DNA from: a virus
DNA: 64,000 nucleotides
Reading direction: 5' to 3' (one strand)
IMG/VR virus record: IMGVR_UViG_3300034102_001666
Location: 1 to 64,000 of that record
Shown: one piece after another, positions 1 to 64,000 of the stretch
Layout: each line of letters starts with the position of its first letter
Position numbering within the stretch: the stretch's first letter is position 1
Program-made: the position numbers and the translations under genes
Notes under the pieces: model-generated
The model's input: only the letters and a program-made list of their open reading frames with translations
Database searches by the model: none
Told to the model about the DNA's origin: nothing

Positions 1-803
1 AGTAAAAAGGTTCAACGACTAGAAAGTGATCAACCCTGAAATAATCTTTCCACGAGCGCCCGACTCTCCCTTACACTACCAACGGTACATAAAGTTTATC
101 CTCTCCAGACCCCCAAGGAGTTTGACACGAGAACCCGGACACCACATTCACCATATAGTGCCCAAGTGCATGAAGGGTGGAAATGAAGATGGTAACCTAA
201 TCAAACTCACCTACAGAGAGCACTACCTGTCTCACTGCCTACTGGCTCTAGCTTTCTCTTCCATAAAGAGGTTAGGCAAAGCTATAAACTCTTTCAAGGA
301 GTCTTCGAAAAACTCCAGAGTGTACGAAACCTTAGCTCATCATAAACACTCGGACGAAACTAGGTTTAAAATTGGCAAATCCAATAAAGGAAAGGCCAGA
401 CCCAGGAAAGTTCCAATGTCTGATAAAGAAAGATCCGCTCGTGCAGAATTATGCAAGAACAGAGTGTGGAGTGCAGAATCAAGACAGAAACTTAAAGATA
501 AGGCACTTAGTAAACCAACTATACAATTCGCCTTGCAAGCCGCTAATAGACCCGACCGGGATCGAACAGGCATTAAAAACCCTCGGGCTAATGTCGAAGT
601 TTGGTCTAATTTAGGTTTATTGCATGAAGTTTGGGTTTCTAACGAAAAGTGTGGGGCCAGGAAGCTGTTCCGGCTAACCGGTCTAGGTAATACTTGGCAG
701 TCTCTGCGAACCGTTGTTAAAAAGTTTAAGGAAGATGATGATATAGTCTGATCTTTGCAGAAATGCGAAGAAGTGAAGGATAAAGAGCCTTCACGGTAAC
801 AAG
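1..803 (+). ncRNA. Group I intron 1 of the capsid gene (5' end outside window)
   Basis: The conserved P7 strand (GGTTCAACGACTAGA, 9-23) and its partner (GATATAGTCTG, 740-750) are both present, followed by a 3' tail (AAGGATAAAGAGCC...GGTAACA) shared with introns 2 and 3 downstream. The loop between the two P7 strands holds the HNH endonuclease gene. The intron ends near 803-805, where the capsid reading frame resumes. The P3-P6 part and the 5' splice site lie before the window. The exact 3' splice nucleotide was not resolved. Confidence 0.82.
26..751 (+). CDS. HNH homing endonuclease in group I intron 1
   Basis: A 241-residue protein starting at GTG. The HNH core is HHIVPK at residues 42-47, then a GG-rich turn, NLIKLT at 57-62 and REHYLSH at 64-70, as in HNH homing endonucleases of phage introns. 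The rest is basic and probably binds DNA, with AESRQKL-type segments resembling NUMOD helices. Such enzymes cut intronless alleles so that the intron is copied in. The gene sits wholly between the two halves of P7, and its last codons (D-D-D-I-V-stop) are the P7 3' strand itself, so translation of the end runs through the ribozyme core. The GTG start gives the full HNH fold; no upstream start is visible. Confidence 0.85.
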   Translation: MINPEIIFPRAPDSPLHYQRYIKFILSRPPRSLTREPGHHIHHIVPKCMKGGNEDGNLIKLTYREHYLSHCLLALAFSSIKRLGKAINSFKESSKNSRVYETLAHHKHSDETRFKIGKSNKGKARPRKVPMSDKERSARAELCKNRVWSAESRQKLKDKALSKPTIQFALQAANRPDRDRTGIKNPRANVEVWSNLGLLHEVWVSNEKCGARKLFRLTGLGNTWQSLRTVVKKFKEDDDIV

Positions 804-2330
804 TGTTTATCGCACCGGTTGTGGACACCCCTACCCGCGCTGGGAGAATTCTCAGATTTGGGAAGGAGCAGTTTGCTATAAACGATTTCCGTCGTGCTTA
901 CGGAACTAACATCCCATACGTCCAAAGCCGCTACGACTCTGAGCCTTATGCTCTAGAGCAGGAAGTGGTCGCCTGGGAATTGCCTGAAGAGGTTGAATCA
1001 ATAGCCTCCATCAGTTGAGAAACTGAAAGAAAAACTGGGTGAATTGCTGGGAAACCTGACGGTTTCAGGAGTGACTTCTCTGAAACACAAGGCAATCAGC
1101 AGCGAAACTCTCAGGGGACTGAGAGAACGTTCAACGACTAACAGCATACCACTAGAACAGTGATGAAGCTGACAAGAGCGCCTAGCACCCTAACAAGGGT
1201 GAAGATATAGTCTGAACTTTCTGGAAACAGAAAGAAGTAAAGGATAAAGAGCCTTTACGGTAACAGTATTGAATTGAAAACGCTGGCGAGGGTTGTTTGG
1301 CTCTTGCTGTGGCAGCTTAACCACAAATTAACTGGGTGAATTGCTGGGATCCCTGAATTTCCGTTAAAGAAACAGGCAATCAGCAGCCGAGTTTACTACG
1401 TCGAGAAATCGCTATGATTTCTGTGGTAAAAAGGTTCAACGACTAGACGATGAGTTTCGACAACAATAACTCGTCCACGAGCGCCCAGCCCTTTGCTTAG
1501 CAAAGGTGAAGATATAGTCTGAACTTTCTGGAAACAGAAAGAAGTAAGGGATAAAGAGCCTTTACGATAACAATTTGCCTGCACAAGTAGATCTTCGCGC
1601 AATCGAAACCAGGAATGCAATGTCCAGATTGATGAACAGCTACGAGTACACCGTTGCTCAAGCTGTTTCCGTCACCGCGACTTACAACCCTTACGAGCCC
1701 TACAACGGAACCGCAGGTTCCCAGACCGGACTCGGTTTCACAACCTGGACAAACTTTAAGACAGCTTACGGCTCCGTTGCTGGAGACGCCGCCTGGTCTG
1801 GTGCTACTTCTAACCCAATTGAAGACATCCTAACCCTCAAGCGTGCAGTCGCCAACCAAATCGGTATCCGTCCAAACTCCGCAGTCGTCGGTACTGCCGT
1901 GTTTGACCTCTTGCTGACCAACGAGAAGATCCTTGATCGTATCAAGTACACATCTGCAGACAGCGTCGACACTGACGTCATTGCTCGCTACTTCGGTCTT
2001 GAGCGTGGCCTACGTGTTGCCGAAGGTCGTTACTTAGCGCAAGATGGAACCCTACAGCCGGTATTCCCCGCTAACGGTATCCTTCTGTTCTACAGCCCTA
2101 ACGGTCCTTCTGATTCCATCATGCCTGCTGGTGGTGCGAATGCTGCGACTCCTGCCTTCTCTTACACATATCAGCTCACAGGCACCCCCGCCGTCCGTCC
2201 CGAATACTACATTCGTGAACGCCGCGTTGTTCGTGCTGAAATCACAATTGAACGTGTGGTTAACCTAGTTGGCCTCGGCGCAACTGGTCTTATTGGTTCT
2301 GGCGCTATGATCACCAACATCCTATCCTGA
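803..2330 (+). CDS. Major capsid protein, 3' part, split by group I introns
   Basis: Three exons can be joined: about 804-1011, a very short one at about 1272-1317, and 1578-2330. Together they give about 336 residues; the N-terminal start lies before the window. The pattern (FIAPVV near the N-terminus, YALEQEVVAWELPEE, then RPNSAVVG, DRIKYT, ARYFGLERGLRVAEGRYL and a C-terminal V-RPEYYIRERRVVRAE segment) matches the HK97-fold capsid family related to lambda gpE. The frame through exon 2 reads IENAGEGCLALAVAA and rejoins PAQVDLRAIETRNAM without a stop, which supports the splice model. A capsid gene just before the tail tube gene is usual for phages. Capsid identity rests on pattern recognition, not on a search. 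Confidence 0.75.
1012..1271 (+). ncRNA. Group I intron 2 of the capsid gene
   Basis: Core elements in order: P/P4 region (GGGTGAATTGCTGGGAAACC, from 1038), its partner GGCAATCAGCAGC (1091-1103), P7 5' strand GTTCAACGACTA (1129-1140) and P7 3' strand GAAGATATAGTCTG (1201-1214). The tail (GGATAAAGAGCC...GGTAACA) is shared with introns 1 and 3. It carries no ORF. The element order and sequence resemble the introns of SPO1/Twort-type phages. Splice points are inferred from the reading frame and are good to a few bases. Confidence 0.82.
1318..1577 (+). ncRNA. Group I intron 3 of the capsid gene
   Basis: Same core as intron 2: GGGTGAATTGCTGGGA (1334-1349), AGGCAATCAGCAGC (1374-1387), GGTTCAACGACTAG (1433-1446) and GAAGATATAGTCTG (1508-1521). 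The 3' tail is nearly identical to that of intron 2. The stretch before P7 (GTAAAAAGGTTCAACGACTA) is nearly identical to the first bases of intron 1. Splice points after GCAGCT (1317) and after the G at 1577 keep the capsid frame open. No ORF. Confidence 0.82.
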
Positions 2331-2358
2331 TAAGGGAAGGTAACAAGGAGGTGACCCA

Positions 2359-2802
2359 ATGGCTATTCTCAGACCGATTACAAAGTCCCAGTACGAAGTT
2401 AGCTTCGTAGCTCCTGACGGACCCACACTAATCGCCACGTTTACAAAATTCAGCGGAATCAAGGATTCCTCAAGTAGCAGTGACTACGCCAATGGTACTG
2501 GTAACCGTATTTACAAAGTTGTAGGCCCCAAAAAGGTAGACAACATCTCCCTTTCTGCTCCGTACGATCCCACGATCTTCAAGCAGTTGGAAATTTACTG
2601 GTTGCAGTACAATTGCCGAGAAATCACAGTTACAGTCACTCCGAAGGACTGTGTTGGAAACGGATCAGCCCCTGCTGGCGGCCAATACACTTGCTACGGG
2701 TGTCAGTTCATGTCTCTTAATACCGCCGATGTTGACCGTGAAAGCGGCAATGTCCAGGAGATTGAGATTCAATTAACCGTGAACTCTTGGGACCGAACCT
2801 GA
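2359..2802 (+). CDS. Tail tube protein (gp19-like)
   Basis: A 147-residue protein beginning MAILRPITKSQYEVSF, with a beta-rich body and a C-terminal strand EIQLTVNSWDR, as in the gp19-type tube proteins of contractile tails. It would form the inner tail tube through which DNA passes. Translation should be strong: the start is preceded by AAGGAGGTGA at 2346-2355, almost a full complement of the 16S rRNA 3' end. It follows the capsid gene by 28 nt and is closed by a strong terminator at 2813. Assigned from family pattern and context. Confidence 0.78.
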   Translation: MAILRPITKSQYEVSFVAPDGPTLIATFTKFSGIKDSSSSSDYANGTGNRIYKVVGPKKVDNISLSAPYDPTIFKQLEIYWLQYNCREITVTVTPKDCVGNGSAPAGGQYTCYGCQFMSLNTADVDRESGNVQEIEIQLTVNSWDRT

Positions 2803-2812
2803 TTCACAACTC

Positions 2813-2842
2813 GAAAAGCCCCCTAACCGGGGCTTTTTTGTG
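2813..2842 (+). terminator. Rho-independent terminator after the tail tube gene
   Basis: AAAGCCCC, a short CTAA loop, then CCGGGGCTTTTTT: a GC stem followed by a T run, 10 nt after the stop codon of the tube gene. Confidence 0.88.
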
Positions 2843-2851
2843 TCCACAAGA

Positions 2852-2860
2852 GGGTAAAAC
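2852..2860 (+). promoter_or_regulatory. GGGTAAA late-promoter candidate
   Basis: GGGTAAAAC directly after the terminator at 2813-2842 and 29 nt before the ATG at 2888. Its place between a terminator and a start codon fits a promoter. Confidence 0.6.
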
Positions 2861-2887
2861 CTTTGTAAGAATAGACCTTAAGAAGAA

Positions 2888-3364
2888 ATGGCCAAAACTC
2901 TATTTTCAAGTGGCGTTGTCGTAACAAGTGAGTGGCTAAATGGTGCAAGGAACATTGTTTTCGACGGCCAAGAACTTGACTGGCACTACAACCCCTTGGG
3001 TCTCGACGACCTTGAAAAGACAGGGCCTACCGGCTTAGACAGCCGCTACGTTACACTGACCACTGAGCAACCCACTTTGTCGGGCACCGGTCAACTTCTG
3101 TCTGGCACACCTATTTCTGGTTCAAAAGTTGTCTCAGGGTACTGGGGCTTCGGATTTGACCCCGCCTCAAATCCCACACTCACTCAGAACTATAACAAAG
3201 CTCCGCGAAGTTTCCTGACCAACCTTAAGTACAATAACGCCAACGGCATCAGCCCATCCTCAACCAGCCAGAAATTTGCAGCGTTAGCAGACGCAGACCT
3301 TGTAACGAAAAAAGTATTGTCCGACCAGTTGAATGCTCTTGTGGTGGACAACGGTACATACTGA
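2888..3364 (+). CDS. Virion structural protein, unknown
   Basis: A 158-residue protein, not recognised. It opens MAKTLFSSGVVVTSEWLNGARNIVFDGQELDWHY and contains GLDSRYVTLTTEQ, which resembles the particle-attachment segments found at the N-termini of phage appendage proteins. The C-terminus (ADLVTKKVLSDQL) looks helical. It stands alone behind a GGGTAAA motif and 13 nt ahead of the baseplate wedge gene, so a tail or baseplate role is likely. No membrane segment or catalytic motif is visible. Confidence 0.6.
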   Translation: MAKTLFSSGVVVTSEWLNGARNIVFDGQELDWHYNPLGLDDLEKTGPTGLDSRYVTLTTEQPTLSGTGQLLSGTPISGSKVVSGYWGFGFDPASNPTLTQNYNKAPRSFLTNLKYNNANGISPSSTSQKFAALADADLVTKKVLSDQLNALVVDNGTY

Positions 3365-3377
3365 ACGGAGAATTTAA

Positions 3378-6203
3378 ATGCCACGTTATTCACCGTTACC
3401 GTCGGTTTCCATTGACCCGCGCAATGAAGCTGACCTGGTTCAAGCAGCGGCTCAAACCGTTTACGAAGCATCTAACAAAACCCTTAACGACTTCAGTGCG
3501 GGAAACCCCCTCGCTGTCCTCCTTGAGGGGCAGGCTTTTGCGCAGGGAGAATTCTTGTTCTGGGCCAACCAGCTCCCTGACAAAATTCTCATTGAGTGGA
3601 TCGGACCCTTTTTGGGGGCAATGAGGAGGCTCGGAACAACCTCAACAGCCGAGCTGGTAATTTCGGTACCACCTTCAAAGAGTTCCACTGTTATTCCCGC
3701 AGGGACCCTGTTCTCTACAAACCCTCAGCTAACCTCAGGAGAAAGCTACGAGTTTGTTACAAGCTCCGATCTGGTGATTCCGCCTGGAGACCTCACCGGC
3801 AGAATCCCCGTTTACTCAAAGTTTGTTGGCGCCGCCTATAACGTTCCCGCAAACTCAATCACCGGAACTTCAAACACAGGAACACTCAACTTATCTGCAA
3901 CAAACCCTCAACCATCCGTTGGCGGAAGTGACATCGAGACTTTTCAGGAAGTTCAGGAAAGGTTCTTCACTCTAATTCGTAGGAGAAACCCCGTCAGTGG
4001 CACCGACTGGCAAGATTTCTTCACTGATTTGTACGGTGTAGGCACTTTGACCTCTGTCCAACCGAATCGCTCCAGCTTCTACGGATACAATTACACGCAA
4101 GACTACCTTCGCCCCAACGGACAGGTGTCTTTTTTCGTGCTTGGGCCAAACGGTCAAGAACTTACAACTCAGCAACTGTCGCTGGGCCAAAACGCAGTAA
4201 ATTTCTCTGTCCCGATTGAGAATCAAGGGCACCTATTCCCCATTACGCTAAGCCAAGTTCAGTACAACTTAACCGTTGAAGTGGACTCCAACGGGACTTT
4301 CGGGTCAAACTTTAAGGAGTCTGCACTCAATTTTCGAGACCGTCTCTTCTCAGTCTTCACACCTGGGCAGGTTTTTCCTGCGAACGTGACTCCGACTGTG
4401 AGCGACATCGACGCAGCGTTCTACGCAACTTTCGACACGAACACAAGGTTCAAAGACCCTTCTGTAAAAGTATCAACAGCCTACAACACTCCGAACTCCC
4501 TCAATAAGAACGCGTCGGTATACACAAATATCTACGACTTTTCCGCGTCCGACAACCTGCTGGAAGAGGGTAACCTTGTACTCGTCAATAGCCCCGCACC
4601 AACCTTCTACCCGGTAGAGTCAAACTTTACACCCTACTCCTCGAACAAGAAAGATCAGACGGTTTACGGCAACCTTACGCTCAAACAGATTAGACCGCTA
4701 ACCTCCGGGTCCTACTCCCTTGGTGACATAGTGTACCACGACGGCTCCGGTGATCCGGCCCAGCAAGGGTTGCACATCGTCCTAGAGAACTTAAGCATCG
4801 GTTCTTCTTCCGCCGTTTCTTCATACATCCTGAACGGGAAAATCTCCGCAGTGAAAACCTTTTCACCGTGGGAAATTGGAAACTCTTTCACGTATTCCTC
4901 TGGTGGTACAATAAACCCTGAAATTGTGGAATATGACTACTTATCAGGAGATTTCATTCCTCAAAGTCCCTCTGCAGTACCCTTAAATAGCCGTGCAGGA
5001 GGATTTGCCTGGCTAGTTTCAAAAAACTTTACACTCAACCCGTCCACCAACGATATTACTGGTGCTCAGGCAGAGTTTTTAGTTGGGCTGCCGGTGGTTC
5101 CTGCTCAGCTTACTGCGGGGTTGTCCTATGCTCAAGGAACGTGGGTTTCTACTCCCCAAGTAGGAGGAGGGCCCAATCCCGTTGTTGACCCTCACTACAA
5201 CTACGTAGACTTAACAAAGGGCGCAATTGTGAAGTACGCCCGTGTAAATGCTGGTTTCACCTATAGACCAAATCAGCTATCCGTTAAGGAATACTTTAGT
5301 AATCTTGTTGATTCGGGAATCCTATCTGAGACCATCGTGTTCAACGGGAATGGTGGCTTACCTTTGTACAAGTACAAAGCTCGGTTCAAGCCAGGACAGT
5401 ACCTGTTGTACAAGGAAACTTCGTCTTCTCCAGCCACGTACTACGTTGCGACTTCGCACTTCACTCCGAGTAGCACCAACATACAAGATTTGCTTAACGA
5501 AGGGTTGGTTTATAACCTTGCCCCTAACCCTGCACTTCAGACTCAATTAGCTTCCGAGCTAACGAACAACACACTCCTGCGAAAATTTGACAGAATGTTC
5601 ACCTTTTTTCAGGGTGATCGCACGTTCTTTCGAGAAGGTTCCGATGTGAAATCCTACACCGCCACCTCCGCAGTCACCCCCCTATTTGACTTTAGCATAT
5701 ATCTGAATAACGGCGTGTTCGTAAAGTCCGAGGAATTCGGCCCATCCCTTCTCCCCGTAGACGACTACATTCCTTACTTCAACCCTGCATACCTAAACGC
5801 CACGGAAGACACGATCTTGAGCGAGGACGGTCGGAACTATTACAGAGTCATGAAGTCATTCACACCCTCGAAAACAGTGACGAACTGGTCCGGCCTGCCC
5901 GCAGACAACACTGCGAGGTACGAAGAGTATGCGGGCAACTTGCTGCGGTACGTAGTTTCCTACCGCTGTGAAGAGCCTGTGCTATCCCAACACGGTGTGG
6001 AAACATCTTCAATTAAGCTTGGGTCCTGCCAAATAACTGTCGTCCCTCGGAACACCGGAAGGAACTTTAGCTCGTCACCAAGCTTAACATACGTGTGGGA
6101 AAACACCTCAACCCTGGGTCAAATACCTGACTTATCTTGGTACACGGGAACAACTTTTGCGCTTAGCCCGCCGAACTACGGAGAGGGGACGTTAGCACTA
6201 TGA
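3378..6203 (+). CDS. Baseplate wedge protein, gpJ/gp6-like
   Basis: A 941-residue protein. The N-terminal 120 residues (NPLAVLLEGQAFAQGEFLFW, then LPDKILIEWIGPFLGAMRRLGTTSTAELV) are the typical start of the gpJ/gp6 family, which forms the ring of baseplate wedges around the hub. The family domain runs to roughly residue 330 (SGTDWQDFFTDLYG at about 205-220). The remaining 600 residues are beta-rich and without a recognised domain, so the protein is longer than most gpJ members. It overlaps the next gene by 4 nt (ATGA), which suggests translational coupling. Confidence 0.8.
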   Translation: MPRYSPLPSVSIDPRNEADLVQAAAQTVYEASNKTLNDFSAGNPLAVLLEGQAFAQGEFLFWANQLPDKILIEWIGPFLGAMRRLGTTSTAELVISVPPSKSSTVIPAGTLFSTNPQLTSGESYEFVTSSDLVIPPGDLTGRIPVYSKFVGAAYNVPANSITGTSNTGTLNLSATNPQPSVGGSDIETFQEVQERFFTLIRRRNPVSGTDWQDFFTDLYGVGTLTSVQPNRSSFYGYNYTQDYLRPNGQVSFFVLGPNGQELTTQQLSLGQNAVNFSVPIENQGHLFPITLSQVQYNLTVEVDSNGTFGSNFKESALNFRDRLFSVFTPGQVFPANVTPTVSDIDAAFYATFDTNTRFKDPSVKVSTAYNTPNSLNKNASVYTNIYDFSASDNLLEEGNLVLVNSPAPTFYPVESNFTPYSSNKKDQTVYGNLTLKQIRPLTSGSYSLGDIVYHDGSGDPAQQGLHIVLENLSIGSSSAVSSYILNGKISAVKTFSPWEIGNSFTYSSGGTINPEIVEYDYLSGDFIPQSPSAVPLNSRAGGFAWLVSKNFTLNPSTNDITGAQAEFLVGLPVVPAQLTAGLSYAQGTWVSTPQVGGGPNPVVDPHYNYVDLTKGAIVKYARVNAGFTYRPNQLSVKEYFSNLVDSGILSETIVFNGNGGLPLYKYKARFKPGQYLLYKETSSSPATYYVATSHFTPSSTNIQDLLNEGLVYNLAPNPALQTQLASELTNNTLLRKFDRMFTFFQGDRTFFREGSDVKSYTATSAVTPLFDFSIYLNNGVFVKSEEFGPSLLPVDDYIPYFNPAYLNATEDTILSEDGRNYYRVMKSFTPSKTVTNWSGLPADNTARYEEYAGNLLRYVVSYRCEEPVLSQHGVETSSIKLGSCQITVVPRNTGRNFSSSPSLTYVWENTSTLGQIPDLSWYTGTTFALSPPNYGEGTLAL

Positions 6204-7474
6204 GTCAGAATCTGGTCGCATTGAACGGGGGGACTGCGCAAATTGAAACATCTTCTACTTTCGAGCAAGGAGTAAACCTTTCCCCCCAGTACGTGAATGC
6301 GCTTAAGCTCAACCCTCGCCCAACTGAGTGGGTTGAAAACGGGAGGCCAATCTACGCACGTTTACCGTCGGCTTCGCAGCTTTACAAACTGGACTTCGGA
6401 CTCGACGACGAGTTTGCCTACACTTACCTTCCCGTGGGCGATGGCCGCACGGGAACAGGGTCGCTTCAGGTTCAGTCTTCCGGGGAGAACAAGTTCCTGA
6501 CAGTTCAGTCCGGAGTTGTGGTTTGGAAGTATGGGAGCTTAACGGTTGACCCTGTGATTATAAGCTTGGAAGAAATGGGAATGATAAGCACAAAGTACCT
6601 GCTGGCCTACCAACTTTACTACGACGACTCACCCTTTGTCGCTGAGTACTCTGTCAATAAATTTTCCTTATCTGGATACGACATAAGAGTGGAAAGTAGC
6701 ACAGATGCTGTGCCAGGGTGGAGATACAACCCCGCTTTCGCTTTCACGGACCTTGAGTCTCAAGAGTGGAGAAACTTCGACGGTGTGTTTCCGTCTTACA
6801 CGGGGCAAGCCTACCTGTCGTGGCAAAGCCCGCACCCCGCCGCTTACACCGAAGTTGAACTACGGTGCCCCGATGGCTCCTCTGTAACAGGCTCAGCGTC
6901 GCTTTATGTGTCGTCCAGCCCTCCCGAAAACGACGACGACCCCTACTGCTCAGATCCGGTATGGATCTTACAAGGTGCTTCCAATGTTGCTTCCGACGCT
7001 AACGGGCAGTACTTCAAGTTTTCAATTCCTGAACCCTCGTACAACCGTGGGTGGAAAGTAGTATGGACGGATACCAAAGTGGCGATCAATCGGGTGCTTG
7101 TGAGTGGTACCCTGTCCTTGCTTAGAAAGCCAGCAGCAGCAACCTCCGTTATCAACCTAGTTGCTTATCCTGAAAACAGCGTACCAAAAACCGTTAGGAA
7201 CAGCACAGGAAAGGAAGTACCGGTTACTCTGTGCAAACTGGCCTACGTGAGTATTGACGGGGCTTACCGTGTTGAAAAGATCACAGACCTGAGAGAGGTG
7301 GTTCACACAGACCACCAGCCCCTGGCTGATTGGCTTACACGTGCCCTGGATACAAATCTTATCAACCTGTTCTCACAGGTGAAAGGGTACTCTTCTGTGT
7401 GGATGAGCCCGCAAAACTGCATGAGACATGAGTACGCCACTTTGCAGAACAATCTTGTAGCAGTGAAGGAGTGA
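6200..7474 (+). CDS. Baseplate-associated structural protein
   Basis: A 424-residue protein with no family I can name. It is mostly beta-rich (YLAYQLYYDDSPFVAEYSV; GYDIRVESSTDAVPGWRYNP) and has no signal peptide or membrane segment. It overlaps the gpJ-like gene by 4 nt and ends 1 nt before the next gene, so it belongs to the baseplate operon. A wedge or fibre-attachment role is inferred from position only. The C-terminal part (ADWLTRALDTNLINLF) is predicted helical. Confidence 0.6.
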   Translation: MSQNLVALNGGTAQIETSSTFEQGVNLSPQYVNALKLNPRPTEWVENGRPIYARLPSASQLYKLDFGLDDEFAYTYLPVGDGRTGTGSLQVQSSGENKFLTVQSGVVVWKYGSLTVDPVIISLEEMGMISTKYLLAYQLYYDDSPFVAEYSVNKFSLSGYDIRVESSTDAVPGWRYNPAFAFTDLESQEWRNFDGVFPSYTGQAYLSWQSPHPAAYTEVELRCPDGSSVTGSASLYVSSSPPENDDDPYCSDPVWILQGASNVASDANGQYFKFSIPEPSYNRGWKVVWTDTKVAINRVLVSGTLSLLRKPAAATSVINLVAYPENSVPKTVRNSTGKEVPVTLCKLAYVSIDGAYRVEKITDLREVVHTDHQPLADWLTRALDTNLINLFSQVKGYSSVWMSPQNCMRHEYATLQNNLVAVKE

Positions 7475-7475
7475 A

Positions 7476-9533
7476 ATGACCGACTTAAACCCCTCATTCA
7501 GTATTAGTGACTTTGAGGACTACGGAACCACAAACCTATATCTAACTGCCGAGCAACTCAACTCAGTGGCTCTAACTGAGAGCCGTGTAAACGACCAGCT
7601 TGACTGGCTCGCGCAGCTATCAGGTTGGAGCGGTCCGGACTACTGGGCCAACCTTGCCTCAACAGTAACCCAAAAGCGAAACCTGTTAGCGGGGTCCTTT
7701 GGTGTGTACAACGGGTACATTCACCCAGAAGTTGTCGAAGTTCGCAACTGGAACGGCACAGTAATTATAAAGGCAGACCCACGGATACAAGTTGGTCAGA
7801 CCTTTTACTTAGGAGACTTTTCGTACCTGTTGGATGATGTGTCTCAAGATGGGGCCAATTATGCCCTAACTTTCGAAGGTTTGGGTGAGCAGTTCTTCAC
7901 TGACCTTTCGGAAAATAAGCAGCTCAAGGTGATGGCTCCTGGCGCTCTGCCCAGCCCGTTCTTTCGCCCCGAACCGGGTTCGACCGCCGACGCCTCCTTC
8001 CTTTGCGAAGTCCAGGGGTCCGACCTTGTCCTGTTCCCGAAGTACAACACAGCGAGGACAATACCTTACAAGTTTAACACATTTGTAGCAGGTGCACGGT
8101 ACTTTTTTAGTCTCCCTGTAACTTTCACCGCATCGTTAGTATCAATTGACCCGACCTACGACTTTTCGAGGGAGAGTTGGTACCTTGATATTCCCTCAGA
8201 TCTTTCCTCTAACGGGTTCGGTCTCGAAGGGGAGCTAACGTACGAAAGTTCCACCTTGCGAGTGAGGGTATCCCCTTGGTCAAACCCTTCTGACTGGGCC
8301 ACTCCAGAAAAGATCGATAACTTTTACGGAGTATGGTCGAACAAAGGTGGAAGGTTGCCCTTTAACTTTGTTTTTGATGCCCTAGGTATCCACGGGTTTA
8401 ACGAAAAGGTCTCTGTCCATACGAGCGATGTTGACAAGTACGTAAGTTTTTACGATGTCTTGGCTTACATAGAAAGTGCGAGCGAGGGGCCAATTCCAGA
8501 CTTTGGGGACTTTGGTGCCGCTGTAATTTACTGTGACGGAGTTAGAGTTTTTGAAGGAGTTTCTTACGTCTCCGACAGCTTCCAGTTTCTGTATGAAATT
8601 GACACACCATCTCAAACTTTTCGCTTTGTTTACACAGGTTCTGTGGGAGAGCCCGTAATAAGCATATCTGACTCTCTAGCATCCAATTTCAACTGCAAAA
8701 TATCCAACCTCGTACTCAGTGGCCGCACTCACTATATGTCTCCAAATGTGGCAGATAGCGGGACCCTCTTAAGGCCATGGAAAAGTGAAGCTTTGCAGGT
8801 AATTAGCTCTCCAAGCGAACTTGAGCTTCTTCGGAGCCCTAACTCTCTTCGGGCCGACACAAACCACGGACCTAGTGACCCGAACTGGGAGCGGTACTTT
8901 GTGCGCCTCCCCCCTGCGTACGGGAGAGACGAAAAAACCTGGCAGAAAGTAAACCTAGTCTGTCAGAATTTCGGGTACTGGGGTTCTTCCCCCAACCCCG
9001 AGAAAATGTCGTGCCCCCCGGAACAGTCGGAGCCGCTCGTGTACGAACAAGTAGTTTTGTACGGTGGTGAGAGGGGGTTGCTGCCGTTTTTGTACTCGGA
9101 ACCTTACCTGTTCTCAGATATTTTGTACGGTCAAGGGACGTCGGACGACTACGACAATTCGGATATTGCCCCTGGTTTTGACACTCCCTACGATGACTTT
9201 GACGAGGCCGAGCTTGTGAGCTACGACCTTCTTCACAGTCGCACAGCAAACACTTCCTTACCTGGGGAGACTTACGGTGACTGGGATGGGGAGTACTTAC
9301 GCTCGCCTTCCTCTGAGAACTTACGTGGATTCCTCGTCAATGATCTCAAGGAAGAAACACTCGAAGTCGTTCCAGCACCAGTGTGGGACGCGAGCATCTA
9401 TAAGTACCCGCCAATTTGCAAAGACGGGAGTGCATCCTCAACTGTCGACGCGAATCACTACAAAGTGGGGTACTCACTATTTGCAGCCGATCTGTCTGCG
9501 TCAGAAGAAGGCGTTTTCGACTTTGAGACTTGA
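7476..9533 (+). CDS. Baseplate or tail structural protein, 685 residues
   Basis: Not recognised. It is a long acidic, aromatic-rich protein with many beta-type segments. Near the C-terminus is a stretch rich in Asp and Tyr (TSDDYDNSDIAPGFDTPYDD), which could bind metal ions as in many appendage proteins. It follows the 424-residue gene by one base and ends the baseplate operon just before a GGGTAAA motif at 9535. The size and position suggest a peripheral baseplate component. No enzyme motif is visible. Confidence 0.58.
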   Translation: MTDLNPSFSISDFEDYGTTNLYLTAEQLNSVALTESRVNDQLDWLAQLSGWSGPDYWANLASTVTQKRNLLAGSFGVYNGYIHPEVVEVRNWNGTVIIKADPRIQVGQTFYLGDFSYLLDDVSQDGANYALTFEGLGEQFFTDLSENKQLKVMAPGALPSPFFRPEPGSTADASFLCEVQGSDLVLFPKYNTARTIPYKFNTFVAGARYFFSLPVTFTASLVSIDPTYDFSRESWYLDIPSDLSSNGFGLEGELTYESSTLRVRVSPWSNPSDWATPEKIDNFYGVWSNKGGRLPFNFVFDALGIHGFNEKVSVHTSDVDKYVSFYDVLAYIESASEGPIPDFGDFGAAVIYCDGVRVFEGVSYVSDSFQFLYEIDTPSQTFRFVYTGSVGEPVISISDSLASNFNCKISNLVLSGRTHYMSPNVADSGTLLRPWKSEALQVISSPSELELLRSPNSLRADTNHGPSDPNWERYFVRLPPAYGRDEKTWQKVNLVCQNFGYWGSSPNPEKMSCPPEQSEPLVYEQVVLYGGERGLLPFLYSEPYLFSDILYGQGTSDDYDNSDIAPGFDTPYDDFDEAELVSYDLLHSRTANTSLPGETYGDWDGEYLRSPSSENLRGFLVNDLKEETLEVVPAPVWDASIYKYPPICKDGSASSTVDANHYKVGYSLFAADLSASEEGVFDFET

Positions 9534-9534
9534 C

Positions 9535-9545
9535 GGGTAAAAACT
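9535..9545 (+). promoter_or_regulatory. GGGTAAA late-promoter candidate
   Basis: GGGTAAAAACT directly after the TGA of the previous gene and 22 nt before the ATG at 9564. Confidence 0.55.
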
Positions 9546-9563
9546 CTTAGCTACCTTACTGAA

Positions 9564-9839
9564 ATGACCACACGAAGAAAAAGTACCCCCGACACAGAAA
9601 CAGTTCCCCCAGATAACACCGAGGAGACAACCACTGTGACAACTGCACCTGAACACCCTATCGAGGAACTAGGCGAGTCTCACCTGGAGCCTCACCAGGA
9701 AATCCCTCAGGAGGACCACCCTGAAGCAAGCTCTGAGGAGCCCCCGGTAAAAGAAGCAACGGTGGCATCACGACCACCCGCACTCGCTAAGCGACTACCG
9801 TCAAAAAACACTCCGAAGTTTTCCCTCAAGATACGGTAA
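9564..9839 (+). CDS. Small Pro/Glu/Thr-rich protein
   Basis: A 91-residue low-complexity protein: residues 10-70 are rich in Glu, Pro, Thr and Ser, and the last 20 are basic (LAKRLPSKNTPKFSLKIR). No domain is recognised, and such a composition suggests disorder. It lies between the baseplate operon and the gp5-like gene (3 nt gap). It could be a linker, chaperone or assembly factor for the spike. A GGGTAAA motif precedes it, so it is probably made late together with the spike. Confidence 0.55.
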   Translation: MTTRRKSTPDTETVPPDNTEETTTVTTAPEHPIEELGESHLEPHQEIPQEDHPEASSEEPPVKEATVASRPPALAKRLPSKNTPKFSLKIR

Positions 9840-9842
9840 ACT

Positions 9843-11039
9843 ATGGCCCAAAGCCTGAGAAACATTCCATGGATTCGACAACAGGCCGAGATGGCGAAAG
9901 CCATCGAAGCCAACGCGAGGTACGCCGGGTCACCCAGGGGAACTGTTCGTGGGACCATAATTAGTGTCGAAGACCCTGAAGACTTAGGAAGAGTCAAGGT
10001 TCTGTTCGACGCCATGAACCCTCAGGATATTCCGTCAGTCGAAGGTGCTGGAGAGTTTTCCCTACCGAGGCCAGGAGAGTCAAGCAACTTGTCACACTGG
10101 CTCGATGTTTCCCCGGCTTTCAAGGGAAAGCAGCCGAAGTCCCTCGAAGGAAAGAGAGTGAATATTTCTCTGAGCAACGGGGAGTATCACTATGCAGTTT
10201 TGCAAGACGTACTGTACGACCCCCAGAATTTAACCGACGGCTCTCAGCAAGCTCTACAGATTCCGAGCAACAGCACAATGACTCGGCTGCCGATATACGA
10301 AGCTGGCGGTCTGCCCCCGGCGTGCAAGGAGAACCACGGCTGCACTGTTGTTGAAGAAAATGGTCCAATGAACTCAGATTGGGTGTGTATTTGTCTGAAG
10401 AGAGACGGACAGTACATATGGGTAAGGCACGCAGATTTGGCGCACGGGCACGCAGGCGGAAACGATGTTACATCGCAGGTTGACTCTGCTGGAAATCGTC
10501 TCAGCCCTGGACAAATGGCTGCAACATACGACCACGTCTTTGTTACAAGTCATCAGGAAATGAAAAAAGAGGGGCGAACTGGGTACTCTACTGCCCCTGC
10601 CGGTAATCCTTGGGGGTCTGCTGCAGCGTGGGCACCGCCCCCTATGAGCACGATACAAGCGTTCAAGTTTGTGGAAGGGCCTTTGTTCAGCCAAGACACT
10701 GCCCTTAGCTTTGCACGAAATTCTGGGTTTATCGATAATATTACCGGGTCGTTCATAACCACCTACAACCCTGACATTCTTGCTGCAGTCGAGAGTGTCC
10801 CAGGGTCGAATTTTACGAAGACAGCGATTCAGCAAGCACAAAAAGTTCTAAACTTCTCAGAAGTTCTTAGAAAAGTCATAGCAGACCCCACCGACTTTGT
10901 GAAAAGTGCGGCAGAGAAGTCGTTGCCTTCCTATGTTCCTGGGGCCACCAAGTTTGTTATATCGACGCTTCAGAACCCTGCGGCAACAATAAAAACCGTT
11001 TTCTCTAAGCTACCTACCTTACCAAGCCCCTTCAAATGA
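9843..11039 (+). CDS. Baseplate hub spike, gp5-like OB-fold protein
   Basis: A 398-residue protein. Residues 36-60 (RGTIISVEDPEDLGRVKVLF) are the signature of the gp5/VgrG OB-fold, and HYAVLQDVLYDPQNL near residue 125 closes that domain. The middle has a Cys-containing segment (residues about 160-180) and a Gly/Pro-rich linker. The C-terminal 120 residues are helical and have no lysozyme or spike repeat that I can see. In the family this protein plugs the tail tube and supports the membrane-piercing tip. It overlaps the next gene by 4 nt. Confidence 0.7.
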   Translation: MAQSLRNIPWIRQQAEMAKAIEANARYAGSPRGTVRGTIISVEDPEDLGRVKVLFDAMNPQDIPSVEGAGEFSLPRPGESSNLSHWLDVSPAFKGKQPKSLEGKRVNISLSNGEYHYAVLQDVLYDPQNLTDGSQQALQIPSNSTMTRLPIYEAGGLPPACKENHGCTVVEENGPMNSDWVCICLKRDGQYIWVRHADLAHGHAGGNDVTSQVDSAGNRLSPGQMAATYDHVFVTSHQEMKKEGRTGYSTAPAGNPWGSAAAWAPPPMSTIQAFKFVEGPLFSQDTALSFARNSGFIDNITGSFITTYNPDILAAVESVPGSNFTKTAIQQAQKVLNFSEVLRKVIADPTDFVKSAAEKSLPSYVPGATKFVISTLQNPAATIKTVFSKLPTLPSPFK

Positions 11040-11407
11040 CTTTCACCGAGGATTACGACCCAGGCTTTGTCAACTCTCCAGGGTTCGGCCAGAGTGCTAC
11101 AAACCCATTGGCACCAGTGTTCTACAAATCTCTCGGAGTAGTTGAGAACCTCTGTGTATATGACTCAATTTACGCGGCCAACTCTGTAAGTGCCCACGTT
11201 TCTTTCTCCATCGGGAAGAGCTTCCTGAGTCAGGAAAGATTCTTTGTTGCGGTACCCACAACTTTTCTTGAGCCGGTGACTTGCGAGCAGGACCTGAGAG
11301 TCGAGGCGATAACCAACACGGATCGGCTCATTGTGGACGGAAAAGAGTACCGAGACCGGGTTATTGTCGCTAGGAACGGAACTTTCCACGCACTGGTGAG
11401 AGTCTAA
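11036..11407 (+). CDS. Baseplate-region protein, unknown
   Basis: A 123-residue protein that I do not recognise. The N-terminal 25 residues are flexible (DPGFVNSPGFGQSATNPLAP); the rest alternates beta strands (HVSFSIGKSFLSQERFFVAV, RLIVDGKEYRDRVIVAR). It overlaps its neighbours by 4 nt and 1 nt, so it is translated with the spike gene and the next ORF. A minor baseplate or spike-tip role is inferred only from this coupling. Confidence 0.55.
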   Translation: MTFTEDYDPGFVNSPGFGQSATNPLAPVFYKSLGVVENLCVYDSIYAANSVSAHVSFSIGKSFLSQERFFVAVPTTFLEPVTCEQDLRVEAITNTDRLIVDGKEYRDRVIVARNGTFHALVRV

Positions 11408-11817
11408 TGGCAGTACGTCGCCCATCGGTCTATCGCCAAGGGGAATTTATCTTTCAGGACTTCTTGTACTTTCAGGACGGGGCAAGTGAGCTGCGGTATG
11501 TCCTAGGAAAGTATGATGGGGAGCCCTACGAGTCCGTTGCTCAAACTTTCGATTACCCCACACCAGGTTTAAGGGGAGGGAGCATAGTATCCCGAGTAGA
11601 CTACACAGTGAGCGGTAAGTTGCTCACGATAGACAATTGGGAAGTCAACTGGAGAGACGAGTGGCCCCTTCGACTGGCCTTTCAATTCCTTATAAATTGT
11701 CTCTACTCCCCCGCCCAAGGGTACTCGGTGCGAGCTCACAAGGATATCTACTCGTTTTGGGTGTCCGAGAATCTCTCTCCCGTGTCAAACGACCCGGATG
11801 ACTTCCTGCTGCGTTGA
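11407..11817 (+). CDS. Baseplate-region protein, unknown fold
   Basis: A 136-residue protein. The centre (LLTIDNWEVNWRDEWPLRLAF) is Trp-rich, and the end (HKDIYSFWVSENLSPVS) faintly resembles the last strand of GNAT acetyltransferases, where an aromatic pair precedes a Gly-Phe. The acetyl-CoA binding signature is not visible, so an enzyme role is not claimed. Its start codon overlaps the previous stop, and it is the last gene of the spike operon. Structural protein is the simplest reading. Confidence 0.5.
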   Translation: MAVRRPSVYRQGEFIFQDFLYFQDGASELRYVLGKYDGEPYESVAQTFDYPTPGLRGGSIVSRVDYTVSGKLLTIDNWEVNWRDEWPLRLAFQFLINCLYSPAQGYSVRAHKDIYSFWVSENLSPVSNDPDDFLLR

Positions 11818-11839
11818 CTACCTAGACCAGGTCCGCAAA

Positions 11840-11848
11840 GGGTAAAAT
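11840..11848 (+). promoter_or_regulatory. GGGTAAA late-promoter candidate
   Basis: GGGTAAAAT 50 nt before the preferred ATG at 11897 (14 nt before an alternative GTG at 11861). Confidence 0.5.
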
Positions 11849-11896
11849 AAAAAGATAAGGGTGAAAACACTCCCTGAAATTTTCACAACATCAGAC

Positions 11897-12066
11897 ATGA
11901 ACAAACTCGACCACTGTTACCTCGAAGCCCTCTCAGAAGCACTGAAAGGTAACTTAGGCGAAGCTTTAGAACTCCGCAATGAAGCGGATGCGTTAGCATC
12001 CGAAGGTTTGTCCTTCTCTGAAAATTACGGGAACAAATACCCATTCATTGAAGAAGCTGTGAACAC
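11897..12066 (+). repeat. 170-bp near-identical repeat, copy 1 (with 19827-19996)
   Basis: Differs from 19827-19996 at about six positions by eye. Both copies start at the ATG and cover the shared N-terminal module; the genes diverge after it. Confidence 0.9.
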
Positions 12067-12508
12067 TTTACTTGATTCGTACGAATTCACTCGCTGCGTG
12101 AAACCGTCCGGTGAAGCGTACGGAACAGCGGGGCAGTGCAGAAAAGGATCTGAAGAAGCTAAACCGGTAAAGGCGACTTCTCCCGCCAGGCGAACCAAGG
12201 TAGAAAGAGACATGGCTGCCCAAGCCACTCTCAAAAGACTCGCAGCCAAAGGTCCGGATACTTCCGTAAGAAAGCAGGGTGACAGGGTAGTGGTCAGTAA
12301 GGGGTCTGAGTTCAAGGCTGTTCTACACCCCGAGCACCACACTGCCCTTGGAAAGTTAAAGGAGGGGGAAAGGTTCAAATTTAAGGACGAAAGTGGCACC
12401 CATTGGTCGGCGACACGGTCCGGAAATAGTATACGCTTAGATGGGGGAGATACAAGGCATGGAAGCAAACCTTACATAATGTCAATAGGTAGGGACAAAC
12501 TGATGTGA
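11897..12508 (+). CDS. Tag-and-payload protein A (duplicated N-module)
   Basis: 203 residues from the ATG at 11897, chosen because the paralog at 19827 starts at the same codon; a GTG at 11861 would add 12 residues. Residues 1-60 form an acidic helical module (MNKLDHCYLEALSEALKG onward) almost identical to that at 19827. Then comes a two-Cys motif (FTRCVKPSGEAYGTAGQCRKG). The C-terminal 110 residues (DRVVVSKGSEFKAVLHPEHH, then FKFKDESGTHWSAT) form an unrelated small beta domain. Shared head plus different tail suggests a common targeting or packaging module with exchangeable cargo. No function is known to me. Confidence 0.65.
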   Translation: MNKLDHCYLEALSEALKGNLGEALELRNEADALASEGLSFSENYGNKYPFIEEAVNTLLDSYEFTRCVKPSGEAYGTAGQCRKGSEEAKPVKATSPARRTKVERDMAAQATLKRLAAKGPDTSVRKQGDRVVVSKGSEFKAVLHPEHHTALGKLKEGERFKFKDESGTHWSATRSGNSIRLDGGDTRHGSKPYIMSIGRDKLM

Positions 12509-12546
12509 GGTAGCTTTCGTGGGGCTTCGACTTCCCTTAGACAGCA

Positions 12547-12556
12547 GGGTAAAACC
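12547..12556 (+). promoter_or_regulatory. GGGTAAA late-promoter candidate
   Basis: GGGTAAAACC 23 nt before the ATG at 12577. Confidence 0.58.
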
Positions 12557-12576
12557 TTGTACAAGGGAAGAGCCGA

Positions 12577-13656
12577 ATGTCAGTTCCGCAGATAAAGGAG
12601 GCCATACTCTCAGCACCGAGTACGGTTGTCCTGTACTTCGATAGCCCACTTGACACTCGGGTCAGTGTTCCCATAAGTTCCTTCACTGTGAACTACGGCC
12701 AGTACGGAGTAGAGACATTCGTGTACTCCTCGGACACAATGGTGTCCCTTGGCCTAGACAGCTGTTTGTCTGCTTGGGACGAGGTGTTTGTTTCCTATGA
12801 GCCCCCCGTCGCCTTAGCGTCCTGCATGAGGGGGCCAGTTCCCTCCACAGCTAGTGATGTTGAAAAGAAAAGAAACGCAGTACGAGGCTTTTACCGAGTT
12901 TCGGTCCGAAACACGCTCACACCGAGCGAACAAACGGAAAGCTCTCGCAAGGGTTCCAACCTTGGGCAGACTATTGGCGGTTACGGCTATCCGCATCAAG
13001 ATCGCTCAGGTGTTTTAACGCCAAACAGGTCCGACCCGCGTAGCGCGTCTCCCGACGATTTCATTATCGCTTACGGACTCAAGGAAGCCGTACAACTTAC
13101 AAACATTGACGACGCGAGTGCAAACTCGGTGAATGTTGCCAAGATGCGAATGGCAATCGAGGATGCAAACGCTCTCATAGACTCATACATTGAGCAGTCA
13201 GGGAAAGCGGGAAAGGTCCTAATTACGAGCAACCGCCGCCGAACGGCACTGATTATAGCCCGATACTACCTAGATAATGTCCGGCGAAGAGAAGATGTTT
13301 TCAAGGATTACACCGAAGCACTAAAACAACTCGACGCTGAACGAGAAATGACTTCGGTTCGTGCGGGCCACGGTGACTCAGCTATAGATACGAAAGCTGG
13401 GATCATGCGTTCTTGGCGCGTCCCCCAACGGTACAACGGAGTTTCAGGTAAAGGTTTCGGCGGATGGAACACGGACATGGCGGGAGACCAGGCTCCGGAC
13501 TTTCGTGCTGGTTTCGGGGCAACGGGGCAAAACAACTCTGAAACTAACTGGATCTCAGCACGAAACTACGAAGACTTAGGTGGGACTCCACAAATTACAG
13601 AGCCGAACGACGCAGGCGGCTATCGCGTTAACGGCTCTGATACGATCTACCCTTAA
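12577..13656 (+). CDS. Head-tail connector, DUF1320/Mu gp36-like domain
   Basis: A 359-residue protein. Residues about 188-260 (VAKMRMAIEDANALIDSYIEQ, then TALIIARYYLDNVRRREDVFKDYTEALKQL) match the helical pattern of the DUF1320/Mu gp36 family, which forms the connector ring below the portal. The N-terminal 130 residues are a separate beta domain, and the last 90 are Gly-rich and probably extended. It is directly followed by a gp37-like gene, the same pairing as in Mu, which strengthens the call. A GGGTAAA motif precedes it. Confidence 0.62.
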   Translation: MSVPQIKEAILSAPSTVVLYFDSPLDTRVSVPISSFTVNYGQYGVETFVYSSDTMVSLGLDSCLSAWDEVFVSYEPPVALASCMRGPVPSTASDVEKKRNAVRGFYRVSVRNTLTPSEQTESSRKGSNLGQTIGGYGYPHQDRSGVLTPNRSDPRSASPDDFIIAYGLKEAVQLTNIDDASANSVNVAKMRMAIEDANALIDSYIEQSGKAGKVLITSNRRRTALIIARYYLDNVRRREDVFKDYTEALKQLDAEREMTSVRAGHGDSAIDTKAGIMRSWRVPQRYNGVSGKGFGGWNTDMAGDQAPDFRAGFGATGQNNSETNWISARNYEDLGGTPQITEPNDAGGYRVNGSDTIYP

Positions 13657-13668
13657 GTCCTAACCTAA

Positions 13669-14892
13669 ATGGAACTGAATACAATAACTAAAATAGAGCA
13701 ATTCCTCTGCGACTCTCTTATTGCCTCCCCCCTCATACCAATTGGGGTTAATGTATTGCGTTTGGCTGACGCGGTTGAGAATGAGGGCGTTGTAACTCAG
13801 ACGAACAACATTGTTGTGCGCTACGAAAGCTCAACAAGCAATGTTAAAAACCGAGTGCCTTTCATATACGAAGACACTCTCAATTTCGAGCTTAACTTTT
13901 CGTGCCAAAACTACCTGACGAGTTCCGGACACGACTTTGCCACGCAACTCCTCATGGGCGCAAAAATCACACTGTCGGGGAGTGCCCCTTCGGGTGCTTA
14001 CGTGCAAGTTTTGGAACCTTTTCGATGCTCTACGTCCCAGTTCACAGGCTTAAGCCCGGAGTCCCAGTACACCTACACTCAAAACTGGTCCGTAACTATC
14101 GAGGAAACCCTGCCGTATATCGCACTCGACCCCTGTGTTCAACGTGGTGATTGCCGCCAAATTTTTCCCACTCTAAATGTCCTAACTTCTTTGCCTTTGG
14201 CTGGTGTCCTCGATGAAGCAACGGGGAGTGTGTATGTGCCGTGGTACCCTGAAACGAATCCCCTGGATGCTGCGTTCACAGACGCACTCGGAGTGCAGTG
14301 GAGCGAAGAACTTACGCAGTCAGGAGATTGGGTCTATGTTCGCAGCCCTAGTGAAGTATTCCTCGAAGATCCTTTAAATCAGCCGATCTACTTGCTAAGT
14401 AATAAGAATTTCACGGCGGACGGTCGCTTGGTTGTAACAATTTGGAACGCCACAACAAAGCAGCCCATAAAGGAAGTTTTCTACGTTAACTCCGGGAAAA
14501 AGCTTGCTCGTTACGCTGTGGATCTTTGGAGGAACACGGTTTCCGGTGCGACTAAGGGGGGGATAGACCCTCTAAGTGTGAAAGATGCGTCTTGGTCTTC
14601 GGGACTCACTTTCGGGGAGTTCGCAGTTGTAAGGGGGGCGAATCAAACCTTGTACTCGGATCCTCTGGACCCGAATGGCAAGTTGCAAACTTTGATGGGC
14701 GGAGCACTCGTCGGTGTGAAGCCAGACACGTTTATTCAAACACCGCAGGGACGGTTCTACTTTGTAGCCCAGTCTCCGCAGGGTAAAGGTTGGTTGATAC
14801 AAGATTCCTTCGAGCTTGCGTCGATTAATTCCTTGTGGAAGCTCGGCTGTATTCCTTGCGAAGGCGGACCAAATCCTCCGAGTCTCTGTTAA
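13669..14892 (+). CDS. Neck/tail completion protein, possibly Mu gp37-like
   Basis: A 407-residue protein. The first 160 residues (IEQFLCDSLIA, NNIVVRYESSTS, then a strand-rich section ending WSVTIEETLPYI) resemble the gp37/DUF1834 family of tail-terminator-type proteins. The next 240 residues are a beta-rich extension with no recognised domain (YLLSNKNFTADGRLVVTIWNA). It lies 12 nt behind the DUF1320-like gene and 2 nt before a small Cys protein. The family call is tentative; the neck location is supported by gene order just before the terminase genes. Confidence 0.5.
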   Translation: MELNTITKIEQFLCDSLIASPLIPIGVNVLRLADAVENEGVVTQTNNIVVRYESSTSNVKNRVPFIYEDTLNFELNFSCQNYLTSSGHDFATQLLMGAKITLSGSAPSGAYVQVLEPFRCSTSQFTGLSPESQYTYTQNWSVTIEETLPYIALDPCVQRGDCRQIFPTLNVLTSLPLAGVLDEATGSVYVPWYPETNPLDAAFTDALGVQWSEELTQSGDWVYVRSPSEVFLEDPLNQPIYLLSNKNFTADGRLVVTIWNATTKQPIKEVFYVNSGKKLARYAVDLWRNTVSGATKGGIDPLSVKDASWSSGLTFGEFAVVRGANQTLYSDPLDPNGKLQTLMGGALVGVKPDTFIQTPQGRFYFVAQSPQGKGWLIQDSFELASINSLWKLGCIPCEGGPNPPSLC

Positions 14893-14894
14893 GT

Positions 14895-15047
14895 ATGGAA
14901 ACTCCCGCACAGCTCTGGGCACAGTATGACGTTGCCGTTAAGTCCAACAATACAGCCTTGGCACAGGCGATCCTTAAACAATTGCAAAACTTCAAGAGTT
15001 ACCCAACTTCAAATACAGGGTGCTCACGATGCAGAAAAACACTATGA
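14895..15047 (+). CDS. Small CxxC protein before the terminase genes
   Basis: A 50-residue ORF starting at ATG 14895. The first 32 residues form an amphipathic helix pair (AQLWAQYDVAVKSNNTALAQ), and the end has GCSRCRKTL, a CxxC pair. It overlaps the following terminase small subunit candidate. Proteins of this type with a terminal GC-x-x-C motif are often found beside terminase genes in cyanophages as I recall them, but I know no assigned role. Confidence 0.55.
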   Translation: METPAQLWAQYDVAVKSNNTALAQAILKQLQNFKSYPTSNTGCSRCRKTL

Positions 15048-15319
15048 CAACAAATTCGAACGACAAAATTCTGAGGCAGAAAGAGACCCTTGCCGCAGCA
15101 GCATTGCAGGTTGCTGAAGACGCTCTTGAGCTGCTTCAAGACCACTTGGAGGATTGTAGTACTCGGGATCTTGTGACCGTGTTCAACTCGGCTGTGAAAG
15201 CACACCGCGAGATTGTGTCGGATATTGTGAGTCTGACCGATTCGGAGAGCAAACAGGAGCAGATCCTGGCGAAAGAATATAACGGGACACTTACGAAATT
15301 GCTGAAAAATCTTGAGTGA
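15029..15319 (+). CDS. Terminase small subunit candidate
   Basis: 96 residues from ATG 15029, preceded by CAGGG eight bases upstream; GTG 15020 and ATG 15044 are alternatives. The protein is all-helical (KETLAAAALQVAEDALELLQ, LVTVFNSAVKAHREIVSDIV), as expected for the oligomerising part of small terminases, but no DNA-binding helix-turn-helix is obvious. The call rests on size, helical content and position 31 nt before the large subunit. A regulator of packaging is the alternative. Confidence 0.5.
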   Translation: MQKNTMTTNSNDKILRQKETLAAAALQVAEDALELLQDHLEDCSTRDLVTVFNSAVKAHREIVSDIVSLTDSESKQEQILAKEYNGTLTKLLKNLE

Positions 15320-15350
15320 GAGCACCTTTAACAGAATATAACGGTGTAAC

Positions 15351-17114
15351 ATGAACTTTCGCCCCCCGTCTATAACACACGCTTCTCAGCTAGAGGAAAA
15401 ATCCCGGTGGAGAAAATATACGAAGGGTATTCGAGAGCTTGAACTTCTTGAAGCACCTCGATCTGTAATTCAGGAGTTCAGGTTTAAGGCTGCCCGAGAT
15501 TGTTTCCTGGCCTTTTGTGACATCATGAAAAATGGGGACTTAAACGTTTCCCCCTTTCACGAGATCATTGCAAGTGCCTTTGAGGATCTTTACGAACGTC
15601 GATACAATCGGCTTATTATTTCGTGCCCCCCGCGTTCAGGAAAGTCTATGCTTTCCACAATGTTCCTGGCGTGGTTGCTCGGAAAAGACGAAAGAACCCA
15701 ACACATCTTGGCTTCCTACGGGGCTTCTTTATCTCAAAAGTTTCACAGAGAAGCTGTCGTAATGATGAAGACTCCCTCGTTTAGGAAGGTCTTTCCTGAG
15801 TTTTCAGGATTTAACCGTGACTCGAAATATGATTTAGTGGGTGGTGGTTATGTACTTGCGACATCCGTTGGAGGTATTCTCACTGGGTTCACGTCTGGAA
15901 CCATAGACATGGAATCCACGGGTATTGGTGCAGCACTAATTGACGACCCATTGAAATCTTCTGACTCTAAAGCAGCGCTGGAAAATTTAGAAAGTTGGTG
16001 GGCAGAGCAAATGTCCACACGAAGAACAAACCACTACGCTCAAGTTATTATAGCAACCCGTTTTCATGAAAAAGACCTTCACGGGGTCTTGATGGATGGA
16101 GATGGTTTATACGACCCGGAAGATAATCCTTTTGGATGGAGGTGGATAAACATAGCAGGGCTCTGTGAAGACCCTGATAATGATCCGCTGGGAAGAGAGA
16201 TGGGAGAAAGCCACTGGCCCGACAACCCCGCTTTCTCTGTTCCGATGCTTGAGTCCCAGAAAAAGATAATGGGTAGCTTTAAGTTCGCAGCACTTTACCA
16301 AGGGGTTCCTGTATCGGCTGAGGGACAGATTGTAAAGAATAGCTGGGTCAAGGTAATTGAGGAGGAAGACTGCCCTCCCCTGGACGTTGTATGGTTTGGA
16401 GTTGACTGCGCTTTCTCCGAGCGAGAGAAAGCAGATGAAAGTGCAATCTGCGTCGCGGGCATAAACACTCGTAATCCAGATACTGTTTACATTCGTGAGA
16501 TTGTTAAGGGTAAGTGGGGCTTTCCTGACTTGATTGACTCGGTAAAGCAACATTACGCCTTATACAACGCAAAGGTATTATGCATTGAGAAAGCCGCATC
16601 GGGGCACTCTCTCATTCAAATGCTGAAGCGAGAGGCTAAGATACCTATCGAGGAAATGAGGCCGCTGAAGTCAAAGACGACACGTCTTCAGGCAGTCTGC
16701 CCTTTACTCGAAAACCATCGCGTTATACTGGTTCGAGGACTATGGACTGACGCGTTCGTAAAGGAACTAACTTCTTTCCCGTATGTTAGCCACGACGATA
16801 GTACTGACGCCATGGTATGGGCGCTGACTTACTACTCGCTCAAAATTGACTCTGTGGATCGGGGTATACAAGACTCGATCATTCAGAGTCGAAAATGGGC
16901 TGGTGACCTACGCAGACCGATGTTCAGAGACGGTCAATCCTACGGTGGGCTTTTCGAAGAGCGAATTGTATCGGTCGGGGGCCGAAGAGTCCCCCGCAGT
17001 ACGGGCTTAAACGACCCTGACCCCCAGTCTGCCGAGACACTTGATAGGGGCATTTTCCGGGGTGGCCGCAGCCGAGGTCTTCGGAGCGGATCCGGCTACG
17101 ACCTTTTTAATTAG
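15351..17114 (+). CDS. Terminase large subunit (TerL-1)
   Basis: A 587-residue packaging motor protein. Walker A is PPRSGKS at residues 93-99 and Walker B is AALIDDP at 195-200, with an ATPase coupling segment (IIATRFHEKDL) at about 233-243. The nuclease domain starts at VDCAFSE (Asp352), followed by CIEKAASG and HDDSTDAMVWALTYY, which supply the expected three acidic metal-binding positions. It cuts concatemeric DNA and pumps it into the prohead. The N-terminal stretch ITHASQLEEKSRWRKY recurs in the next gene, which is a diverged copy. Confidence 0.92.
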   Translation: MNFRPPSITHASQLEEKSRWRKYTKGIRELELLEAPRSVIQEFRFKAARDCFLAFCDIMKNGDLNVSPFHEIIASAFEDLYERRYNRLIISCPPRSGKSMLSTMFLAWLLGKDERTQHILASYGASLSQKFHREAVVMMKTPSFRKVFPEFSGFNRDSKYDLVGGGYVLATSVGGILTGFTSGTIDMESTGIGAALIDDPLKSSDSKAALENLESWWAEQMSTRRTNHYAQVIIATRFHEKDLHGVLMDGDGLYDPEDNPFGWRWINIAGLCEDPDNDPLGREMGESHWPDNPAFSVPMLESQKKIMGSFKFAALYQGVPVSAEGQIVKNSWVKVIEEEDCPPLDVVWFGVDCAFSEREKADESAICVAGINTRNPDTVYIREIVKGKWGFPDLIDSVKQHYALYNAKVLCIEKAASGHSLIQMLKREAKIPIEEMRPLKSKTTRLQAVCPLLENHRVILVRGLWTDAFVKELTSFPYVSHDDSTDAMVWALTYYSLKIDSVDRGIQDSIIQSRKWAGDLRRPMFRDGQSYGGLFEERIVSVGGRRVPRSTGLNDPDPQSAETLDRGIFRGGRSRGLRSGSGYDLFN

Positions 17115-17147
17115 CTCAATCCAAGACAACACAAACACAACCACAAG

Positions 17148-18569
17148 ATGTCACTTAAAAACCAAAAAATAACGCACGCTTCTCAGCTAGCAGAGCACTC
17201 AAGCTGGAGGAGCTACCGACGAAAACTCCTTGAGCTGAAACTTGAGGGGTTACCTCAAGAAGCGTTCGCTAAGGAAAGTGCGAAAAGTAGCTTTCTTGCT
17301 TTCTGCGATCTTGTGTCCGGTGCAGGAGGTTTCGCACTCGAAAACGCACCGCTCGATACAAAAGCGTACGAAGTGATAGGGTCCGCCTTTGAGGACATCG
17401 CCGAAGGAAGGTACCCAATTCTCCTCGTGTCAATGCCACCACGATCAGGAAAAACCACTCTGGGGGTTCACTTATTGTCCTGGCTCTTAAGGAAAGACTC
17501 TACTGTTAGTCATGTCGTAACTTCTTACGACCAAAGTGCATCCAGATTTGCAGCAAGTAGGGTGAAGGAACTGATTAGTACTCCTTCCTCTGGAGGGATT
17601 TTTTCGAAAGTTCAGTTGGAACCGCACCATGTTTCGCCGTCTGCTCCTGGGAGTTCTGTGTGCGGTCTCGCCTACGGGGGATTCAGAGGGGCCGGAGTTT
17701 GGTTGATCGATGACTACCATAAGTATATGGGTAATGGTGTTAATAGTGAATGGGTGGAGCAAATTGGAACCCTGGGAGTAGCGAATAGGGCCACAGTTGT
17801 TCTCGGGTCTCGAAGAGGTGAGGGGGATATTTTCAGCTACTTTCTGGAAAAGTACGGTGTCTTTGACCCAGGCTCAAACCCGAACGGAGCCGTTCACATT
17901 AACTTATCCGCCATCATTGAGAGCGAAGAAGAAGCCAAGGTTGATATTCTAGGTAGGAAAGTTGGGCAGGGTATCAATGACGCTCTTTCCTTCCGAGACC
18001 CCACATTTAGCCCGAAGAATCTACAGGACTTACGGAAAACAATCGGAGATGTAAAGTTCTCGTGGTTGTACAAAGGGGTGTCCAACACTGGGTTCGGAGT
18101 CTGCTCTGAGATCCCACACCTGGACAAGGTTATTATATCTATTGACCCCTCTTGCTCGCCAGGCAACGCGGATATGACTGGGATTTGTGTGGCTGGATCC
18201 ACGAAGGAAAAGGACTGTGTGTACGTTCTCGACGCGTACCAGGCGAATTGGGACTTGGAGACTGTTGGCGTAATTGTTTCTCTGGCTGCCAAAGCATACG
18301 GCGTGACAGAAGTTGTTATCGAGTCGTCCTGGGCGAGTAAGCACTGGAGACAGTACCTAGAGAAGCTAGGTTTACCTGTTCGAGTGAGCAAGGAGAGAGT
18401 GGTGGCTAAGGCACTTGCGATCAATCTAATGGTAAAGTCGGGGAAAGTAGCATCCAACTCAGATATACACAACGTGTTGTTTAAAAGTTGGGAGTGCATT
18501 GGATCGTACTCAGATATAATGGATGCTATTTTGGTTAGTTTCATGGAACTGCTTCCACCTGCTGTTTAA
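17148..18569 (+). CDS. Second terminase large subunit paralog (TerL-2)
   Basis: A 473-residue protein 33 nt after TerL-1. It shares the N-terminal ITHASQL-E-SSWRSY segment, Walker A (PPRSGKT, 97-103), Walker B (GVWLIDDYHKY), the coupling segment (TVVLGSRRGEGDIFSYF) and all three nuclease signatures (IISIDPSCSPGNAD, VVIESSWAS, SDIMDAILV). Key residues are present in both halves, so the copy looks active, not decayed. It is about 110 residues shorter, mainly in the ATPase middle and the C-terminus. Tandem intact TerL paralogs are unusual. It might form mixed motors, act at termination of packaging, or serve another DNA-translocation job. Confidence 0.88.
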   Translation: MSLKNQKITHASQLAEHSSWRSYRRKLLELKLEGLPQEAFAKESAKSSFLAFCDLVSGAGGFALENAPLDTKAYEVIGSAFEDIAEGRYPILLVSMPPRSGKTTLGVHLLSWLLRKDSTVSHVVTSYDQSASRFAASRVKELISTPSSGGIFSKVQLEPHHVSPSAPGSSVCGLAYGGFRGAGVWLIDDYHKYMGNGVNSEWVEQIGTLGVANRATVVLGSRRGEGDIFSYFLEKYGVFDPGSNPNGAVHINLSAIIESEEEAKVDILGRKVGQGINDALSFRDPTFSPKNLQDLRKTIGDVKFSWLYKGVSNTGFGVCSEIPHLDKVIISIDPSCSPGNADMTGICVAGSTKEKDCVYVLDAYQANWDLETVGVIVSLAAKAYGVTEVVIESSWASKHWRQYLEKLGLPVRVSKERVVAKALAINLMVKSGKVASNSDIHNVLFKSWECIGSYSDIMDAILVSFMELLPPAV

Positions 18570-18631
18570 TTCCGGTGTAGATTGCGATTCGCAACCGCAC
18601 AAAAAGTTGCTGTTGTTTCTCAACAGTTAAA

Positions 18632-18835
18632 ATGGCTATTTCACCAACTGATAAAAACACTGCAATAATGCAGGAGTTGCACGGGACTCGTTGTCTCATT
18701 ACAGACCCTGCCTCAGACAGGTACCTTGACCAAGCTAAGAAAAGACCCCAGTATGTGATCCCAGAAGACTCCTACTCTCGGTGGTGTGGCGGGGCTGACG
18801 GTTTCGATCTATTCGTAGAAAGGATTCACGAGTGA
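18632..18835 (+). CDS. Small hypothetical protein
   Basis: A 67-residue protein, not recognised (RCLITDPASDRYLDQAKKRPQ, SRWCGGADGFDLFVERI). It is preceded by a short TTGCGATTCGCAA inverted repeat (about 18582-18594) in the gap after TerL-2. No motif suggests a function. It is the last gene before an untranslated 178-bp gap. Confidence 0.5.
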   Translation: MAISPTDKNTAIMQELHGTRCLITDPASDRYLDQAKKRPQYVIPEDSYSRWCGGADGFDLFVERIHE

Positions 18836-18856
18836 CTTAAACGCCACCATTTAGTC

Positions 18857-18874
18857 AAAAAAAAAGGGGGGGGG
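18857..18874. repeat. A9G9 tract, copy 1
   Basis: Nine A then nine G, the same tract as at 19769-19786 on the other side of phoH. It lies in the gap 18836-19013, which otherwise holds one GGGTAAA motif and no ORF. Confidence 0.8.
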
Positions 18875-18879
18875 CCAAC

Positions 18880-18889
18880 GGGTAAAACT
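18880..18889 (+). promoter_or_regulatory. GGGTAAA late-promoter candidate
   Basis: GGGTAAAACT, 127 nt before the phoH ATG and next to the A9G9 tract. The distance is longer than at other sites. Confidence 0.4.
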
Positions 18890-19013
18890 AGCCCGTAGGG
18901 TTTCCCTTTCACAATAAACTCTACCATTCGTTTCGAAAAAGGGGGAGGATTATGTAGTCCTGGTTATCAACGAAGAATACAAGCTATCCACTGTTGTCAA
19001 GTCCTCTTATACC

Positions 19014-19736
19014 ATGTTGAAAAGTCGAGACAAGCGCAAGTCACGTCGCGCTGAAACAGCTCAAACGGTTGAACGTTCCTATGGCCGGGGTATGGATGTT
19101 GCCCCACCTAAATTCTTAACCTGGCGCCAGGAAGAATTTTGGAACTTAATGAAGAAAAACACCGTAACAATTGCTGCAGGGAAAGCCGGAACGGGTAAGA
19201 CCCTTATTGCTCTACACTTCGGTCTTGTGGGTGTTGCAAACGGTGACTTTGAGAAGGTGTACTATGTTCGCAGTGATGTGGGTGTAGAACTTCAGCGTGG
19301 GCGTGGAGCATTGCCAGGAGAGATGTCAGATAAGATGGCCCCGTTGGTGGCACCTATTTATGATAATCTCCCTTGTATCATGCGCTCTCAAGGTGCAGCT
19401 GAGTACTTGCTGTCTAAGGGGATAATTAAGCCTATTCTCCTGGAAGATATTCGTGGGCGCTCACTCAATAACGCATTCATTATTGTAGATGAGGGGCAGA
19501 ATTTCTTGAAGTCGCACGTTATAACCGCCCTCACTCGCGTAGGTAAAGACTCAAAAATTTGCCTCATCGGTGACACGAAACAGGCGGACTTGGAGCAGTT
19601 TCGTCGAGATAACGGTTTACTCGATGCAATCCACCGACTGAGGAATCTAGACCAAGTTGGAATTATACAGTTTCAGAGAGAGGACATTGTCAGAAACTCA
19701 GTTATATCTCACATACTTGACAGGTACGAAGACTGA
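19014..19736 (+). CDS. phoH: PhoH-like P-loop ATPase
   Basis: 240 residues. Walker A is AGKAGTGKTL at about 55-64 and Walker B is AFIIVDEGQN at about 153-162, with GDTKQADLEQF downstream, the standard PhoH pattern (an SF1-helicase-related fold). PhoH is very common in cyanophages. Its biochemical role is still unsettled; RNA-related ATPase or phosphate-stress functions have been proposed. The gene is a single-gene unit with a terminator at 19741 and A9G9 tracts on both sides. Confidence 0.92.
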   Translation: MLKSRDKRKSRRAETAQTVERSYGRGMDVAPPKFLTWRQEEFWNLMKKNTVTIAAGKAGTGKTLIALHFGLVGVANGDFEKVYYVRSDVGVELQRGRGALPGEMSDKMAPLVAPIYDNLPCIMRSQGAAEYLLSKGIIKPILLEDIRGRSLNNAFIIVDEGQNFLKSHVITALTRVGKDSKICLIGDTKQADLEQFRRDNGLLDAIHRLRNLDQVGIIQFQREDIVRNSVISHILDRYED

Positions 19737-19740
19737 GTAG

Positions 19741-19762
19741 GGGGCCGAAAGGCCCCTTTCTT
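19741..19762 (+). terminator. Terminator after phoH
   Basis: GGGGCC, a GAAA loop, GGCCCC, then TTTCTT: a perfect six-pair stem with a T-rich tail, 4 nt after the phoH stop. Confidence 0.85.
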
Positions 19763-19764
19763 AA

Positions 19765-19773
19765 GGGTAAAAA
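19765..19773 (+). promoter_or_regulatory. GGGTAAA late-promoter candidate
   Basis: GGGTAAAAA that runs into an A9G9 tract, 55 nt before the ATG at 19827. Confidence 0.45.
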
Positions 19774-19786
19774 AAAAGGGGGGGGG
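19769..19786. repeat. A9G9 tract, copy 2
   Basis: Same nine-A nine-G tract as at 18857-18874. Confidence 0.8.
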
Positions 19787-19826
19787 CGAGATACATGCAC
19801 TTCCTTAGACTTCACATTTTTCAATC

Positions 19827-19996
19827 ATGAACAAACTCGATCACTGTTACCTCGAAGCCCTTTCAGAAGCACTGAAAGGTAACTTAGGCGAAGCTTTAGA
19901 ACTCCGCAATGAAGCGGATGCGTTAGCATCCGAAGGTTTCTCCTTCTCCGAAAATTACGGGAACAAATACCCCTTCATTGAAGAAGCTGTAAACAC
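19827..19996 (+). repeat. 170-bp near-identical repeat, copy 2 (with 11897-12066)
   Basis: Covers the start codon and the first 56 codons; about six differences from copy 1 by eye. Confidence 0.9.
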
Positions 19997-20411
19997 ACTC
20001 CTTGGCTCTTTTGACTTTACAAGATGCGTCCGAGCCGATGGCTCGGCCTATGGTACACGAGGTAAGTGCAAGAAAGGCACCGAACAGGCTAAGCAACCAG
20101 AAGAAAAGAAAGCCATAGCTCAAAGAGGTGGGGGCAAGGTTACAACCCCGTCTATGGTTAAAGCCAAGGTTAATTTAACCGTTGACTCTATTGTCAAAGA
20201 AATTCGAAAAGATGAGTTATGGCCCAGTGAATTAACTAAATGGGAAAGACAAGGAATTGCTAAAGAAGTGGTAGAAGCCTTAAAAGACTTTGACATACAG
20301 AAAAGAGGCCTTCCCTCAGTTTCAAAACTGAAAGAGAGTTACTGGTTAAGGCAAACAGACGACGATAACGTGTTCAGAGGAGCTATCCCCGGAGTAGACA
20401 CGGAAGATTGA
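19827..20411 (+). CDS. Tag-and-payload protein B (duplicated N-module)
   Basis: 194 residues. Residues 1-56 repeat the head of the protein at 11897 almost exactly, then FTRCVRADGSAYGTRGKCKKG repeats the two-Cys motif at the protein level only. The C-terminal part (KVNLTVDSIVKEIRKDELWP, WERQGIAKEVVEALKD) is helical and unrelated to that of protein A. The sharp end of DNA identity points to recombination that joined one head to different tails. It is preceded by a GGGTAAA motif, so it is probably expressed late and perhaps carried in the virion. Confidence 0.65.
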   Translation: MNKLDHCYLEALSEALKGNLGEALELRNEADALASEGFSFSENYGNKYPFIEEAVNTLLGSFDFTRCVRADGSAYGTRGKCKKGTEQAKQPEEKKAIAQRGGGKVTTPSMVKAKVNLTVDSIVKEIRKDELWPSELTKWERQGIAKEVVEALKDFDIQKRGLPSVSKLKESYWLRQTDDDNVFRGAIPGVDTED

Positions 20412-20451
20412 CAGGAGCTTCGGCCCCTCTAAGGTTAAAATGGAGAGGGGG

Positions 20452-20461
20452 GGGTAAAACT
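20452..20461 (+). promoter_or_regulatory. GGGTAAA late-promoter candidate
   Basis: GGGTAAAACT after a G8 run, 72 nt before the ATG at 20531. A CCCCTCT...AGAGGGG inverted repeat (20424-20450) lies just before it. Confidence 0.45.
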
Positions 20462-20530
20462 CACCCTAGCCAGCCATAACAATAGCACCGTGATTTGTGC
20501 CCCGCCAAAGCCCAGCCCTGAGGCAAAACC

Positions 20531-20866
20531 ATGAGGAGAGACACTCGCTTCCCTCGCCCCGACCGCTTGGCCTTAGAACAAAGCCTGCCACCTGGCTCCC
20601 TCAGCCACCCTCAATCCTACGGGGTATGGTCCGTTTTCTTGCAGTGTGACGATCCCTCAGATGTCGCACACAAGTTTCGTTCGTATCGCGACAGCAGCCT
20701 TTGCACAATCCCTCGCGAGCAACTCCGAGCAATGCGAGACACTTTGGTTCTTGGAAGGAGGGAGTCGAACAAAGCATCGGCAAAGCCACTCAAGGAAAAG
20801 CAAAAAGGCCGGCATTACGCCGACTACTACAAAGAATGGGTAGAAAAGCCCCGCAATGGAGCCTAA
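20531..20866 (+). CDS. Hypothetical basic protein
   Basis: 111 residues, not recognised. The body (YGVWSVFLQCDDPSDVAHKF) looks folded, and the C-terminal 35 residues are basic (ASAKPLKEKQKGRHYADYYK). It ends 2 nt before the next ORF, with which it forms a two-gene unit. A longer reading frame that overlaps it (from 20701) was not taken, because the downstream gene has its own ATG at 20869. Confidence 0.55.
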   Translation: MRRDTRFPRPDRLALEQSLPPGSLSHPQSYGVWSVFLQCDDPSDVAHKFRSYRDSSLCTIPREQLRAMRDTLVLGRRESNKASAKPLKEKQKGRHYADYYKEWVEKPRNGA

Positions 20867-20868
20867 CT

Positions 20869-21234
20869 ATGCTAAAGACGAAGGACAAAATTGAGAAGCT
20901 GTATCGCGTACCGTGCGGTCCAATGGACATATCCGCCAACGCTATCTGCCGCCGCTCACTTCGAGATCACTTCGACAAGTTGCTTGATCGTTTAACTCTT
21001 GAGGTGAATCCGAATCCTGCTGCCCCATCGAAGCTACAAAGCGACCTTGAAGTTACCGCAGATGGACGACTTATTGAAAAGTCTGAAGAGACCCAAGAAG
21101 AACGCAAGAGAAAGCTTATCGAGGAAGGAAAGTTCCGCGCCGATGTCCAGTCCGAGATCAAAAAATACCGAGAGAACCTCCAAGGCAACGGAAAGATGCT
21201 GCAGGATGTTTCAGGCAAGTACGAATCGATCTGA
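20869..21234 (+). CDS. Hypothetical coiled-coil protein
   Basis: 121 residues from ATG 20869. The N-terminal half (YRVPCGPMDISANAICRRSL, FDKLLDRLTLEVNPNP) is followed by a charged helical tail (KSEETQEERKRKLIEEGKFR, then VQSEIKKYRENLQGN) that can form a coiled coil. Function unknown. It starts 2 nt after the previous gene and is followed by a GGGTAAA motif, so the two genes form one unit. Confidence 0.55.
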   Translation: MLKTKDKIEKLYRVPCGPMDISANAICRRSLRDHFDKLLDRLTLEVNPNPAAPSKLQSDLEVTADGRLIEKSEETQEERKRKLIEEGKFRADVQSEIKKYRENLQGNGKMLQDVSGKYESI

Positions 21235-21244
21235 GGTGATCGGA

Positions 21245-21253
21245 GGGTAAAGT
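21245..21253 (+). promoter_or_regulatory. GGGTAAA late-promoter candidate
   Basis: GGGTAAAGT 24 nt before the ATG at 21276. Confidence 0.58.
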
Positions 21254-21275
21254 TTAGCAGTCCACAAACCATACA

Positions 21276-21878
21276 ATGTCTAACAGAATCAACGGTGACT
21301 TCGACACTGACTCGATTGAAGCGTTCAGAGCTGCCTACGCAGCACAGATCCTTGAGCCGGAAGACCAAGAGACTGATAAATACACGGGCCTTCCAACCAA
21401 CTTAGTTCTGAACACTTCGCCGTGGATTCAGCACACTGGTTTGTGGAAAGCGAACGACGGGTCAAACAAGGACTTTCAAGCCAATCAAATTCTTGTTCCA
21501 GGAATTGAAGAACCCGAGAAAGAGCTCTCCGACGAAGAGCTTGAGGAGCTTATTGATCAGCTTCTTGCAGATGGCGACGGTGAAGAGCTTTCTGAGGATT
21601 CGCTCGAAGATGACGACTACGAAGATGACGCTTATTTTGACACGGGCGAAGAAGACGAGCCGGAGCTTACCGATGACGAAGTAGAACGGTTAATCGACGA
21701 GCTCTTGAGCGAAGAATCCGAGCTGGATGAGTCGGACGAACTGGAAGAACTGGAAGACGACTATGACGAAGAGCTATCTGACGAGGATATTGACCGCATA
21801 GTAGACGAGCTCTTGAATGAAAGCGAAGACGACCTTGACTCTGACCTTGACTCTGACCTTGACCCTGGCCATGACTAA
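21276..21878 (+). CDS. Highly acidic protein with helical repeats
   Basis: 200 residues. The first 70 (TDSIEAFRAAYAAQILEPED, NTSPWIQHTGLWKANDGS) look like an ordered head. The rest is extremely acidic, with three repeats of one helix: LSDEELEELIDQLL, LTDDEVERLIDELL and LSDEDIDRIVDELL, separated by Asp/Glu-rich spacers, ending in a DLDSDLDSDLDP tail. Possible roles are a scaffold, DNA mimic, divalent-ion binder or capsid-binding factor; none can be chosen from sequence. It sits among probable late virion-associated genes. Confidence 0.6.
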   Translation: MSNRINGDFDTDSIEAFRAAYAAQILEPEDQETDKYTGLPTNLVLNTSPWIQHTGLWKANDGSNKDFQANQILVPGIEEPEKELSDEELEELIDQLLADGDGEELSEDSLEDDDYEDDAYFDTGEEDEPELTDDEVERLIDELLSEESELDESDELEELEDDYDEELSDEDIDRIVDELLNESEDDLDSDLDSDLDPGHD

Positions 21879-21890
21879 GGGGAACAATCA

Positions 21891-22571
21891 GTGGGCAATC
21901 CTAGGAAAAAATGCACAGCAGGAAAGTCTTGCTCAGCGACTTGCATAAGCAAGGATTTTAAGTGCGAGAAAAAGTTGCCGGCGCCAGTGAGCGACAGTCT
22001 CTCGCGTAACAGCGAGAGGTTGTTGCACCTTGGAGAGCATGTTGGGGCCAACGTAACGTCGTGGAAAGCGGGGAAAGTTGTTGGACCCTTGGTATCAAAG
22101 TACCTGGAAACTCGCTACGGCATACCCCCGGAAACCACAGAAAAGTTGTCGGAAACAATTGTTCAAGCGGTGGTTGCCACGGGACTTCACTCTCGCCATT
22201 TAAGGTCGGGTGAGGACTTTGTAAGGGACCTGCTCACAGAAGCTTCTGCCGCGTTCCTGGGAAAAAGTGCCCACGCGGGCGTGGACAGTTTTCTAACCAG
22301 CCAGGAAAGTCGTGAGATTATCCATCAAGCTCTGCCCCTACTTGCAGGAAAGTTCACTGGAGTTGGTGCTGCGTTTGTAGGGTCAAAACTTCCCAAAGTG
22401 GCCCAAATTTCGGGCGCCATATCACGAAAGTACAGCGCCGACCTTTTAAGGCTTCAGAAGTTATTTAGAGGTTCTGAGGCATCCTTTTCTGAGCAAACCT
22501 CTCAAGCAACCTCAGCTAAACTTCTCGGAGATCTTTCTCTTCTCTCGGTTTTGCTGTCCTTGAAAGGGTAA
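21891..22571 (+). CDS. Cys-tagged (CxxGKSC..TCIS..C) hypothetical protein
   Basis: 226 residues from GTG 21891, with a purine-rich AAGGGGAA just before it. Residues 7-26 (KCTAGKSCSATCISKDFKC) are the same four-Cys tag as in the kinase-like protein at 26237. The rest is helical with Ala/Leu/Ser-rich stretches and some hydrophobic segments (AGKFTGVGAAFVGSKLPKV) but no clear membrane helix. Its stop codon lies inside a GGGTAAA motif. The shared tag suggests a common fate, such as virion loading, with different bodies. Function unknown. Confidence 0.6.
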   Translation: MGNPRKKCTAGKSCSATCISKDFKCEKKLPAPVSDSLSRNSERLLHLGEHVGANVTSWKAGKVVGPLVSKYLETRYGIPPETTEKLSETIVQAVVATGLHSRHLRSGEDFVRDLLTEASAAFLGKSAHAGVDSFLTSQESREIIHQALPLLAGKFTGVGAAFVGSKLPKVAQISGAISRKYSADLLRLQKLFRGSEASFSEQTSQATSAKLLGDLSLLSVLLSLKG

Positions 22572-22575
22572 AACT
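22566..22575 (+). promoter_or_regulatory. GGGTAAA late-promoter candidate
   Basis: GGGTAAAACT that includes the TAA stop of the previous gene, 22 nt before the ATG at 22595. A TATACT follows at 22578-22583. Confidence 0.58.
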
Positions 22576-22594
22576 CTATACTAGCGGGGCAAGC

Positions 22595-22915
22595 ATGGTT
22601 CAATTCAACGAGAGAGCTCTGCTTATTCGAGCATTAGCAGGTATATTTCTAATTCAGTTTCTAATTGTAGGGTATCAAACGTGGTCCTGCCAGTCCTACG
22701 CAGAACGTGACAAAGACTCCACAAAAGTAACCCTTATCTGTAACAATGCGACCAATACTTTTAACGAGACCGGGAAACTAGCACTCACCACAATTTTAGC
22801 ACTTTTAGTCCCCTCCTCAGGGCAAAATGTTTCGGAAATAATTTCAACTGTGCGAGGGAGCCGCAAGCGCAAGACCAAAGAAGACGACAACTTGGACGAA
22901 GAAAGTAAGGTCTAA
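22595..22915 (+). CDS. Small membrane protein (holin candidate)
   Basis: 106 residues with two hydrophobic segments: about 9-27 (LIRALAGIFLIQFLIVGYQ) and about 62-75 (LALTTILALLVPSS). Between them lie two Cys residues, and the C-terminal 20 residues are strongly charged (RGSRKRKTKEDDNLDEESKV). Two membrane helices with a charged tail is a class II holin-like layout, but no lysis gene lies next to it, so holin is only one option. It is transcribed from its own GGGTAAA site. Confidence 0.55.
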   Translation: MVQFNERALLIRALAGIFLIQFLIVGYQTWSCQSYAERDKDSTKVTLICNNATNTFNETGKLALTTILALLVPSSGQNVSEIISTVRGSRKRKTKEDDNLDEESKV

Positions 22916-22963
22916 CGTTTACGTGGGGAAGTAAACCCTGGAGTCCGTTTCTGAGCGAAAAGA

Positions 22964-22972
22964 GGGTAAAGT
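22964..22972 (+). promoter_or_regulatory. GGGTAAA late-promoter candidate
   Basis: GGGTAAAGT 24 nt before the ATG at 22995. Confidence 0.58.
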
Positions 22973-22994
22973 TAAGAATCAACGTAAGACCCCT

Positions 22995-23789
22995 ATGTAC
23001 GGTGCTAACTTAGACTTTTCGTCTGTAACCCTGCCGGGAGTCGGCGGTTCCATGAATGCGGCTACAGCTATTTCCACAGACAAACTTGAGGAAATGAACC
23101 GCACAGGAAAAAAGTGGCGAACTGACAAAGACGGTAATATGTCTTTTCACAACGAGGCACTCTTAGACGCCAACAAGGCTAGCCGTCAGAAGAAAGAAAA
23201 CTTAGTCAATCGTGACCGAGATGCTCACGCAGACGGCCAAGCTGCTATGAAAGAGATTTTCGGGCGTAAACGGGCCAGGATAGCGGCATTTCGTGAAATA
23301 AAAAGAAAAGAGTATAATTTCGCCGATGACACTGAGCTAATGTCTATGCCTCAGCCCTTCTCACAAACAACGTGCAAAGGGACTGGAAAATGCAAATGCG
23401 ACTCTTGCAAAGCAGCAGCGAAAAGCGACGCAGACTTTCGAGAGTGGTCCGCAAATAAAAGGCAGAAGCTGCAGTCCGGAGAGGAGCGGGGAGAGTTTGC
23501 TGGGCCCGGTATGTCCTTCCCCATTGCGAGCACTCAAGATGTCTCAGCGGCGTGGTCTTCCGTGGGCAGGGCAGCGAACCCGCGCAAAATTATGTCCGAG
23601 ATTATTCGCATTGCTAAGAAGTACGGCTGGGAGTCGGGTCTTCCCCAAACGGTGAAAGATCGAATGGGGCAAGGGGAGTCAGGCTTGCCTTCCCCAGACT
23701 TCAGCGAAGAGGCTCCGAGTGCAAGAAGGAGCTCAAGGAAAGCAGCTAGAGCAGCGGTCGAAGCTGGTCAGTCAAGGTTGCCGGAGTAA
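22995..23789 (+). CDS. Protein with Cys-rich knuckle and DUF6582-like domain
   Basis: 264 residues. The middle has a four-Cys knuckle at about 132-141 (CKGTGKCKCDSC) that may bind zinc. After it, FAGPGMSFPIASTQDVSAAW and an Arg-rich helix pair (NPRKIMSEIIRIAKKYGW) match a small domain common in phage head proteins and prohead-protease-like proteins (DUF6582-like as I recall it). The N-terminal 110 residues are charged and helical. A virion or head-maturation role is likely; no protease active site is visible. It is followed 2 nt later by the next gene. Confidence 0.55.
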   Translation: MYGANLDFSSVTLPGVGGSMNAATAISTDKLEEMNRTGKKWRTDKDGNMSFHNEALLDANKASRQKKENLVNRDRDAHADGQAAMKEIFGRKRARIAAFREIKRKEYNFADDTELMSMPQPFSQTTCKGTGKCKCDSCKAAAKSDADFREWSANKRQKLQSGEERGEFAGPGMSFPIASTQDVSAAWSSVGRAANPRKIMSEIIRIAKKYGWESGLPQTVKDRMGQGESGLPSPDFSEEAPSARRSSRKAARAAVEAGQSRLPE

Positions 23790-23791
23790 AC

Positions 23792-24163
23792 ATGGGACTT
23801 TTTGAAATACCACTCATAATCTGCGGCTGGATTTTCACAGCCGGTCTTGCAGGTGTCGGTGGCACCTTTGTAATTCAAGGTAAGAACGAAAAAAGAGTTC
23901 AGTACCTGAGAAACAACGCAGACCAAAAGATAGAACGTCTTATTGAGGAGAACGACAAAAGAATTAACGCTCTGATTGCAGCGAATACAGTTCAAAACGA
24001 GAATGTCCTTTCCCACATTAAGAATGTTGAGAAAGCTCTTAACGATATGCGAGCGGAACTTCCTGAGAAGTACACTCTGAAGACAGACCACAACCGGCTA
24101 GTCGATAAAGTGGAAGAGCTTTCTATGCAGTTTTACAGGCATAGGGAGAACGCGAATAACTAA
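23792..24163 (+). CDS. Membrane-anchored coiled-coil protein
   Basis: 123 residues. Residues 4-29 form one membrane helix (IPLIICGWIFTAGLAGVGGT), and residues 35-115 form a long charged coiled coil (QKIERLIEENDKRINALIAA, NVEKALNDMRAELPE). The layout is like i-spanins or haemolysin-type XhlA proteins turned around. A role in lysis or membrane attachment is possible. It lies 2 nt behind the previous gene and ends just before a GGGTAAA motif. Confidence 0.55.
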   Translation: MGLFEIPLIICGWIFTAGLAGVGGTFVIQGKNEKRVQYLRNNADQKIERLIEENDKRINALIAANTVQNENVLSHIKNVEKALNDMRAELPEKYTLKTDHNRLVDKVEELSMQFYRHRENANN

Positions 24164-24164
24164 G

Positions 24165-24173
24165 GGGTAAAGT
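24165..24173 (+). promoter_or_regulatory. GGGTAAA late-promoter candidate
   Basis: GGGTAAAGT 25 nt before the ATG at 24197. Confidence 0.58.
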
Positions 24174-24196
24174 TAGGTAGTTAACCACTTACAGAA

Positions 24197-24571
24197 ATGA
24201 GTCACTGGGGATCCTTTTCACCGGAAGCTTACAGCGCTTACAAGTACGGGGTTGAAAACCCCAGCAACTTCATGGGAGTTGCTCCAGCATTCGAGAAAGA
24301 GCCAGGGAGGGACCCTGACACCTTCTTTATGGGTGAGGACGACGAGGATGACTACGACTCCGACTACGAAGACGCTGCCGAAGACGACAGGGAAGTCGAA
24401 CCGAACGGCAGCATGGCCATTTCTCAGTTGCGATCTATGAGGGACAATATTGAAACTATACTGGAACTGGTTGGGCCTTACACGAATCTGAGTCCGTGGA
24501 TGGCGGCAAAGTTGGCTGAGGCTGAGAACAGCATGACCTCGGTTGCCGACGCGTTGCAATACGAAGATTGA
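24197..24571 (+). CDS. Small acidic virion-type protein
   Basis: 124 residues. A central acidic run (GEDDEDDYDSDYEDAAEDD, about 50-68) is followed by a compact helical domain (SQLRSMRDNIETILELVG, LSPWMAAKLAEAENSMTSVA). This last pattern, a helix then LS-W-A-KL and another helix, occurs in small structural proteins of cyanophages as I recall. A capsid or internal virion role is inferred. It is coupled closely to the next gene (4-nt gap). Confidence 0.55.
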   Translation: MSHWGSFSPEAYSAYKYGVENPSNFMGVAPAFEKEPGRDPDTFFMGEDDEDDYDSDYEDAAEDDREVEPNGSMAISQLRSMRDNIETILELVGPYTNLSPWMAAKLAEAENSMTSVADALQYED

Positions 24572-24575
24572 GACA

Positions 24576-24917
24576 ATGTGGGGATCATTTGACAATTCGT
24601 CCTACGCTTCTTTTCGAGAGGCTGCACTGGAAAAGTATGCGGAAAAGGTAGACAAAAGCTCTCTTGACTGTAACGACCCTCACGCCACTCCGAGTCACCC
24701 AACAAGCTCCCATATTGTAAAGTCGTGCTATCCCGGTGCACCCAAAGGGGGCAAGCTGATTCGATTCGGGCAGCAAGGTGTGAAGGGGTCACCGAAGAAA
24801 GAGGGAGAGTCAGAGTCTTACAAGGCCAGACGGCAGTCGTTTAAGGCGAGGCATGCTGCTAATATTGCGAAGGGGAAGTCTTCTGCTGCGTATTGGTCAG
24901 ACCGTGAGAAATGGTAG
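24576..24917 (+). CDS. Small basic protein with RFGxxG...SFKARH domain
   Basis: 113 residues from ATG 24576. The C-terminal 55 residues are Lys/Arg-rich, with GGKLIRFGQQGVKGSPKK, then RQSFKARHAANIAKGKSSAA and a final YWSDREKW. I recall this module in phage proteins of several groups, sometimes at the end of larger virion proteins. The first 55 residues hold two Cys and two His (SLDCNDPHATPSHP). It may bind nucleic acid, judging from charge. Function not established. Confidence 0.55.
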   Translation: MWGSFDNSSYASFREAALEKYAEKVDKSSLDCNDPHATPSHPTSSHIVKSCYPGAPKGGKLIRFGQQGVKGSPKKEGESESYKARRQSFKARHAANIAKGKSSAAYWSDREKW

Positions 24918-25012
24918 GTTAAACTAAAGAATTCTCCCTGGACACATGGGGAATGTAACTTCTGTAGAGGTGACCTAATGCGACAAAATACCTCAAACCA
25001 TGTGATGTGACG

Positions 25013-25021
25013 GGGTAAAAC
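25013..25021 (+). promoter_or_regulatory. GGGTAAA late-promoter candidate
   Basis: GGGTAAAAC 22 nt before the ATG at 25042. The gap 24918-25041 also holds an ATTCTCCC...GGGGAAT inverted repeat and no ORF. Confidence 0.58.
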
Positions 25022-25041
25022 AACTTAGTTGAGCCAAGAAA

Positions 25042-25557
25042 ATGAGAGGAGACTTTAGCGTACCCAACGTAGATCACCTCACAGAAGGAGTGCACTACCA
25101 CGTTGTAGACTGGGACTTTGCGGCGTGTGAATCCGATGAGAAGATGGTATTCGGTTTATGTAGAAAAGTCGGGGGAACCGGGGACAAAGACTTCGACTCA
25201 TCGAAAAGAAGCAAGCAAGAAGAGCAGCTAAGCAACGAAGCTCAGAAACAAGGTGCCGGGGCGTCAACAAAAGAGCAAGCGTCCGCAGCCAATAAAAAGG
25301 CTTTTACGGTTGAGGGGAAGAAGTTCGGCTGGGCCATCAAGGGAGGCAAGCCAGTAATCGTAGCCTGGGGGTCTGTTGCAGGAGAGGCAAAGGTGGGCCC
25401 GAAGCAAAAAGTGCCGTTCGCAAAGCAGCCGACCCAGTCGCAGTCCTCCGCAGTTCAAACGAACAGGGTAGAAGGGCTTAAGAAAGCCTTAGCGAGTCAA
25501 ACCACCGAGAGTGGGCGCCAGGCCATACAGAGTCAAATTCGTCAGCTCGGCGGTTAG
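25042..25557 (+). CDS. Hypothetical protein with a C...FG.CRK motif
   Basis: 171 residues. Residues 27-43 (FAACESDEKMVFGLCRK) hold a Cys pair laid out like the FTRC...YGT..CRKG motif of the proteins at 11897 and 19827, so it may be a distant form of that module. Next comes a Gln/Ala/Lys-rich linker, and then a small domain (AFTVEGKKFGWAIKGGKPVI). The C-terminus is low in complexity. It is a single gene behind its own GGGTAAA motif. No function recognised. Confidence 0.55.
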   Translation: MRGDFSVPNVDHLTEGVHYHVVDWDFAACESDEKMVFGLCRKVGGTGDKDFDSSKRSKQEEQLSNEAQKQGAGASTKEQASAANKKAFTVEGKKFGWAIKGGKPVIVAWGSVAGEAKVGPKQKVPFAKQPTQSQSSAVQTNRVEGLKKALASQTTESGRQAIQSQIRQLGG

Positions 25558-25572
25558 ACCCACAGTAGTGAA

Positions 25573-25581
25573 GGGTAAAGT
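25573..25581 (+). promoter_or_regulatory. GGGTAAA late-promoter candidate
   Basis: GGGTAAAGT 41 nt before the ATG at 25621; AAGAAGGGAA just before that ATG is a ribosome binding site. Confidence 0.55.
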
Positions 25582-25620
25582 TATGTACAACAAGAATCTC
25601 TTTTCTCAAGAAGGGAACCC

Positions 25621-26055
25621 ATGAATCCTAACTTCCCCGAGAATGAACTTCAGCTTGAAGGTTTCTCCCACACTCCGACGGATTACTACCGAGGAACTGT
25701 GATGGAACCCTCAGCCACCTCGACTCTCCGCCCCAGCTTCGGGGAGTACGACGCTATGGGCGAGCGGCACGAAGCGATATCGAGAGCAATTGCTGACTTG
25801 GGCTTTGCCATGAAGCTCTCTCGACAGCGTGGAGCGTTTCAAGAACTTCAAAGGCAGATGGCTGCGACAAAGAAACTTGTGAAAGAGCGCGAGGAAATTG
25901 ACGGCAAAATGGCAACGCTTGACCTGGCTCGAAAGAACAATGACGACCACAATATCGCTGCCGGTATGGAGACTTCCTACTCAGAGCGGATTGACTCTGT
26001 GAGTACCCGTATTAACCGTCTCCAAGGGCTGCTATCCAACTTTAGCGACTTTTAG
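25621..26055 (+). CDS. Hypothetical coiled-coil protein
   Basis: 144 residues. The first 45 are flexible; residues 55-140 are a helical hairpin or coiled coil (FQELQRQMAATKKLVKEREE, SERIDSVSTRINRLQGLL). No enzyme motif. The gene is preceded by a GGGTAAA motif and followed by a 77-bp gap. An assembly or internal virion role is possible, but nothing in the sequence decides this. Confidence 0.55.
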   Translation: MNPNFPENELQLEGFSHTPTDYYRGTVMEPSATSTLRPSFGEYDAMGERHEAISRAIADLGFAMKLSRQRGAFQELQRQMAATKKLVKEREEIDGKMATLDLARKNNDDHNIAAGMETSYSERIDSVSTRINRLQGLLSNFSDF

Positions 26056-26059
26056 TCCT

Positions 26060-26065
26060 TATACT
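26060..26065 (+). promoter_or_regulatory. Possible -10 box (TATACT)
   Basis: CTTATACTAG in the gap before the ATG at 26133. A GTTAAAC (26085-26091) follows; no GGGTAAA motif is present here. Confidence 0.3.
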
Positions 26066-26132
26066 AGCCCTAAGGAAACCAACCGTTAAACGATAAGATT
26101 CACTCGCTTCCACAATTTACACAACGTTAGAC

Positions 26133-26231
26133 ATGAATAAACTACACCGGAAGGACGAACTAGCTAAGATGAGTCTTCAACAAAAAGCCACTGAAAGGGA
26201 AATTGATAAAACAATACAGGAACGAGGTTGA
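26133..26231 (+). CDS. 32-residue leader-like ORF before the kinase gene
   Basis: A short helical, charged ORF (MNKLHRKDELAKMSLQQKA). It begins with MNKL like the duplicated module proteins, and the bases before it (ACAACGTTAGAC-ATG) resemble those before the ATG at 11897 (ACAACATCAGAC-ATG). It ends 5 nt before the GTG of the kinase-like gene. It could be a leftover of the duplicated head or a translated leader. Confidence 0.4.
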   Translation: MNKLHRKDELAKMSLQQKATEREIDKTIQERG

Positions 26232-26236
26232 GTCTA

Positions 26237-27505
26237 GTGAGACGCTGCACCAAGGGAAAGAGCTGCGGAGGTACCTGCATTAGCCGCGAGGCTAAGTGCA
26301 GAGCCTCCTTGACTCCTAAACTATCCCACCAAGTAGAAAACTTACAGGGATCATTAGCAGGCAAAGTTGCTAAGAATGGCGAGACAAACCCCTTGGTCAA
26401 GGACCTTATTGATGCCCTAGCCTTAGGCCCGAAGGCAACGGTCAATGCCAGTAGTGACTTCCCCTCGTTAAAGCGGGAGGCAGAGCGCCAGCTTGCTGAG
26501 CTACGTAACAAAGAGTATATGACGGACGAGGAGATAGACAGGGCTACGAAAGTTGAAAAGGCACTCTTTGACACATGGGTTAAGCACACCAGGGCGGACC
26601 GCCCAGCTATTCAAGAACGCCAAAACGCACTCGAATTCGACACCGAGTTCACACCAACCCTAAAGTTAGGTGGTAGCTACGACTGGAAACAGTCGTACGA
26701 GTCGGGGTCAAAAGGGCTAGGATCAGGATTGTACGGAGCGGTAATTGCATCCAAACCACCCCCGTCCGTAGTCGTGAAAAGAGGGGAGGTGGGGGAAAAT
26801 GAAGTGAGAATTCTTGAGAAATTAAGTGGAAAGGATATAACCCCCAAGCTAATCTCGGCTGAGATGAATAAGTCTGCTGAGTTCAACAACGCTGGGTACT
26901 ACCCTGGAAGAATAGCAATGTCCCGTGTAAAGGGTAAGTCAGCTGAAGACTTTGACTCTTACGAAAGCCCAGTTGGAAACACAACTGTGGGCGACTCTTA
27001 CTACGCCCTACGAAAGAAACTCCATGAGCAAGGTGTTGCCCATAATGACGCCCACGTAGGAAACGTAATTATCGATGACAAGGGGAAAGCACGTTTTGTT
27101 GACTTCGGTGTTTCACAGGATGACCCTCGTGCAGCTCTCTCAGAGGCCATTGGAGTTTTATCGGTGAGGTACTTACTACCCCCTGGTGCAATGCTCAGAA
27201 AGCCACTCAATGAAAACTCAGGGGATTTCCAGGCACGAGACAACAAGCAGTTTTACTTGCCACCATCCGCTACAGCTACTTCGAAGGGTACTACCCCCCA
27301 AACAAACCTCGGGAAGATTATACGAAACCGAATCAAAGTTTACACCGAGATGGAAAAGCTTGGTCTTAACAAAGACGATATTGCTGAGGTGGTGACCCAC
27401 AGTTTAGACCAACCACTCAGCTCTTACAACAAAGGTGCTTGGGGTAAGATCGGCAAGGACGACGCTGCAAGGCTTATTTCCATACTATACGAAGGGGTTA
27501 GTTAA
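26237..27505 (+). CDS. Cys-tagged protein kinase-like protein
   Basis: 422 residues from GTG 26237, with GAGG nine bases upstream; TTG 26228 is an alternative. Residues 4-21 carry the CTKGKSCGGTCIS-x4-C tag shared with 21891. After a helical region comes a complete kinase-type core: Gly-loop GLGSGLYGAV (about 160-169), ATP-site Lys in VVVKRG (181), a conserved Glu in GENEVRILEKL, the catalytic loop AHNDAHVGN (about 268-276) and metal-binding DFG (289). The H-N-D-x-H-x-x-N form is closer to RIO/Bud32 and small-molecule kinases than to classical Ser/Thr kinases. It should phosphorylate a protein or small molecule; the target is unknown. Confidence 0.72.
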   Translation: MRRCTKGKSCGGTCISREAKCRASLTPKLSHQVENLQGSLAGKVAKNGETNPLVKDLIDALALGPKATVNASSDFPSLKREAERQLAELRNKEYMTDEEIDRATKVEKALFDTWVKHTRADRPAIQERQNALEFDTEFTPTLKLGGSYDWKQSYESGSKGLGSGLYGAVIASKPPPSVVVKRGEVGENEVRILEKLSGKDITPKLISAEMNKSAEFNNAGYYPGRIAMSRVKGKSAEDFDSYESPVGNTTVGDSYYALRKKLHEQGVAHNDAHVGNVIIDDKGKARFVDFGVSQDDPRAALSEAIGVLSVRYLLPPGAMLRKPLNENSGDFQARDNKQFYLPPSATATSKGTTPQTNLGKIIRNRIKVYTEMEKLGLNKDDIAEVVTHSLDQPLSSYNKGAWGKIGKDDAARLISILYEGVS

Positions 27506-27666
27506 TGGAAAAGGATCAAAAGTACCTGGACTTAATGTCCCTCTACAAGAGGGTGAGGGGAAACCCACGCGAAAGAAGTCGCGCTCGGGAAATTCTTAAC
27601 ACGGCAATGGAGCTTGGGAAACGCGGAGTGAGCTCTGAGGCGAAAGAGGCAGCGAGGTACATTTGA
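27505..27666 (+). CDS. Small helical protein coupled to the kinase gene
   Basis: 53 residues, start codon overlapping the kinase stop (TAATG). Highly charged helices (YLDLMSLYKRVRGNPRERSR, AREILNTAMELGKRG). Translational coupling suggests that it works with or regulates the kinase-like protein. No motif is recognised. Confidence 0.5.
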   Translation: MEKDQKYLDLMSLYKRVRGNPRERSRAREILNTAMELGKRGVSSEAKEAARYI

Positions 27667-27668
27667 GG

Positions 27669-27678
27669 GGGTAAAAGT
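27669..27678 (+). promoter_or_regulatory. GGGTAAA late-promoter candidate
   Basis: GGGTAAAAGT, 41 nt before the ATG of the 1590-residue fibre gene. Confidence 0.55.
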
Positions 27679-27716
27679 ATGAGTGCCTCTGCACACAGTC
27701 TTAAGCTCTTTAGCAA

Positions 27717-30700
27717 ATGTCAGCCAAAGCCAAACGAATAGTTCTGAAGCGCTCCTCAATCGCCGGAAAGAGGCCGAGTGCGTCTCACCTTCCGCCAGGT
27801 GAAATCGGCTTAAACACAAACAGCGAAGAACCAGGGCTTTTCTTCTCAGTCACTGACGGTCAAGTAATTAAAGTTGGGCCCCCCTCAGTGCTGCCCCTTC
27901 CTCCTACGAACCTCCCGGAAAAGGGAGAGTTGTGGTTCGACACCGAGGACGGCACACTCAATGTAGGAGACGCAACGAGTCAATGGCGCACGGTGTCCGC
28001 TCCTTTCCTCGGTGGCGGGGGGAGCATAGTGTTTGTTGCGCCTGAGTTTAAGTACTCAACGGATTCTCTTCGAAACGACGGGCAAGCCTTGCCCTTTCAG
28101 ACTTTATCCCGAGCAATACTTGAGCTTTCGAAGATATACATAAGCCGCGTTTTAGCTGGTTTCCCCACTTCGAACGAAAGCAATCGCTATACGATCCTTC
28201 TCTCCTCCTCTCTCATAACAGCCAACAATGGCCCCGGTGTTAGCCTCGATGACTTCACTGTAAATTTCTCTTCTTCAGGCGACAAAGTTACAACTGCGCA
28301 ACTCCAGCAGTTCAACCCACTAAGTGGAGGGATAATTGTCCCCTTCGGCATCTCTATTATAGGGCTCGATCTAAAAAAGTGCGTTGTTTCCCCGGCATTT
28401 GTTCCGTCATATTTCAACCCGGCATTTCCTGCAGCTTATCAAGGAATTGACCAACCCTTAAGCTCAATTTTCAAATGCGTAGGAAATTCTGTAGCTGAGT
28501 CCTTCTCCGTAGTTGACAAATTGTCATCGAGAACTGTTATTTCAGTTACAGAAGAAAACGGACTAGCCGTTTTTATTTCCGAAAGACCGCACGGACACTT
28601 ATTCAATGATGTCGCGTCCGTAAGTTTCGAGCCGACTGTGGATCAGAGCACAGGGACATTCACCGCAGGGAACTACTATGTTGTCCCCATTGATACTGAC
28701 CGCTTTTACTTATCTTTCGGGTCTCAAACAGAGACTCCCGCTGCGGAGTACGTACCTTTCTCCTCTTTACCGACATTCAGTGATAAGACAACGCCGAAGT
28801 TTTTAGTGGAAAACACTCTAAAGTCTGCTCACAGGCTCAAGGTGTTCGAAAACGCAACTTTATTTGAGATTGGTGAGTACTTCACGAAAGTTCAGAAGGC
28901 ATTTCCTGACTTCTTTGGCGGGAAAGTCACAAAGGGCATGTCCCTAGTAGATAGCGGGGACTATACAATCGTAGCCCCAGTTGGGGCCTACCCTAACAAC
29001 GAGGATTCAAACACCACGAGAAACTCGCCGTTTTACGCAAAAGACGTTGTTCTCAGATCCGACTATGGCATGAACTGGGGGGATTTCGACGGGGCGTCTG
29101 TTTCCGGGTTTAAGTCGGTAGTCGCAGTCTCTTGCACAGCGGTTTCTTTACAGAACGACCCGTGCGTGTACGAAATTTACACAACCCTCGTAAACCCGGC
29201 CACGAAGCTACCAGAGCAAAAGTGGTGGAATTTGACTGAAGCGAAGTTTCTATCGACTCCAGTGGAGCTTCGCCCTTCTTCGCTGTCCGACGTTACAGTG
29301 AAGGATCAACTTTCCTTGTTAAACTCCACTCCCGTAAATAACATACGGTATTACTACAAGAGCCTCACGGAGCCAGGCGGCCAAAGCATAGGAATTGTAG
29401 ACATCGAAAGGGACTTTCGACACTTCGGGTTCCGCGTCAGGAATGGGGCTCACGGGCAGTTTCAATCTGTGTATAGTATCGGCCCTGCGATTGGGGTTTG
29501 GGCACTAAACGGCGGAACCTGCAGCCTAACAAATAGCACGACAAACTTCGGATCGGTTGCGTTTAAGTCTGAGGGTTTCCTTGGAATTAACACAATAGGC
29601 GGTGCGAAGCCTAACGGAAAGGGATTCGTTCTTGAGGGCGTTCAAAGGCCACTGGCCCTGCTTAAGTCTCAGGTAGAGAACCCAGACAACAAGAGAATAC
29701 TTTCCCTTGGGGGAAAGATTAAGGCGATTTATATCGACCCCGAGGACCCGAACACGCAAATACTAGAGCTGAGCTCAGACTTTTCCCCTTGTCACTTACT
29801 TCCTTACTCCTTAGGGCCAGGGACAGCACTTTGGGTTGAAACTGAGTCCTGCACCTACCGCGGATTTTTTGCCGCAGACGGGGGGCCAACGGTTATTACT
29901 GGCCTTGGGGACCCCGTAAACTTCGCTAAACTCCGCTTAAGGTCATCAGACAGTACGATACCGAATGATGAGAGTCTACTACCAATTCTTGGTGTCCCCT
30001 ATATTCGAAGGTTTACTGACCCAAGACAAGACTTTGAAAGATCGTACAGTCTGTTTATAAGAAACACCCTACCGAACGCTATTGCCCCACAAATAGGATC
30101 CGTACTAAGACTAAACCAAACCAGCCAACAACAGGGTTCAATTTCGCTAAGACCGAATGTTCAATTCGACCCAGGGGTCCTGGGGGGTTGGGGGAGACTC
30201 TTCACAGTTGACGCCATGGAGACGGGTGGACAAGGGTCTTCCCCTCAGTTTAATTACGTCATTGGGGATAGTAACCAAGATCTTACTTACTATGTGGCAA
30301 TTACGGCGACCGACTACAGTCGCCCCTGGGGGCAAGGAAGTAATTTCAACCTTCCGTCTGGATCGTACACGACATACAGAAACAGAAACTGGTACGCCGC
30401 TGAAAACAACCTGTGGAACTGCGTTTATTACGGTGAGGCTTCAAGTTTCACGGACAGCTTTGGTCCTTTCTCTGTGGCTCCGATCGAGACCTGCTCACCG
30501 TTCGTTGACACAAGTGTCCTGGAAAAACAAGAAAAGGTCTCAGAAACTTTTCAAGGTTCTTACGCGATCGACTCCTACCTGAGTACAGAGGGGTACTCAG
30601 AGCAGAGCTACTTTAGAGGTGCCACTGACCCCTACCCAACTTACTCTTCTCAGAGTGTTTATGACGGGGACGACAGCACAGAGAGTCTTGGACTGTGCCT

Positions 30701-32489
30701 AAAAGACTTAGCTGATGGCGCTGCCACCTACACGGTCTCTGCTTTGACTGAGGTGCAATTGAAACAAGACGCCACCTTAACTCCGCTACCCCGGAGATAC
30801 CGACCCTCAATAGTGGAATTTTCCGTTTTGTCGTCTGTTGATATTGAGAACCCACGTCAAACAACGTCGGTGATTCGACTTAGTTCTTCTTCTGGTGTTG
30901 AGTACATTCGAGTCATAAACTTGAACGGAACCGTCGTTCGAGGAATACGTCTAACTTATGAGAACAGTTACTACCCGACAACACTACCGGGAAACAACTG
31001 GCCACAGCAGACTGTAGTCACAGTTTGTAGTACAAATCCACTCCCTCAGCCTGAGCTTTACGACCCCGATTGGACTAGCACAAAAAGGGCAATGTATCGC
31101 TTCTTTGAAGTCATGGGCTATTCAAAGGGGGTCCTAAAACCTTATTTGGTTCCAAAGTACTGGGGGGAACGGCTAATGTCAATTATGTCCCTCGTTGGTA
31201 ATCTTCCCACAAACGGTTACTCATTGACGGTAGATAAATGGCCTCTTGAATTTAACCAACCTTCGATTATATCTGCCAACACCCACACTTGGGCTTACGC
31301 GGGTTACTATAACTACTCTCGAGGACTCCCCGAGTTTCAGAGCAACGACTTCACTCGAAAGTTAGCTACCGACTACCAAGCCACCACTACTTGGAGCGGG
31401 AGACTTACCGTAATGGGAGTGAATGATAAGGGGGAAATTGTTCAGTTTGGCCCACAGCGTCAAGCGCTAACAGCGAACTTCTACGAGTACTCTACTCCGA
31501 CAATTAACCCCAGCAACCAACAAATATATGAAGAACAGCCATACGTTGAGTTCCCTTCTCAAGTTGTTGTATACTCTGCCGACGACATCTCACCTGAGCT
31601 CAACGGGTCCCGTTCAACCTTTGACTTGACTCGCAGTGGCTTAGCAATACCCCCAGATCAGCTTTCCGCAGAATCCTTATTTGTAACTCTCGGAGCTTCT
31701 GTACAAAAGCCCTTTGTGAACTACTCTCTGATCGGGAACAGAATCCAATTCGCAGAATCCCCTCCAGCAGGCTTGTCCTGCAATATTCGGGTTGTAACCA
31801 GTGTTGACTCAAATCGAACTCTAACCGTTGCGTCTTTGAGCTTCGTTGAGCCCTTTGACGGAGCAAGAACGAACTTCACGGCCACCATTCCCTTAGACCC
31901 AAGCTTATTGGCCCCACTGGAAGTCACCGCCAACAACACGTTCGTATTTTTGGGTGGGGTGGAGCAAATACCCTTGTCCGCTGTCAACTCTTCTCTGCCG
32001 TTCTCTTATTCTGTTGAGAGGACCTCTCCAACAACTGTTCGGTTTTCCTTCACAGGAGTTCCCCCCGAAGGAACTACCCTAGACATTAGATCTGTTTGTT
32101 CGGGTTCGTACTGGTCTTTGCGTTCGACTTACCCTGTAGAAGTTTACTCACTTGACGACATTAGTGGGGAGTTTAACGGGGCTAGAACTTCATTCCCCTT
32201 AAAGTACGGAGGTAAGGTGGTGAATGCTTCTGCTGTAACAGCGGAGAATATTATGCTCAGCTTGGGTGGTGCGTTGCAGTTACCTGGTGTATCCTACACT
32301 GTGGAAAATTCTGTTTTGACTTTCTTAGACCCGACTGACGCCCCTCTACCTAACACCGTAGCAAACCTACGAGTAGTGTCCAACGCAGAGTTTATTTTCT
32401 GTCCAAACCAGGGTAAGTACGGGAGTAGTTTCTTAAGGTGGGGGCCGGGTATAGTCCTATCTCTGGCGAACGAGACGGGTGTGCTATGA
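27717..32489 (+). CDS. Large tail fibre/appendage protein, 1590 residues
   Basis: The N-terminal 100 residues (IVLKRSSIAGKRPS, LPPGEIGLNTNSEEPGLFFS, GELWFDTEDGTLNVG) are the attachment module seen again at 37147 and 39442. The body shares a fold with the next gene: FKSVVAVSCTAVSLQND, then VWALNGGTCSLTNSTTNFGS, and a terminal WAYAGYYNYSRGLPEFQS block. The last 270 residues contain three similar blocks (YSADDISPELNGSRSTFDL, SFVEPFDGARTNFTATIPL, YSLDDISGEFNGARTSFPL), each about 110-170 residues apart. It should be a virion surface fibre used in adsorption. A GGGTAAA motif precedes it. Confidence 0.7.
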   Translation: MSAKAKRIVLKRSSIAGKRPSASHLPPGEIGLNTNSEEPGLFFSVTDGQVIKVGPPSVLPLPPTNLPEKGELWFDTEDGTLNVGDATSQWRTVSAPFLGGGGSIVFVAPEFKYSTDSLRNDGQALPFQTLSRAILELSKIYISRVLAGFPTSNESNRYTILLSSSLITANNGPGVSLDDFTVNFSSSGDKVTTAQLQQFNPLSGGIIVPFGISIIGLDLKKCVVSPAFVPSYFNPAFPAAYQGIDQPLSSIFKCVGNSVAESFSVVDKLSSRTVISVTEENGLAVFISERPHGHLFNDVASVSFEPTVDQSTGTFTAGNYYVVPIDTDRFYLSFGSQTETPAAEYVPFSSLPTFSDKTTPKFLVENTLKSAHRLKVFENATLFEIGEYFTKVQKAFPDFFGGKVTKGMSLVDSGDYTIVAPVGAYPNNEDSNTTRNSPFYAKDVVLRSDYGMNWGDFDGASVSGFKSVVAVSCTAVSLQNDPCVYEIYTTLVNPATKLPEQKWWNLTEAKFLSTPVELRPSSLSDVTVKDQLSLLNSTPVNNIRYYYKSLTEPGGQSIGIVDIERDFRHFGFRVRNGAHGQFQSVYSIGPAIGVWALNGGTCSLTNSTTNFGSVAFKSEGFLGINTIGGAKPNGKGFVLEGVQRPLALLKSQVENPDNKRILSLGGKIKAIYIDPEDPNTQILELSSDFSPCHLLPYSLGPGTALWVETESCTYRGFFAADGGPTVITGLGDPVNFAKLRLRSSDSTIPNDESLLPILGVPYIRRFTDPRQDFERSYSLFIRNTLPNAIAPQIGSVLRLNQTSQQQGSISLRPNVQFDPGVLGGWGRLFTVDAMETGGQGSSPQFNYVIGDSNQDLTYYVAITATDYSRPWGQGSNFNLPSGSYTTYRNRNWYAAENNLWNCVYYGEASSFTDSFGPFSVAPIETCSPFVDTSVLEKQEKVSETFQGSYAIDSYLSTEGYSEQSYFRGATDPYPTYSSQSVYDGDDSTESLGLCLKDLADGAATYTVSALTEVQLKQDATLTPLPRRYRPSIVEFSVLSSVDIENPRQTTSVIRLSSSSGVEYIRVINLNGTVVRGIRLTYENSYYPTTLPGNNWPQQTVVTVCSTNPLPQPELYDPDWTSTKRAMYRFFEVMGYSKGVLKPYLVPKYWGERLMSIMSLVGNLPTNGYSLTVDKWPLEFNQPSIISANTHTWAYAGYYNYSRGLPEFQSNDFTRKLATDYQATTTWSGRLTVMGVNDKGEIVQFGPQRQALTANFYEYSTPTINPSNQQIYEEQPYVEFPSQVVVYSADDISPELNGSRSTFDLTRSGLAIPPDQLSAESLFVTLGASVQKPFVNYSLIGNRIQFAESPPAGLSCNIRVVTSVDSNRTLTVASLSFVEPFDGARTNFTATIPLDPSLLAPLEVTANNTFVFLGGVEQIPLSAVNSSLPFSYSVERTSPTTVRFSFTGVPPEGTTLDIRSVCSGSYWSLRSTYPVEVYSLDDISGEFNGARTSFPLKYGGKVVNASAVTAENIMLSLGGALQLPGVSYTVENSVLTFLDPTDAPLPNTVANLRVVSNAEFIFCPNQGKYGSSFLRWGPGIVLSLANETGVL

Positions 32490-32492
32490 CTA

Positions 32493-32502
32493 GGGTAAAA
32501 CT
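32493..32502 (+). promoter_or_regulatory. GGGTAAA late-promoter candidate
   Basis: GGGTAAAACT 27 nt before the GTG start at 32527. Confidence 0.58.
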
Positions 32503-32526
32503 CTTTATATATGTTAGTTCTGAACA

Positions 32527-35500
32527 GTGGCATTAACAAGAGCTCAACTACTCATGGGAGACAGCGGCAAGGGCGCTGTTTTATCTGGTCAGCCCCAGGG
32601 GGTTAAGGAGGGGGCTGGCGTAACAATAGGGCTGGACGGGACTATTTCCTTCAATGCTTCGACCTCGTCAGGGGTGATTAAAACTAACAGCAATACAGCC
32701 TTTAACTCGTATGTTTGGCCCGCTGCCCCGGTGGTTGGTGGTCAGCTCACCGTTGGCACCAACGGGGTGCTTTCGTGGGTTGTTAGGAATCCGGGATTTG
32801 GCTTAAATTTAGTCGGCACGGCGATAAAAGTCTCGCTACCTTTCGGGACAGTTGAAAATGTCCCTGAAATTGGAACAAACGAAGACGAAGCCACAATCGG
32901 AAGTCTGTACTGGAACAGTGAAAGTGAGCGACTGTACATTTGCACAGGAACCTCTTGGGTTCCGGCATCTTATGGGCCACCGGACTTAAACCAGGCACTT
33001 CTCACAGGGACTTACACCCTTTACGTTAACCCTCAGATTGGGAGTGACATTTTTGTCTCAGGAATTTATGATAACACCGTTTCACCGATTGTAACAAATC
33101 AGATGGCTGTGTCAGGGTACACTCCTCAGAAGCCATTCAAGACAATTCAAAGAGCCGCTCTTGAGGTTGCTCGATTCCAGGTGGGAACACAACCGAACCC
33201 GTTAGCATTTGACCGCTTTGTGATAAAATGCTCGGCAGGAGAGCACATCATTGATGGGACGCCAGGGAGCGCTACAGTTAGCCCGTGGGTTAGCGGCACG
33301 ACTCCAACGGAGTCCCAGTTAAGTGCAATGAACAGCAACTCTTACGCCGGGGTCATACTTCCCCGAGGGGTGTCTGTTATTGGTGCGGACTTGAGAAAAA
33401 CCATAATTAGACCGAACTATGTTCCGGCCAAGACCGGGAACATTGACACGAACAGGGGTTCGATTCTTCGCGTTACAGGGGGAGGGTTCTTCTTCAACTT
33501 TACTTTCAAGGACAAGCTGGGTTTAGCGGCTAGCCACCACTTGCTCGATTGCTTCTCGTTCGTCTCCGACACTGACCTAACTGCGTACTACGCTAAAGCT
33601 CAGACAATTTTCGCTCAACTCAGTCCAAACCTCATCACAAACCCAGGAGAGACCGAAATTGTTGCACCCCAACCCTCAGGGATTCCGGAGGAGACCACTG
33701 ACGGAATCACCGGCTCCTCTCCGTACATTTTTAACTGTTCCATAAGATCCAGCTATGGCCTCTGTGGCATAAACGCGGATGGGAATGATGTGACCGGGTT
33801 TAAGTCCATCGTAACATCTCAGTTCACTGGAGTTTCCCTGCAGAGAGACTTGTACTGTTGGCAGAGATATAACGCCTTCACGAACGTTTGGGGGAACACG
33901 ATTTCCAACTACAACACCTATATTACCCTAGACCCCAACAACCTGAGAATGGACCCTACTCGAAGGTCCTACCATATACGAGCTATTAACGACGCGTTCG
34001 TTCAGGAGGTTTCCGTGTTTGCCATTGGGCAAGGTGTGCACCACTGGGTGAAAAGCGGCGGAGAAATCTCAATAACTAACTCCAATAGTTCCTTCGGTGG
34101 CTGTGCTGCTTTAGCCGAAGGTTACAAGTCTGAGGCTTTTCCTCAAGATACGAATTGGGACGTTGCAACCATAAACGTTGCCACCAACTTAGCGGATCAG
34201 CAAACTGTCGTCAGAACCATTGAGATCGGCAAGGTCTCTTCCGGTCAGGTGAACAACTCAACTATTATAACTCTAGACAAACCACTTTTGGAGTCGGAAG
34301 TTTATTCAGGAGAGCCTCAAATTCTGGCTTCCAGAAATTACACGTTCAAAGCTGGAAGTTACCTTTGGATAGAAAACCCACGAGGTTTTTCCTGGAGAGC
34401 ACCTTTAGCTACGGGCGCCTGGGATGCTGCAAACCCCGAGCAAATTAAGATATCTGCTGCAATGCAGAATCAGATCGGTGGTGTGCCTGGGGGTACGGGT
34501 AACCAGGCGAGCCTTTCAGGTAGTCGAGTGTTTATTCGTCGCCTAGTTGACACAAGGTCCCCGAGCCAGAGGCAGTTTAGCGTAAACATCACAAACACGA
34601 ACCCGAATGTTCGCTCTCCGATGAGAGACTACGTTCTACAAACCTCTCCTGGGGGACCTGTTCTAAGCCTCATGTCAGACTCGGACTTGGTTATTGTGAA
34701 AAAGTCGGACTTGGTTCCAATTGGCTCAGACGCTGTTGCTAAAAAGTCCAGAGTTGTTTTACAGCGGTCCAACGCAGTCAAAACTTGGACCCCTGGTGAG
34801 TACTACCGCAAGGGAGAAACAGTACGCCACCTGAATAAACACTATAGTTGTGTCCTTAAAAACTTCGACACTGTTTTCGACTTCGAGAAGTGGAAAGAGT
34901 CGTACGTTCACATGGAGTCTGACTACAATGCTTACGACTTCTTCCTGAACACCACTCCTGTAGTTGTCTTTGACAACGACACGGACGGTTTAGCCGGAAC
35001 TTCGAATTGTGGATACAACTTAACAACATGCTGGACGAACGACGAAGCAATTAAGGGCCAGTATACTACTGCTACTGACTACCGTGGTCTCTACCAGTTT
35101 CTAGTTGGCATCGGCTTTACTAATAGCCAAGCCAGAAGCTTATTGACTCCTACCACAACCCCTAACAGGGAGCTTGACACATCAAATAGTGAGGACATGA
35201 AAGGGTATGCGCCGTCGGGAGTGGCGAATGCCTTGGCACACTGGTCTATTGACTTCCGTAGGCCATCCACAGTCCGCATGTTTGGCCATTCTTGGGAGTG
35301 GGCGGGTTTCTTAAACTACACGAAAGCTTTACCGTCTTATCAAGGGGACTTGTCAATTCAAAACCAGTTCACTTACTACTTCACCAACCAGCTTGGGGGC
35401 CGTGTTTACGCAACAGGCTCAAATCAGGAAGGTTATTTTGTAACTGCTGCAGGGTTAACTGACTTAAGCACGAATGAGACCCTGGGTGTAGCCGACCTTG

Positions 35501-36015
35501 GGAGCTACTTCCCCGAGAGCAACAACCAGAATATTTCCTCGGATATTACAGGGGGGTTGGGTATTGATGTCTCGGACTCGACAGTCAAGCTCAAAGTTCC
35601 CGCCCTTACCACTGCACCTTCGATTGGAAGTTCCCCCGAGGGGGCAATAGACGGGTCGTTGTACTGGAATCCTAACTCCGGAGCCCTCTTCATTCTGTAC
35701 AACGACGGAACATCGAGGCAGTGGGTTCAGACTTCAACCGGTGGAATTCCAGTTGTAGTAGTTAATGACAACTACACGGCTTCAGTACCCGACTACGTGG
35801 TTGTCACCGCCTCAGGAAAAACGATTACATTACCAGCAACACCCTCCCCTGGAGACGCCCTGACTGTAGTTGTTGCTGGCACTTGGTTGAATACTGTAGT
35901 TGGCCGCAACGGCTCAAACATAATGGGACTTTCACAAAACCTCACCCTTGACAAAAAGTATGCTGCTATGACCTTTACTTACATTGACTCTACAAACGGT
36001 TGGAGGCTTAGCTAA
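32527..36015 (+). CDS. Large tail fibre protein, paralog of the 27717 product
   Basis: 1162 residues from GTG 32527. It lacks the KRP attachment module but has the same central body as its neighbour: TPQKPFKTIQRAALEVARF, then VTGFKSIVTSQFTGVSLQRD, HHWVKSGGEISITNSNSSFG and HSWEWAGFLNYTKALPSYQG. A short block (GSLYWNSESERLYICTG) near residue 120 and its echo GSLYWNPNSGALFILYN near residue 1045 are fibre spacer repeats. The C-terminal 80 residues form a beta domain with TLPATPSPGDALTVV, typical of fibre tips. It overlaps the next gene's start by one base. Confidence 0.7.
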   Translation: MALTRAQLLMGDSGKGAVLSGQPQGVKEGAGVTIGLDGTISFNASTSSGVIKTNSNTAFNSYVWPAAPVVGGQLTVGTNGVLSWVVRNPGFGLNLVGTAIKVSLPFGTVENVPEIGTNEDEATIGSLYWNSESERLYICTGTSWVPASYGPPDLNQALLTGTYTLYVNPQIGSDIFVSGIYDNTVSPIVTNQMAVSGYTPQKPFKTIQRAALEVARFQVGTQPNPLAFDRFVIKCSAGEHIIDGTPGSATVSPWVSGTTPTESQLSAMNSNSYAGVILPRGVSVIGADLRKTIIRPNYVPAKTGNIDTNRGSILRVTGGGFFFNFTFKDKLGLAASHHLLDCFSFVSDTDLTAYYAKAQTIFAQLSPNLITNPGETEIVAPQPSGIPEETTDGITGSSPYIFNCSIRSSYGLCGINADGNDVTGFKSIVTSQFTGVSLQRDLYCWQRYNAFTNVWGNTISNYNTYITLDPNNLRMDPTRRSYHIRAINDAFVQEVSVFAIGQGVHHWVKSGGEISITNSNSSFGGCAALAEGYKSEAFPQDTNWDVATINVATNLADQQTVVRTIEIGKVSSGQVNNSTIITLDKPLLESEVYSGEPQILASRNYTFKAGSYLWIENPRGFSWRAPLATGAWDAANPEQIKISAAMQNQIGGVPGGTGNQASLSGSRVFIRRLVDTRSPSQRQFSVNITNTNPNVRSPMRDYVLQTSPGGPVLSLMSDSDLVIVKKSDLVPIGSDAVAKKSRVVLQRSNAVKTWTPGEYYRKGETVRHLNKHYSCVLKNFDTVFDFEKWKESYVHMESDYNAYDFFLNTTPVVVFDNDTDGLAGTSNCGYNLTTCWTNDEAIKGQYTTATDYRGLYQFLVGIGFTNSQARSLLTPTTTPNRELDTSNSEDMKGYAPSGVANALAHWSIDFRRPSTVRMFGHSWEWAGFLNYTKALPSYQGDLSIQNQFTYYFTNQLGGRVYATGSNQEGYFVTAAGLTDLSTNETLGVADLGSYFPESNNQNISSDITGGLGIDVSDSTVKLKVPALTTAPSIGSSPEGAIDGSLYWNPNSGALFILYNDGTSRQWVQTSTGGIPVVVVNDNYTASVPDYVVVTASGKTITLPATPSPGDALTVVVAGTWLNTVVGRNGSNIMGLSQNLTLDKKYAAMTFTYIDSTNGWRLS

Positions 36016-36635
36016 TGTCTTCACTTTCACAATTTTATGGTAATGATAGCAATATTGGGTCTTATCCCGGTATTTACGCATCCGACCCGGTGTCAGCTGT
36101 TTATCCTCCCATCCTTTTCCTGGGGTCGGATATTACCCCGAACGTGTCTTGTCCAGACCCCTATCGAACTGTAACTTTTAACTCATTTAGAATTCTCACC
36201 CTGGGCGGCGGCGGTGCGGTAAGCGGGTCATTTGTGACTAAAATGGTGGATGTTTGGTACTCTCCATATTATACGGCGCCGGAGTCTACATTTATAATTA
36301 ATGCAGAAAGATTGGAAAACATAGACGGGCTTAACATTGAAACTAATGGGGGAGTTGTAAGTATTGCCAACTGCCCCCTTCTAACGGCCATCACGAGAAT
36401 AGGAATTATTAAAACGAGTACCGTTGGCTTCCCCATTCAATACTACTTTAACAATAATGCCTTAAATCAATCCTCAGTTGATGCTATTCTTGTTGCTATT
36501 GCGGCTGGACGGGGCTCATCAACCGGAAATCGTTCAATAAACATTTCCGGTGGGACAAATTCCCCACCGGGACCAGCTGGTTTAGCGGCAAAAGCTACTC
36601 TCGTTTCCTCCGGTTGGATTGTAACTAACAACTAA
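36015..36635 (+). CDS. Fibre tip-type protein (leucine-rich-like end)
   Basis: 206 residues. The C-terminal half (FNNNALNQSSVDAILVAIAA, then SINISGGTNSPPGPAGLAAK and STLVSSGWIV-type ending) is the leucine-rich-like cap often found at the ends of phage fibres and surface adhesins. The gene is visibly richer in A+T than its neighbours, which fits exchange of receptor-binding genes. It starts at the stop of the large fibre gene, so it may be its distal partner. Confidence 0.55.
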   Translation: MSSLSQFYGNDSNIGSYPGIYASDPVSAVYPPILFLGSDITPNVSCPDPYRTVTFNSFRILTLGGGGAVSGSFVTKMVDVWYSPYYTAPESTFIINAERLENIDGLNIETNGGVVSIANCPLLTAITRIGIIKTSTVGFPIQYYFNNNALNQSSVDAILVAIAAGRGSSTGNRSINISGGTNSPPGPAGLAAKATLVSSGWIVTNN

Positions 36636-36639
36636 AATT

Positions 36640-37122
36640 ATGAAAAATTACACCGTGCAAACCCCCAACACTTGCGGGTTAGCTATTTTGCCCACTGGAG
36701 TCTCACTCATCCACATTGCTGGTGCCAACACCGGAGCCCCGGACGAATCCACGTTCGAGGAGTTTTTAACCTTGGAAGACGCCGTCAACCGTGCTCGTGA
36801 AATTGACCCATCTTTCACCACCAACGCCATTCTCGGCTCCCCTAGTCTCACTCCCCTCAACATTAGCAACTCATTCCAACGAGCCCATGTTGGTAGCAAC
36901 ATAGTTCTGAATTGCGAGTACTCGTCAAAGGAGTGTGAGGTTACGTACCAATGGGTGGGCTTAAGTGGGCTGGTAGTCCCCGACGCTACATCTAGTTCTT
37001 TGACTCTTGAAGATACTACGCAAGACTCCACGGGCACTTACACTTGCAGAGTCAATGCTTTTAACTCAGTTGGGCAAGTCAGCTCTACCTCCCAAAGCTT
37101 CACGGTCGAAGTTCACCTTTAA
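36640..37122 (+). CDS. Ig-like domain virion protein
   Basis: 160 residues. The N-terminal 65 are a small unassigned domain (TFEEFLTLEDAVNRAREI). Residues 78-158 form an I-set immunoglobulin-like domain: Cys in NIVLNCEYS, Trp in YQWVGLSG, the DSTGTYTCRV signature and a final SFTVEVHL strand. Ig-like domains on tailed phages usually sit on capsid or tail surfaces and bind carbohydrates weakly. It is 4 nt behind the previous fibre gene, inside the adhesin cluster. Confidence 0.72.
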   Translation: MKNYTVQTPNTCGLAILPTGVSLIHIAGANTGAPDESTFEEFLTLEDAVNRAREIDPSFTTNAILGSPSLTPLNISNSFQRAHVGSNIVLNCEYSSKECEVTYQWVGLSGLVVPDATSSSLTLEDTTQDSTGTYTCRVNAFNSVGQVSSTSQSFTVEVHL

Positions 37123-37146
37123 TTTCCCTTGAACGAGGGAGTACCC

Positions 37147-38124
37147 ATGACGACTCGAACAATTCAGATTCTTAGAAGCGGGGTAGAAAAGAAGCGTCCG
37201 AACCCTGAAACTCTTTTTCCAGGGCAGTTAGCAGTAAACATAGACCCTGCAGAGCCAGGTTTGTACTTTGCCGACACTGATGGGAGTCTTCGAAAAGTTG
37301 GGCCGTGTCACGTTGGTCCAGAGCCACCAAACTCCGGTGTCCCCCAGTCTTACCACGGTGGAAACTGTGTCGGCGAAATGTGGTATGACACAACTGAAGG
37401 GGCACTCAATATCTGGGATGGCTTCTCGTGGTTTGCAATTCTTGGGGATGGCGGTCCGTCACCCGGTGCAACCGGTGTCACGGGGGCTACGGGTCCTGCT
37501 GGGGCGACCGGTGCGATTGGAGCTACTGGGGCTACGGGCCCTGCTGGGGCTACAGGTGTAGGAACTTCTGGTGCGATTGGAGCTACTGGGGCTACGGGCC
37601 CTGCTGGGGCTACAGGTGTAGGAACTTCTGGTGCGATTGGAGCTACTGGGGCTACGGGCCCTGCTGGGGCTACGGGTGTAGGTGTCATCGGGGCTACGGG
37701 TCCTGCGGGCGACATAGGAGCTACAGGTCCTGTGGGGGCCATGAGAGTAAACACCACCCACACCACCAGTTTGCTGTCCCAAGGGGACGAGGAAAACTTT
37801 ACAATGAACTTAGGAAAACTTTCAGAACTAGTCGCCATTCAAGTTTCCGACCCAGCATGGGTCAGAATGTACAGGTCAAGTGCACAAAGATCGGCAGACC
37901 CCCGATCAACGCCCGGCGGTCCTTTGCAGTCTATTATAAACCTCGGGGACAATAAGCCATACTCGGAAAATGTAACAACCCTGACACCCGAAACAATTAT
38001 TCAAAACCCTGTCCCACTTCTTCAGGGAGACTCAAACGGCCTTGTTTACGTTAGATTAGTCAAACGTAGCGAGGGGTCCAGCGCAATAACCTTAACCACA
38101 ACAACTCATCCTCAGGAGAACTAA
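37147..38124 (+). CDS. Collagen-like tail fibre protein 1
   Basis: 325 residues from ATG 37147, with GAGGGAG upstream; TTG 37129 would add six residues. The head ([40 protein letters not shown]) and the [18 protein letters not shown] block are the attachment module shared with 39442 and 27717. Residues 112-200 are collagen-type G-A-T/G-P-A triplets that should form a trimeric stalk. The tail ([15 protein letters not shown]) is a compact end domain. Copy number of the 60-bp coding repeat (37510-37680) can change stalk length. Confidence 0.75.
37510..37680 (+). repeat. 60-bp tandem repeat in collagen-like gene 1
   Basis: Almost three copies of a 60-bp unit (starts 37510, 37570, 37630) that are identical except near the last end. 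In frame, 20 residues per unit. Confidence 0.92.
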
Positions 38125-38129
38125 CAATT

Positions 38130-39107
38130 ATGGCCGTCACCAAACAATCATATGCCGCCGTTGCGCCTTGGACAATCATTCAAGTCACAGATGCAGTACG
38201 AGATGCCTTTATTGGCGCCGGGTTAATGACAGCCTGGCACGACTCTTTTTCTTCTGGTGGCAGAGAACACCGGGTTTTAGAGATTACTTATGATGCCGCC
38301 AAAACTTACGGTAAAACATACTACTGGTTCTCGTTCGATGGAACTGGAGTCTGGGTTAGAACCAGTACAGGGTGGAATGTTACATCCAAGATTCCAGCAG
38401 GTGTTGGTGGTGCTGGTACGCAATATGTAGATTGGTTTAGCACTAATACTGCTTATCTTGACTCAGCGTTTGCACTTCTGGCGATTTCCACATCAATTAG
38501 CTTCTCAATTACCCGTTACACATCAAGTGGGCGAAGCTTTTTTGTACTCAGGACCGGTTCAACATATCAAACAATTACGATTGACCCTCCCGGTACAGCT
38601 TTTAGGGCGTTTTACAACTTAAACCTTGGATACCATAGCGGTATCTACAAGGTTTTTGCATCGGATAGGCGAGTTCGGGTAAACTCCATTCACCGTAACA
38701 GACGGGAGCTTCTTATTGGTTCAAGTATAGGCACGTCTTCTCAGGGGCATTCTTTTGATGTAAACTGCACGGTGTATAGCATTCCAGTTAATTTTGGTTC
38801 AACTGGCATTGCAGAGTTTCCTCAAGAAGGTTTTGTCTTACCCGGTTGGACAACAGATGCAAATCCGAGTGCGGGCTCAAACTTTAACCCCGTGTTCAAT
38901 GGTATTCGGCTCACTAGCGCACATTCAACGGATTTACCAGCAGACTTCGGCATTTCTTCTATTAAAAATAGCAACATCTTGGCAATACAAGACAATGCCA
39001 CGGTAACTGCCGGGGTAGAAGAATACGAGATATTAACGTTTGCAAACAGCGGGTCTATCGGAGGTATAACTAGCAACCCAGTATTCCTCGCACGGATAGT
39101 CGGATGA
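38130..39107 (+). CDS. Adhesin/fibre-associated protein, unknown
   Basis: 325 residues, not recognised. Its pattern (YWFSFDGTGVWVRTSTGWNV, HRVLEITYDAAKTYGKTYYW) is a mixed alpha/beta virion protein I associate with cyanophage tail regions. No catalytic motif. It lies 5 nt after collagen-like gene 1 and overlaps the next gene by 4 nt (ATGA). The base composition is lighter in G+C than the collagen-like genes. It is probably a tip or chaperone for the fibre before it. Confidence 0.55.
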   Translation: MAVTKQSYAAVAPWTIIQVTDAVRDAFIGAGLMTAWHDSFSSGGREHRVLEITYDAAKTYGKTYYWFSFDGTGVWVRTSTGWNVTSKIPAGVGGAGTQYVDWFSTNTAYLDSAFALLAISTSISFSITRYTSSGRSFFVLRTGSTYQTITIDPPGTAFRAFYNLNLGYHSGIYKVFASDRRVRVNSIHRNRRELLIGSSIGTSSQGHSFDVNCTVYSIPVNFGSTGIAEFPQEGFVLPGWTTDANPSAGSNFNPVFNGIRLTSAHSTDLPADFGISSIKNSNILAIQDNATVTAGVEEYEILTFANSGSIGGITSNPVFLARIVG

Positions 39108-39379
39108 GCATAACCACAGCACAGAGCATATCGGGAGCACTTTGGGATAGTGGATCTTTTGCGGGGTCAATTATTGCTCTGAGAGATCTTGGCCCACAAT
39201 CGAGAGTAGCTCCAGCGGGGTTTACCGTGCAAATTACCGGCGTTAACCCTGTGACACCTAGTATCGGAAATGCCGGGGGCATCAACTTTGTAACAGCCGG
39301 ATTTGATCCAGTTGTTGTTGCCACCCTTCAAGTTGTACTAAGATCCACAGGTCAAATATGGCCAGTAGGCTTTAGTTAA
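39104..39379 (+). CDS. Small fibre-cluster protein
   Basis: 91 residues (SGALWDSGSFAGSIIALRDL, TVQITGVNPVTPSIGNAGG), overlapping the previous gene by 4 nt. It looks like a single small beta domain. It may form the end of the adhesin encoded just before. No family recognised. Confidence 0.5.
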   Translation: MSITTAQSISGALWDSGSFAGSIIALRDLGPQSRVAPAGFTVQITGVNPVTPSIGNAGGINFVTAGFDPVVVATLQVVLRSTGQIWPVGFS

Positions 39380-39399
39380 CACTGCCCCGTTGTCCCAAA

Positions 39400-39409
39400 G
39401 GGTATAACT
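39400..39409 (+). promoter_or_regulatory. GGGTATAAC variant of the late-promoter motif
   Basis: GGGTATAACT, one base off the GGGTAAA pattern, 35 nt before the ATG at 39442. Confidence 0.45.
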
Positions 39410-39441
39410 TTCAATAAGAGTCGAAAAACCCTAAGGAGAGT

Positions 39442-40758
39442 ATGTCTCAAACCACCTTGGTTCTACGAAGTACAGACGAGAAAAAAAGACCGAACCCCCT
39501 TACTTTACAGGACGGGCAGCTAGCTGCAAACATAGGTACTGAAGAACCTGGTTTATACTTCGCAGACACTGAGGGTAATCTCAGAAAGGTCGGTCCGTGC
39601 CATGTTGGCCCAGAACCCCCAAACTCTGGGGTTTCAGCCCCATACTTCTTGGGTCTGTGCCTAGGGGAGCTATGGTACGACACAACTGAAGGGTCTCTCA
39701 ATGTTTGGAATGGCTTCTCATGGAACTCTATTCAACGGGACCCTCCCCAAGGTGCCACAGGAGTTTCGGGGGCAGTCGGGGCAACGGGTGCAGTCGGGGC
39801 AACGGGTGCGTCGGGTGTTGGAGTTGTAGGGGCGACAGGAGCCGTTGGTGCTACGGGCGTTGGAATAACCGGGGCGACAGGCGTTGGAGTAGCTGGGGCT
39901 ACTGGAGCAACCGGTCCGATTGGGGTTACAGGGCCAACTGGCCCAGTCGGTGAAACCGGTCTAATTGGTGCGTCCGGGGCGACGGGAGCCGTTGGTGCGT
40001 CCGGGGCGACGGGAGCCGTTGGTGCAACCGGGGCGACGGGGGCGACAGGCGTTGGAGTAGCTGGGGCTACTGGAGCAACCGGTCCGATTGGGGTTACAGG
40101 GCCAACTGGCCCAGTCGGTGAAACCGGTCTAATTGGTGCGTCCGGGGCGACGGGGGTTGGAACAACTGGGGCCACGGGGGCGGTAGGCGCAACCGGGGCG
40201 GGGGCCACGGGGGCCACGGGAGCGACGGGAGTGGGGGCGGCGGGTGCGACTGGTGCCTCGGGAGTGAGTGGAAAAACTATACTCTCTGGGCCAGGGTCGC
40301 CAGGCTTAGCTCTTGGATTCGTGGGGGACTTCTATATTGATACAACCAATTCAACTTTCTATGGGCCAAAGACTGAAAGTACTTGGGGTACTTTCGTTTC
40401 TTTAGTTGGACCCGTGGGTCCCACTGGGCCACAGGCAACCGAAGACTCTCCAACTACCCTAACTTACGCGGCCACGGTGAACCTGGACATGGGTGTCTTA
40501 GCCGGTAAAATGGCCACCCTTGTCCTTGCTGGCCCAGTTACGTTTACGACAAGCAATCTCGAAGCCGGACGAGAAGTATCAATTCGGATCATTTGTGACA
40601 GCACATCCCGTGCGTTCACCTTCCCGAGCTGGATATTCACTCAGTCACCGGCTACGGTGCCCTCAACTATTGCGGCAGGTAAAACAGCGATTCTCAGCGT
40701 GCGCTTCTGGGGGACGTCTAATGATGACGCTACGGCAGTTTACACGGTGCAGGGGTAA
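39442..40758 (+). CDS. Collagen-like tail fibre protein 2
   Basis: 438 residues with AAGGAGAG before the ATG. Residues 1-95 repeat the attachment module of 37147 ([50 protein letters not shown]). Residues 100-275 are collagen-type G-A-T/G-V-G triplets. After a [18 protein letters not shown] block comes a second short collagen run and then a beta end domain ([18 protein letters not shown]). A 114-bp direct duplication lies in the stalk. It is a second, longer fibre of the same design, probably another receptor-binding fibre. Confidence 0.75.
39873..39986 (+). repeat. 114-bp direct repeat in collagen-like gene 2, copy 1
   Basis: Identical by eye to 40041-40154, offset 168 bp, in frame. Confidence 0.88.
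40041..40154 (+). repeat. 114-bp direct repeat in collagen-like gene 2, copy 2
   Basis: Second copy of 39873-39986. Confidence 0.88.
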
Positions 40759-40927
40759 GAGGACGAGAGGTTGGCTAAATAAAAACGCATTAACCAGCGA
40801 TATCTACAACATTACCTTCGGAGCGTCAGGCAAGACCGGGACGTTGCAGTACACTGCGGCTACTGGTGTGCTGTCTGCGGGCAGCCAAATAAGCGGTGGG
40901 ACGATCACGATTACCATCAATCAGTAG
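40721..40927 (+). pseudogene. Frame-shifted remnant of a fibre end domain
   Basis: An open frame that overlaps the end of collagen-like gene 2 in another frame and continues to 40927. After the overlap it reads TSDIYNITFGASGKTGTLQY and ends GGTITITINQ, a good beta-domain ending, but the part after 40758 has no start codon of its own with a ribosome site. It looks like the severed tip of a fibre gene left after a replacement upstream. Rare frameshifting from the fibre gene is an alternative. Confidence 0.45.
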
Positions 40928-40990
40928 GGGCCGAACACTCACTTAGGATGCTTAAACTAAAAGTCAACGAAAACCAGGATTTGTACTATT

Positions 40991-41752
40991 TCAAAAATCC
41001 AGAGAAAGATCCTCCGTGTCACATTTGGAGAAAGATCCAAGAACTTCCTCAGAAGTTTTATAACCCTCGCACCCTTTTGACCGATTAGCCGAGGAGCACA
41101 CCAAAGAAAAATTAGCCTTTGCAAGGTGATAGCTTTTCCAGTCTTTCCATAGGGCTTTGTCCTTAAACTCCTTCGCCGTGGGTGGGCCAACCAGAAAAAT
41201 ATCTACGTAGGTTAACGAGTTTAGTTTAACGAACGAGTCTGCAATTTCAGCAAAAGACAAACCCACATGGTCCACGTCGGTTTTCATGCCCCTTCTTAGG
41301 TTCTTTCCCGTCAGGTAACAAGTTGCCGGAAGACATACAGAGTCTCGAAAGTCCCTCAGCTGTTGAGAAACCCCGCTCCTCATGGCCGCCTTCACAGCAT
41401 TAAAATGTTTCTCCTCTAAGCTTGCGCTTGTTGCGATTTTCTTCGGAGGGTACAAAAAGTCGATAAGTTTCTTCTTGGGTATCGGTTGCTTGGAGCCACC
41501 TCTTTCGAGGCTTAGCATTTTCACTCTCATGCCGCCAGCGATATCAACATTCCTGAGATAGAGCTTAACTTCCGGGTCTGTAGACAACTTTTCCCAAGTA
41601 GGTGTGACTCGGCACGACCTTAGAACGAAGTCTTTTGGTTCACCGATAAGCTGGGAATTTACTCGGTGGTTCTCTATAATTCTACTCAGTTTATCTGTGT
41701 AATCTTTTTTGGTTAGTCCGAATGTTTGTTTGCCGAGTGTGTCGCTCATCAA
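40991..41752 (-). CDS. Putative HNH-type nuclease, only minus-strand gene
   Basis: 253 residues, the sole gene on the minus strand. The core (CYLTGKNLRRGMKTDVDHVG, about 155-175) has a C-x-x-T-G turn and a D-V-D-H motif, followed by FAEIADSFVKLNSL and WKSYHLAKANFSLVCSSANR with a terminal His and Asn. This is how HNH-like nucleases with a divided Cys/His core appear, and it suggests a free-standing mobile endonuclease. The C-terminus is DTEDLSLDF, an ending like that of the exonuclease at 42439. A reverse GGGTAAA motif lies 19 nt before its start. Family assignment is tentative. Confidence 0.55.
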   Translation of the reverse strand: MMSDTLGKQTFGLTKKDYTDKLSRIIENHRVNSQLIGEPKDFVLRSCRVTPTWEKLSTDPEVKLYLRNVDIAGGMRVKMLSLERGGSKQPIPKKKLIDFLYPPKKIATSASLEEKHFNAVKAAMRSGVSQQLRDFRDSVCLPATCYLTGKNLRRGMKTDVDHVGLSFAEIADSFVKLNSLTYVDIFLVGPPTAKEFKDKALWKDWKSYHLAKANFSLVCSSANRSKGCEGYKTSEEVLGSFSKCDTEDLSLDF

Positions 41753-41770
41753 GTAGGTTCGTGTAAGAAG

Positions 41771-41778
41771 CTTTACCC
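41771..41778 (-). promoter_or_regulatory. GGGTAAA late-promoter candidate, minus strand
   Basis: CTTTACCC on the + strand, GGGTAAAG on the minus strand, 19 nt before the start of the minus-strand gene at 41752. The motif turns with the gene. Confidence 0.6.
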
Positions 41779-41790
41779 TTGGCTTAACAG

Positions 41791-41799
41791 CGCTAAACT
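41791..41799 (+). promoter_or_regulatory. Early-type -10 box (CGCTAAACT)
   Basis: CGCTAAACT 24 nt before the GTG at 41824, the first gene of the enzyme operon; the same nine bases occur at 60882-60890. Confidence 0.5.
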
Positions 41800-41823
41800 C
41801 CAGGTAGAAACAACTAGCTAAAT

Positions 41824-42198
41824 GTGACCGAGGACACCTCCGTAATACGACAGCGAGGCGATCTAAAGTACTTAGTAGGAACTGAGGTTGAGTGCTCAGG
41901 TAGAGTGAAAGAGTTTCGACCCCATGTGAAGAGAAAAGATCTTGATTCTCTGTGCCTTGTCAACGTTTTTGTAACCCCTTTGCCCCTGGGGGAGTCTATA
42001 TACCTTGATCACTTATGGGTATTGAAAAAGCAGTTTAAAGTAGTGGGAAGTGTACCACAGAAAAACGAGCGTATACACTTCATCGGCAAAGTTTACTCCT
42101 ACAAGAGGATAGGAGGGAAGTCAATTGACAGGGGCTTATTCGGACTCGAAGATTTCGGAATCCTCCCCGTAACTCTCACTGAAGACTATGAAAATTGA
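41824..42198 (+). CDS. Possible OB-fold protein
   Basis: 124 residues from GTG 41824. The strand pattern (LVGTEVECSGRVKEFRP, then LCLVNVFVTPL and ERIHFIGKVYSYKRIGGKSI) fits a small OB-fold nucleic-acid-binding domain. No other motif is visible. It is the first gene of an operon that contains nucleases and ThyX, so a replication or repair accessory role is plausible. It overlaps the next gene by 11 nt. Confidence 0.5.
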   Translation: MTEDTSVIRQRGDLKYLVGTEVECSGRVKEFRPHVKRKDLDSLCLVNVFVTPLPLGESIYLDHLWVLKKQFKVVGSVPQKNERIHFIGKVYSYKRIGGKSIDRGLFGLEDFGILPVTLTEDYEN

Positions 42199-42442
42199 AG
42201 TCGAAAGCCACGACCACGACGGACGAACTTACTTTGAGTTTGTTCTGCAAGACGGACCGGGAAACCGAGAGAGAGTCCGAGGCTACGCAACTGACCTAAT
42301 CGTTGCTTTCACGAAGGTGATAGAATGGCACGAAAGGATCGAGAGGGAGTACCGTGACGCCCATAGTTTACCTCTCTTAGAGGCAACCTACAATAAAGCT
42401 GAAGCGGACGACCCCGCCTTAGAAAACTTACCTAAACAGTGA
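42188..42442 (+). CDS. Small hypothetical protein
   Basis: 84 residues (YFEFVLQDGPGNRERVRGYA, FTKVIEWHERIEREYRDA), overlapping its neighbours by 11 and 4 nt. A strand-strand-helix layout. No family recognised. Tight overlaps indicate coupled translation with the exonuclease. Confidence 0.55.
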   Translation: MKIEVESHDHDGRTYFEFVLQDGPGNRERVRGYATDLIVAFTKVIEWHERIEREYRDAHSLPLLEATYNKAEADDPALENLPKQ

Positions 42443-43059
42443 AACCAACAGAGTTAGAGTTTAAAGAGCTCAAGCGAAAATCGTCAGAGTGGGCGAAAGA
42501 GCGCCTTGCTGATGCAAAAACGGTGGTCATCGACTGCGAAACCACGGGAATTCTGAGAAACGACCCCACAACGGAAATTGTTCAGCTCACTGTGACAAAC
42601 ACCGCTATGCGACCGTTGTTTTCCATGCTGATAAAACCCGCTCAGCCAATGAGCGACCAGCTTGTTGGAATACACGGCATATCTAACGACATGGTCAGTG
42701 AGAGCCCTGTCTTCCCTCAAGTTGCAAAGCTAATATCCTTCATCCTAGATGGTAAGCACGTTGTTTCGTACAACGCAGATTTTGACATTGCTCTTTTAAT
42801 GCACTTGTATAAGAAGTACAACATGGCGGTTCCCCAATTTTCGGGGGCGAGTTGTTGCATGGACCGGTACTCGGAATGGAAGGGTGAATGGAATGAGAGC
42901 AAGGGCGGCGTACGCTGGCAGAAACTTCCGAACTTGTCCGGATTGCCTGCACACGACGCCCTTGCAGACTGCATATCTACCGTCCGTATCATGGATCTCA
43001 TGGCGAAAGGCTTAGATCTCGCCGCGTTAAGCTCTGATGAAATTTCTCTCGACTTTTGA
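42439..43059 (+). CDS. DnaQ-like 3'-5' exonuclease (DEDDh)
   Basis: 206 residues from GTG 42439. Exo I is VVIDCETTG (Asp31, Glu33), Exo II is VSYNADFDIALLM and Exo III is AHDALADC with the His of the DEDDh type, so all four metal-binding acidic residues are visible. It resembles the proofreading subunit of polymerase III and could proofread or process ends for the phage polymerase. It ends DEISLDF, a sequence that could bind a sliding clamp. It overlaps the genes on both sides. Confidence 0.85.
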   Translation: MKPTELEFKELKRKSSEWAKERLADAKTVVIDCETTGILRNDPTTEIVQLTVTNTAMRPLFSMLIKPAQPMSDQLVGIHGISNDMVSESPVFPQVAKLISFILDGKHVVSYNADFDIALLMHLYKKYNMAVPQFSGASCCMDRYSEWKGEWNESKGGVRWQKLPNLSGLPAHDALADCISTVRIMDLMAKGLDLAALSSDEISLDF

Positions 43060-43064
43060 ACACA

Positions 43065-43436
43065 ATGTTTGGTACAATTACCTTCCTATACGAGCCTTCC
43101 ACCGAGGGGTTCCCAGCTTTCATTGACGCCGAAGATCCATCCGACCCACGAGTGTCTATGCAGTTTTCGTCTGAGGCGGACCTTAGCGAAATGACTGAGA
43201 ACTTTGAGCGATTCTTGAGAGCAATAGGTTATCCGTTAGACTACGACGAGTTTCTTGCATTGTCCTCGGGTGAAGAGTCACAAAGGGGGAATGAGCCCGT
43301 GGAACACCCTGTTTTCAGTGTTCAAGACCTGGTTATTAAGATCAATGACTCCACTGCCGTAGCCACTATGGCTGAGATTGTCGCGGGGATTGCTGATAGA
43401 CTCGAAGCCCGTCTAACCTCACAGGGAGCTTCTTGA
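43065..43436 (+). CDS. Hypothetical protein before thyX
   Basis: 123 residues from ATG 43065 (TTG 43056 would overlap the exonuclease stop). The first half (PSTEGFPAFIDAEDPSDPRV) looks folded; the second half is helical (LVIKINDSTAVATMAEIVAG). No family recognised. It ends 1 nt before thyX and belongs to the same operon. Confidence 0.5.
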   Translation: MFGTITFLYEPSTEGFPAFIDAEDPSDPRVSMQFSSEADLSEMTENFERFLRAIGYPLDYDEFLALSSGEESQRGNEPVEHPVFSVQDLVIKINDSTAVATMAEIVAGIADRLEARLTSQGAS

Positions 43437-43437
43437 C

Positions 43438-44241
43438 ATGGAGAATAACAACCCTTGGTTCATCGAAGGCTCAAGCAAGTCTCGCCTTGTAAGCACCACT
43501 CCACAAGGGGAGGAGCTGATAGCTTACATCGCACGAGTAACGAGCAAAGACCAGAGCAACCCTAAAATTGAGCATCTGCTCAAGTACTGTGCGAAAGAAG
43601 GCCACTGGAGTGTGTTTGACCAGGCCGATCTCACAGTGGAAGTTGTGACGCCGCTTGCAATTTCTGTTCAGGTTCTTAGGCATAGTTCGTTCAAGTTTCA
43701 GCAGTTCTCGGGACGATACGAGAACCAAGAAAGGATGCGTAAGCACACGGATGACTTACCGACGTACAAAGACCTTTTCTACATGCCTGAACAGGCGCGG
43801 TTGCAGGACACCAAGAACCGGCAAAACAGCTTTTTAGCCGAGGACCCCAGCCTCACAGACTTCATGTTGGCTGAGTTTGAGTTTGCGTATAAGGCAGCGA
43901 TTCAGTCCTATACGAACCTTCTGGACAAGGGCATCGCAAAAGAGATGGCCCGATTTGTGCTACCTGAAGGGGTCTACACTCGCATGTACCTGAAGGGAAG
44001 CGTCCGCTCCTTCATTCACTACATCAGAGTGAGAGACGATGAAGGTGTGGCACAGTGGGAGCACGTTGAGCTAGCACGGGCAGTTCGAACAATCTTCTCA
44101 ACACAGTTCCCGACCATCTATCGCTCTCTGTTCGATGAGAAGACACAAAAGCCCTTATACGCTGAAGACGAGAAGGATCGTGAGATTTTGAAACTAAAGG
44201 CCGAAGTTGAGATCTTAAGAGCACAATTACCCACAACATGA
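43438..44241 (+). CDS. thyX: Flavin-dependent thymidylate synthase ThyX
   Basis: 267 residues. It makes dTMP from dUMP with methylene-tetrahydrofolate and FAD. The signature region reads RHSSFKFQQFSGRYE at about residues 81-95, in the place of the usual RHRxxSxNxxSxR. EMARFVLPEGVYTRMYLKGSVRSFIHY supplies the folate/dUMP site. The third residue of the motif is Ser instead of Arg, and Gln replaces Asn. The C-terminal 25 residues are a charged helix. It overlaps the next gene by 4 nt. Confidence 0.92.
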   Translation: MENNNPWFIEGSSKSRLVSTTPQGEELIAYIARVTSKDQSNPKIEHLLKYCAKEGHWSVFDQADLTVEVVTPLAISVQVLRHSSFKFQQFSGRYENQERMRKHTDDLPTYKDLFYMPEQARLQDTKNRQNSFLAEDPSLTDFMLAEFEFAYKAAIQSYTNLLDKGIAKEMARFVLPEGVYTRMYLKGSVRSFIHYIRVRDDEGVAQWEHVELARAVRTIFSTQFPTIYRSLFDEKTQKPLYAEDEKDREILKLKAEVEILRAQLPTT

Positions 44242-44471
44242 ATAATCAAATCGCAAAAGGATTCTGGAAGATTGCGGAGGATTCCCCCCCGGTCGACAAA
44301 GAATACTTGGTCGCATTCTCGGATAGGAGTGGGGACTTTCAAGTGTCAAATTGTGACGTGTGGCTCTTCAAATCAGGTGAATGGCACAGTTTATCTGACT
44401 CACGATTTTCCGAGGAAGAAGTTGGCCTTCCGGCATACTACATAGACTTACCTATGCCGAAAACAATATAG
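44238..44471 (+). CDS. Small DUF551-like protein
   Basis: 77 residues. GFWKIAEDSPPVDKEYLVAF, a central WLFKSGEW and YYIDLPMP at the end match the small DUF551 pattern seen in many phages. Function unknown. It starts in the last codons of thyX and closes this sub-operon. Confidence 0.55.
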   Translation: MNNQIAKGFWKIAEDSPPVDKEYLVAFSDRSGDFQVSNCDVWLFKSGEWHSLSDSRFSEEEVGLPAYYIDLPMPKTI

Positions 44472-44520
44472 TTTACGAATAGCGATAGACCCTAGAATAA
44501 GGGTGCTACCGCTGAATTAT

Positions 44521-45504
44521 ATGAGTGAAAGTGAAACGCCAAGACCAAAATTAGAGTCCTACTTTAAGCTCGATAGTAACCCTGCCCCACTCGTAGTTGT
44601 TGATTTCCACGTTTATTTACACGACGTGAAACGGTGGTTCGAAGATAAAGTCGAGGGGTCTGTAAATAAGGATGTAGAGGACAAACTGATAAAAGGGTGT
44701 TGGGCCCTAAAAATTAACCGAGGGCCAGATATGCTCCCGAGGCACCCCTACCGTATAGTCGTGGTTGCGGATAGTCGGTTCAAAGACACAGGGAACTACT
44801 GGCGCGACCGGGTCATGATGGAGTCCACAGAAGTTCAGACCGCCTGGGTGGAATATGCCGAGAAGAAAGGGAAAGATATATCAGAGATTCCAACTAACTA
44901 CAAAGGTACTCGGGGGGACAAGACAGATACGTTTTGGCGCATCTTTGACATAGGGTGGGAATACGTCAACAAGTACTATCCGGTGTTCTCTCAGGAGGGC
45001 TTTGAAGCCGACGATATTGCCGGTGCCGTTTATCGGCTTTCTCGAGATAGCGAACCTGGGACTGTTGTAAGAGACCGGCAAATTTTGCTATCCACCCTCG
45101 ACAGAGACTGGTCCCAATGTTGCGCAGACGAACATAAAGTCTATTTTGCCAATACTCGTGTCCCCTTCCCGAAAGAGAAAATTCAAGCAAGACTTGTAGA
45201 CAATGCAGGCGTAATTGAGCATACTAAGTGGAGGATGGGTTTCGACTTAGACCACCCCAAAAATCTCGCCGACTGGAAGGTTAAATTTGGTGACATGGGA
45301 GATAATTTGCCACCCGGCAGCCCAAAATCCTTATTTGATTTGACCGAACCCAACCCTGACTACAATATAGAAAAGGACGCACCATGGTATGAAAACCTTG
45401 TAGAATGCTTAAATGAACCCGGAGTTAACCTTCGGAGTGACCACTTTGATCAAACCCTAGTTCAATTTGCTAAGGTGGGTTTAGATTCACCAACGAGACT
45501 TTAG
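44521..45504 (+). CDS. FEN-like 5'-3' exonuclease/RNase H
   Basis: 327 residues from ATG 44521 (a GTG lies six codons upstream). The PIN-type nuclease pattern is clear: VVVDFHVYL, the arch motif YKGTRGDKTD, GFEADDIAG, STLDRDWSQ and GDMGDNLPPGSP. These match the acidic metal sites and the helix-hairpin region of T4 RNase H and 5' nucleases. It would remove RNA primers and flaps during lagging-strand synthesis. It stands between the ThyX operon and a doubled GGGTAAA motif. Confidence 0.8.
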   Translation: MSESETPRPKLESYFKLDSNPAPLVVVDFHVYLHDVKRWFEDKVEGSVNKDVEDKLIKGCWALKINRGPDMLPRHPYRIVVVADSRFKDTGNYWRDRVMMESTEVQTAWVEYAEKKGKDISEIPTNYKGTRGDKTDTFWRIFDIGWEYVNKYYPVFSQEGFEADDIAGAVYRLSRDSEPGTVVRDRQILLSTLDRDWSQCCADEHKVYFANTRVPFPKEKIQARLVDNAGVIEHTKWRMGFDLDHPKNLADWKVKFGDMGDNLPPGSPKSLFDLTEPNPDYNIEKDAPWYENLVECLNEPGVNLRSDHFDQTLVQFAKVGLDSPTRL

Positions 45505-45506
45505 GG

Positions 45507-45525
45507 CGGTAAAACGGGTAAAACT
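45507..45525 (+). promoter_or_regulatory. Doubled late-promoter motif
   Basis: CGGTAAAAC then GGGTAAAACT side by side, 21 nt before the ATG at 45547. The second copy (45516-45525) has the standard form and spacing. Confidence 0.58.
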
Positions 45526-45546
45526 AGGAAGAATGATTGTTCTTGG

Positions 45547-46218
45547 ATGCAGTCCGACTTATCCTACTTTGCTCATTGTAGCTCAATGGCGCACCTTCTT
45601 CTCGAAGCGTGCGGAGGAAATGTTGCGAGCATTCCTCAGAGTTACCTAGATAACTTTGCCCACGAATTCGCTGATGGAGACGTTTCACTAGTCTCTGCAC
45701 TTTCAAAGGTTGATGGAGTAGGGGACTTGAGCACTGAAGAAGTTGACGAGACCTTGGAAATGCTACAAAAGGTAAACCCTGACCACTGGCCGTCTGCAGA
45801 GTCCATAGAAAGTATATTTCCCGAAAAGCTCTGGAATAGCGAAAGCGACCCTCAGGTTCTCTCAGACAATTTCGTTGAGGATAACCTAGGAACTGCCGAA
45901 AAAGTTGAGCGGGTTCTTACAAGTGTTATCGGGAGCGTTTTCGGAGACTCAGTTAACAGCATTCGTGATTCTAAGGGCAAGTACCCTTCAAGCTCGAACG
46001 ACTTTCTGCAAGTTGATGACGGAACGTTCGCAGGAACTTTTCAGTATGACAGTCACCGTTTCAACTTTGAGATTGCGCCGACTGAGCAGGGGTGGATTTG
46101 CACATACCGCCTAGACGAGTCCTCTCTCGATGCAATTCCACAAATTGTGAAAGATGTGAAGAGGGACGATAAGAAGAACACTAGCATGAAGAAAACCCGT
46201 AGCCAGGGGTGGAAATAA
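45547..46218 (+). CDS. Tail-region hypothetical protein
   Basis: 223 residues. The N-terminal half is helical and acidic (FADGDVSLVSALSKVDGVGD); the C-terminal half has a beta section (GTFAGTFQYDSHRFNFEIA). Position just before the tube/LysM-type protein and the tape measure suggests a tape-measure chaperone or tail assembly factor. The stop overlaps the next start (TAATG). Confidence 0.5.
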   Translation: MQSDLSYFAHCSSMAHLLLEACGGNVASIPQSYLDNFAHEFADGDVSLVSALSKVDGVGDLSTEEVDETLEMLQKVNPDHWPSAESIESIFPEKLWNSESDPQVLSDNFVEDNLGTAEKVERVLTSVIGSVFGDSVNSIRDSKGKYPSSSNDFLQVDDGTFAGTFQYDSHRFNFEIAPTEQGWICTYRLDESSLDAIPQIVKDVKRDDKKNTSMKKTRSQGWK

Positions 46219-47741
46219 TGGCCTTTTCCGGAGTCATTCCCACAATCTCAGTAAGCTCAAACTCCCTTGTGAACAGTGTTGCAGGGGGTCTAATAAATAA
46301 TGTCGCATCCTCAGCAGTCAAGGTAGCATTAAGCCCCAAACTGTCAAACCAATGGGCAAGCTCCTCAGGATTAAGCCCGCAGTCAATTACTTCGCTGTTG
46401 AGCTCGGCAGTAACACCTGGGCTAATTTCAACTGGTAGTAAAGCCATATCCCAGTCCTTGACGGCTTCGATTGTCAACTCAAAAGCCCTTGGCCCCTTGG
46501 GTTCGTTGGTGCAAGACTTTGCGGGAAACGCGGTTAGTGACTTGTCGCGAGACATACTGGGTACGATGTTCCCAGCAACAGTAAGTAGCCCAACTAAATT
46601 CTTTCCAGGGGCAGGAAACGAGCCAGACGCGGATTACCAAGGGTACGCTTACAATCCCGGAACAAATGGCGCTGACGTGGTGTTTTCTATTAAGCCCGCA
46701 GTTTCTGGAGCCCAGGCGGAAATTACGGATCAAGTGTCGGGTAGGGGTGGGAGTGGTGTTCAAACATCTCTACCTGCAGGGCAAAGTGTTCCGTCTTCAG
46801 GGGGATTGCCCCCAACACCGAAGGCCGACTACTCAGCAGCATTTCAGAGTGCCTCTGGAGCTGTCCTCGGAGACTTGACAAAACAAGCCAACTTAGCGGG
46901 TTCCTTTCGTGGTGTTCCGTTTGGGAGCCCTGACGCATTTAAGGCAATATCGACGATCCCGCAGATTCTTACAAGCTCCACAGTAGGACAACCCTTCTCT
47001 CAAGATTCACAACAGTCCTCAGTGTGGAACTTTATCTGCGCACCTGAAGAAATTTCCTGGTCAACCGCCGTTCAGGTGGATAGAGTTCCAATTTTCGGCA
47101 CAAACCTGCCACCCGTGATATCGGGCAGCCGGGGAATGAGGGAACTAAGTATGTCAAACGCTCTTGTGGAGGGTTTCACAAGGGGGAAGACCATTGAAGG
47201 GAAGGTTTCTGACTTGGAAAAACTCCTGAGTTTCACACTGGACACGCAAAACGGCTACGTTAAGGTACCCGTGTATTGGGTCTATGCAAATAATAAGAGA
47301 TACGGTGATGTTGACGGTGGATGCTTTCTCATTAAAGAAGTGAAAGTGAAGGAGGAAATGAGAGACTTGACTGGCCTTGCAACACGTGCCAAGGTTGACA
47401 TTTCCTTTTCACAAGTTCCCTCGTACCAAGTTGATGACGGGAGAGATGTAGCAAGCAAAACAGTTTCTGGGACTACCTCGAATTTGGGTGCCGTTGCGAG
47501 TGTTCTGTCGACTCGTCCGGTGGTTGTAAATCGGGCGCCGGCGAGTTCTTCTCGGGGGGGAGGGGGCGTGGCCGGACAAACTAATCAAGGTGTTTCGCCG
47601 ACAACAAAAATTCCCGGTGTACCCCCCGGAGCAACAAATGTGAGAGTCAATGTGAATAAAAAGGGTGAAAGTACCGTAAGTTACTCTAACAAGGGGGTTG
47701 AAGTTCGTAAGACATTGCCCCAGGGTCAAGGACAGTTTTAG
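46218..47741 (+). CDS. Baseplate/tube-cap protein of the CIS tube (gp53/XkdP) type
   Basis: 507 residues from ATG 46218. The first 170 are Ser/Ala-rich helices. Residues about 270-410 hold the domain used for the call: VWNFICAPEEISWSTAVQVD, then ISGSRGMRELSMSNALVEGF and VPVYWVYANNKRYGD, ending SFSQVPSYQVDDGRD. This is the pattern of the contractile-injection-system tube/LysM family that caps the tube at the baseplate. No LysM repeat is visible at the C-terminus. It lies just before the tape measure gene. Confidence 0.62.
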   Translation: MAFSGVIPTISVSSNSLVNSVAGGLINNVASSAVKVALSPKLSNQWASSSGLSPQSITSLLSSAVTPGLISTGSKAISQSLTASIVNSKALGPLGSLVQDFAGNAVSDLSRDILGTMFPATVSSPTKFFPGAGNEPDADYQGYAYNPGTNGADVVFSIKPAVSGAQAEITDQVSGRGGSGVQTSLPAGQSVPSSGGLPPTPKADYSAAFQSASGAVLGDLTKQANLAGSFRGVPFGSPDAFKAISTIPQILTSSTVGQPFSQDSQQSSVWNFICAPEEISWSTAVQVDRVPIFGTNLPPVISGSRGMRELSMSNALVEGFTRGKTIEGKVSDLEKLLSFTLDTQNGYVKVPVYWVYANNKRYGDVDGGCFLIKEVKVKEEMRDLTGLATRAKVDISFSQVPSYQVDDGRDVASKTVSGTTSNLGAVASVLSTRPVVVNRAPASSSRGGGGVAGQTNQGVSPTTKIPGVPPGATNVRVNVNKKGESTVSYSNKGVEVRKTLPQGQGQF

Positions 47742-47748
47742 TTCTACG

Positions 47749-47757
47749 GGGTAAAGT
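47749..47757 (+). promoter_or_regulatory. GGGTAAA late-promoter candidate
   Basis: GGGTAAAGT 39 nt before the ATG of the tape measure gene. Confidence 0.55.
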
Positions 47758-47794
47758 CTATTAACACCCTGCTATTGCTGCACGAGACACGAGA

Positions 47795-50700
47795 ATGGCG
47801 GAGAATAAGACCTTTACACTGATTGGTAAGTTTGACGATCAAATTACCAAGAAGCTAAGGGATCTAAATAAGGAGTTTCAGAAGCTGAGCAAACCCCTCA
47901 GCAAGGATAATGCTGCGGCATCTTTGCGAGACGGATTTAAGGCGGCTAACTCAGAGCTGAAGACTCTTCAGAATGAAATGAAGACTCTGAACAAGCTTCA
48001 GTTTAAGTTCGACAAATCCGGTATTCAAGCAGCTCGCGAAGAAGTTCAGATGCTTGGCAAAGACCTTGACTCGGTGTCGAAGAAAGGGCTCCCCATCGAT
48101 AAGTCCGGGTTAAAGGCAGCGCAGGAAGATGCAAAGATTCTGGGGAAAATTCTCGAGGCAAACGCACTCATAAAAGTAGGAGAAGGGTTTGCGAATGCTT
48201 TAACAGCGGGGGCCTCTTCCGCTGTAAACATCCTTCAGCAGGGTCTAGGGTTCGTAGGAAAGAGATACTCTGAGGCAGTTCAAGACCAGCTTGGAGATGT
48301 CATGGCTCGTGGTTCCTTGTTCGGGTCCCTGAATAAAGAGGGAATGTTCAAACAGGGACTGGCCGGCAAAGAGGGTCAGGCATTGAAGGACGCTTCGAAC
48401 GATATGTACCTTCAGACGAAGAACATTAGTCGCTCCATGGATAGCGCGATTAACGAGATTATTCGAACAAGTACAGTAAGCTCAAAAACCATACAAATTC
48501 TGTCAAGACAGCTCGGCGACAACCTGCTCCCTGTGATGCTAAAGGAGAAAGGCATCACAGACCTTTCTATTGTAAGTAGGGAGAAACTAAATGAAGTGAT
48601 GGGGGGAGAAAACGGCGTCGGCAAGAAACTCGCTATCTTGTACTCCCAAATCGGATCTGTAATTACTAGTCCAGCGTACGCACCCCAGGCTGCTATGGGA
48701 GTTACACAGTTCCTTGGATCGGGGACAATCAACAGACAATTATCCGTCTTTGAAAACAACCCGATCCTCGTCTCATCCCTCAAAGAAGGTCTTAAAAAGT
48801 TCGGTAACACTGTCGAGGGAAGGATCAAGGCAGCCAGTTACGGTTTCTCGATCGCAATGCCTGAGGCTGCTCTTGAAGAGGCTAAAAACACGATCGCGGG
48901 TGGTATGCAGTCCGTGAACGACACCTTTCTCGGTCCGTCCGGTATTCTCACATTAACAGCAGACATTGGCAAACAGGGAGAGAAGACCTTAGCAATGATG
49001 ACCTCAAGTGGTGCGAGAGACAAGCAAATAGCGAAGTATGACAGGCGCAACAAGGAAGTTTTAGAAGCACTTGCGAAACAAGGCAGGAAAGAGGCTGAGA
49101 TACAGAAGATTGAGGAACAACAGAAGAACAACAGAGTTCGATTTATAAAAAACCTCGATGACTTCTACAAGTCAGCAGACTCTCCGATCGAAGTGATAGC
49201 GACTCAATTCGGGCCGCTGTTGCAAAGTTTTGCTAACATGATGAACTCAGCGGGGAACCTTTTGATAGGACCCGTCAACTCAATTGTCGGGGCTCTTGCG
49301 AGACCTTTAACTGAACTGCAGGACAACTTTGAGAACTTAGGGTCTGATATAGCCTCAGGTAAGAAGAGCCTAGCTGAAGCACTCGGCAGGGGCTTAGCAG
49401 AGACTTTTAAGGCACTTGCAAGCTATTTCAACCCCGAACAGGCAGGAAAAGACGTTGGAACGGGTATCCAAAAATTCCTGTCGGACTTCATGAAGGGGTT
49501 TAAGGGTGGTGAAGTGAACGGTGAAAGGTACATGAAAATTGTACTTGACACCTTCAAGGATATTATCCTTAAGATGCTGTTCAACAACGGTAATGCACTC
49601 CAAGGTGTTACACCGCTCGGCGACGCCCTAGGAAAGGTTTTTCTGTTGTTGGCTGCTCCAGCTTTCATCAGTGCTGTAATAGCGGGGGTGGTTCCCCTCG
49701 CAATTATGGGATTCGGCAACATGCTCATGGGTGTTTTTGCTGGTTTGGCGGGAGGTGCTCTGGCGGGTGTGGCAGGCATTGTGGCTCTCGTAGCGGGCTT
49801 TGTAATCTTCGAAGGTCCGTTGCGAATGCTCGCGGACTGGATGAAAGACACTGGGGCCAAACTATCCGAGAGCACAAACTGGGTCGCTTCGGCAGCCGGA
49901 CTGTTCTTAGGGGGCTTGGGTGATATACTTCGGGGACTTACGAATTTCTTCACCGGAATTTGGGACTTACTCGTGGGCATATTCACGGGAAATCAGCAAT
50001 TGATAGTTCAGGGCGTTAAAAAAATCTTTAGCGGTATAATTGAAACTCTTATCGGGGCTGCGGAAAGCGTGGTGGGCTTAGGTGGCATAATCGTAGGCGC
50101 AATCGGAAATCTTTTCAGGGCAATTGGTAGCAAGATTAACGACATTGCGATTGACATCGGGGGTTGGATCAGTGACCGTGTGCCGGGGAGTAGCAAAGCG
50201 TCTCCGAGACCAGCTAGCGGTGCAACTCCTACAAGAGCACCGAAGGCGAAAGCAGCCGCGTTTGGTAGTGCAAACCCTTTCTCAGGGAGTTTGGGACAAG
50301 CAATCAACTTCGAAATGGCGAATAAACCCTCAAATTCCAGTCTTGTAATAGCAAATAGCAGTGAGACGATTATACCTTCCGCCGGTAAGACACCTGAACG
50401 AGAGCCAAAGGCGAAAGCAGCCGCGTTTGGTAGTGCAAACCCTTTCTCAGGGAGTTTGGGACAAGCAATCAACTTCGAAATGGCGAATAAACCCTCAAAT
50501 TCCAGTCTTGTAATAGCAAATAGCAGTGAAACTGTTATACCTGCTGCTGGAGGCCTTGGAGTGGGTTCTTTCATAGAGACTCTTAAAGAGGGGTTTGGTC
50601 AGCTCACAACCACAATGAACGTGAACAACCAAGTGTACACCGAAAACGGTAAGCAATTCACAGAGGGATTGTTCAAAGTCTCCGGCCAAGTTATTGAGTC

Positions 50701-51427
50701 CCAAACTCAAATAAACAATCTTGGTTCGGCCTTATCAAAAGCGCAGGAGCACAATAACAACATGTTCTCAAAGGTTCAGGAACAGCTGAATAGCAACCAA
50801 AACCAAACAGCGTCCATGTTCTCGGCGATCGGAAAACAAATCTCTCAAATGGCGTCCTCTGCTGGGGGAATGTTTGGGGGAGCACTGGGAATGATGTCGG
50901 GAAGCTTAGGCGCGGCAGGTTCGCTGGCTCAAAGTATGGGCCTCGTAATAACCTCGACAACGGGAGGAAAACACGCCCCTGGGTCGTATCATTACGCCGG
51001 ACGAGCTATTGACGTAGCGGGCTCACCTGGCGCGATGCTCGCCTATGCTCAGCGACTGGCCTCTACTTCGGGGGGTAGAATGGCAGAGCTTTACTACACA
51101 CCCTTGGGCTTCAGCATTAAAAACGGTGTGAAGGTTCCGTGGACAATTCCAAACCACATGGATCATGTTCACGTAGCGTACGCTCTCGGGAAGGGGACCC
51201 CTGCGTTCTTCTCCAACCAAAAGGAAGCCGAGTCTTGGGAGAGAAAAATGATGCCACCGTCGGCGAAAGTCACTTCGATCACCTCCAACACGTCTGAAGG
51301 ATTCGGTAGCTCAACGATTCACGCCCCAATAACAATTTATCAACAGCCGAATCAAGACTCAGAGGAACTCGCTTCTTTGGTCGCTATGCGAATTGGAATG
51401 GTTGTTGACGAACTTAGGAATCACTAA
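47795..51427 (+). CDS. Tape measure protein with C-terminal peptidase domain
   Basis: 1210 residues. The N-terminal 200 are coiled coil, and residues about 610-700 and 735-770 contain the hydrophobic helices typical of tape measures (PAFISAVIAGVVPLAIMG). The C-terminal domain (about 1040-1130) has SYHYAGRAIDVAG and HMDHVHVAY, the metal-binding His/Asp pattern of M15/DD-carboxypeptidase-like enzymes. It probably cuts cell-wall peptides during DNA entry. Two 122-bp direct repeats (50243-50364, 50408-50529) duplicate a linker. Confidence 0.82.
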   Translation: MAENKTFTLIGKFDDQITKKLRDLNKEFQKLSKPLSKDNAAASLRDGFKAANSELKTLQNEMKTLNKLQFKFDKSGIQAAREEVQMLGKDLDSVSKKGLPIDKSGLKAAQEDAKILGKILEANALIKVGEGFANALTAGASSAVNILQQGLGFVGKRYSEAVQDQLGDVMARGSLFGSLNKEGMFKQGLAGKEGQALKDASNDMYLQTKNISRSMDSAINEIIRTSTVSSKTIQILSRQLGDNLLPVMLKEKGITDLSIVSREKLNEVMGGENGVGKKLAILYSQIGSVITSPAYAPQAAMGVTQFLGSGTINRQLSVFENNPILVSSLKEGLKKFGNTVEGRIKAASYGFSIAMPEAALEEAKNTIAGGMQSVNDTFLGPSGILTLTADIGKQGEKTLAMMTSSGARDKQIAKYDRRNKEVLEALAKQGRKEAEIQKIEEQQKNNRVRFIKNLDDFYKSADSPIEVIATQFGPLLQSFANMMNSAGNLLIGPVNSIVGALARPLTELQDNFENLGSDIASGKKSLAEALGRGLAETFKALASYFNPEQAGKDVGTGIQKFLSDFMKGFKGGEVNGERYMKIVLDTFKDIILKMLFNNGNALQGVTPLGDALGKVFLLLAAPAFISAVIAGVVPLAIMGFGNMLMGVFAGLAGGALAGVAGIVALVAGFVIFEGPLRMLADWMKDTGAKLSESTNWVASAAGLFLGGLGDILRGLTNFFTGIWDLLVGIFTGNQQLIVQGVKKIFSGIIETLIGAAESVVGLGGIIVGAIGNLFRAIGSKINDIAIDIGGWISDRVPGSSKASPRPASGATPTRAPKAKAAAFGSANPFSGSLGQAINFEMANKPSNSSLVIANSSETIIPSAGKTPEREPKAKAAAFGSANPFSGSLGQAINFEMANKPSNSSLVIANSSETVIPAAGGLGVGSFIETLKEGFGQLTTTMNVNNQVYTENGKQFTEGLFKVSGQVIESQTQINNLGSALSKAQEHNNNMFSKVQEQLNSNQNQTASMFSAIGKQISQMASSAGGMFGGALGMMSGSLGAAGSLAQSMGLVITSTTGGKHAPGSYHYAGRAIDVAGSPGAMLAYAQRLASTSGGRMAELYYTPLGFSIKNGVKVPWTIPNHMDHVHVAYALGKGTPAFFSNQKEAESWERKMMPPSAKVTSITSNTSEGFGSSTIHAPITIYQQPNQDSEELASLVAMRIGMVVDELRNH
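50243..50364 (+). repeat. 122-bp direct repeat in tape measure, copy 1
   Basis: Identical by eye to 50408-50529; period 165 bp, in frame. Confidence 0.9.
50408..50529 (+). repeat. 122-bp direct repeat in tape measure, copy 2
   Basis: Second copy of 50243-50364. Confidence 0.9.
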
Positions 51428-51428
51428 T

Positions 51429-53033
51429 ATGGCAAACAGTTTGATAATTCCTCGCTGTGAAGTTGTTTGGGGAGACGTGAACCTGATGAACTACAACTTC
51501 GACAGCAGCGCAACGGGGCTAACGAACCAGCCACTGGTGTACAATGTGAGGGTGTCTTTACAAGACTCAGGGCAAACCCCGACTGGCTCAATGAGATGGA
51601 ATCCGACTGGCGCCGCATTCAGCGTCTACGAAAAACTACTGGAAACTGCGCTCAACCGCACAATTACGGTTCGGTACTACTACTTGAACGGACGCTCCAT
51701 CACCTTTTCGTTCGTTTGGTCTGGACAGACAGAGGTATACGGGAAGGAAATGTCGCTGGAAGTGAAACTCGCGTCTGAACTCGACGGGCTCGTGAATGCA
51801 AATATAAAGAGTACGGCGCAAGCTAGCGACCAGGGAACGTCGCCTCTTGCAAATTTATCGCAGCTTGACTACACGTTCGGGGTCGAAAAGTATGATCTTG
51901 TGAAAGTCACGAAGCAGATGCAAGAAAGTCTGAAAACAACAAAAGTTCTGTCAAACTACTCAGAGGGGTCCAATTACCTTGACAGTGTGAAAAATCTCGT
52001 TGAGCAAACGGGTGGGCTCGTTATGGCGACGAACATTGTTTCTCCGGGAACTTCTCAAAAACTTTCTGCAAGTTGCGTGGTGCTGGGTCCGTACCTGTCA
52101 GATAAGACCACGGTGGAAGAACTCGCACCGCAGAGCCAGTTCCCCGACCCTACCGTCCGGTATGGGTACTTCCTTGGCCCAGGGATCATAAACACAATTA
52201 CAAAAACGTCTGAGTGGCAGCCCCCTCAAAAGACTCAAACAAGCTTGGAAAGCACGCAAGAAAAAGTTCAACCTGCGCAGCCGGGGACACAGGGGCAACC
52301 TGCGACGACAACTCCTCAAAGCCAGCAAGCAGTTGCGGCTCAACAGTCCCAGAGCAAGAGTGGGGCAGGAAACACGGCCAACTCTCGTGCCAGACCAGGG
52401 GTGCGCCTAAAGGAAAATCAAGACGGGGAGAAGCGAAAACTGGAGATACAGCAAGAGCGCAGTTCCAAGCTAAGTGCGTCTGTTTTTATGTGTCCTGCCC
52501 TTACCGGTGTGAAGCCGAACGATGTCATATTTATTCCAAACTTCAGTGGAACTTTCATAGAAGACTGGATTGTTAATGGCATTGAGTACACTCAGACGGA
52601 TGGCGGAGTGGAAGTTTCCATTCAAGCTAGTCGTCAATATGGCCTCGGGAATCTCATGAATAAGGCACTCGGCGAGACCTGGCTCGGCAAAGCCAAAGAG
52701 AAAAACTTGATTGGAAGCACAGGAACTCTGGAGAGTTGGCACAATTACGCTTGGGGTTCTCTAGGGTTTAACAACCCTGCGCAAACCTACTCCGAGCCAT
52801 CGAGCGGACAAGTTGCACCGAACGCTTCAGGCTCGACCACATCGGCAGTCTCAGACTCCTTTCATCTTTTAGCAAAACTTTTTGGAACTTCTCAGACTTT
52901 AGTGACAGACCGGGGCTTGTACGATTATTTGACAAAGGAGCTGGGCATCAAGTTTGTGAACGGAAGCGGTGTTGTTGATCTACCGTTCGAGAAGGTCAGG
53001 CAGTTGAATCTTCGTCGCATTGGCAAAACGTAG
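51429..53033 (+). CDS. Baseplate hub protein (gpD/gp27-like)
   Basis: 534 residues from ATG 51429, 1 nt after the tape measure stop. The first 130 residues (MANSLIIPRCEVVWGDVNLM, TGAAFSVYEKLLETAL, YYYLNGRSITFSFVW) and a later FIEDWIVNGIEYTQTDGGVE fit the hub family that joins the tube to the spike. A Gln-rich linker lies at about 280-330. The last 80 residues (GTSQTLVTDRGLYDYLTKEL) look helical. The role is inferred from the position after the tape measure and from strand pattern. Confidence 0.6.
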   Translation: MANSLIIPRCEVVWGDVNLMNYNFDSSATGLTNQPLVYNVRVSLQDSGQTPTGSMRWNPTGAAFSVYEKLLETALNRTITVRYYYLNGRSITFSFVWSGQTEVYGKEMSLEVKLASELDGLVNANIKSTAQASDQGTSPLANLSQLDYTFGVEKYDLVKVTKQMQESLKTTKVLSNYSEGSNYLDSVKNLVEQTGGLVMATNIVSPGTSQKLSASCVVLGPYLSDKTTVEELAPQSQFPDPTVRYGYFLGPGIINTITKTSEWQPPQKTQTSLESTQEKVQPAQPGTQGQPATTTPQSQQAVAAQQSQSKSGAGNTANSRARPGVRLKENQDGEKRKLEIQQERSSKLSASVFMCPALTGVKPNDVIFIPNFSGTFIEDWIVNGIEYTQTDGGVEVSIQASRQYGLGNLMNKALGETWLGKAKEKNLIGSTGTLESWHNYAWGSLGFNNPAQTYSEPSSGQVAPNASGSTTSAVSDSFHLLAKLFGTSQTLVTDRGLYDYLTKELGIKFVNGSGVVDLPFEKVRQLNLRRIGKT

Positions 53034-53066
53034 GGGGCAACACTGGAGTTTACTAGTCCAGGGCAA

Positions 53067-53075
53067 GCCTATACT
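53067..53075 (+). promoter_or_regulatory. Early-type promoter (TTTACT...CTATACT)
   Basis: GCCTATACT with TTTACT 15 nt upstream (53049-53054), 58 nt before the ATG at 53134. The gap 53034-53133 has no ORF. Confidence 0.5.
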
Positions 53076-53133
53076 TGTGTTGAACGTGCTGGGCAATAGG
53101 GCTCAGTTTTTCGCGTTCTTTACAAGTAACACA

Positions 53134-54105
53134 ATGGCTGTAACTACATTCAAAATTCTGCCCCAACTCGATGACAAAAACCGCGCAAGGTTAGAGTCAA
53201 AGAGCTACACAAGGGCATACACCGACATTCCAAACAAGGCTCTGCCCGAGTCTTACCGCATTGGATTGTCAACCATCTTTCGTGCGCTAACTGGCGAGGA
53301 TTTCGATCCCGAGGCGTCTACCTTTACTGTGAAGGCTGACCCGAATGGGACATTTCAACGTCTTTACTCTCCCACAATCTTCTCTACGGAGGTAGGTGGC
53401 CTTGTAATTCGTTGGGGTGATCGGGATATTCCCCTTCTGTTGGCTCCTGGCAAGGTCGGAGTGGCTAACGCCCCGAAAGGACTAAAGTTCGCCTTTAAGG
53501 ATGAGCAGATCGGCAAATACACCGAGCCCGTTCTTTCTGTGTCCGTACAAGGAGACGGTACTCTTTACACTCTTCCTATTACAATTCGAAAGAAGGAAAT
53601 TAAGGAAGAACTTCCCGCAGATCTTCTCGAACTCTTGCTCGATGAAAATCCCGAAGCGATTGCTGAAAAGGTTTATGCCGCACCGGATCTCTCCAAGCGT
53701 GGTGAAAACACAGGGGGAGAGCGTCTTGTTGGTCCGTTCGTCAAAGTCGCGAGTCTACCTTTAGGCGAATACACAATCACTTCTTATCGAGTCAAGGAAG
53801 GTGGTGCTTACGGTACCGACTACTTCCTGCAAGCGAAAGTGACTGAGCCATTCGTGGCACCAGTTCGCGTTCAAGTCGAGGGAGAGTGGATAGACCAAGA
53901 AACCGAAGTCTCCGACTGGGTGATTGTCAAGCCGAACTCCGCGATGAAGAAGATTCTTGCTGCTGAGCCCTTGATTACTCCTGACGCTCCCGCAACTCTA
54001 AAGGTTCTTGAGCACTTCGAGTACAACGGCAACGCTGCAGCGAAAGTGACACTGAAGTGTCCGAACTTTGTTCAGAACCCTGAGAGCTTTGCTCTGGACT
54101 TTTGA
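53134..54105 (+). CDS. Putative replication accessory/ssDNA-binding protein
   Basis: 323 residues from ATG 53134. Beta-rich, with several OB-like stretches (FTVKADPNGTFQRLYSP, VQVEGEWIDQETEVSDWVIV) and an ending PESFALDF. No family is recognised. It is the first gene of the replication operon, directly before the SF3 helicase, in front of an early-type promoter. A single-stranded-DNA-binding role is suggested by place, size and the acidic/aromatic C-terminus, which is a common protein-recruiting end in such proteins. This remains inference. Confidence 0.45.
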   Translation: MAVTTFKILPQLDDKNRARLESKSYTRAYTDIPNKALPESYRIGLSTIFRALTGEDFDPEASTFTVKADPNGTFQRLYSPTIFSTEVGGLVIRWGDRDIPLLLAPGKVGVANAPKGLKFAFKDEQIGKYTEPVLSVSVQGDGTLYTLPITIRKKEIKEELPADLLELLLDENPEAIAEKVYAAPDLSKRGENTGGERLVGPFVKVASLPLGEYTITSYRVKEGGAYGTDYFLQAKVTEPFVAPVRVQVEGEWIDQETEVSDWVIVKPNSAMKKILAAEPLITPDAPATLKVLEHFEYNGNAAAKVTLKCPNFVQNPESFALDF

Positions 54106-54144
54106 CCAACAGTTTAAGTCCCTGAGTTAAACTCTTGGGACAAC

Positions 54145-54173
54145 AAGACCCTGGCTTACCGCTGGGGTCTTTT
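54145..54173 (+). terminator. Terminator after the 53134 gene
   Basis: AAGACCC and GGGTCTTTT with a GC-rich loop and a T tail, about 40 nt after the stop. Confidence 0.7.
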
Positions 54174-54182
54174 GCTATACTA
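54174..54182 (+). promoter_or_regulatory. Early-type -10 box (TGCTATACT)
   Basis: TGCTATACT directly after the terminator, 31 nt before the helicase ATG at 54213. Confidence 0.55.
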
Positions 54183-54212
54183 CACCGTCAAACCTAAACA
54201 ACAAGAGGATAC

Positions 54213-56503
54213 ATGGCAGATCCCTTTTCCGGGGGACTCGGAAGTACGAAACAAGAGATTGGAATACTAACCGAAGCAAAAGAGCGAAACAAGGCAGCGT
54301 CCTTCCGGTCGAAGAAAGACGGAGAGGAAAAACAAGAGAAGAAAAAAAGAGCACCCACAAAAGTGTCCGAGCTTTACAACTCAGGCATTACTCTACTGAA
54401 GGCGAGGGGGTTCGTTGTTGAAATTGACGAGTCAGGTGATCACTGTAGGCACCGCATTCTGAAGCCCACGCCACCTGTAATGGTAAGGGGAATTCAGTAC
54501 CCGGCAGACTTCAACCCTTTGCAAGACATATCAGTGTACGACGACTTTGAGAAGATCGAATCCTGTTTTCACCCTGACTTGTGTCCAGACGACGTAAGAA
54601 CTTTCTGGGAACCTTTATTCAAGCCGAAAGCCGGTGACTCAGATCTCGTCTCTTTCACAGAGCGGCTGCTGAAGATGAAGAGAATAAACATGAGCAAGAG
54701 CATTCATGACACGCTAAGTTACGGCCATACGTTTGACCCTGCGGCTCGGTGGGGTGGAGTTCCTGTCTCTAATCCAAGGTCGTGGGTTCCCGACAGAGAC
54801 TGGTTCAACCCTGTTCTGCAAATGGTGACCTTAGCTGACGTTTTCTCAATCTTTCCTGAAGCCGAGAGGGAAATGCTTAGACTAATTATTGGGCGAATTG
54901 GTGTCGGCAGGTCAAATCACTTGCCACCGGGAAAGGACCAGCCTGTAGATCACACTGCTCGTATGGCGGGGGTGATTGTGGGTAAGGATGCTGGATTAGG
55001 AAAGTCGACTCTCTTCAATGGAATGACCGCAGCTTTTTCCAAGTGCGGTTTTGTAACTCACACGTTTAAATCGACTGAGGATCGCTTCGGCCTTAAAGCT
55101 GCTGCTCTTAGTGACATAGCATACAAGGATGATACCTCCTTGGCTTCTCTCAAGAAGTTCCTTGCTTCTGAGGAGACCAAAATTCTGATTACGAATGGGT
55201 TAGCTTGACGGTATAGCCCCCTCTGGTGGAAACACCGGAGAGCAAACTTCCCTAAACGGGGGAACCCCGTGTGTACCACGGGCAATCTACCGTGCTAAAC
55301 AAACCGAAAGGTTTGAAAGCCTAACGACTATCTCGAAAGAGAGTAGAGCCAAGCGGTTCGAAACGGGAAGACTCCCTAAGGGGAGTAAGATATAGTCTGC
55401 TCTGAATGGTAACATTCAGCTGGGTAAGACCCGAGATAACCATAGCGAGGTTGTCTGAACACATGGTATTTCAAGTAGAAGAAAAGTTCGAGAAGGCCGA
55501 GCAAATTTGGCCAAAGACAGTCATATTGGTTAACTCCAATGACTGGAACAGTAAGTTTGCCTACGATCTCGACCCCGGGATCATAGATCGAATTAAGCTC
55601 ATTAGTACATATAGGGAGTACGAGGTAACAAAAAACATCGAGAACACGAAAGGGACAGTGTCAGAGGGGTCTCCCGACCTTCGCCCACGAGCACACATTC
55701 CTTACCTCGCTAATAAGCTAGGTGTGAGTGCTGATGCGTTGTATCTTTGGTGTCTCCGCCTCGCTACCGATAGGTTCTGGGAAATCATTAACGATGTAGC
55801 TGATCCCCGCATCAATCGCCTTCAGGTTGAAGTGCGCTATTGGACCACACGACAAAGGATCCGATTCAAAGCCGATGTCACACAGGCACTCGTTAATGCC
55901 ATGGCGTTCGCTCACTCGGTTCGAACGGGGTCAGACCTTAGCTTCATGCCCGAGCTGACGCCGGACGTTCTCTACGAGTATCTCAGTTCTCTTTACTTTG
56001 TGGGAGTGGACCCGTCGTGCCAACACTTAACTGCGAGCATGAAAAAAGAGTGGGAGAACGCAGGGCGTCCGTCGACACATTACTACCAAGGTTTCCGAGA
56101 GCTAAGGTGGGAATCTGTGAGAAAGGCAATTTCCCTCGCACGAGAGTTTCTGTTCGACGAAACGACGGGTCAGCGGCAAGAGACCAAGGACAAAACAGCT
56201 CTGACGCTAATTCGAGAGATAATGGAAAAGCTGGTGATGAGGGATGGTTTTAAGATTGGTGGCGAGGCGAACTACGTCATTGAAAACTGGAACAATTGTC
56301 GTCACGCTCAAGAGGAACTTGTTTTGGAAGGGGAAAAGCTAGTTGAATCCATGGAAGACATGGACAAACAAAGACTACTTAACCCTAAGACAAATTGCTG
56401 TGACGATTGGCTTCTTGACAAGAACTACTCACCCGATGTTGCTGAAAGGTTCCGAGAATCCGCACGTAAAAAACTCTACGAGGCTAAAGGGGTAAAAGTA
56501 TGA
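54213..56503 (+). CDS. SF3-type replicative helicase/primase, split by a group I intron
   Basis: Two exons (54213-55200 and 55446-56503) give about 681 residues. Walker A is GKDAGLGKSTL (about 252-262), Walker B is LSDIAYKDD (about 295-303), and the sensor segment KILITNG is where the intron sits; the chain resumes SRLSEHMVFQVEEKFEKAEQ and VILVNSNDW. This is the D5/SF3 helicase pattern. The first 230 residues may hold a primase-like part, but no zinc ribbon or toprim motif is visible. It unwinds DNA at the fork. Its stop overlaps the next start. Confidence 0.75.
55201..55445 (+). ncRNA. Group I intron in the helicase gene (td-like)
   Basis: 245 nt, no ORF. P1 is clear: exon GGGU then UA pairs with UAGCCC (55213-55218) in a six-pair helix with the U-G wobble at the splice site. 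The core CTAAACGGGGGAACCCCG and its partner GGGCAATCTACCGTGCTAAA resemble the T4 td intron, followed by P7 strands GCCTAACGACTA (55319-55330) and AAGATATAGTCTG (55387-55399). It differs from the capsid introns. The 3' end after G55445 keeps the frame. Confidence 0.85.
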
Positions 56504-56880
56504 ACATACAAAACTCTGAACAAACCCTCGTGGATTCTTTTACATACGAATGCCAAAAGCAACTTAGGCTCAAGGAGCAACTGGAATCCGAGGGTTTTGT
56601 CTTGGCAGATGACCCCGCAGGGTTGTACGACAAGATTGGAACGGTTCAGGAACTGAGTTGTCTCTGTGAGTTGTACACTCCTCGCCTTCTTGTGAAGACC
56701 TTCATAGAGGGGACAGAGCATCTTGCTTACGCCTTTCACCTTGTGTCACTGTGGCAAATTGTGAAATTCGGCTACTTGGTTCCCGAACCTGGGCAGTACT
56801 TTACGACTCGGTATATCGTCGGTGTTCGCAAAGTGAGCGAGAACTCTTTCGTACCTTCCTTGCGCTTACCTCTGAACTGA
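56500..56880 (+). CDS. Hypothetical protein in the replication operon
   Basis: 126 residues (VDSFTYECQKQLRLKEQLES, ELSCLCELYTPRLLVKTFIE), start overlapping the helicase stop and end overlapping the next start (TGATG). Probably a mixed alpha/beta protein. No family recognised. Confidence 0.55.
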   Translation: MNIQNSEQTLVDSFTYECQKQLRLKEQLESEGFVLADDPAGLYDKIGTVQELSCLCELYTPRLLVKTFIEGTEHLAYAFHLVSLWQIVKFGYLVPEPGQYFTTRYIVGVRKVSENSFVPSLRLPLN

Positions 56881-57332
56881 TGGACGAACTTTTTCAAAAT
56901 CCGAAAGAGTCTCAACCCGACCTACCCACTCCGATAAACTCTCAGGGCGGGTATGGTAATGGGTCGGGTACTTTCGGCTTGAAGAGATCTTTAAGTCGTA
57001 AAGTGAAGTCGCGAGACGACCTCTCTCAGCCCCGAGAGAAGACGTTTTCAGAAGCCAACCCCCTGAGAACAACATCAGGGTCTGAAAACAACGCTGTTGA
57101 CCGCTACTTTGGGTCTTTCAGCATTGAGTCAAAGCGACACGTCTGGGACCTGCTCGGAAAGCACCCTCAGTTCGGCGATGAGGGGAGTTTACGAAAGAAC
57201 CGCATTCGCAATAATACAGCGGAAGTGCTCCCAAACGACCCTTTCCGAAACGTCACAAACGGCGGCTACGTAGTTTACGAACATCCTGAACCAAATGGCA
57301 CAAACTTACAAGGACCCCCACAGCTACCTTAA
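56880..57332 (+). CDS. Hypothetical disordered protein
   Basis: 150 residues from ATG 56880. Most of it is Ser/Pro/Asn/Arg-rich and probably disordered (TPINSQGGYGNGSGTFGLKR), with a short folded-looking segment (DRYFGSFSIESKRHVWDLLG). It overlaps the next gene by 38 nt. Function unknown. Confidence 0.5.
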   Translation: MDELFQNPKESQPDLPTPINSQGGYGNGSGTFGLKRSLSRKVKSRDDLSQPREKTFSEANPLRTTSGSENNAVDRYFGSFSIESKRHVWDLLGKHPQFGDEGSLRKNRIRNNTAEVLPNDPFRNVTNGGYVVYEHPEPNGTNLQGPPQLP

Positions 57333-57795
57333 CGAGAGCCTCGTTAAAAGAGGAAAGTCCGGTCACTACGGAGTTCATCTGAGCCACGTTGCAGTGGTGG
57401 CGGAGTCTGAAGCTGACTACGGCTACCGGGTTTCACCTTCGACCTTCGACCTTCTATCTCCGTTTGAGGGGAACTATAATAATGTTGAGTGGATGGTACT
57501 GCTAGTAACCTTGCGCTCCCAGCTGAACGATAACCAAGGGGCTATAGTTGTCGGACAGACCACTTACCAGTTTCTTCCTGATGGTGGCCACTTGAGCCTT
57601 AATGTCTTTCTCCCTGAGACTAGCGTTGAGACGTTCGACTACGAAATTCTTTCAGCTCAGAGCATACTGAAGGGTGTGGCCAAGTTTGTGGGGAAAATCC
57701 CTACAACAATTCGCTTTAACCTCGGGCTCGTTTTCAAATCTTACGGAACAATGGCTGAGCAAGGCGAAGTCCAGGAAATTGAGTTTAGTTACTAA
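57295..57795 (+). CDS. Hypothetical beta-rich protein
   Basis: 166 residues (VEWMVLLVTLRSQLNDNQGA, HLSLNVFLPETSVETFDYEI, FVGKIPTTIRFNLGLVF). Not recognised. It ends 43 nt before mazG; that gap has no motif I can name. Confidence 0.5.
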   Translation: MAQTYKDPHSYLNESLVKRGKSGHYGVHLSHVAVVAESEADYGYRVSPSTFDLLSPFEGNYNNVEWMVLLVTLRSQLNDNQGAIVVGQTTYQFLPDGGHLSLNVFLPETSVETFDYEILSAQSILKGVAKFVGKIPTTIRFNLGLVFKSYGTMAEQGEVQEIEFSY

Positions 57796-57838
57796 CCCTT
57801 CCCAAACAATCAAACACATTTCAACAAGCTGAAACAAA

Positions 57839-58168
57839 ATGGATCTAAACACTTACCAAGAAAAATCACGAGCCACTGCAGTTTATCCTAATCTAGGGTC
57901 GAATTTCGTGTACCCGACACTGGGATTGAGTGGGGAAACTGGAGAGATAGCGGAGAAAGTTAAGAAGATTATTCGAGACGACCAGGGAGTTATCACGGAT
58001 GAAAAGAGAGACCAAATTGCGAAAGAAGCTGGAGACGTGCTTTGGTATTTGTCGCAACTCGCGACAGAAATTGACTATTCCCTTGAGGATATTGCACAAA
58101 TGAACTTGGACAAGCTAGCCTCTCGAGCCGCACGTGGTGTTCTTTCAGGAAGCGGTGACAATCGCTGA
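57839..58168 (+). CDS. mazG: MazG-like nucleotide pyrophosphohydrolase
   Basis: 109 residues. The metal-binding pattern is GETGEIAEKVKK at about 32-43 and KEAGDVLWYL at about 62-71, the standard four-acid helix bundle of the MazG/all-alpha NTP-PPase family. It hydrolyses (d)NTPs or alarmones and is a frequent cyanophage gene with a proposed role in nucleotide sanitation or ppGpp lowering. Its end overlaps the deaminase by 35 nt. Confidence 0.88.
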   Translation: MDLNTYQEKSRATAVYPNLGSNFVYPTLGLSGETGEIAEKVKKIIRDDQGVITDEKRDQIAKEAGDVLWYLSQLATEIDYSLEDIAQMNLDKLASRAARGVLSGSGDNR

Positions 58169-58643
58169 TTTCACACCGGACATCAACCCTTTTTTGTCTG
58201 TGTGGGACCGAAGATTTATTCGCCGGGCCCAGGAAATTTCCTCCTGGAGTAAAGACCCGAAGCAAAAAGTTGGGTGTGTAATGGTTAAGGACAAAAGGGC
58301 AATCTGCGAGGGATTCAACGGTTTTCCTGAAGGACTGTCTGATGATCTTCACCGCCTAAAAGACTCAGATTACAAGAACAAGGTGATTATTCATGCCGAA
58401 CGGAATGCGATAATCGACGCCACACGCAGGGGATCCACTCTGCTCGGGGCTACAGCCTACATAACTCGCCATCCGTGTTCGCCTTGCGCAAGCATGCTCG
58501 CTCAGGCAGGTGTTAAGAAGATTATCTGCCCAGCACCAGTTCTGTCCGGGTCCAAGTGGTCCGACAGTTTCAAAATTGCAAGCGACCTTCTTTGTGAGGT
58601 TCGTGTTCAAGTTATTTACTTTGACGAAAACCATGAGTTCTGA
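58134..58643 (+). CDS. Deoxycytidylate deaminase
   Basis: 169 residues from GTG 58134. Zinc and catalytic motifs are HAERNAI (about 86-92) and HPCSPCASML (about 109-118), as in dCMP deaminases. It makes dUMP, the ThyX substrate, so it works with thyX and the reductase genes downstream. The N-terminal start lies inside mazG; a GTG one codon later (58137) is equally possible. Confidence 0.85.
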   Translation: MVFFQEAVTIADFTPDINPFLSVWDRRFIRRAQEISSWSKDPKQKVGCVMVKDKRAICEGFNGFPEGLSDDLHRLKDSDYKNKVIIHAERNAIIDATRRGSTLLGATAYITRHPCSPCASMLAQAGVKKIICPAPVLSGSKWSDSFKIASDLLCEVRVQVIYFDENHEF

Positions 58644-58860
58644 TGCCATCTCCCTGACTTTAACCCAAACATTTGAGATGGAGAGGTTTCACAGGGACAT
58701 TGATTCTTGTACTAACCTTGAAGAGCTGAAGGTACTGACTAAGCAGCTCTACACGGCTTGGGTCACTCAGAAAGCAGCTTGCGTTTGGGTAATGCGGCAA
58801 AACCACGAAAGATTGCCTTCCAAAGACCTTTTGGAAGAATATCACAATTCACAAGCGTGA
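58633..58860 (+). CDS. NblA-like small protein
   Basis: 75 residues from ATG 58633, overlapping the deaminase by 11 nt. Layout: SLTLTQTFEMERFHRDIDSC, then LEELKVLTKQLYTAWVTQKA and AACVWVMRQNHERLP. This two-helix pattern (L-x-x-F-x-x-x-x-F near the start, E-L-x-x-x-L-x-x-L-Y in the middle) resembles NblA, the adaptor that directs phycobilisomes to proteolysis, known in some cyanophages. A short related host family of unknown role is an equal alternative. A double hairpin at 58866-58909 ends the unit. Confidence 0.45.
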   Translation: MSSDAISLTLTQTFEMERFHRDIDSCTNLEELKVLTKQLYTAWVTQKAACVWVMRQNHERLPSKDLLEEYHNSQA

Positions 58861-58865
58861 GGGAT

Positions 58866-58909
58866 GGCGGATACCCGCCTAAAAACGCCGGGATACCGGC
58901 TTTGCCTTT
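58866..58909 (+). terminator. Double hairpin terminator
   Basis: GGCGG-ATAC-CCGCC (58866-58879), then GCCGG-GATA-CCGGC (58887-58900) followed by TTTGCCTTT. Confidence 0.65.
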
Positions 58910-58920
58910 CCCCTCAGAGG

Positions 58921-58929
58921 CGCTATACT
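58921..58929 (+). promoter_or_regulatory. Early-type promoter of the sigma factor gene
   Basis: CGCTATACT with TTGCCT (58902-58907) 16 nt upstream; 20 nt before the ATG at 58950. Confidence 0.6.
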
Positions 58930-58949
58930 TATTGTAGTTGAAAAACACC

Positions 58950-59552
58950 ATGTACACAGACGAAACCTTTTACAACGCAGTTCGAGGAGATTCTCTAGCG
59001 GTCACAGAGACTCTGAAGCAGTTCACACCCCTTGTTCATAAGTTTGCTATAAGGTACAAATTTATGGGTCACGATTATATCTACGATGATCTTGTTCAAG
59101 AGGGTTTACTTGGCATCGTAAAGGCTATCAAAACGTTTGACCTTAACTACAGGGTCAACGGGCGAGGTATTCGCCCAATGACGTGGATCTACCCTAATGT
59201 TCGTGGTGCGGTTCAAGGTGCTGCACGAAAAGAGAAAAAGAACCCCAAATTTGCGCTATCCTTAGAGCAGTCAGACTGGTCGAACAACCTTGAAGACCCG
59301 AACGCTTACGAGCTGAAAGAAGAGTTTGCTCGCATAGACATTGCAGACATTATAAAGAAGGGTTGTGGTTCTCTTGACAGCAAGAGAGCACAAATCGTCT
59401 GCGACCGTTTCGGACTACTTGGCAGAAAGGCAATGCGACAGGGGGAAGTTGCTCAAAAGTATGGGCTTACGAAACAGGCTACAAACGGCCACATTTCACG
59501 TTTCACCAAAAAAGTGCGTGAGGTTAGTCCCGAACTTCGAAACTTTATTTGA
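58950..59552 (+). CDS. Phage sigma factor, sigma-70 family
   Basis: 200 residues from ATG 58950; TTG 58938 is too close to the -10 box. Region 2 is DDLVQEGLLGIVKAIKTF followed by MTWIYPNVRGAVQGAA; region 4-type helix-turn-helix is QGEVAQKYGLTKQATNGHIS. No region 1.1 or 3 is visible. Like T4 gp55, it should redirect host RNA polymerase to phage late promoters; the GGGTAAA motif class found across the window is its likely target. It has its own early-type promoter. Confidence 0.82.
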   Translation: MYTDETFYNAVRGDSLAVTETLKQFTPLVHKFAIRYKFMGHDYIYDDLVQEGLLGIVKAIKTFDLNYRVNGRGIRPMTWIYPNVRGAVQGAARKEKKNPKFALSLEQSDWSNNLEDPNAYELKEEFARIDIADIIKKGCGSLDSKRAQIVCDRFGLLGRKAMRQGEVAQKYGLTKQATNGHISRFTKKVREVSPELRNFI

Positions 59553-59561
59553 GGCGGGATA

Positions 59562-59918
59562 ATGACAGAAAATAAGCCTAACGCAGCGGTTGTTGTAACC
59601 AAGGTGTTCGACCTTGGATGTCCAGTCTGTGACACGATGTCCCGGTTCGACAAGTCCATGTTTGAGGGGTTTCCCGAAGTTTCTTTTCAAGAGATACCCT
59701 TTGACACCCTTCGAGACTTTAATGGGAACGCAACACGGACTCGAATCTACCAGTGTCTCGAACGCTACGCAGTTTCAGACACCTACGAGATAGACTTCCC
59801 TACTTACCTCTTCCTGAGTTCAACGGGAAAGTACCTAGGATTCTTGCAAGGTGCCCTGTCTCTAAGGGAACTAAGAGGGGGGGTAAAACAAATTTTAGAA
59901 CAGCACACTTCTGAATAA
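59562..59918 (+). CDS. Thioredoxin-like protein (CPVC)
   Basis: 118 residues. The active site is CPVC at residues 20-23, after a beta strand (AAVVVTKVFDLG), and the cis-Pro loop is IDFPTYLFL at about 79-87. It fits a glutaredoxin/thioredoxin-like redox protein. In this operon it may reduce the ribonucleotide reductase encoded downstream. Confidence 0.72.
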   Translation: MTENKPNAAVVVTKVFDLGCPVCDTMSRFDKSMFEGFPEVSFQEIPFDTLRDFNGNATRTRIYQCLERYAVSDTYEIDFPTYLFLSSTGKYLGFLQGALSLRELRGGVKQILEQHTSE

Positions 59919-59934
59919 TTGAGGTATTTATGAA

Positions 59935-60273
59935 TTGGAAAGTCTTGGAACTCATGCTCTAGTTCGCATTTTCGACGCTGACTTCGACAAGCTAAATTGC
60001 ATCGATCGGCTTCGAGATGCGTTCAGACTCACAGTGCTCCAACACGAGTTGGTGGCCCTTAGCGAGCCGATCCTTCATCAGTTTGACCCGCAAGGTTTGA
60101 CAGGCATTATCTTGCTTGCTGAGAGTCATATTTCGATTCACACGTGGCCTGAGAAAGGCCAGGCAGCTGTGGACGTGTTCACCTGCGGCGGGCGGTCCTC
60201 GTCGGAAATTGCACAAACCTTTTGCATGCACCTCGGGTGCACTTTCTTCACTGTTCAGGAGATTAAACGATGA
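59935..60273 (+). CDS. speD: S-adenosylmethionine decarboxylase SpeD
   Basis: 112 residues from TTG 59935 with GAGG 9 nt before; no in-frame ATG is available. The self-cleavage site Glu-Ser lies in AESHISIHTWPE (about 62-73), and FTCGG follows, so the pyruvoyl enzyme should form. It makes decarboxylated AdoMet for polyamine synthesis. SpeD is a known cyanophage gene. It overlaps the next gene by 4 nt. Confidence 0.9.
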   Translation: MESLGTHALVRIFDADFDKLNCIDRLRDAFRLTVLQHELVALSEPILHQFDPQGLTGIILLAESHISIHTWPEKGQAAVDVFTCGGRSSSEIAQTFCMHLGCTFFTVQEIKR

Positions 60274-60521
60274 CAAAAGCAAAAAAGCTTGTAAAAGAAG
60301 CACTGAAGCACCCTGAGCTTCACACTCCCGGTGAACTTGCTTACATGCAACTGTGGTTGAATGAGCGTAAGCGCAGAAAAGCCGAGAGAAAAGGGCAGAG
60401 CGTGGGTGAAGACTACGAAAATCTCACCACGGGCCTAGCTGCTTTGGGCCAGCACCAGCAGTCCGGCGAGGTGACCCTTCCTTTGGAGCAAGTTGTCTCG
60501 AATTCGGGGTCCACTCTGTGA
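60270..60521 (+). CDS. Small charged protein
   Basis: 83 residues. A helical, Lys/Arg-rich first half (KLVKEALKHPELHTPGELAY, WLNERKRRKAERKG) and a flexible end. Overlaps speD by 4 nt. Function unknown. Confidence 0.55.
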   Translation: MTKAKKLVKEALKHPELHTPGELAYMQLWLNERKRRKAERKGQSVGEDYENLTTGLAALGQHQQSGEVTLPLEQVVSNSGSTL

Positions 60522-60556
60522 CCGTACGACAAAGCTGTTTCACCTCTTCTAGCAAC

Positions 60557-60565
60557 CACTAAACT
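60557..60565 (+). promoter_or_regulatory. Possible -10 box (CACTAAACT)
   Basis: CACTAAACT, 19 nt before the hli ATG at 60585; it matches the early-type class. Confidence 0.4.
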
Positions 60566-60584
60566 TAAACACTGAACAAACAAA

Positions 60585-60788
60585 ATGACAGTCACTTCTG
60601 ATGAAAAGGGTCGGCTCAACAACTTTGCAATTGAGCCCCCGATTACTCCCGTAGACTCAAACTACCGGCCTATGATAGACTGGGACTTTTTAGGAGAAAG
60701 GATGAATGGGAGAGCGGCGATGATTGGAATAGTCGCTGCACTTGGGTCTTACGCAGTCACTGGGCAAATTATACCAGGAATTTGGTGA
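60585..60788 (+). CDS. hli: High-light-inducible protein (Hli)
   Basis: 67 residues. The chlorophyll-binding helix is GERMNGRAAMIGIVAALGSY, with the ExxNGRxAMxG signature, followed by GQIIPGIW. Hli proteins protect photosynthetic complexes under stress and are a hallmark of cyanophages. A terminator follows at 60811. Confidence 0.95.
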   Translation: MTVTSDEKGRLNNFAIEPPITPVDSNYRPMIDWDFLGERMNGRAAMIGIVAALGSYAVTGQIIPGIW

Positions 60789-60810
60789 GATCTTTATAAG
60801 AGATCGAGTG

Positions 60811-60845
60811 ACCGCCTTCGGGATAACCGGGGGTGGTTTTTCTTT
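60811..60845 (+). terminator. Terminator after hli
   Basis: ACCGCC and GGTGGT stem (one G-U pair) followed by TTTTTTCTTT. Confidence 0.75.
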
Positions 60846-60881
60846 GGTTGAAACAAATTCGGAAGAGTTTACCTTTTTTCA

Positions 60882-60890
60882 CGCTAAACT
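60882..60890 (+). promoter_or_regulatory. Early-type -10 box (CGCTAAACT)
   Basis: CGCTAAACT 21 nt before the ATG at 60912, the same nine bases as at 41791-41799. Confidence 0.5.
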
Positions 60891-60911
60891 AAACTACTTC
60901 GTTCGAAACAA

Positions 60912-61550
60912 ATGAACATCTTTGCAGTGCATGAAGACCCGCAAATCGCGGGAGCATCCCTGCCTGACAAGCTCGTCGTAAAAATGACGACTGAGAGCTT
61001 GCAGTTACTGGCACCTTGGGCGTTTAACACCTTTGAGGTGAAAATCGAGAAGCCCGGACTCAATAGGCAACTGGCTCTCCTGGAGTCTGAAAAGTTGTTC
61101 TACGGGACGAAAGGTTTCGCTTACCACCCCTGTTCAAAGTGGCTGTACGAAACGCCAGCCAATGTTCACTGGGTCGTGGAGCACGCTTTCGGTATGGCTC
61201 AGGAGTACTGGGAACGATACAACAAATACCACGGTGCTTTGTTCGGCTTAGATGAAGTTCGGACCTTGCTCTACAAAAACTTCAACGCGGCGAGTTCGAG
61301 AGACCACTCACCGTTCGTTCAAGCTATGCCGGACCAGTACAAAGATCCAGCAAACCCGGTTCAAGCGTACCGAAATTACCTAATGGGCGAGAAAGGGTAC
61401 GCTGTTTGGAAACACGGAAACCAACCCGAGTGGTGGAGCCATGAAAAACACAAACCTGCACGAGACAGATATCTCGCAGAAAAAGAACGCAAACGCTTAG
61501 AACGACTAAATGCCAAGCATAACTCAGTATCGAGAAGCCTACAAACTTAA
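60912..61550 (+). CDS. Pyrimidine-dimer glycosylase-like protein
   Basis: 212 residues. The start MNIFAVHEDPQIAGASLPDK, then LVVKMTTESLQLL and the YHPCSKWLYETPANVHWVVEH block fit a phage protein family related in outline to T4 endonuclease V (Pyr_excise), which starts DNA repair at UV lesions. The C-terminal 40 residues are basic. Catalytic residues cannot be confirmed by eye. It overlaps nrdB by 41 nt. Confidence 0.55.
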   Translation: MNIFAVHEDPQIAGASLPDKLVVKMTTESLQLLAPWAFNTFEVKIEKPGLNRQLALLESEKLFYGTKGFAYHPCSKWLYETPANVHWVVEHAFGMAQEYWERYNKYHGALFGLDEVRTLLYKNFNAASSRDHSPFVQAMPDQYKDPANPVQAYRNYLMGEKGYAVWKHGNQPEWWSHEKHKPARDRYLAEKERKRLERLNAKHNSVSRSLQT

Positions 61551-62490
61551 CGGGGAATTTGAATACCCTGATTTTTTCAAAACTTATCAGAAAGCTCGCC
61601 TTTCTCTTTGGGGTCCTGAAGAAGCACAATTTGAAAGTGATGTTCGAGACTGGCAAAGTGCAACTCAAAGCGAACGTGAGATTGTTGGGGGAATTTTGCG
61701 TGGTTTCACCATTCTTGAGACACACATTGGGGACTACTGGTCAAAGATTCCGGAGTGGTTTCCTAAACATGAGATTGCGGCAGTGGCTCGAACCTTTGCT
61801 TTCTCTGAAGTTGTTCACGCCGAAGCATATAATCTCTTATCGGACACCCTGGGTCTAGACGAATTTGAGGCTTTCCTTGGTGACCCCATAGCCCGTCAAA
61901 AGATTGGGTTCTTTCTAGGAAAGAAAAACATTAAAGAGTCCCTCGCGGTATTCAGTGGCGCTGCCGAGGGTGTCTCGCTGTTTTCTTCCTTCGCAGTCCT
62001 TCTTTCCTTGAATCTCAACGGAAGGTACAGAGGGCTATCGCAAATTATATCATGGTCAATTCAAGACGAGCAACAGCACAGCGATACCGGAATACAACTC
62101 TTTCGTGAGCTAATCAAGGAGGACCCGTTAACCCCTAGTGAGGCCGAGGCGATTTTCCAAGGGTTTGACGCGGTACTCCGAAATGAGGATGCGTTCCTTA
62201 ACCAGATCTTTGAAGGACGTACTCTCGACACCATTACTCTGCAGGACACGAAGCATTATCTTCGCTGGCGAGCAAACGACAGGTTGACTAAGCTTGGAAT
62301 ATCCGTACCCTTGTTCCAAGTCGACATAGAGTCTGCGAACAGGATTAAACAGTGGTTCGACCCTATTGCTGCAGGCGCGACAAGTACAGACGTTTTCGCT
62401 CAAGCAAAGTCGGGGGACGCCTACGTTGCAAAACCGACTCAGGACTTTTTGAGAGTTAACTTAAAGGATCTGGTTCTAGACTTGGTGTAA
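61510..62490 (+). CDS. nrdB: Ribonucleotide reductase small subunit NrdB
   Basis: 326 residues. Di-iron ligand helices are visible: FTILETHIGDYW, FSEVVHAEAYNLL (with the Tyr in the radical position) and DEQQHSDTG. This is a class I beta subunit; it creates the tyrosyl radical for NrdA. It starts inside the preceding gene and lies 36 nt before nrdA. The end (FLRVNLKDLVLDLV) may be the peptide that docks in NrdA, though its sequence is not the E. coli form. Confidence 0.92.
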   Translation: MPSITQYREAYKLNGEFEYPDFFKTYQKARLSLWGPEEAQFESDVRDWQSATQSEREIVGGILRGFTILETHIGDYWSKIPEWFPKHEIAAVARTFAFSEVVHAEAYNLLSDTLGLDEFEAFLGDPIARQKIGFFLGKKNIKESLAVFSGAAEGVSLFSSFAVLLSLNLNGRYRGLSQIISWSIQDEQQHSDTGIQLFRELIKEDPLTPSEAEAIFQGFDAVLRNEDAFLNQIFEGRTLDTITLQDTKHYLRWRANDRLTKLGISVPLFQVDIESANRIKQWFDPIAAGATSTDVFAQAKSGDAYVAKPTQDFLRVNLKDLVLDLV

Positions 62491-62526
62491 TACGCTACAA
62501 CCACATTCTTAACTCTTGAAATCACT

Positions 62527-64000
62527 ATGAATACAGAACTTACCCGCCCACATTGGATGAATGAAGAGGCCCTTCATACTCTCTCTAATGGCTACTTATT
62601 AGTAGGTGAGACTCCGAAGGATATGTTTAGCCGTCTCGCAAAAACGGCGTCAAAGATAAACGAAGATCCGACACTAGACGAAGACTTGTTCCACTGCCTA
62701 TGGTCCGGATGGATCGGCGCGGCGAGTCCGGTGGCTTCCAACTTCGGTACATACCGTGGTCAGCCTATATCGTGCTTCTCTGTTCACCCTTCAGATAGCA
62801 TTTCCTCTATCTACTCACACTTAAAAGAAGTAGCTCAACTAAGCAAGAGTGGGGGCGGAGTGGGCAACTACTTCGGGGAAATTCGTCCTGCAGGGTCGCC
62901 TATAACCGGGGGTGGAAAATCAATTGGTGCTGTGCCCTGGATGCAGCAATACGACATTTGTGCGAGAGTTGTGAGCCAAGGGGGAGTCAGGAGAGGATCA
63001 TTCGCTTTTTACCTGCCTATTGATCACCCGGACGTTCCAGAACTGCTTCGTGCAAAGGATCACACAAAAGGGGATCCGAGGACATGGGTAGACTCAAACA
63101 TAGCACTCACAATAACCGACGAGTGGGTTGAGTCCATGATAAAGGGAGACAAACAAAAGCATGAGTTGTTCGCAGAGGTTTTGAGAACAAGAATGATCTC
63201 GGGGACCCCGTACCTAATCTTTATTGACAATGCTAATAACCAGAACCCGGACTGCTACAAAGAAAGGGGACTGACTGTAAAGACCAGTAATTTGTGCTCG
63301 GAAATCTTCCTACACACTGACGAGAACCACTCATTCGTGTGCGTCCTCAGCAGCTTAAACCTGAGTCGCTACGACGAGTTTAAGGACTGGAAGTCCCCTG
63401 TCTCAGGCCGCACTGTTCCTCAAATTGGGATCCACTTCCTTGAGGCGGTCGTTAGTGAGTTTATACGCAAAGCCAAAGACAAGGTTGGCATGGGTAGATC
63501 CGTTCGTTTCGCAGAGAAAAGCCGTGCTCTTGGCTTGGGAGTCATGGGACTTCACTCCCTCTATCAACTGCATGGACTACCCGTGAAGTCACAAGGGGCG
63601 CGAGCGTTGAATGTTGAAACAACTCGGTGGATGAAGGAAGAAGCAGTCAAAGCGTCGAAGGAGTTGGCCGAGCGGTTTGGGGAACCAGAATGGTGCAAGG
63701 GCACCGGAATGCGTCACACGCACTTAATCGCGATCGCACCGACCAAAACAAATAGTGTGATTTGCGGGGCAGGCACCGAAGGCATAGAGCCACGAGACCG
63801 AAACTACTACGTCGCCAAACAAGCCAAGGGCACTTATGTTCGAAAGAACCAGTACCTTGAAAAAATCTTCTGCGATCGAGGAGTAGGTCCGGAAGTTTGG
63901 GATCAAATTCTAGTGGCCAAGGGGAGTGTTCAGGGTGTTGAATGCTTAACTGAGCACGAGAAAGAGGTGTTCAAGACTGCACGAGAGGTAGACCAGTTTG
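62527..64000 (+). CDS. nrdA: Ribonucleotide reductase large subunit NrdA, 5' part
   Basis: 491 residues are visible before the window end. No ATP-cone precedes the catalytic core, which starts within ten residues of the N-terminus (MNEEALHTLSNGYLL). The first redox Cys is in QPISCFSV, the thiyl Cys with Asn and Glu in SNLCSEI, and the second redox Cys in VCVLSSLNL. SGGGVGNYFGEIRPAGSPI is the usual substrate loop. With NrdB and the thioredoxin-like protein it makes deoxynucleotides for phage DNA synthesis. Confidence 0.93.
   Translation, partial: MNTELTRPHWMNEEALHTLSNGYLLVGETPKDMFSRLAKTASKINEDPTLDEDLFHCLWSGWIGAASPVASNFGTYRGQPISCFSVHPSDSISSIYSHLKEVAQLSKSGGGVGNYFGEIRPAGSPITGGGKSIGAVPWMQQYDICARVVSQGGVRRGSFAFYLPIDHPDVPELLRAKDHTKGDPRTWVDSNIALTITDEWVESMIKGDKQKHELFAEVLRTRMISGTPYLIFIDNANNQNPDCYKERGLTVKTSNLCSEIFLHTDENHSFVCVLSSLNLSRYDEFKDWKSPVSGRTVPQIGIHFLEAVVSEFIRKAKDKVGMGRSVRFAEKSRALGLGVMGLHSLYQLHGLPVKSQGARALNVETTRWMKEEAVKASKELAERFGEPEWCKGTGMRHTHLIAIAPTKTNSVICGAGTEGIEPRDRNYYVAKQAKGTYVRKNQYLEKIFCDRGVGPEVWDQILVAKGSVQGVECLTEHEKEVFKTAREVDQF

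Follow-up and report, generated by a model that had tools for sequence, protein, structure and literature searches.

The heptamer GGGTAAA is a real motif of the 64,000-nt stretch of viral DNA analysed here (the window, part of record G000) and of its relatives. The preferred reading, given a probability of about 0.8, is that it acts as a promoter with a -10 box only, placed before virion-type genes and recognised by a phage sigma, either sigma A or sigma B. Promoter activity, the start site, late timing and a phage sigma acting on host core RNA polymerase are proposed on the basis of sequence. With such a promoter a group of large cyanobacterial viruses gains a testable late-transcription code, by which late genes without known function could be picked out in sequence data; S-CBWM1 and its host, Synechococcus CBW1002, allow the code to be tested directly.

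GGGTAAA in the window and the record

The window contains 22 copies of GGGTAAA, 21 forward and one reverse (Table 1), against 9.2 +/- 2.7 in dinucleotide shuffles, of which 0/100 reached 22; the reversed string AAATGGG, used as a control, was found 4 times forward and never in reverse. All 18 intergenic sites listed in the first-pass annotation are present, the reverse one at 41772-41778, and four window copies were missing from that list, three inside called ORFs (14781, 38677 and 59881) and one at the primase ORF end (56490). The full 72,872-base record holds 27 forward copies and one reverse. By mechanical gene calls, which covered 25 of these 28 (the other 3 lie in stretches skipped by the script), 19 are intergenic in sense orientation, 1 is intergenic in antisense orientation and 5 are coding, so that the motif is equally frequent neither in and out of genes nor in both orientations. 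The sole antisense copy is in fact the own site of gene 40991-41752, the only minus-strand gene judged clear, other listed minus ORFs overlapping plus genes; the earlier claim that the reverse site precedes the only minus-strand gene was thereby borne out. The claim of a 22-29 nt distance to the start codon for most sites applies to 10 of the 18, measured from motif end to called start, while the remaining eight fall outside that range at 14, 19, 39, 41, 41, 55, 72 and 127 nt. Furthermore, motif discovery in upstream regions, which had been suggested as a check, placed GGGTAAA first among sense-intergenic 7-mers of G000. The T4-type ATAAATA occurs only 2 times forward and 3 times in reverse in G000, in agreement with the remark that the motif is unlike the T4 late box TATAAATA.

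Table 1. Motif sites, sigma genes and neighbouring features (positions in the window unless stated otherwise; G006 is a related record)
Feature	Position	Strand	Context
GGGTAAA site	2852..2858	+	36 nt before ORF 2888-3364; directly 3' of terminator-like hairpin; 36-nt spacing also in G006
GGGTAAA site	9535..9541	+	before ORF 9564-9839; 29-nt spacing also in G006
GGGTAAA site	11840..11846	+	before ORF 11861-12508
GGGTAAA site	12547..12553	+	before head-tail adaptor gene 12577-13656; G006 ortholog without site
GGGTAAA site	18880..18886	+	upstream of PhoH gene 19014-19736; motif end to called start 127 nt
GGGTAAA site	19765..19771	+	before ORF 19827-20411
GGGTAAA site	20452..20458	+	before ORF 20531-20866 (start uncertain)
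GGGTAAA site	21245..21251	+	before ORF 21276-21878; 31-nt spacing also in G006
GGGTAAA site	22566..22572	+	before ORF 22595-22915; overlaps upstream stop codon; G006 ortholog without site
GGGTAAA site	22964..22970	+	before ORF 22995-23789; 31-nt spacing also in G006
GGGTAAA site	24165..24171	+	before ORF 24197-24571
GGGTAAA site	25013..25019	+	before ORF 25042-25557; kept in G006 (29 vs 31 nt)
GGGTAAA site	25573..25579	+	before ORF 25621-26055; G006 counterpart GGGTAAG
GGGTAAA site	27669..27675	+	before baseplate-wedge-like gene 27717-32489; 48-nt spacing also in G006
GGGTAAA site	32493..32499	+	before BNR-repeat-like gene 32527-36015; kept in G006 and S-CBWM1 (34/36/36 nt)
GGGTAAA site	41772..41778	-	before minus-strand gene 40991-41752; G006 also with reverse site
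GGGTAAA site	45516..45522	+	before ORF 45547-46218; G006 and S-CBWM1 orthologs also preceded by site
GGGTAAA site	47749..47755	+	before tape-measure gene 47795-51427; kept in G006 and S-CBWM1
Extra GGGTAAA site	56490..56496	+	primase ORF 3' end, 10 nt before ATG (atypical spacing)
Extra GGGTAAA site	59881..59887	+	54 nt before ORF 59935-60273; spacing identical in G006
Sigma-70-type promoter-like TTGCCT-N16-TATACT	58902..58929	+	before sigma A
Sigma A, 204 aa	58938..59552	+	sigma-70 region 2 and region-4-like domain
RNR large-subunit ORF	62527..64000 (62527-64470 of record)	+	cut by window end
Sigma B, 242 aa	record 64421-65149 (L001:621-1349)		outside window, after RNR large-subunit ORF

Occurrence of the motif in related viruses

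The same 7-mer scan ranked GGGTAAA first in the isolate Synechococcus phage S-CBWM1 and in G006, G010, G013, G017 and G023, second in G018, fourth in G022 and G014 and fifth in G002, that is, first to fifth in 9 of the 10 related records besides G000 and S-CBWM1; no enrichment was detected by it in G012, which has few virion genes and carries both sigmas. Applied to phage S-PM2, the scan put the T4-type ATAAATA first and so recovers a known motif. Over 14 sites compared between G000 and G006, identity is 0.94 within the motif, 0.60-0.65 upstream of it and 0.64-0.70 downstream, and over 13 sites of G000 and G010 it is 0.86 within the motif and 0.55-0.66 upstream. Sharing of sites between G000 and S-CBWM1 orthologs was not significant by itself (5 in both, 4 and 7 in one only, 20 in none; p=0.11), and megablast of 45516-62500 against phages gave no match. 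Raw main-strand counts barely exceed those of the reversed-string control in G015 (7 vs 5), G018 (21 vs 16), G020 (25 vs 20), G022 (35 vs 26) and G023 (14 vs 11).

The named isolate S-CBWM1, for which a separate annotation exists, carries 43 forward and 6 reverse copies. Of the forward ones, 21 fall 28-40 nt upstream of an annotated CDS start on the plus strand, a zone comprising 1.6% of positions. The motif stands ahead of the genes for the sheath, portal, head protease, major head protein and tape measure and of 3 of 36 tRNA or pseudo-tRNA genes (18-39 nt upstream), and the primase gene end again contains it (99643). In the author's grouping a site stands at 11/22 virion, lysis or lectin genes vs 4/35 others (p=0.002). 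The latter four encode a homing endonuclease, NMN adenylyltransferase, RNR beta and PhoH, so the assignment of the motif to virion or late-type and not replication genes holds broadly but not strictly. In G002, 38/42 plus-strand GGGTAAAR copies fall within 160-277 kb, the region of virion genes, and 26/31 TTG-N19-21-TATAGT sites within 0-160 kb. Synechococcus phage S-CBS2 has GG[AC]AT[AC]CTA before its virion genes; neither it nor S-CRES1, both with SigF-annotated sigmas, uses GGGTAAA in the 7-mer scan, and the expectation that every phage carrying a SigF-like sigma would use the motif thus failed.

Proposed promoter architecture and the candidate readers

When 150 upstream sites were pooled and compared with 243 in-gene GGGTAAA copies, no position from -45 to -2 rose above 0.09 bits, and the absence of a conserved -35 partner noted in the first-pass annotation was confirmed; a hidden -35 box was rejected on the same position scan. 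Informative positions are -1, +7, +8, +9 and +14, giving the extended consensus GGGTAAA(A/G)(C/T)T, and the in-gene copies show <=0.07 bits at every position. A T/A step at +13/+14 downstream of the motif looks like a transcription start. Terminator-like hairpins occur in the 45 nt upstream of 11/152 motif sites against 6/1600 random windows, a control not matched to intergenic DNA, and matched windows before motif-less genes lower the contrast to 11/152 vs 11/470. A variable-spacing scan for upstream 4- to 6-mers returned GCACCC in 5/150 (0.2 expected, surviving correction for 4096 words) and GATA in 22/150 (9.4 expected, about 0.04 after correction). Because GCACCC is scattered over -34 to -20 and GATA over -40 to -18, neither was counted as a box, and the excess of both is only partly explained.

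In the proposed mechanism, GGGTAAA(A/G)(C/T)T would serve as the -10 element in a promoter that is phage-specific, has no -35 element and starts virion and other late-type transcripts. The most likely first nucleotide of the RNA would be the A found 14 nt downstream of the motif's first G, placing the box at about -14 to -8, the T at -1 and the A at +1, and the resulting leaders would most often measure about 15-25 nt. Host core RNA polymerase would carry a phage-encoded sigma at GGGTAAA, less certainly sigma B and not sigma A, while other genes, and in several members also that of sigma A, would be expressed from sigma-70-type promoters.

Sigma B matches sigma-70 region 2 at 34.0 bits (Pfam cut-off 24), and its best-scoring families are SigF, SigB/F/G and FliA/WhiG, at scores far below the family cut-offs (SigF 45.6 vs 261 bits, SigBFG 44.8 vs 234 bits). 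Its C-terminal part gave no Pfam region-4 match. The predicted model is weak (pLDDT 72, pTM 0.42) and ends in 3 C-terminal helices, which structural alignments also span, and the RpoH profile aligns along the protein up to residue 238. Both sigmas hit general sigma families in profile searches, and PDB chain 1l0o matches sigma B at 4e-5 and sigma A at 2e-4. Fold searches returned the sigma fold with whole-chain rmsd mostly >20 A, for which reason the domain arrangement was left unused. IMG/VR loci for the two sigmas number 35 and 37, in records up to 277-279 kb; a search of genome contigs for cellular relatives of sigma B, which can detect only those with two short conserved stretches in common, produced 27 pattern hits, 0 of them confirmed. 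Without a clear region 4, sigma B appears from its sequence to fit a -35-less promoter better than sigma A does, and on balance it is probably the better candidate reader.

The same promoter could instead be read by sigma A, as the first-pass annotation had chosen, a sub-case that is possible but rather unlikely. Sigma A matches sigma-70 region 2 at 39.6 bits (Pfam cut-off 24) and, along almost the whole protein, passes the cut-off of the sigma-70/ECF superfamily profile (43.7 vs 42.9 bits); partial SigF/SigBFG matches cover residues 12-74. A sigma-70-type promoter precedes it in 6/12 genomes (G000, G002, G006, G010, G013 and, weaker, G023), as expected of an early-made activator. It is also present beside sigma B in 11/11 records checked, and an attempt to assign the reader by co-occurrence consequently failed. 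However, residues 135-196 align to SigA domain 4 (Z 9.2, rmsd 2.2, 62 residues), with a match to Pfam region 4 below cut-off only, and such a region-4-like domain predicts the -35 box that the 150 sites lack. Its region 2.3-2.4 is also less constant than that of sigma B (mean identity 0.78 with 4/26 residues invariant vs 0.93 with 15/29) though the motif is constant, a weak argument because sigma A is more divergent overall (0.67 vs 0.73).

Reading by a host group-3 sigma of the SigF type instead of a phage sigma is improbable. Synechocystis SigF, in excerpts of the literature, requires a GGTAA box at -12 but also TAGGC at -32, which is found upstream of 1/150 sites, with no upstream position conserved. 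Moreover, other Synechococcus phages have different virion-gene motifs, as given above for S-PM2 and S-CBS2, which argues for lineage-specific readers. It is very improbable that GGGTAAA acts in RNA, as a translation enhancer or leader processing site: the motif lies close upstream of start codons, and an SD-like 4-mer is absent from 15/24 S-CBWM1 genes with a site, but its presence in 9/24 resembles the 60/172 of all genes, the downstream T/A step fits initiation, and the upstream hairpins, the variable spacing and the tRNA-gene sites, the last unaccounted for by a translation signal, disfavour such an element. Chance or composition, which would provide 9 copies in the window on the shuffle mean and probably accounts for several of them, among others the in-gene copies at 14781, 38677 and 66511, was rejected as next to impossible on the shuffles, 7-mer rank, conservation, orientation and pooled-site signal.

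Relation to known promoter systems

Among the matches listed for literature on S-CBWM1, cyanophage sigma or late promoters and GGGTAAA, including available portions of PMC10783000 and PMC10452541, no report of this promoter was found, the original S-CBWM1 genome paper being outside this scope; the words 'promoter' and 'transcript' are absent from the main text of PMC10783000 as available. Ma-LMM01, likewise a cyanophage, has early, middle and late classes, but in the excerpted account its late genes keep SigA-like promoters and no phage-specific motif was found (PMC5780444). In phiEco32 and 7-11, described in part of PMC4331800, structural genes are preceded by a short motif proper to the phage sigma and sigma-70 promoters act early, although that motif is TGATGT with TATA, in few copies.

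The box itself resembles group-3 promoters. In excerpts of PMC8346170 and PMC2758279, the B. subtilis SigB promoter is GTTTAA-N12-14-GGG(A/T)A(A/T) and the Synechocystis SigF promoter TAGGC and GGTAA, with -10 boxes including GGGTAT and GGTAA. The -10 core GGGTA/GGTAA is shared, GGTAA being contained in GGGTAAA, and so is a sigma with similar region 2. Unlike these promoters, the phage sites have no -35 GTTT or -32 TAGGC box and a longer box (TAAA, then A/G, C/T, T), and sigma B, unlike SigB and SigF, is far below family cut-offs and has no clear region 4. It is tentatively suggested, as a less than even prospect, that this clade adapted a SigB/SigF-like sigma as its dedicated late factor, with loss of -35 binding, so that the -10 box alone defines the promoter. 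This solution, convergent with T4 gp55 from another sigma branch, would run as a two-sigma relay in which host sigma-70 is followed by sigma A and then by sigma B. S-CBS2-type phages may have done similarly with their own box.

In T4 the late box stands roughly one helical turn upstream of the start, according to the available part of PMC2988020. Like the T4 late promoter read by gp55, the proposed GGGTAAA promoter has a single box at -10, a placement that rests on the inferred start, no conserved -35 in the 150 sites, many copies before virion genes and a phage-encoded sigma as presumed reader. S-PM2 represents the cyanophage version of the T4 late system. The T4-type clamp family PF02916 was found in 0/5 records searched, which may be fragments and were searched with no T4-like phage as control. 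The box is GGGTAAA where T4 has a TATA box, and candidate sigma B resembles SigB/F types. In conclusion, the proposed GGGTAAA promoter would be a variation on T4-like, -35-less late promoters and, independently built, would provide a comparison case for T4.

Virus identity and features of the window

The full virus record (G000), of whose 72,872 bases the window covers 1-64000, encodes a TerL with 60% identity to that of Synechococcus phage S-CBWM1, an isolate whose genome measures 139 kb, and a sigma factor at 58938 (sigma A) with 48% identity to its S-CBWM1 counterpart; these matches indicate S-CBWM1 as a relative. Closer relatives are present in IMG/VR, including the 277-kb record G002, and since G002 is largely colinear with G000 over about 193-266 kb, G000 probably represents part of a larger genome. 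The relationship to S-CBWM1 points to a cyanobacterial host, as does psbA in the related records G002, G010 and G012.

The reading frame of the major head protein (1575) is directly preceded by two tandem group I introns with 31 nt between them, and this gene is therefore probably split. The reading frame after the terminase large subunit matches the nuclease domain of that protein weakly and below cut-off (E 0.0007).

Features of the window and of the adjoining part of the record
Feature	Position	Remark
Group I intron	window 984-1234	Rfam, 103 bits
Group I intron	window 1266-1541	Rfam, 85 bits
Terminase large subunit	window 15351-17114	ORF 17148-18569 comes next
Group I intron	window 55191-55419	Rfam, 52 bits
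Sigma A	window 58938-59552 (+)	
Sigma B	record 64421-65149	after RNR genes

Enrichment, conservation and shape of GGGTAAA

The window contains 22 copies of GGGTAAA against 9.2 expected from shuffling (0 of 100 shuffles reached 22), and the whole record has 27 forward copies and one in reverse. All 18 sites listed in the first-pass annotation were confirmed in the sequence; the spacing of 22-29 nt that it gave for most of them is found at 10 when measured from the end of the motif to the called start codon.

For each 7-mer with at least 4 occurrences in sense intergenic DNA, the frequency there was compared with that on the coding strand of mechanically called ORFs. In G002, T runs, C runs and a terminator-like repeat outrank GGGTAAA. 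No enrichment was found in G012 (2 intergenic, 4 coding, 0 antisense), and a search of that record gave no match to the S-CBWM1 TerL, portal, sheath, major head or tape-measure proteins. As a positive control, the T4-type late box ATAAATA ranked first by the same scan in 50 kb of S-PM2; GGGTAAA was not enriched in S-CBS2 or S-CRES1. For several relatives raw counts alone are less clear than this test, the reversed string being almost as common there as GGGTAAA on the main strand.

Rank and occurrences of GGGTAAA in the 7-mer test
Record	Rank	Intergenic	Coding	Antisense
G000	1	19	5	1
S-CBWM1	1	23	6	1
G006	1	21	16	5
G010	1	17	11	1
G013	1	18	11	2
G017	1	10	3	2
G023	1	16	11	2
G018	2	15	19	4
G022	4	29	28	4
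G014	4	5	2	0
G002	5	30	17	13

G000 and G006, whose proteins share a median identity of 77%, have 11 ortholog pairs with a site in both members, 3 and 2 with a site in a single member, and 36 with a site in neither (p=4e-7); the corresponding counts are 11, 3 and 4, and 41 for G000-G010 (p=1.4e-6), and 17, 5 and 7, and 134 for G002-G006 (p=1.5e-13). Sharing with S-CBWM1, at 44-45% median protein identity, is weaker (G006 p=0.005, G002 p=0.011, G000 p=0.11). In aligned upstream regions of G000 and G006 identity is 94% over the seven bases of the motif, compared with 60-65% in the flank before it and 64-70% in the flank after it (14 sites), and between G000 and S-CBWM1 motif identity is 0.77 versus 0.43-0.55 (8 sites). 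The reverse site of the minus-strand gene is kept in G006; no exact reverse site was found for it in S-CBWM1.

In the S-CBWM1 annotation, a plus-strand CDS starts within 110 nt downstream of 37 of 43 forward sites, and 21 of the 43 lie 28-40 nt before such a start, where 1.6% of positions fall. With genes grouped by product name and operon-internal genes scored as lacking a site, GGGTAAA(A/G) stands within 125 nt of 11/22 virion, lysis or lectin genes versus 4/35 others (homing endonuclease, NMN adenylyltransferase, RNR beta, PhoH; p=0.002). A site also lies 18-39 nt before 3 of the 36 tRNA or pseudo-tRNA genes. A near-identical GATGTGAAAGATTxxxCACTGTCCCA directly precedes three promoter sites (26662, 65887, 126638).

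A profile was pooled from 150 distinct upstream sites in 8 of 12 records, leaving out G000, G006, G012 and G022 for redundancy or few sites. Information content stays at or below 0.09 bits throughout -45 to -2; the positions that do carry information are -1 (A, with T very rare), +7 (A), +8 (C/T), +9 (T/C), +14 (A, 89/150) and, weakly, +13 (T, 65/150); in the 243 copies inside genes, drawn from all 12 records, no position holds more than 0.07 bits. The T at +13 and the A at +14, which is 14 nt from the first G, would suit a start site that places the box near -10. A terminator-like hairpin occurs in the 45 nt before 11/152 sites, versus in 11/470 matched windows before motif-free genes and in 6/1600 random windows. 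Over-represented 18-40 nt upstream of the pooled sites, at no fixed place, are GCACCC (5 sites versus 0.2 expected) and GATA (22 versus 9.4). Beside two of the window sites there are A runs followed by G runs, at 18857-18874 and 19769-19786.

Candidate sigma readers and other promoter classes

Over residues 24-195 sigma A scores above cut-off against a general sigma-70/ECF profile, and it has region 2 and a region-4-like domain; its SigF/SigBFG matches are partial, covering only residues 12-74 and ending before the part that reads the -10 box. The best families for sigma B are SigF, SigB/F/G and FliA/WhiG, each with a score far under its cut-off, and among PDB sequences it matches best 1l0o (E=4e-5, labelled 'sigma factor'), which we take to be SigF. 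Sigma A matches 1l0o more weakly (2e-4) and prefers RpoS. Region 2.3-2.4 is the most constant part of sigma B (mean 0.93, 15/29 invariant, 20 rows); in sigma A, more divergent overall, it averages 0.78 with 4/26 invariant. The C-terminal part of sigma B has no Pfam region-4 profile match; its predicted model holds three C-terminal helices at moderate confidence. On the other side, an RpoH profile runs to residue 238 and structural alignments extend across this part. According to two papers, SigB and SigF -10 boxes include GGGTAT and GGTAA (PMC8346170, PMC2758279). A sigma that kept SigF-like -10 reading, with -35 binding absent, would explain a GGGTAAA promoter well.

Sigma B is preferred over sigma A as candidate reader, at roughly 55:25. 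This preference is tentative, since both sigmas are found in 11/11 records checked and the phage sigmas annotated SigF in S-CBS2 and S-CRES1 go with motifs other than GGGTAAA. In these two phages GG[AC]AT[AC]CTA occurs 16 times forward (22981, 25096 and 28254 among the sites) and 7 times forward, respectively, and never in reverse; 14 of the 16 S-CBS2 sites lie 23-58 nt before a listed CDS start, many structural. This motif, too, resembles a cyanophage late promoter.

In G002, TTG-N19-21-TATAGT sites resemble sigma-70 promoters and often come after a GGGCGGTTTCCC terminator-like stretch; 26/31 lie in 0-160 kb. Plus-strand GGGTAAAR falls in 160-277 kb at 38/42 sites, and 12 of the 16 minus-strand copies fall in 0-160 kb. 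A module of the GGGCGGTTTCCC stretch, TTGTTT...TATAGT and a nearby start codon is repeated on both strands, mostly in 0-160 kb (for example at 5593, 11294 and 30348). A sigma-70-like sequence lies 36-41 nt before the sigma A start in 6/12 genomes searched (G000, G002, G006, G010, G013; weaker in G023). The 260 nt before each sigma gene were searched in the 12 genomes and gave no GGGTAAA, sigma B lying beyond the end of G006.

The GGGTAAA element and known late promoters

The GGGTAAA motif that precedes virion-type genes is real and clade-wide; it is promoter-like, lacks a -35 box and is very probably the late promoter, with the phage's sigmas A and B as candidate readers. No published report of a GGGTAAA promoter was found in the literature searched. 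The element would work like the T4 late promoter but differs from it in sequence.
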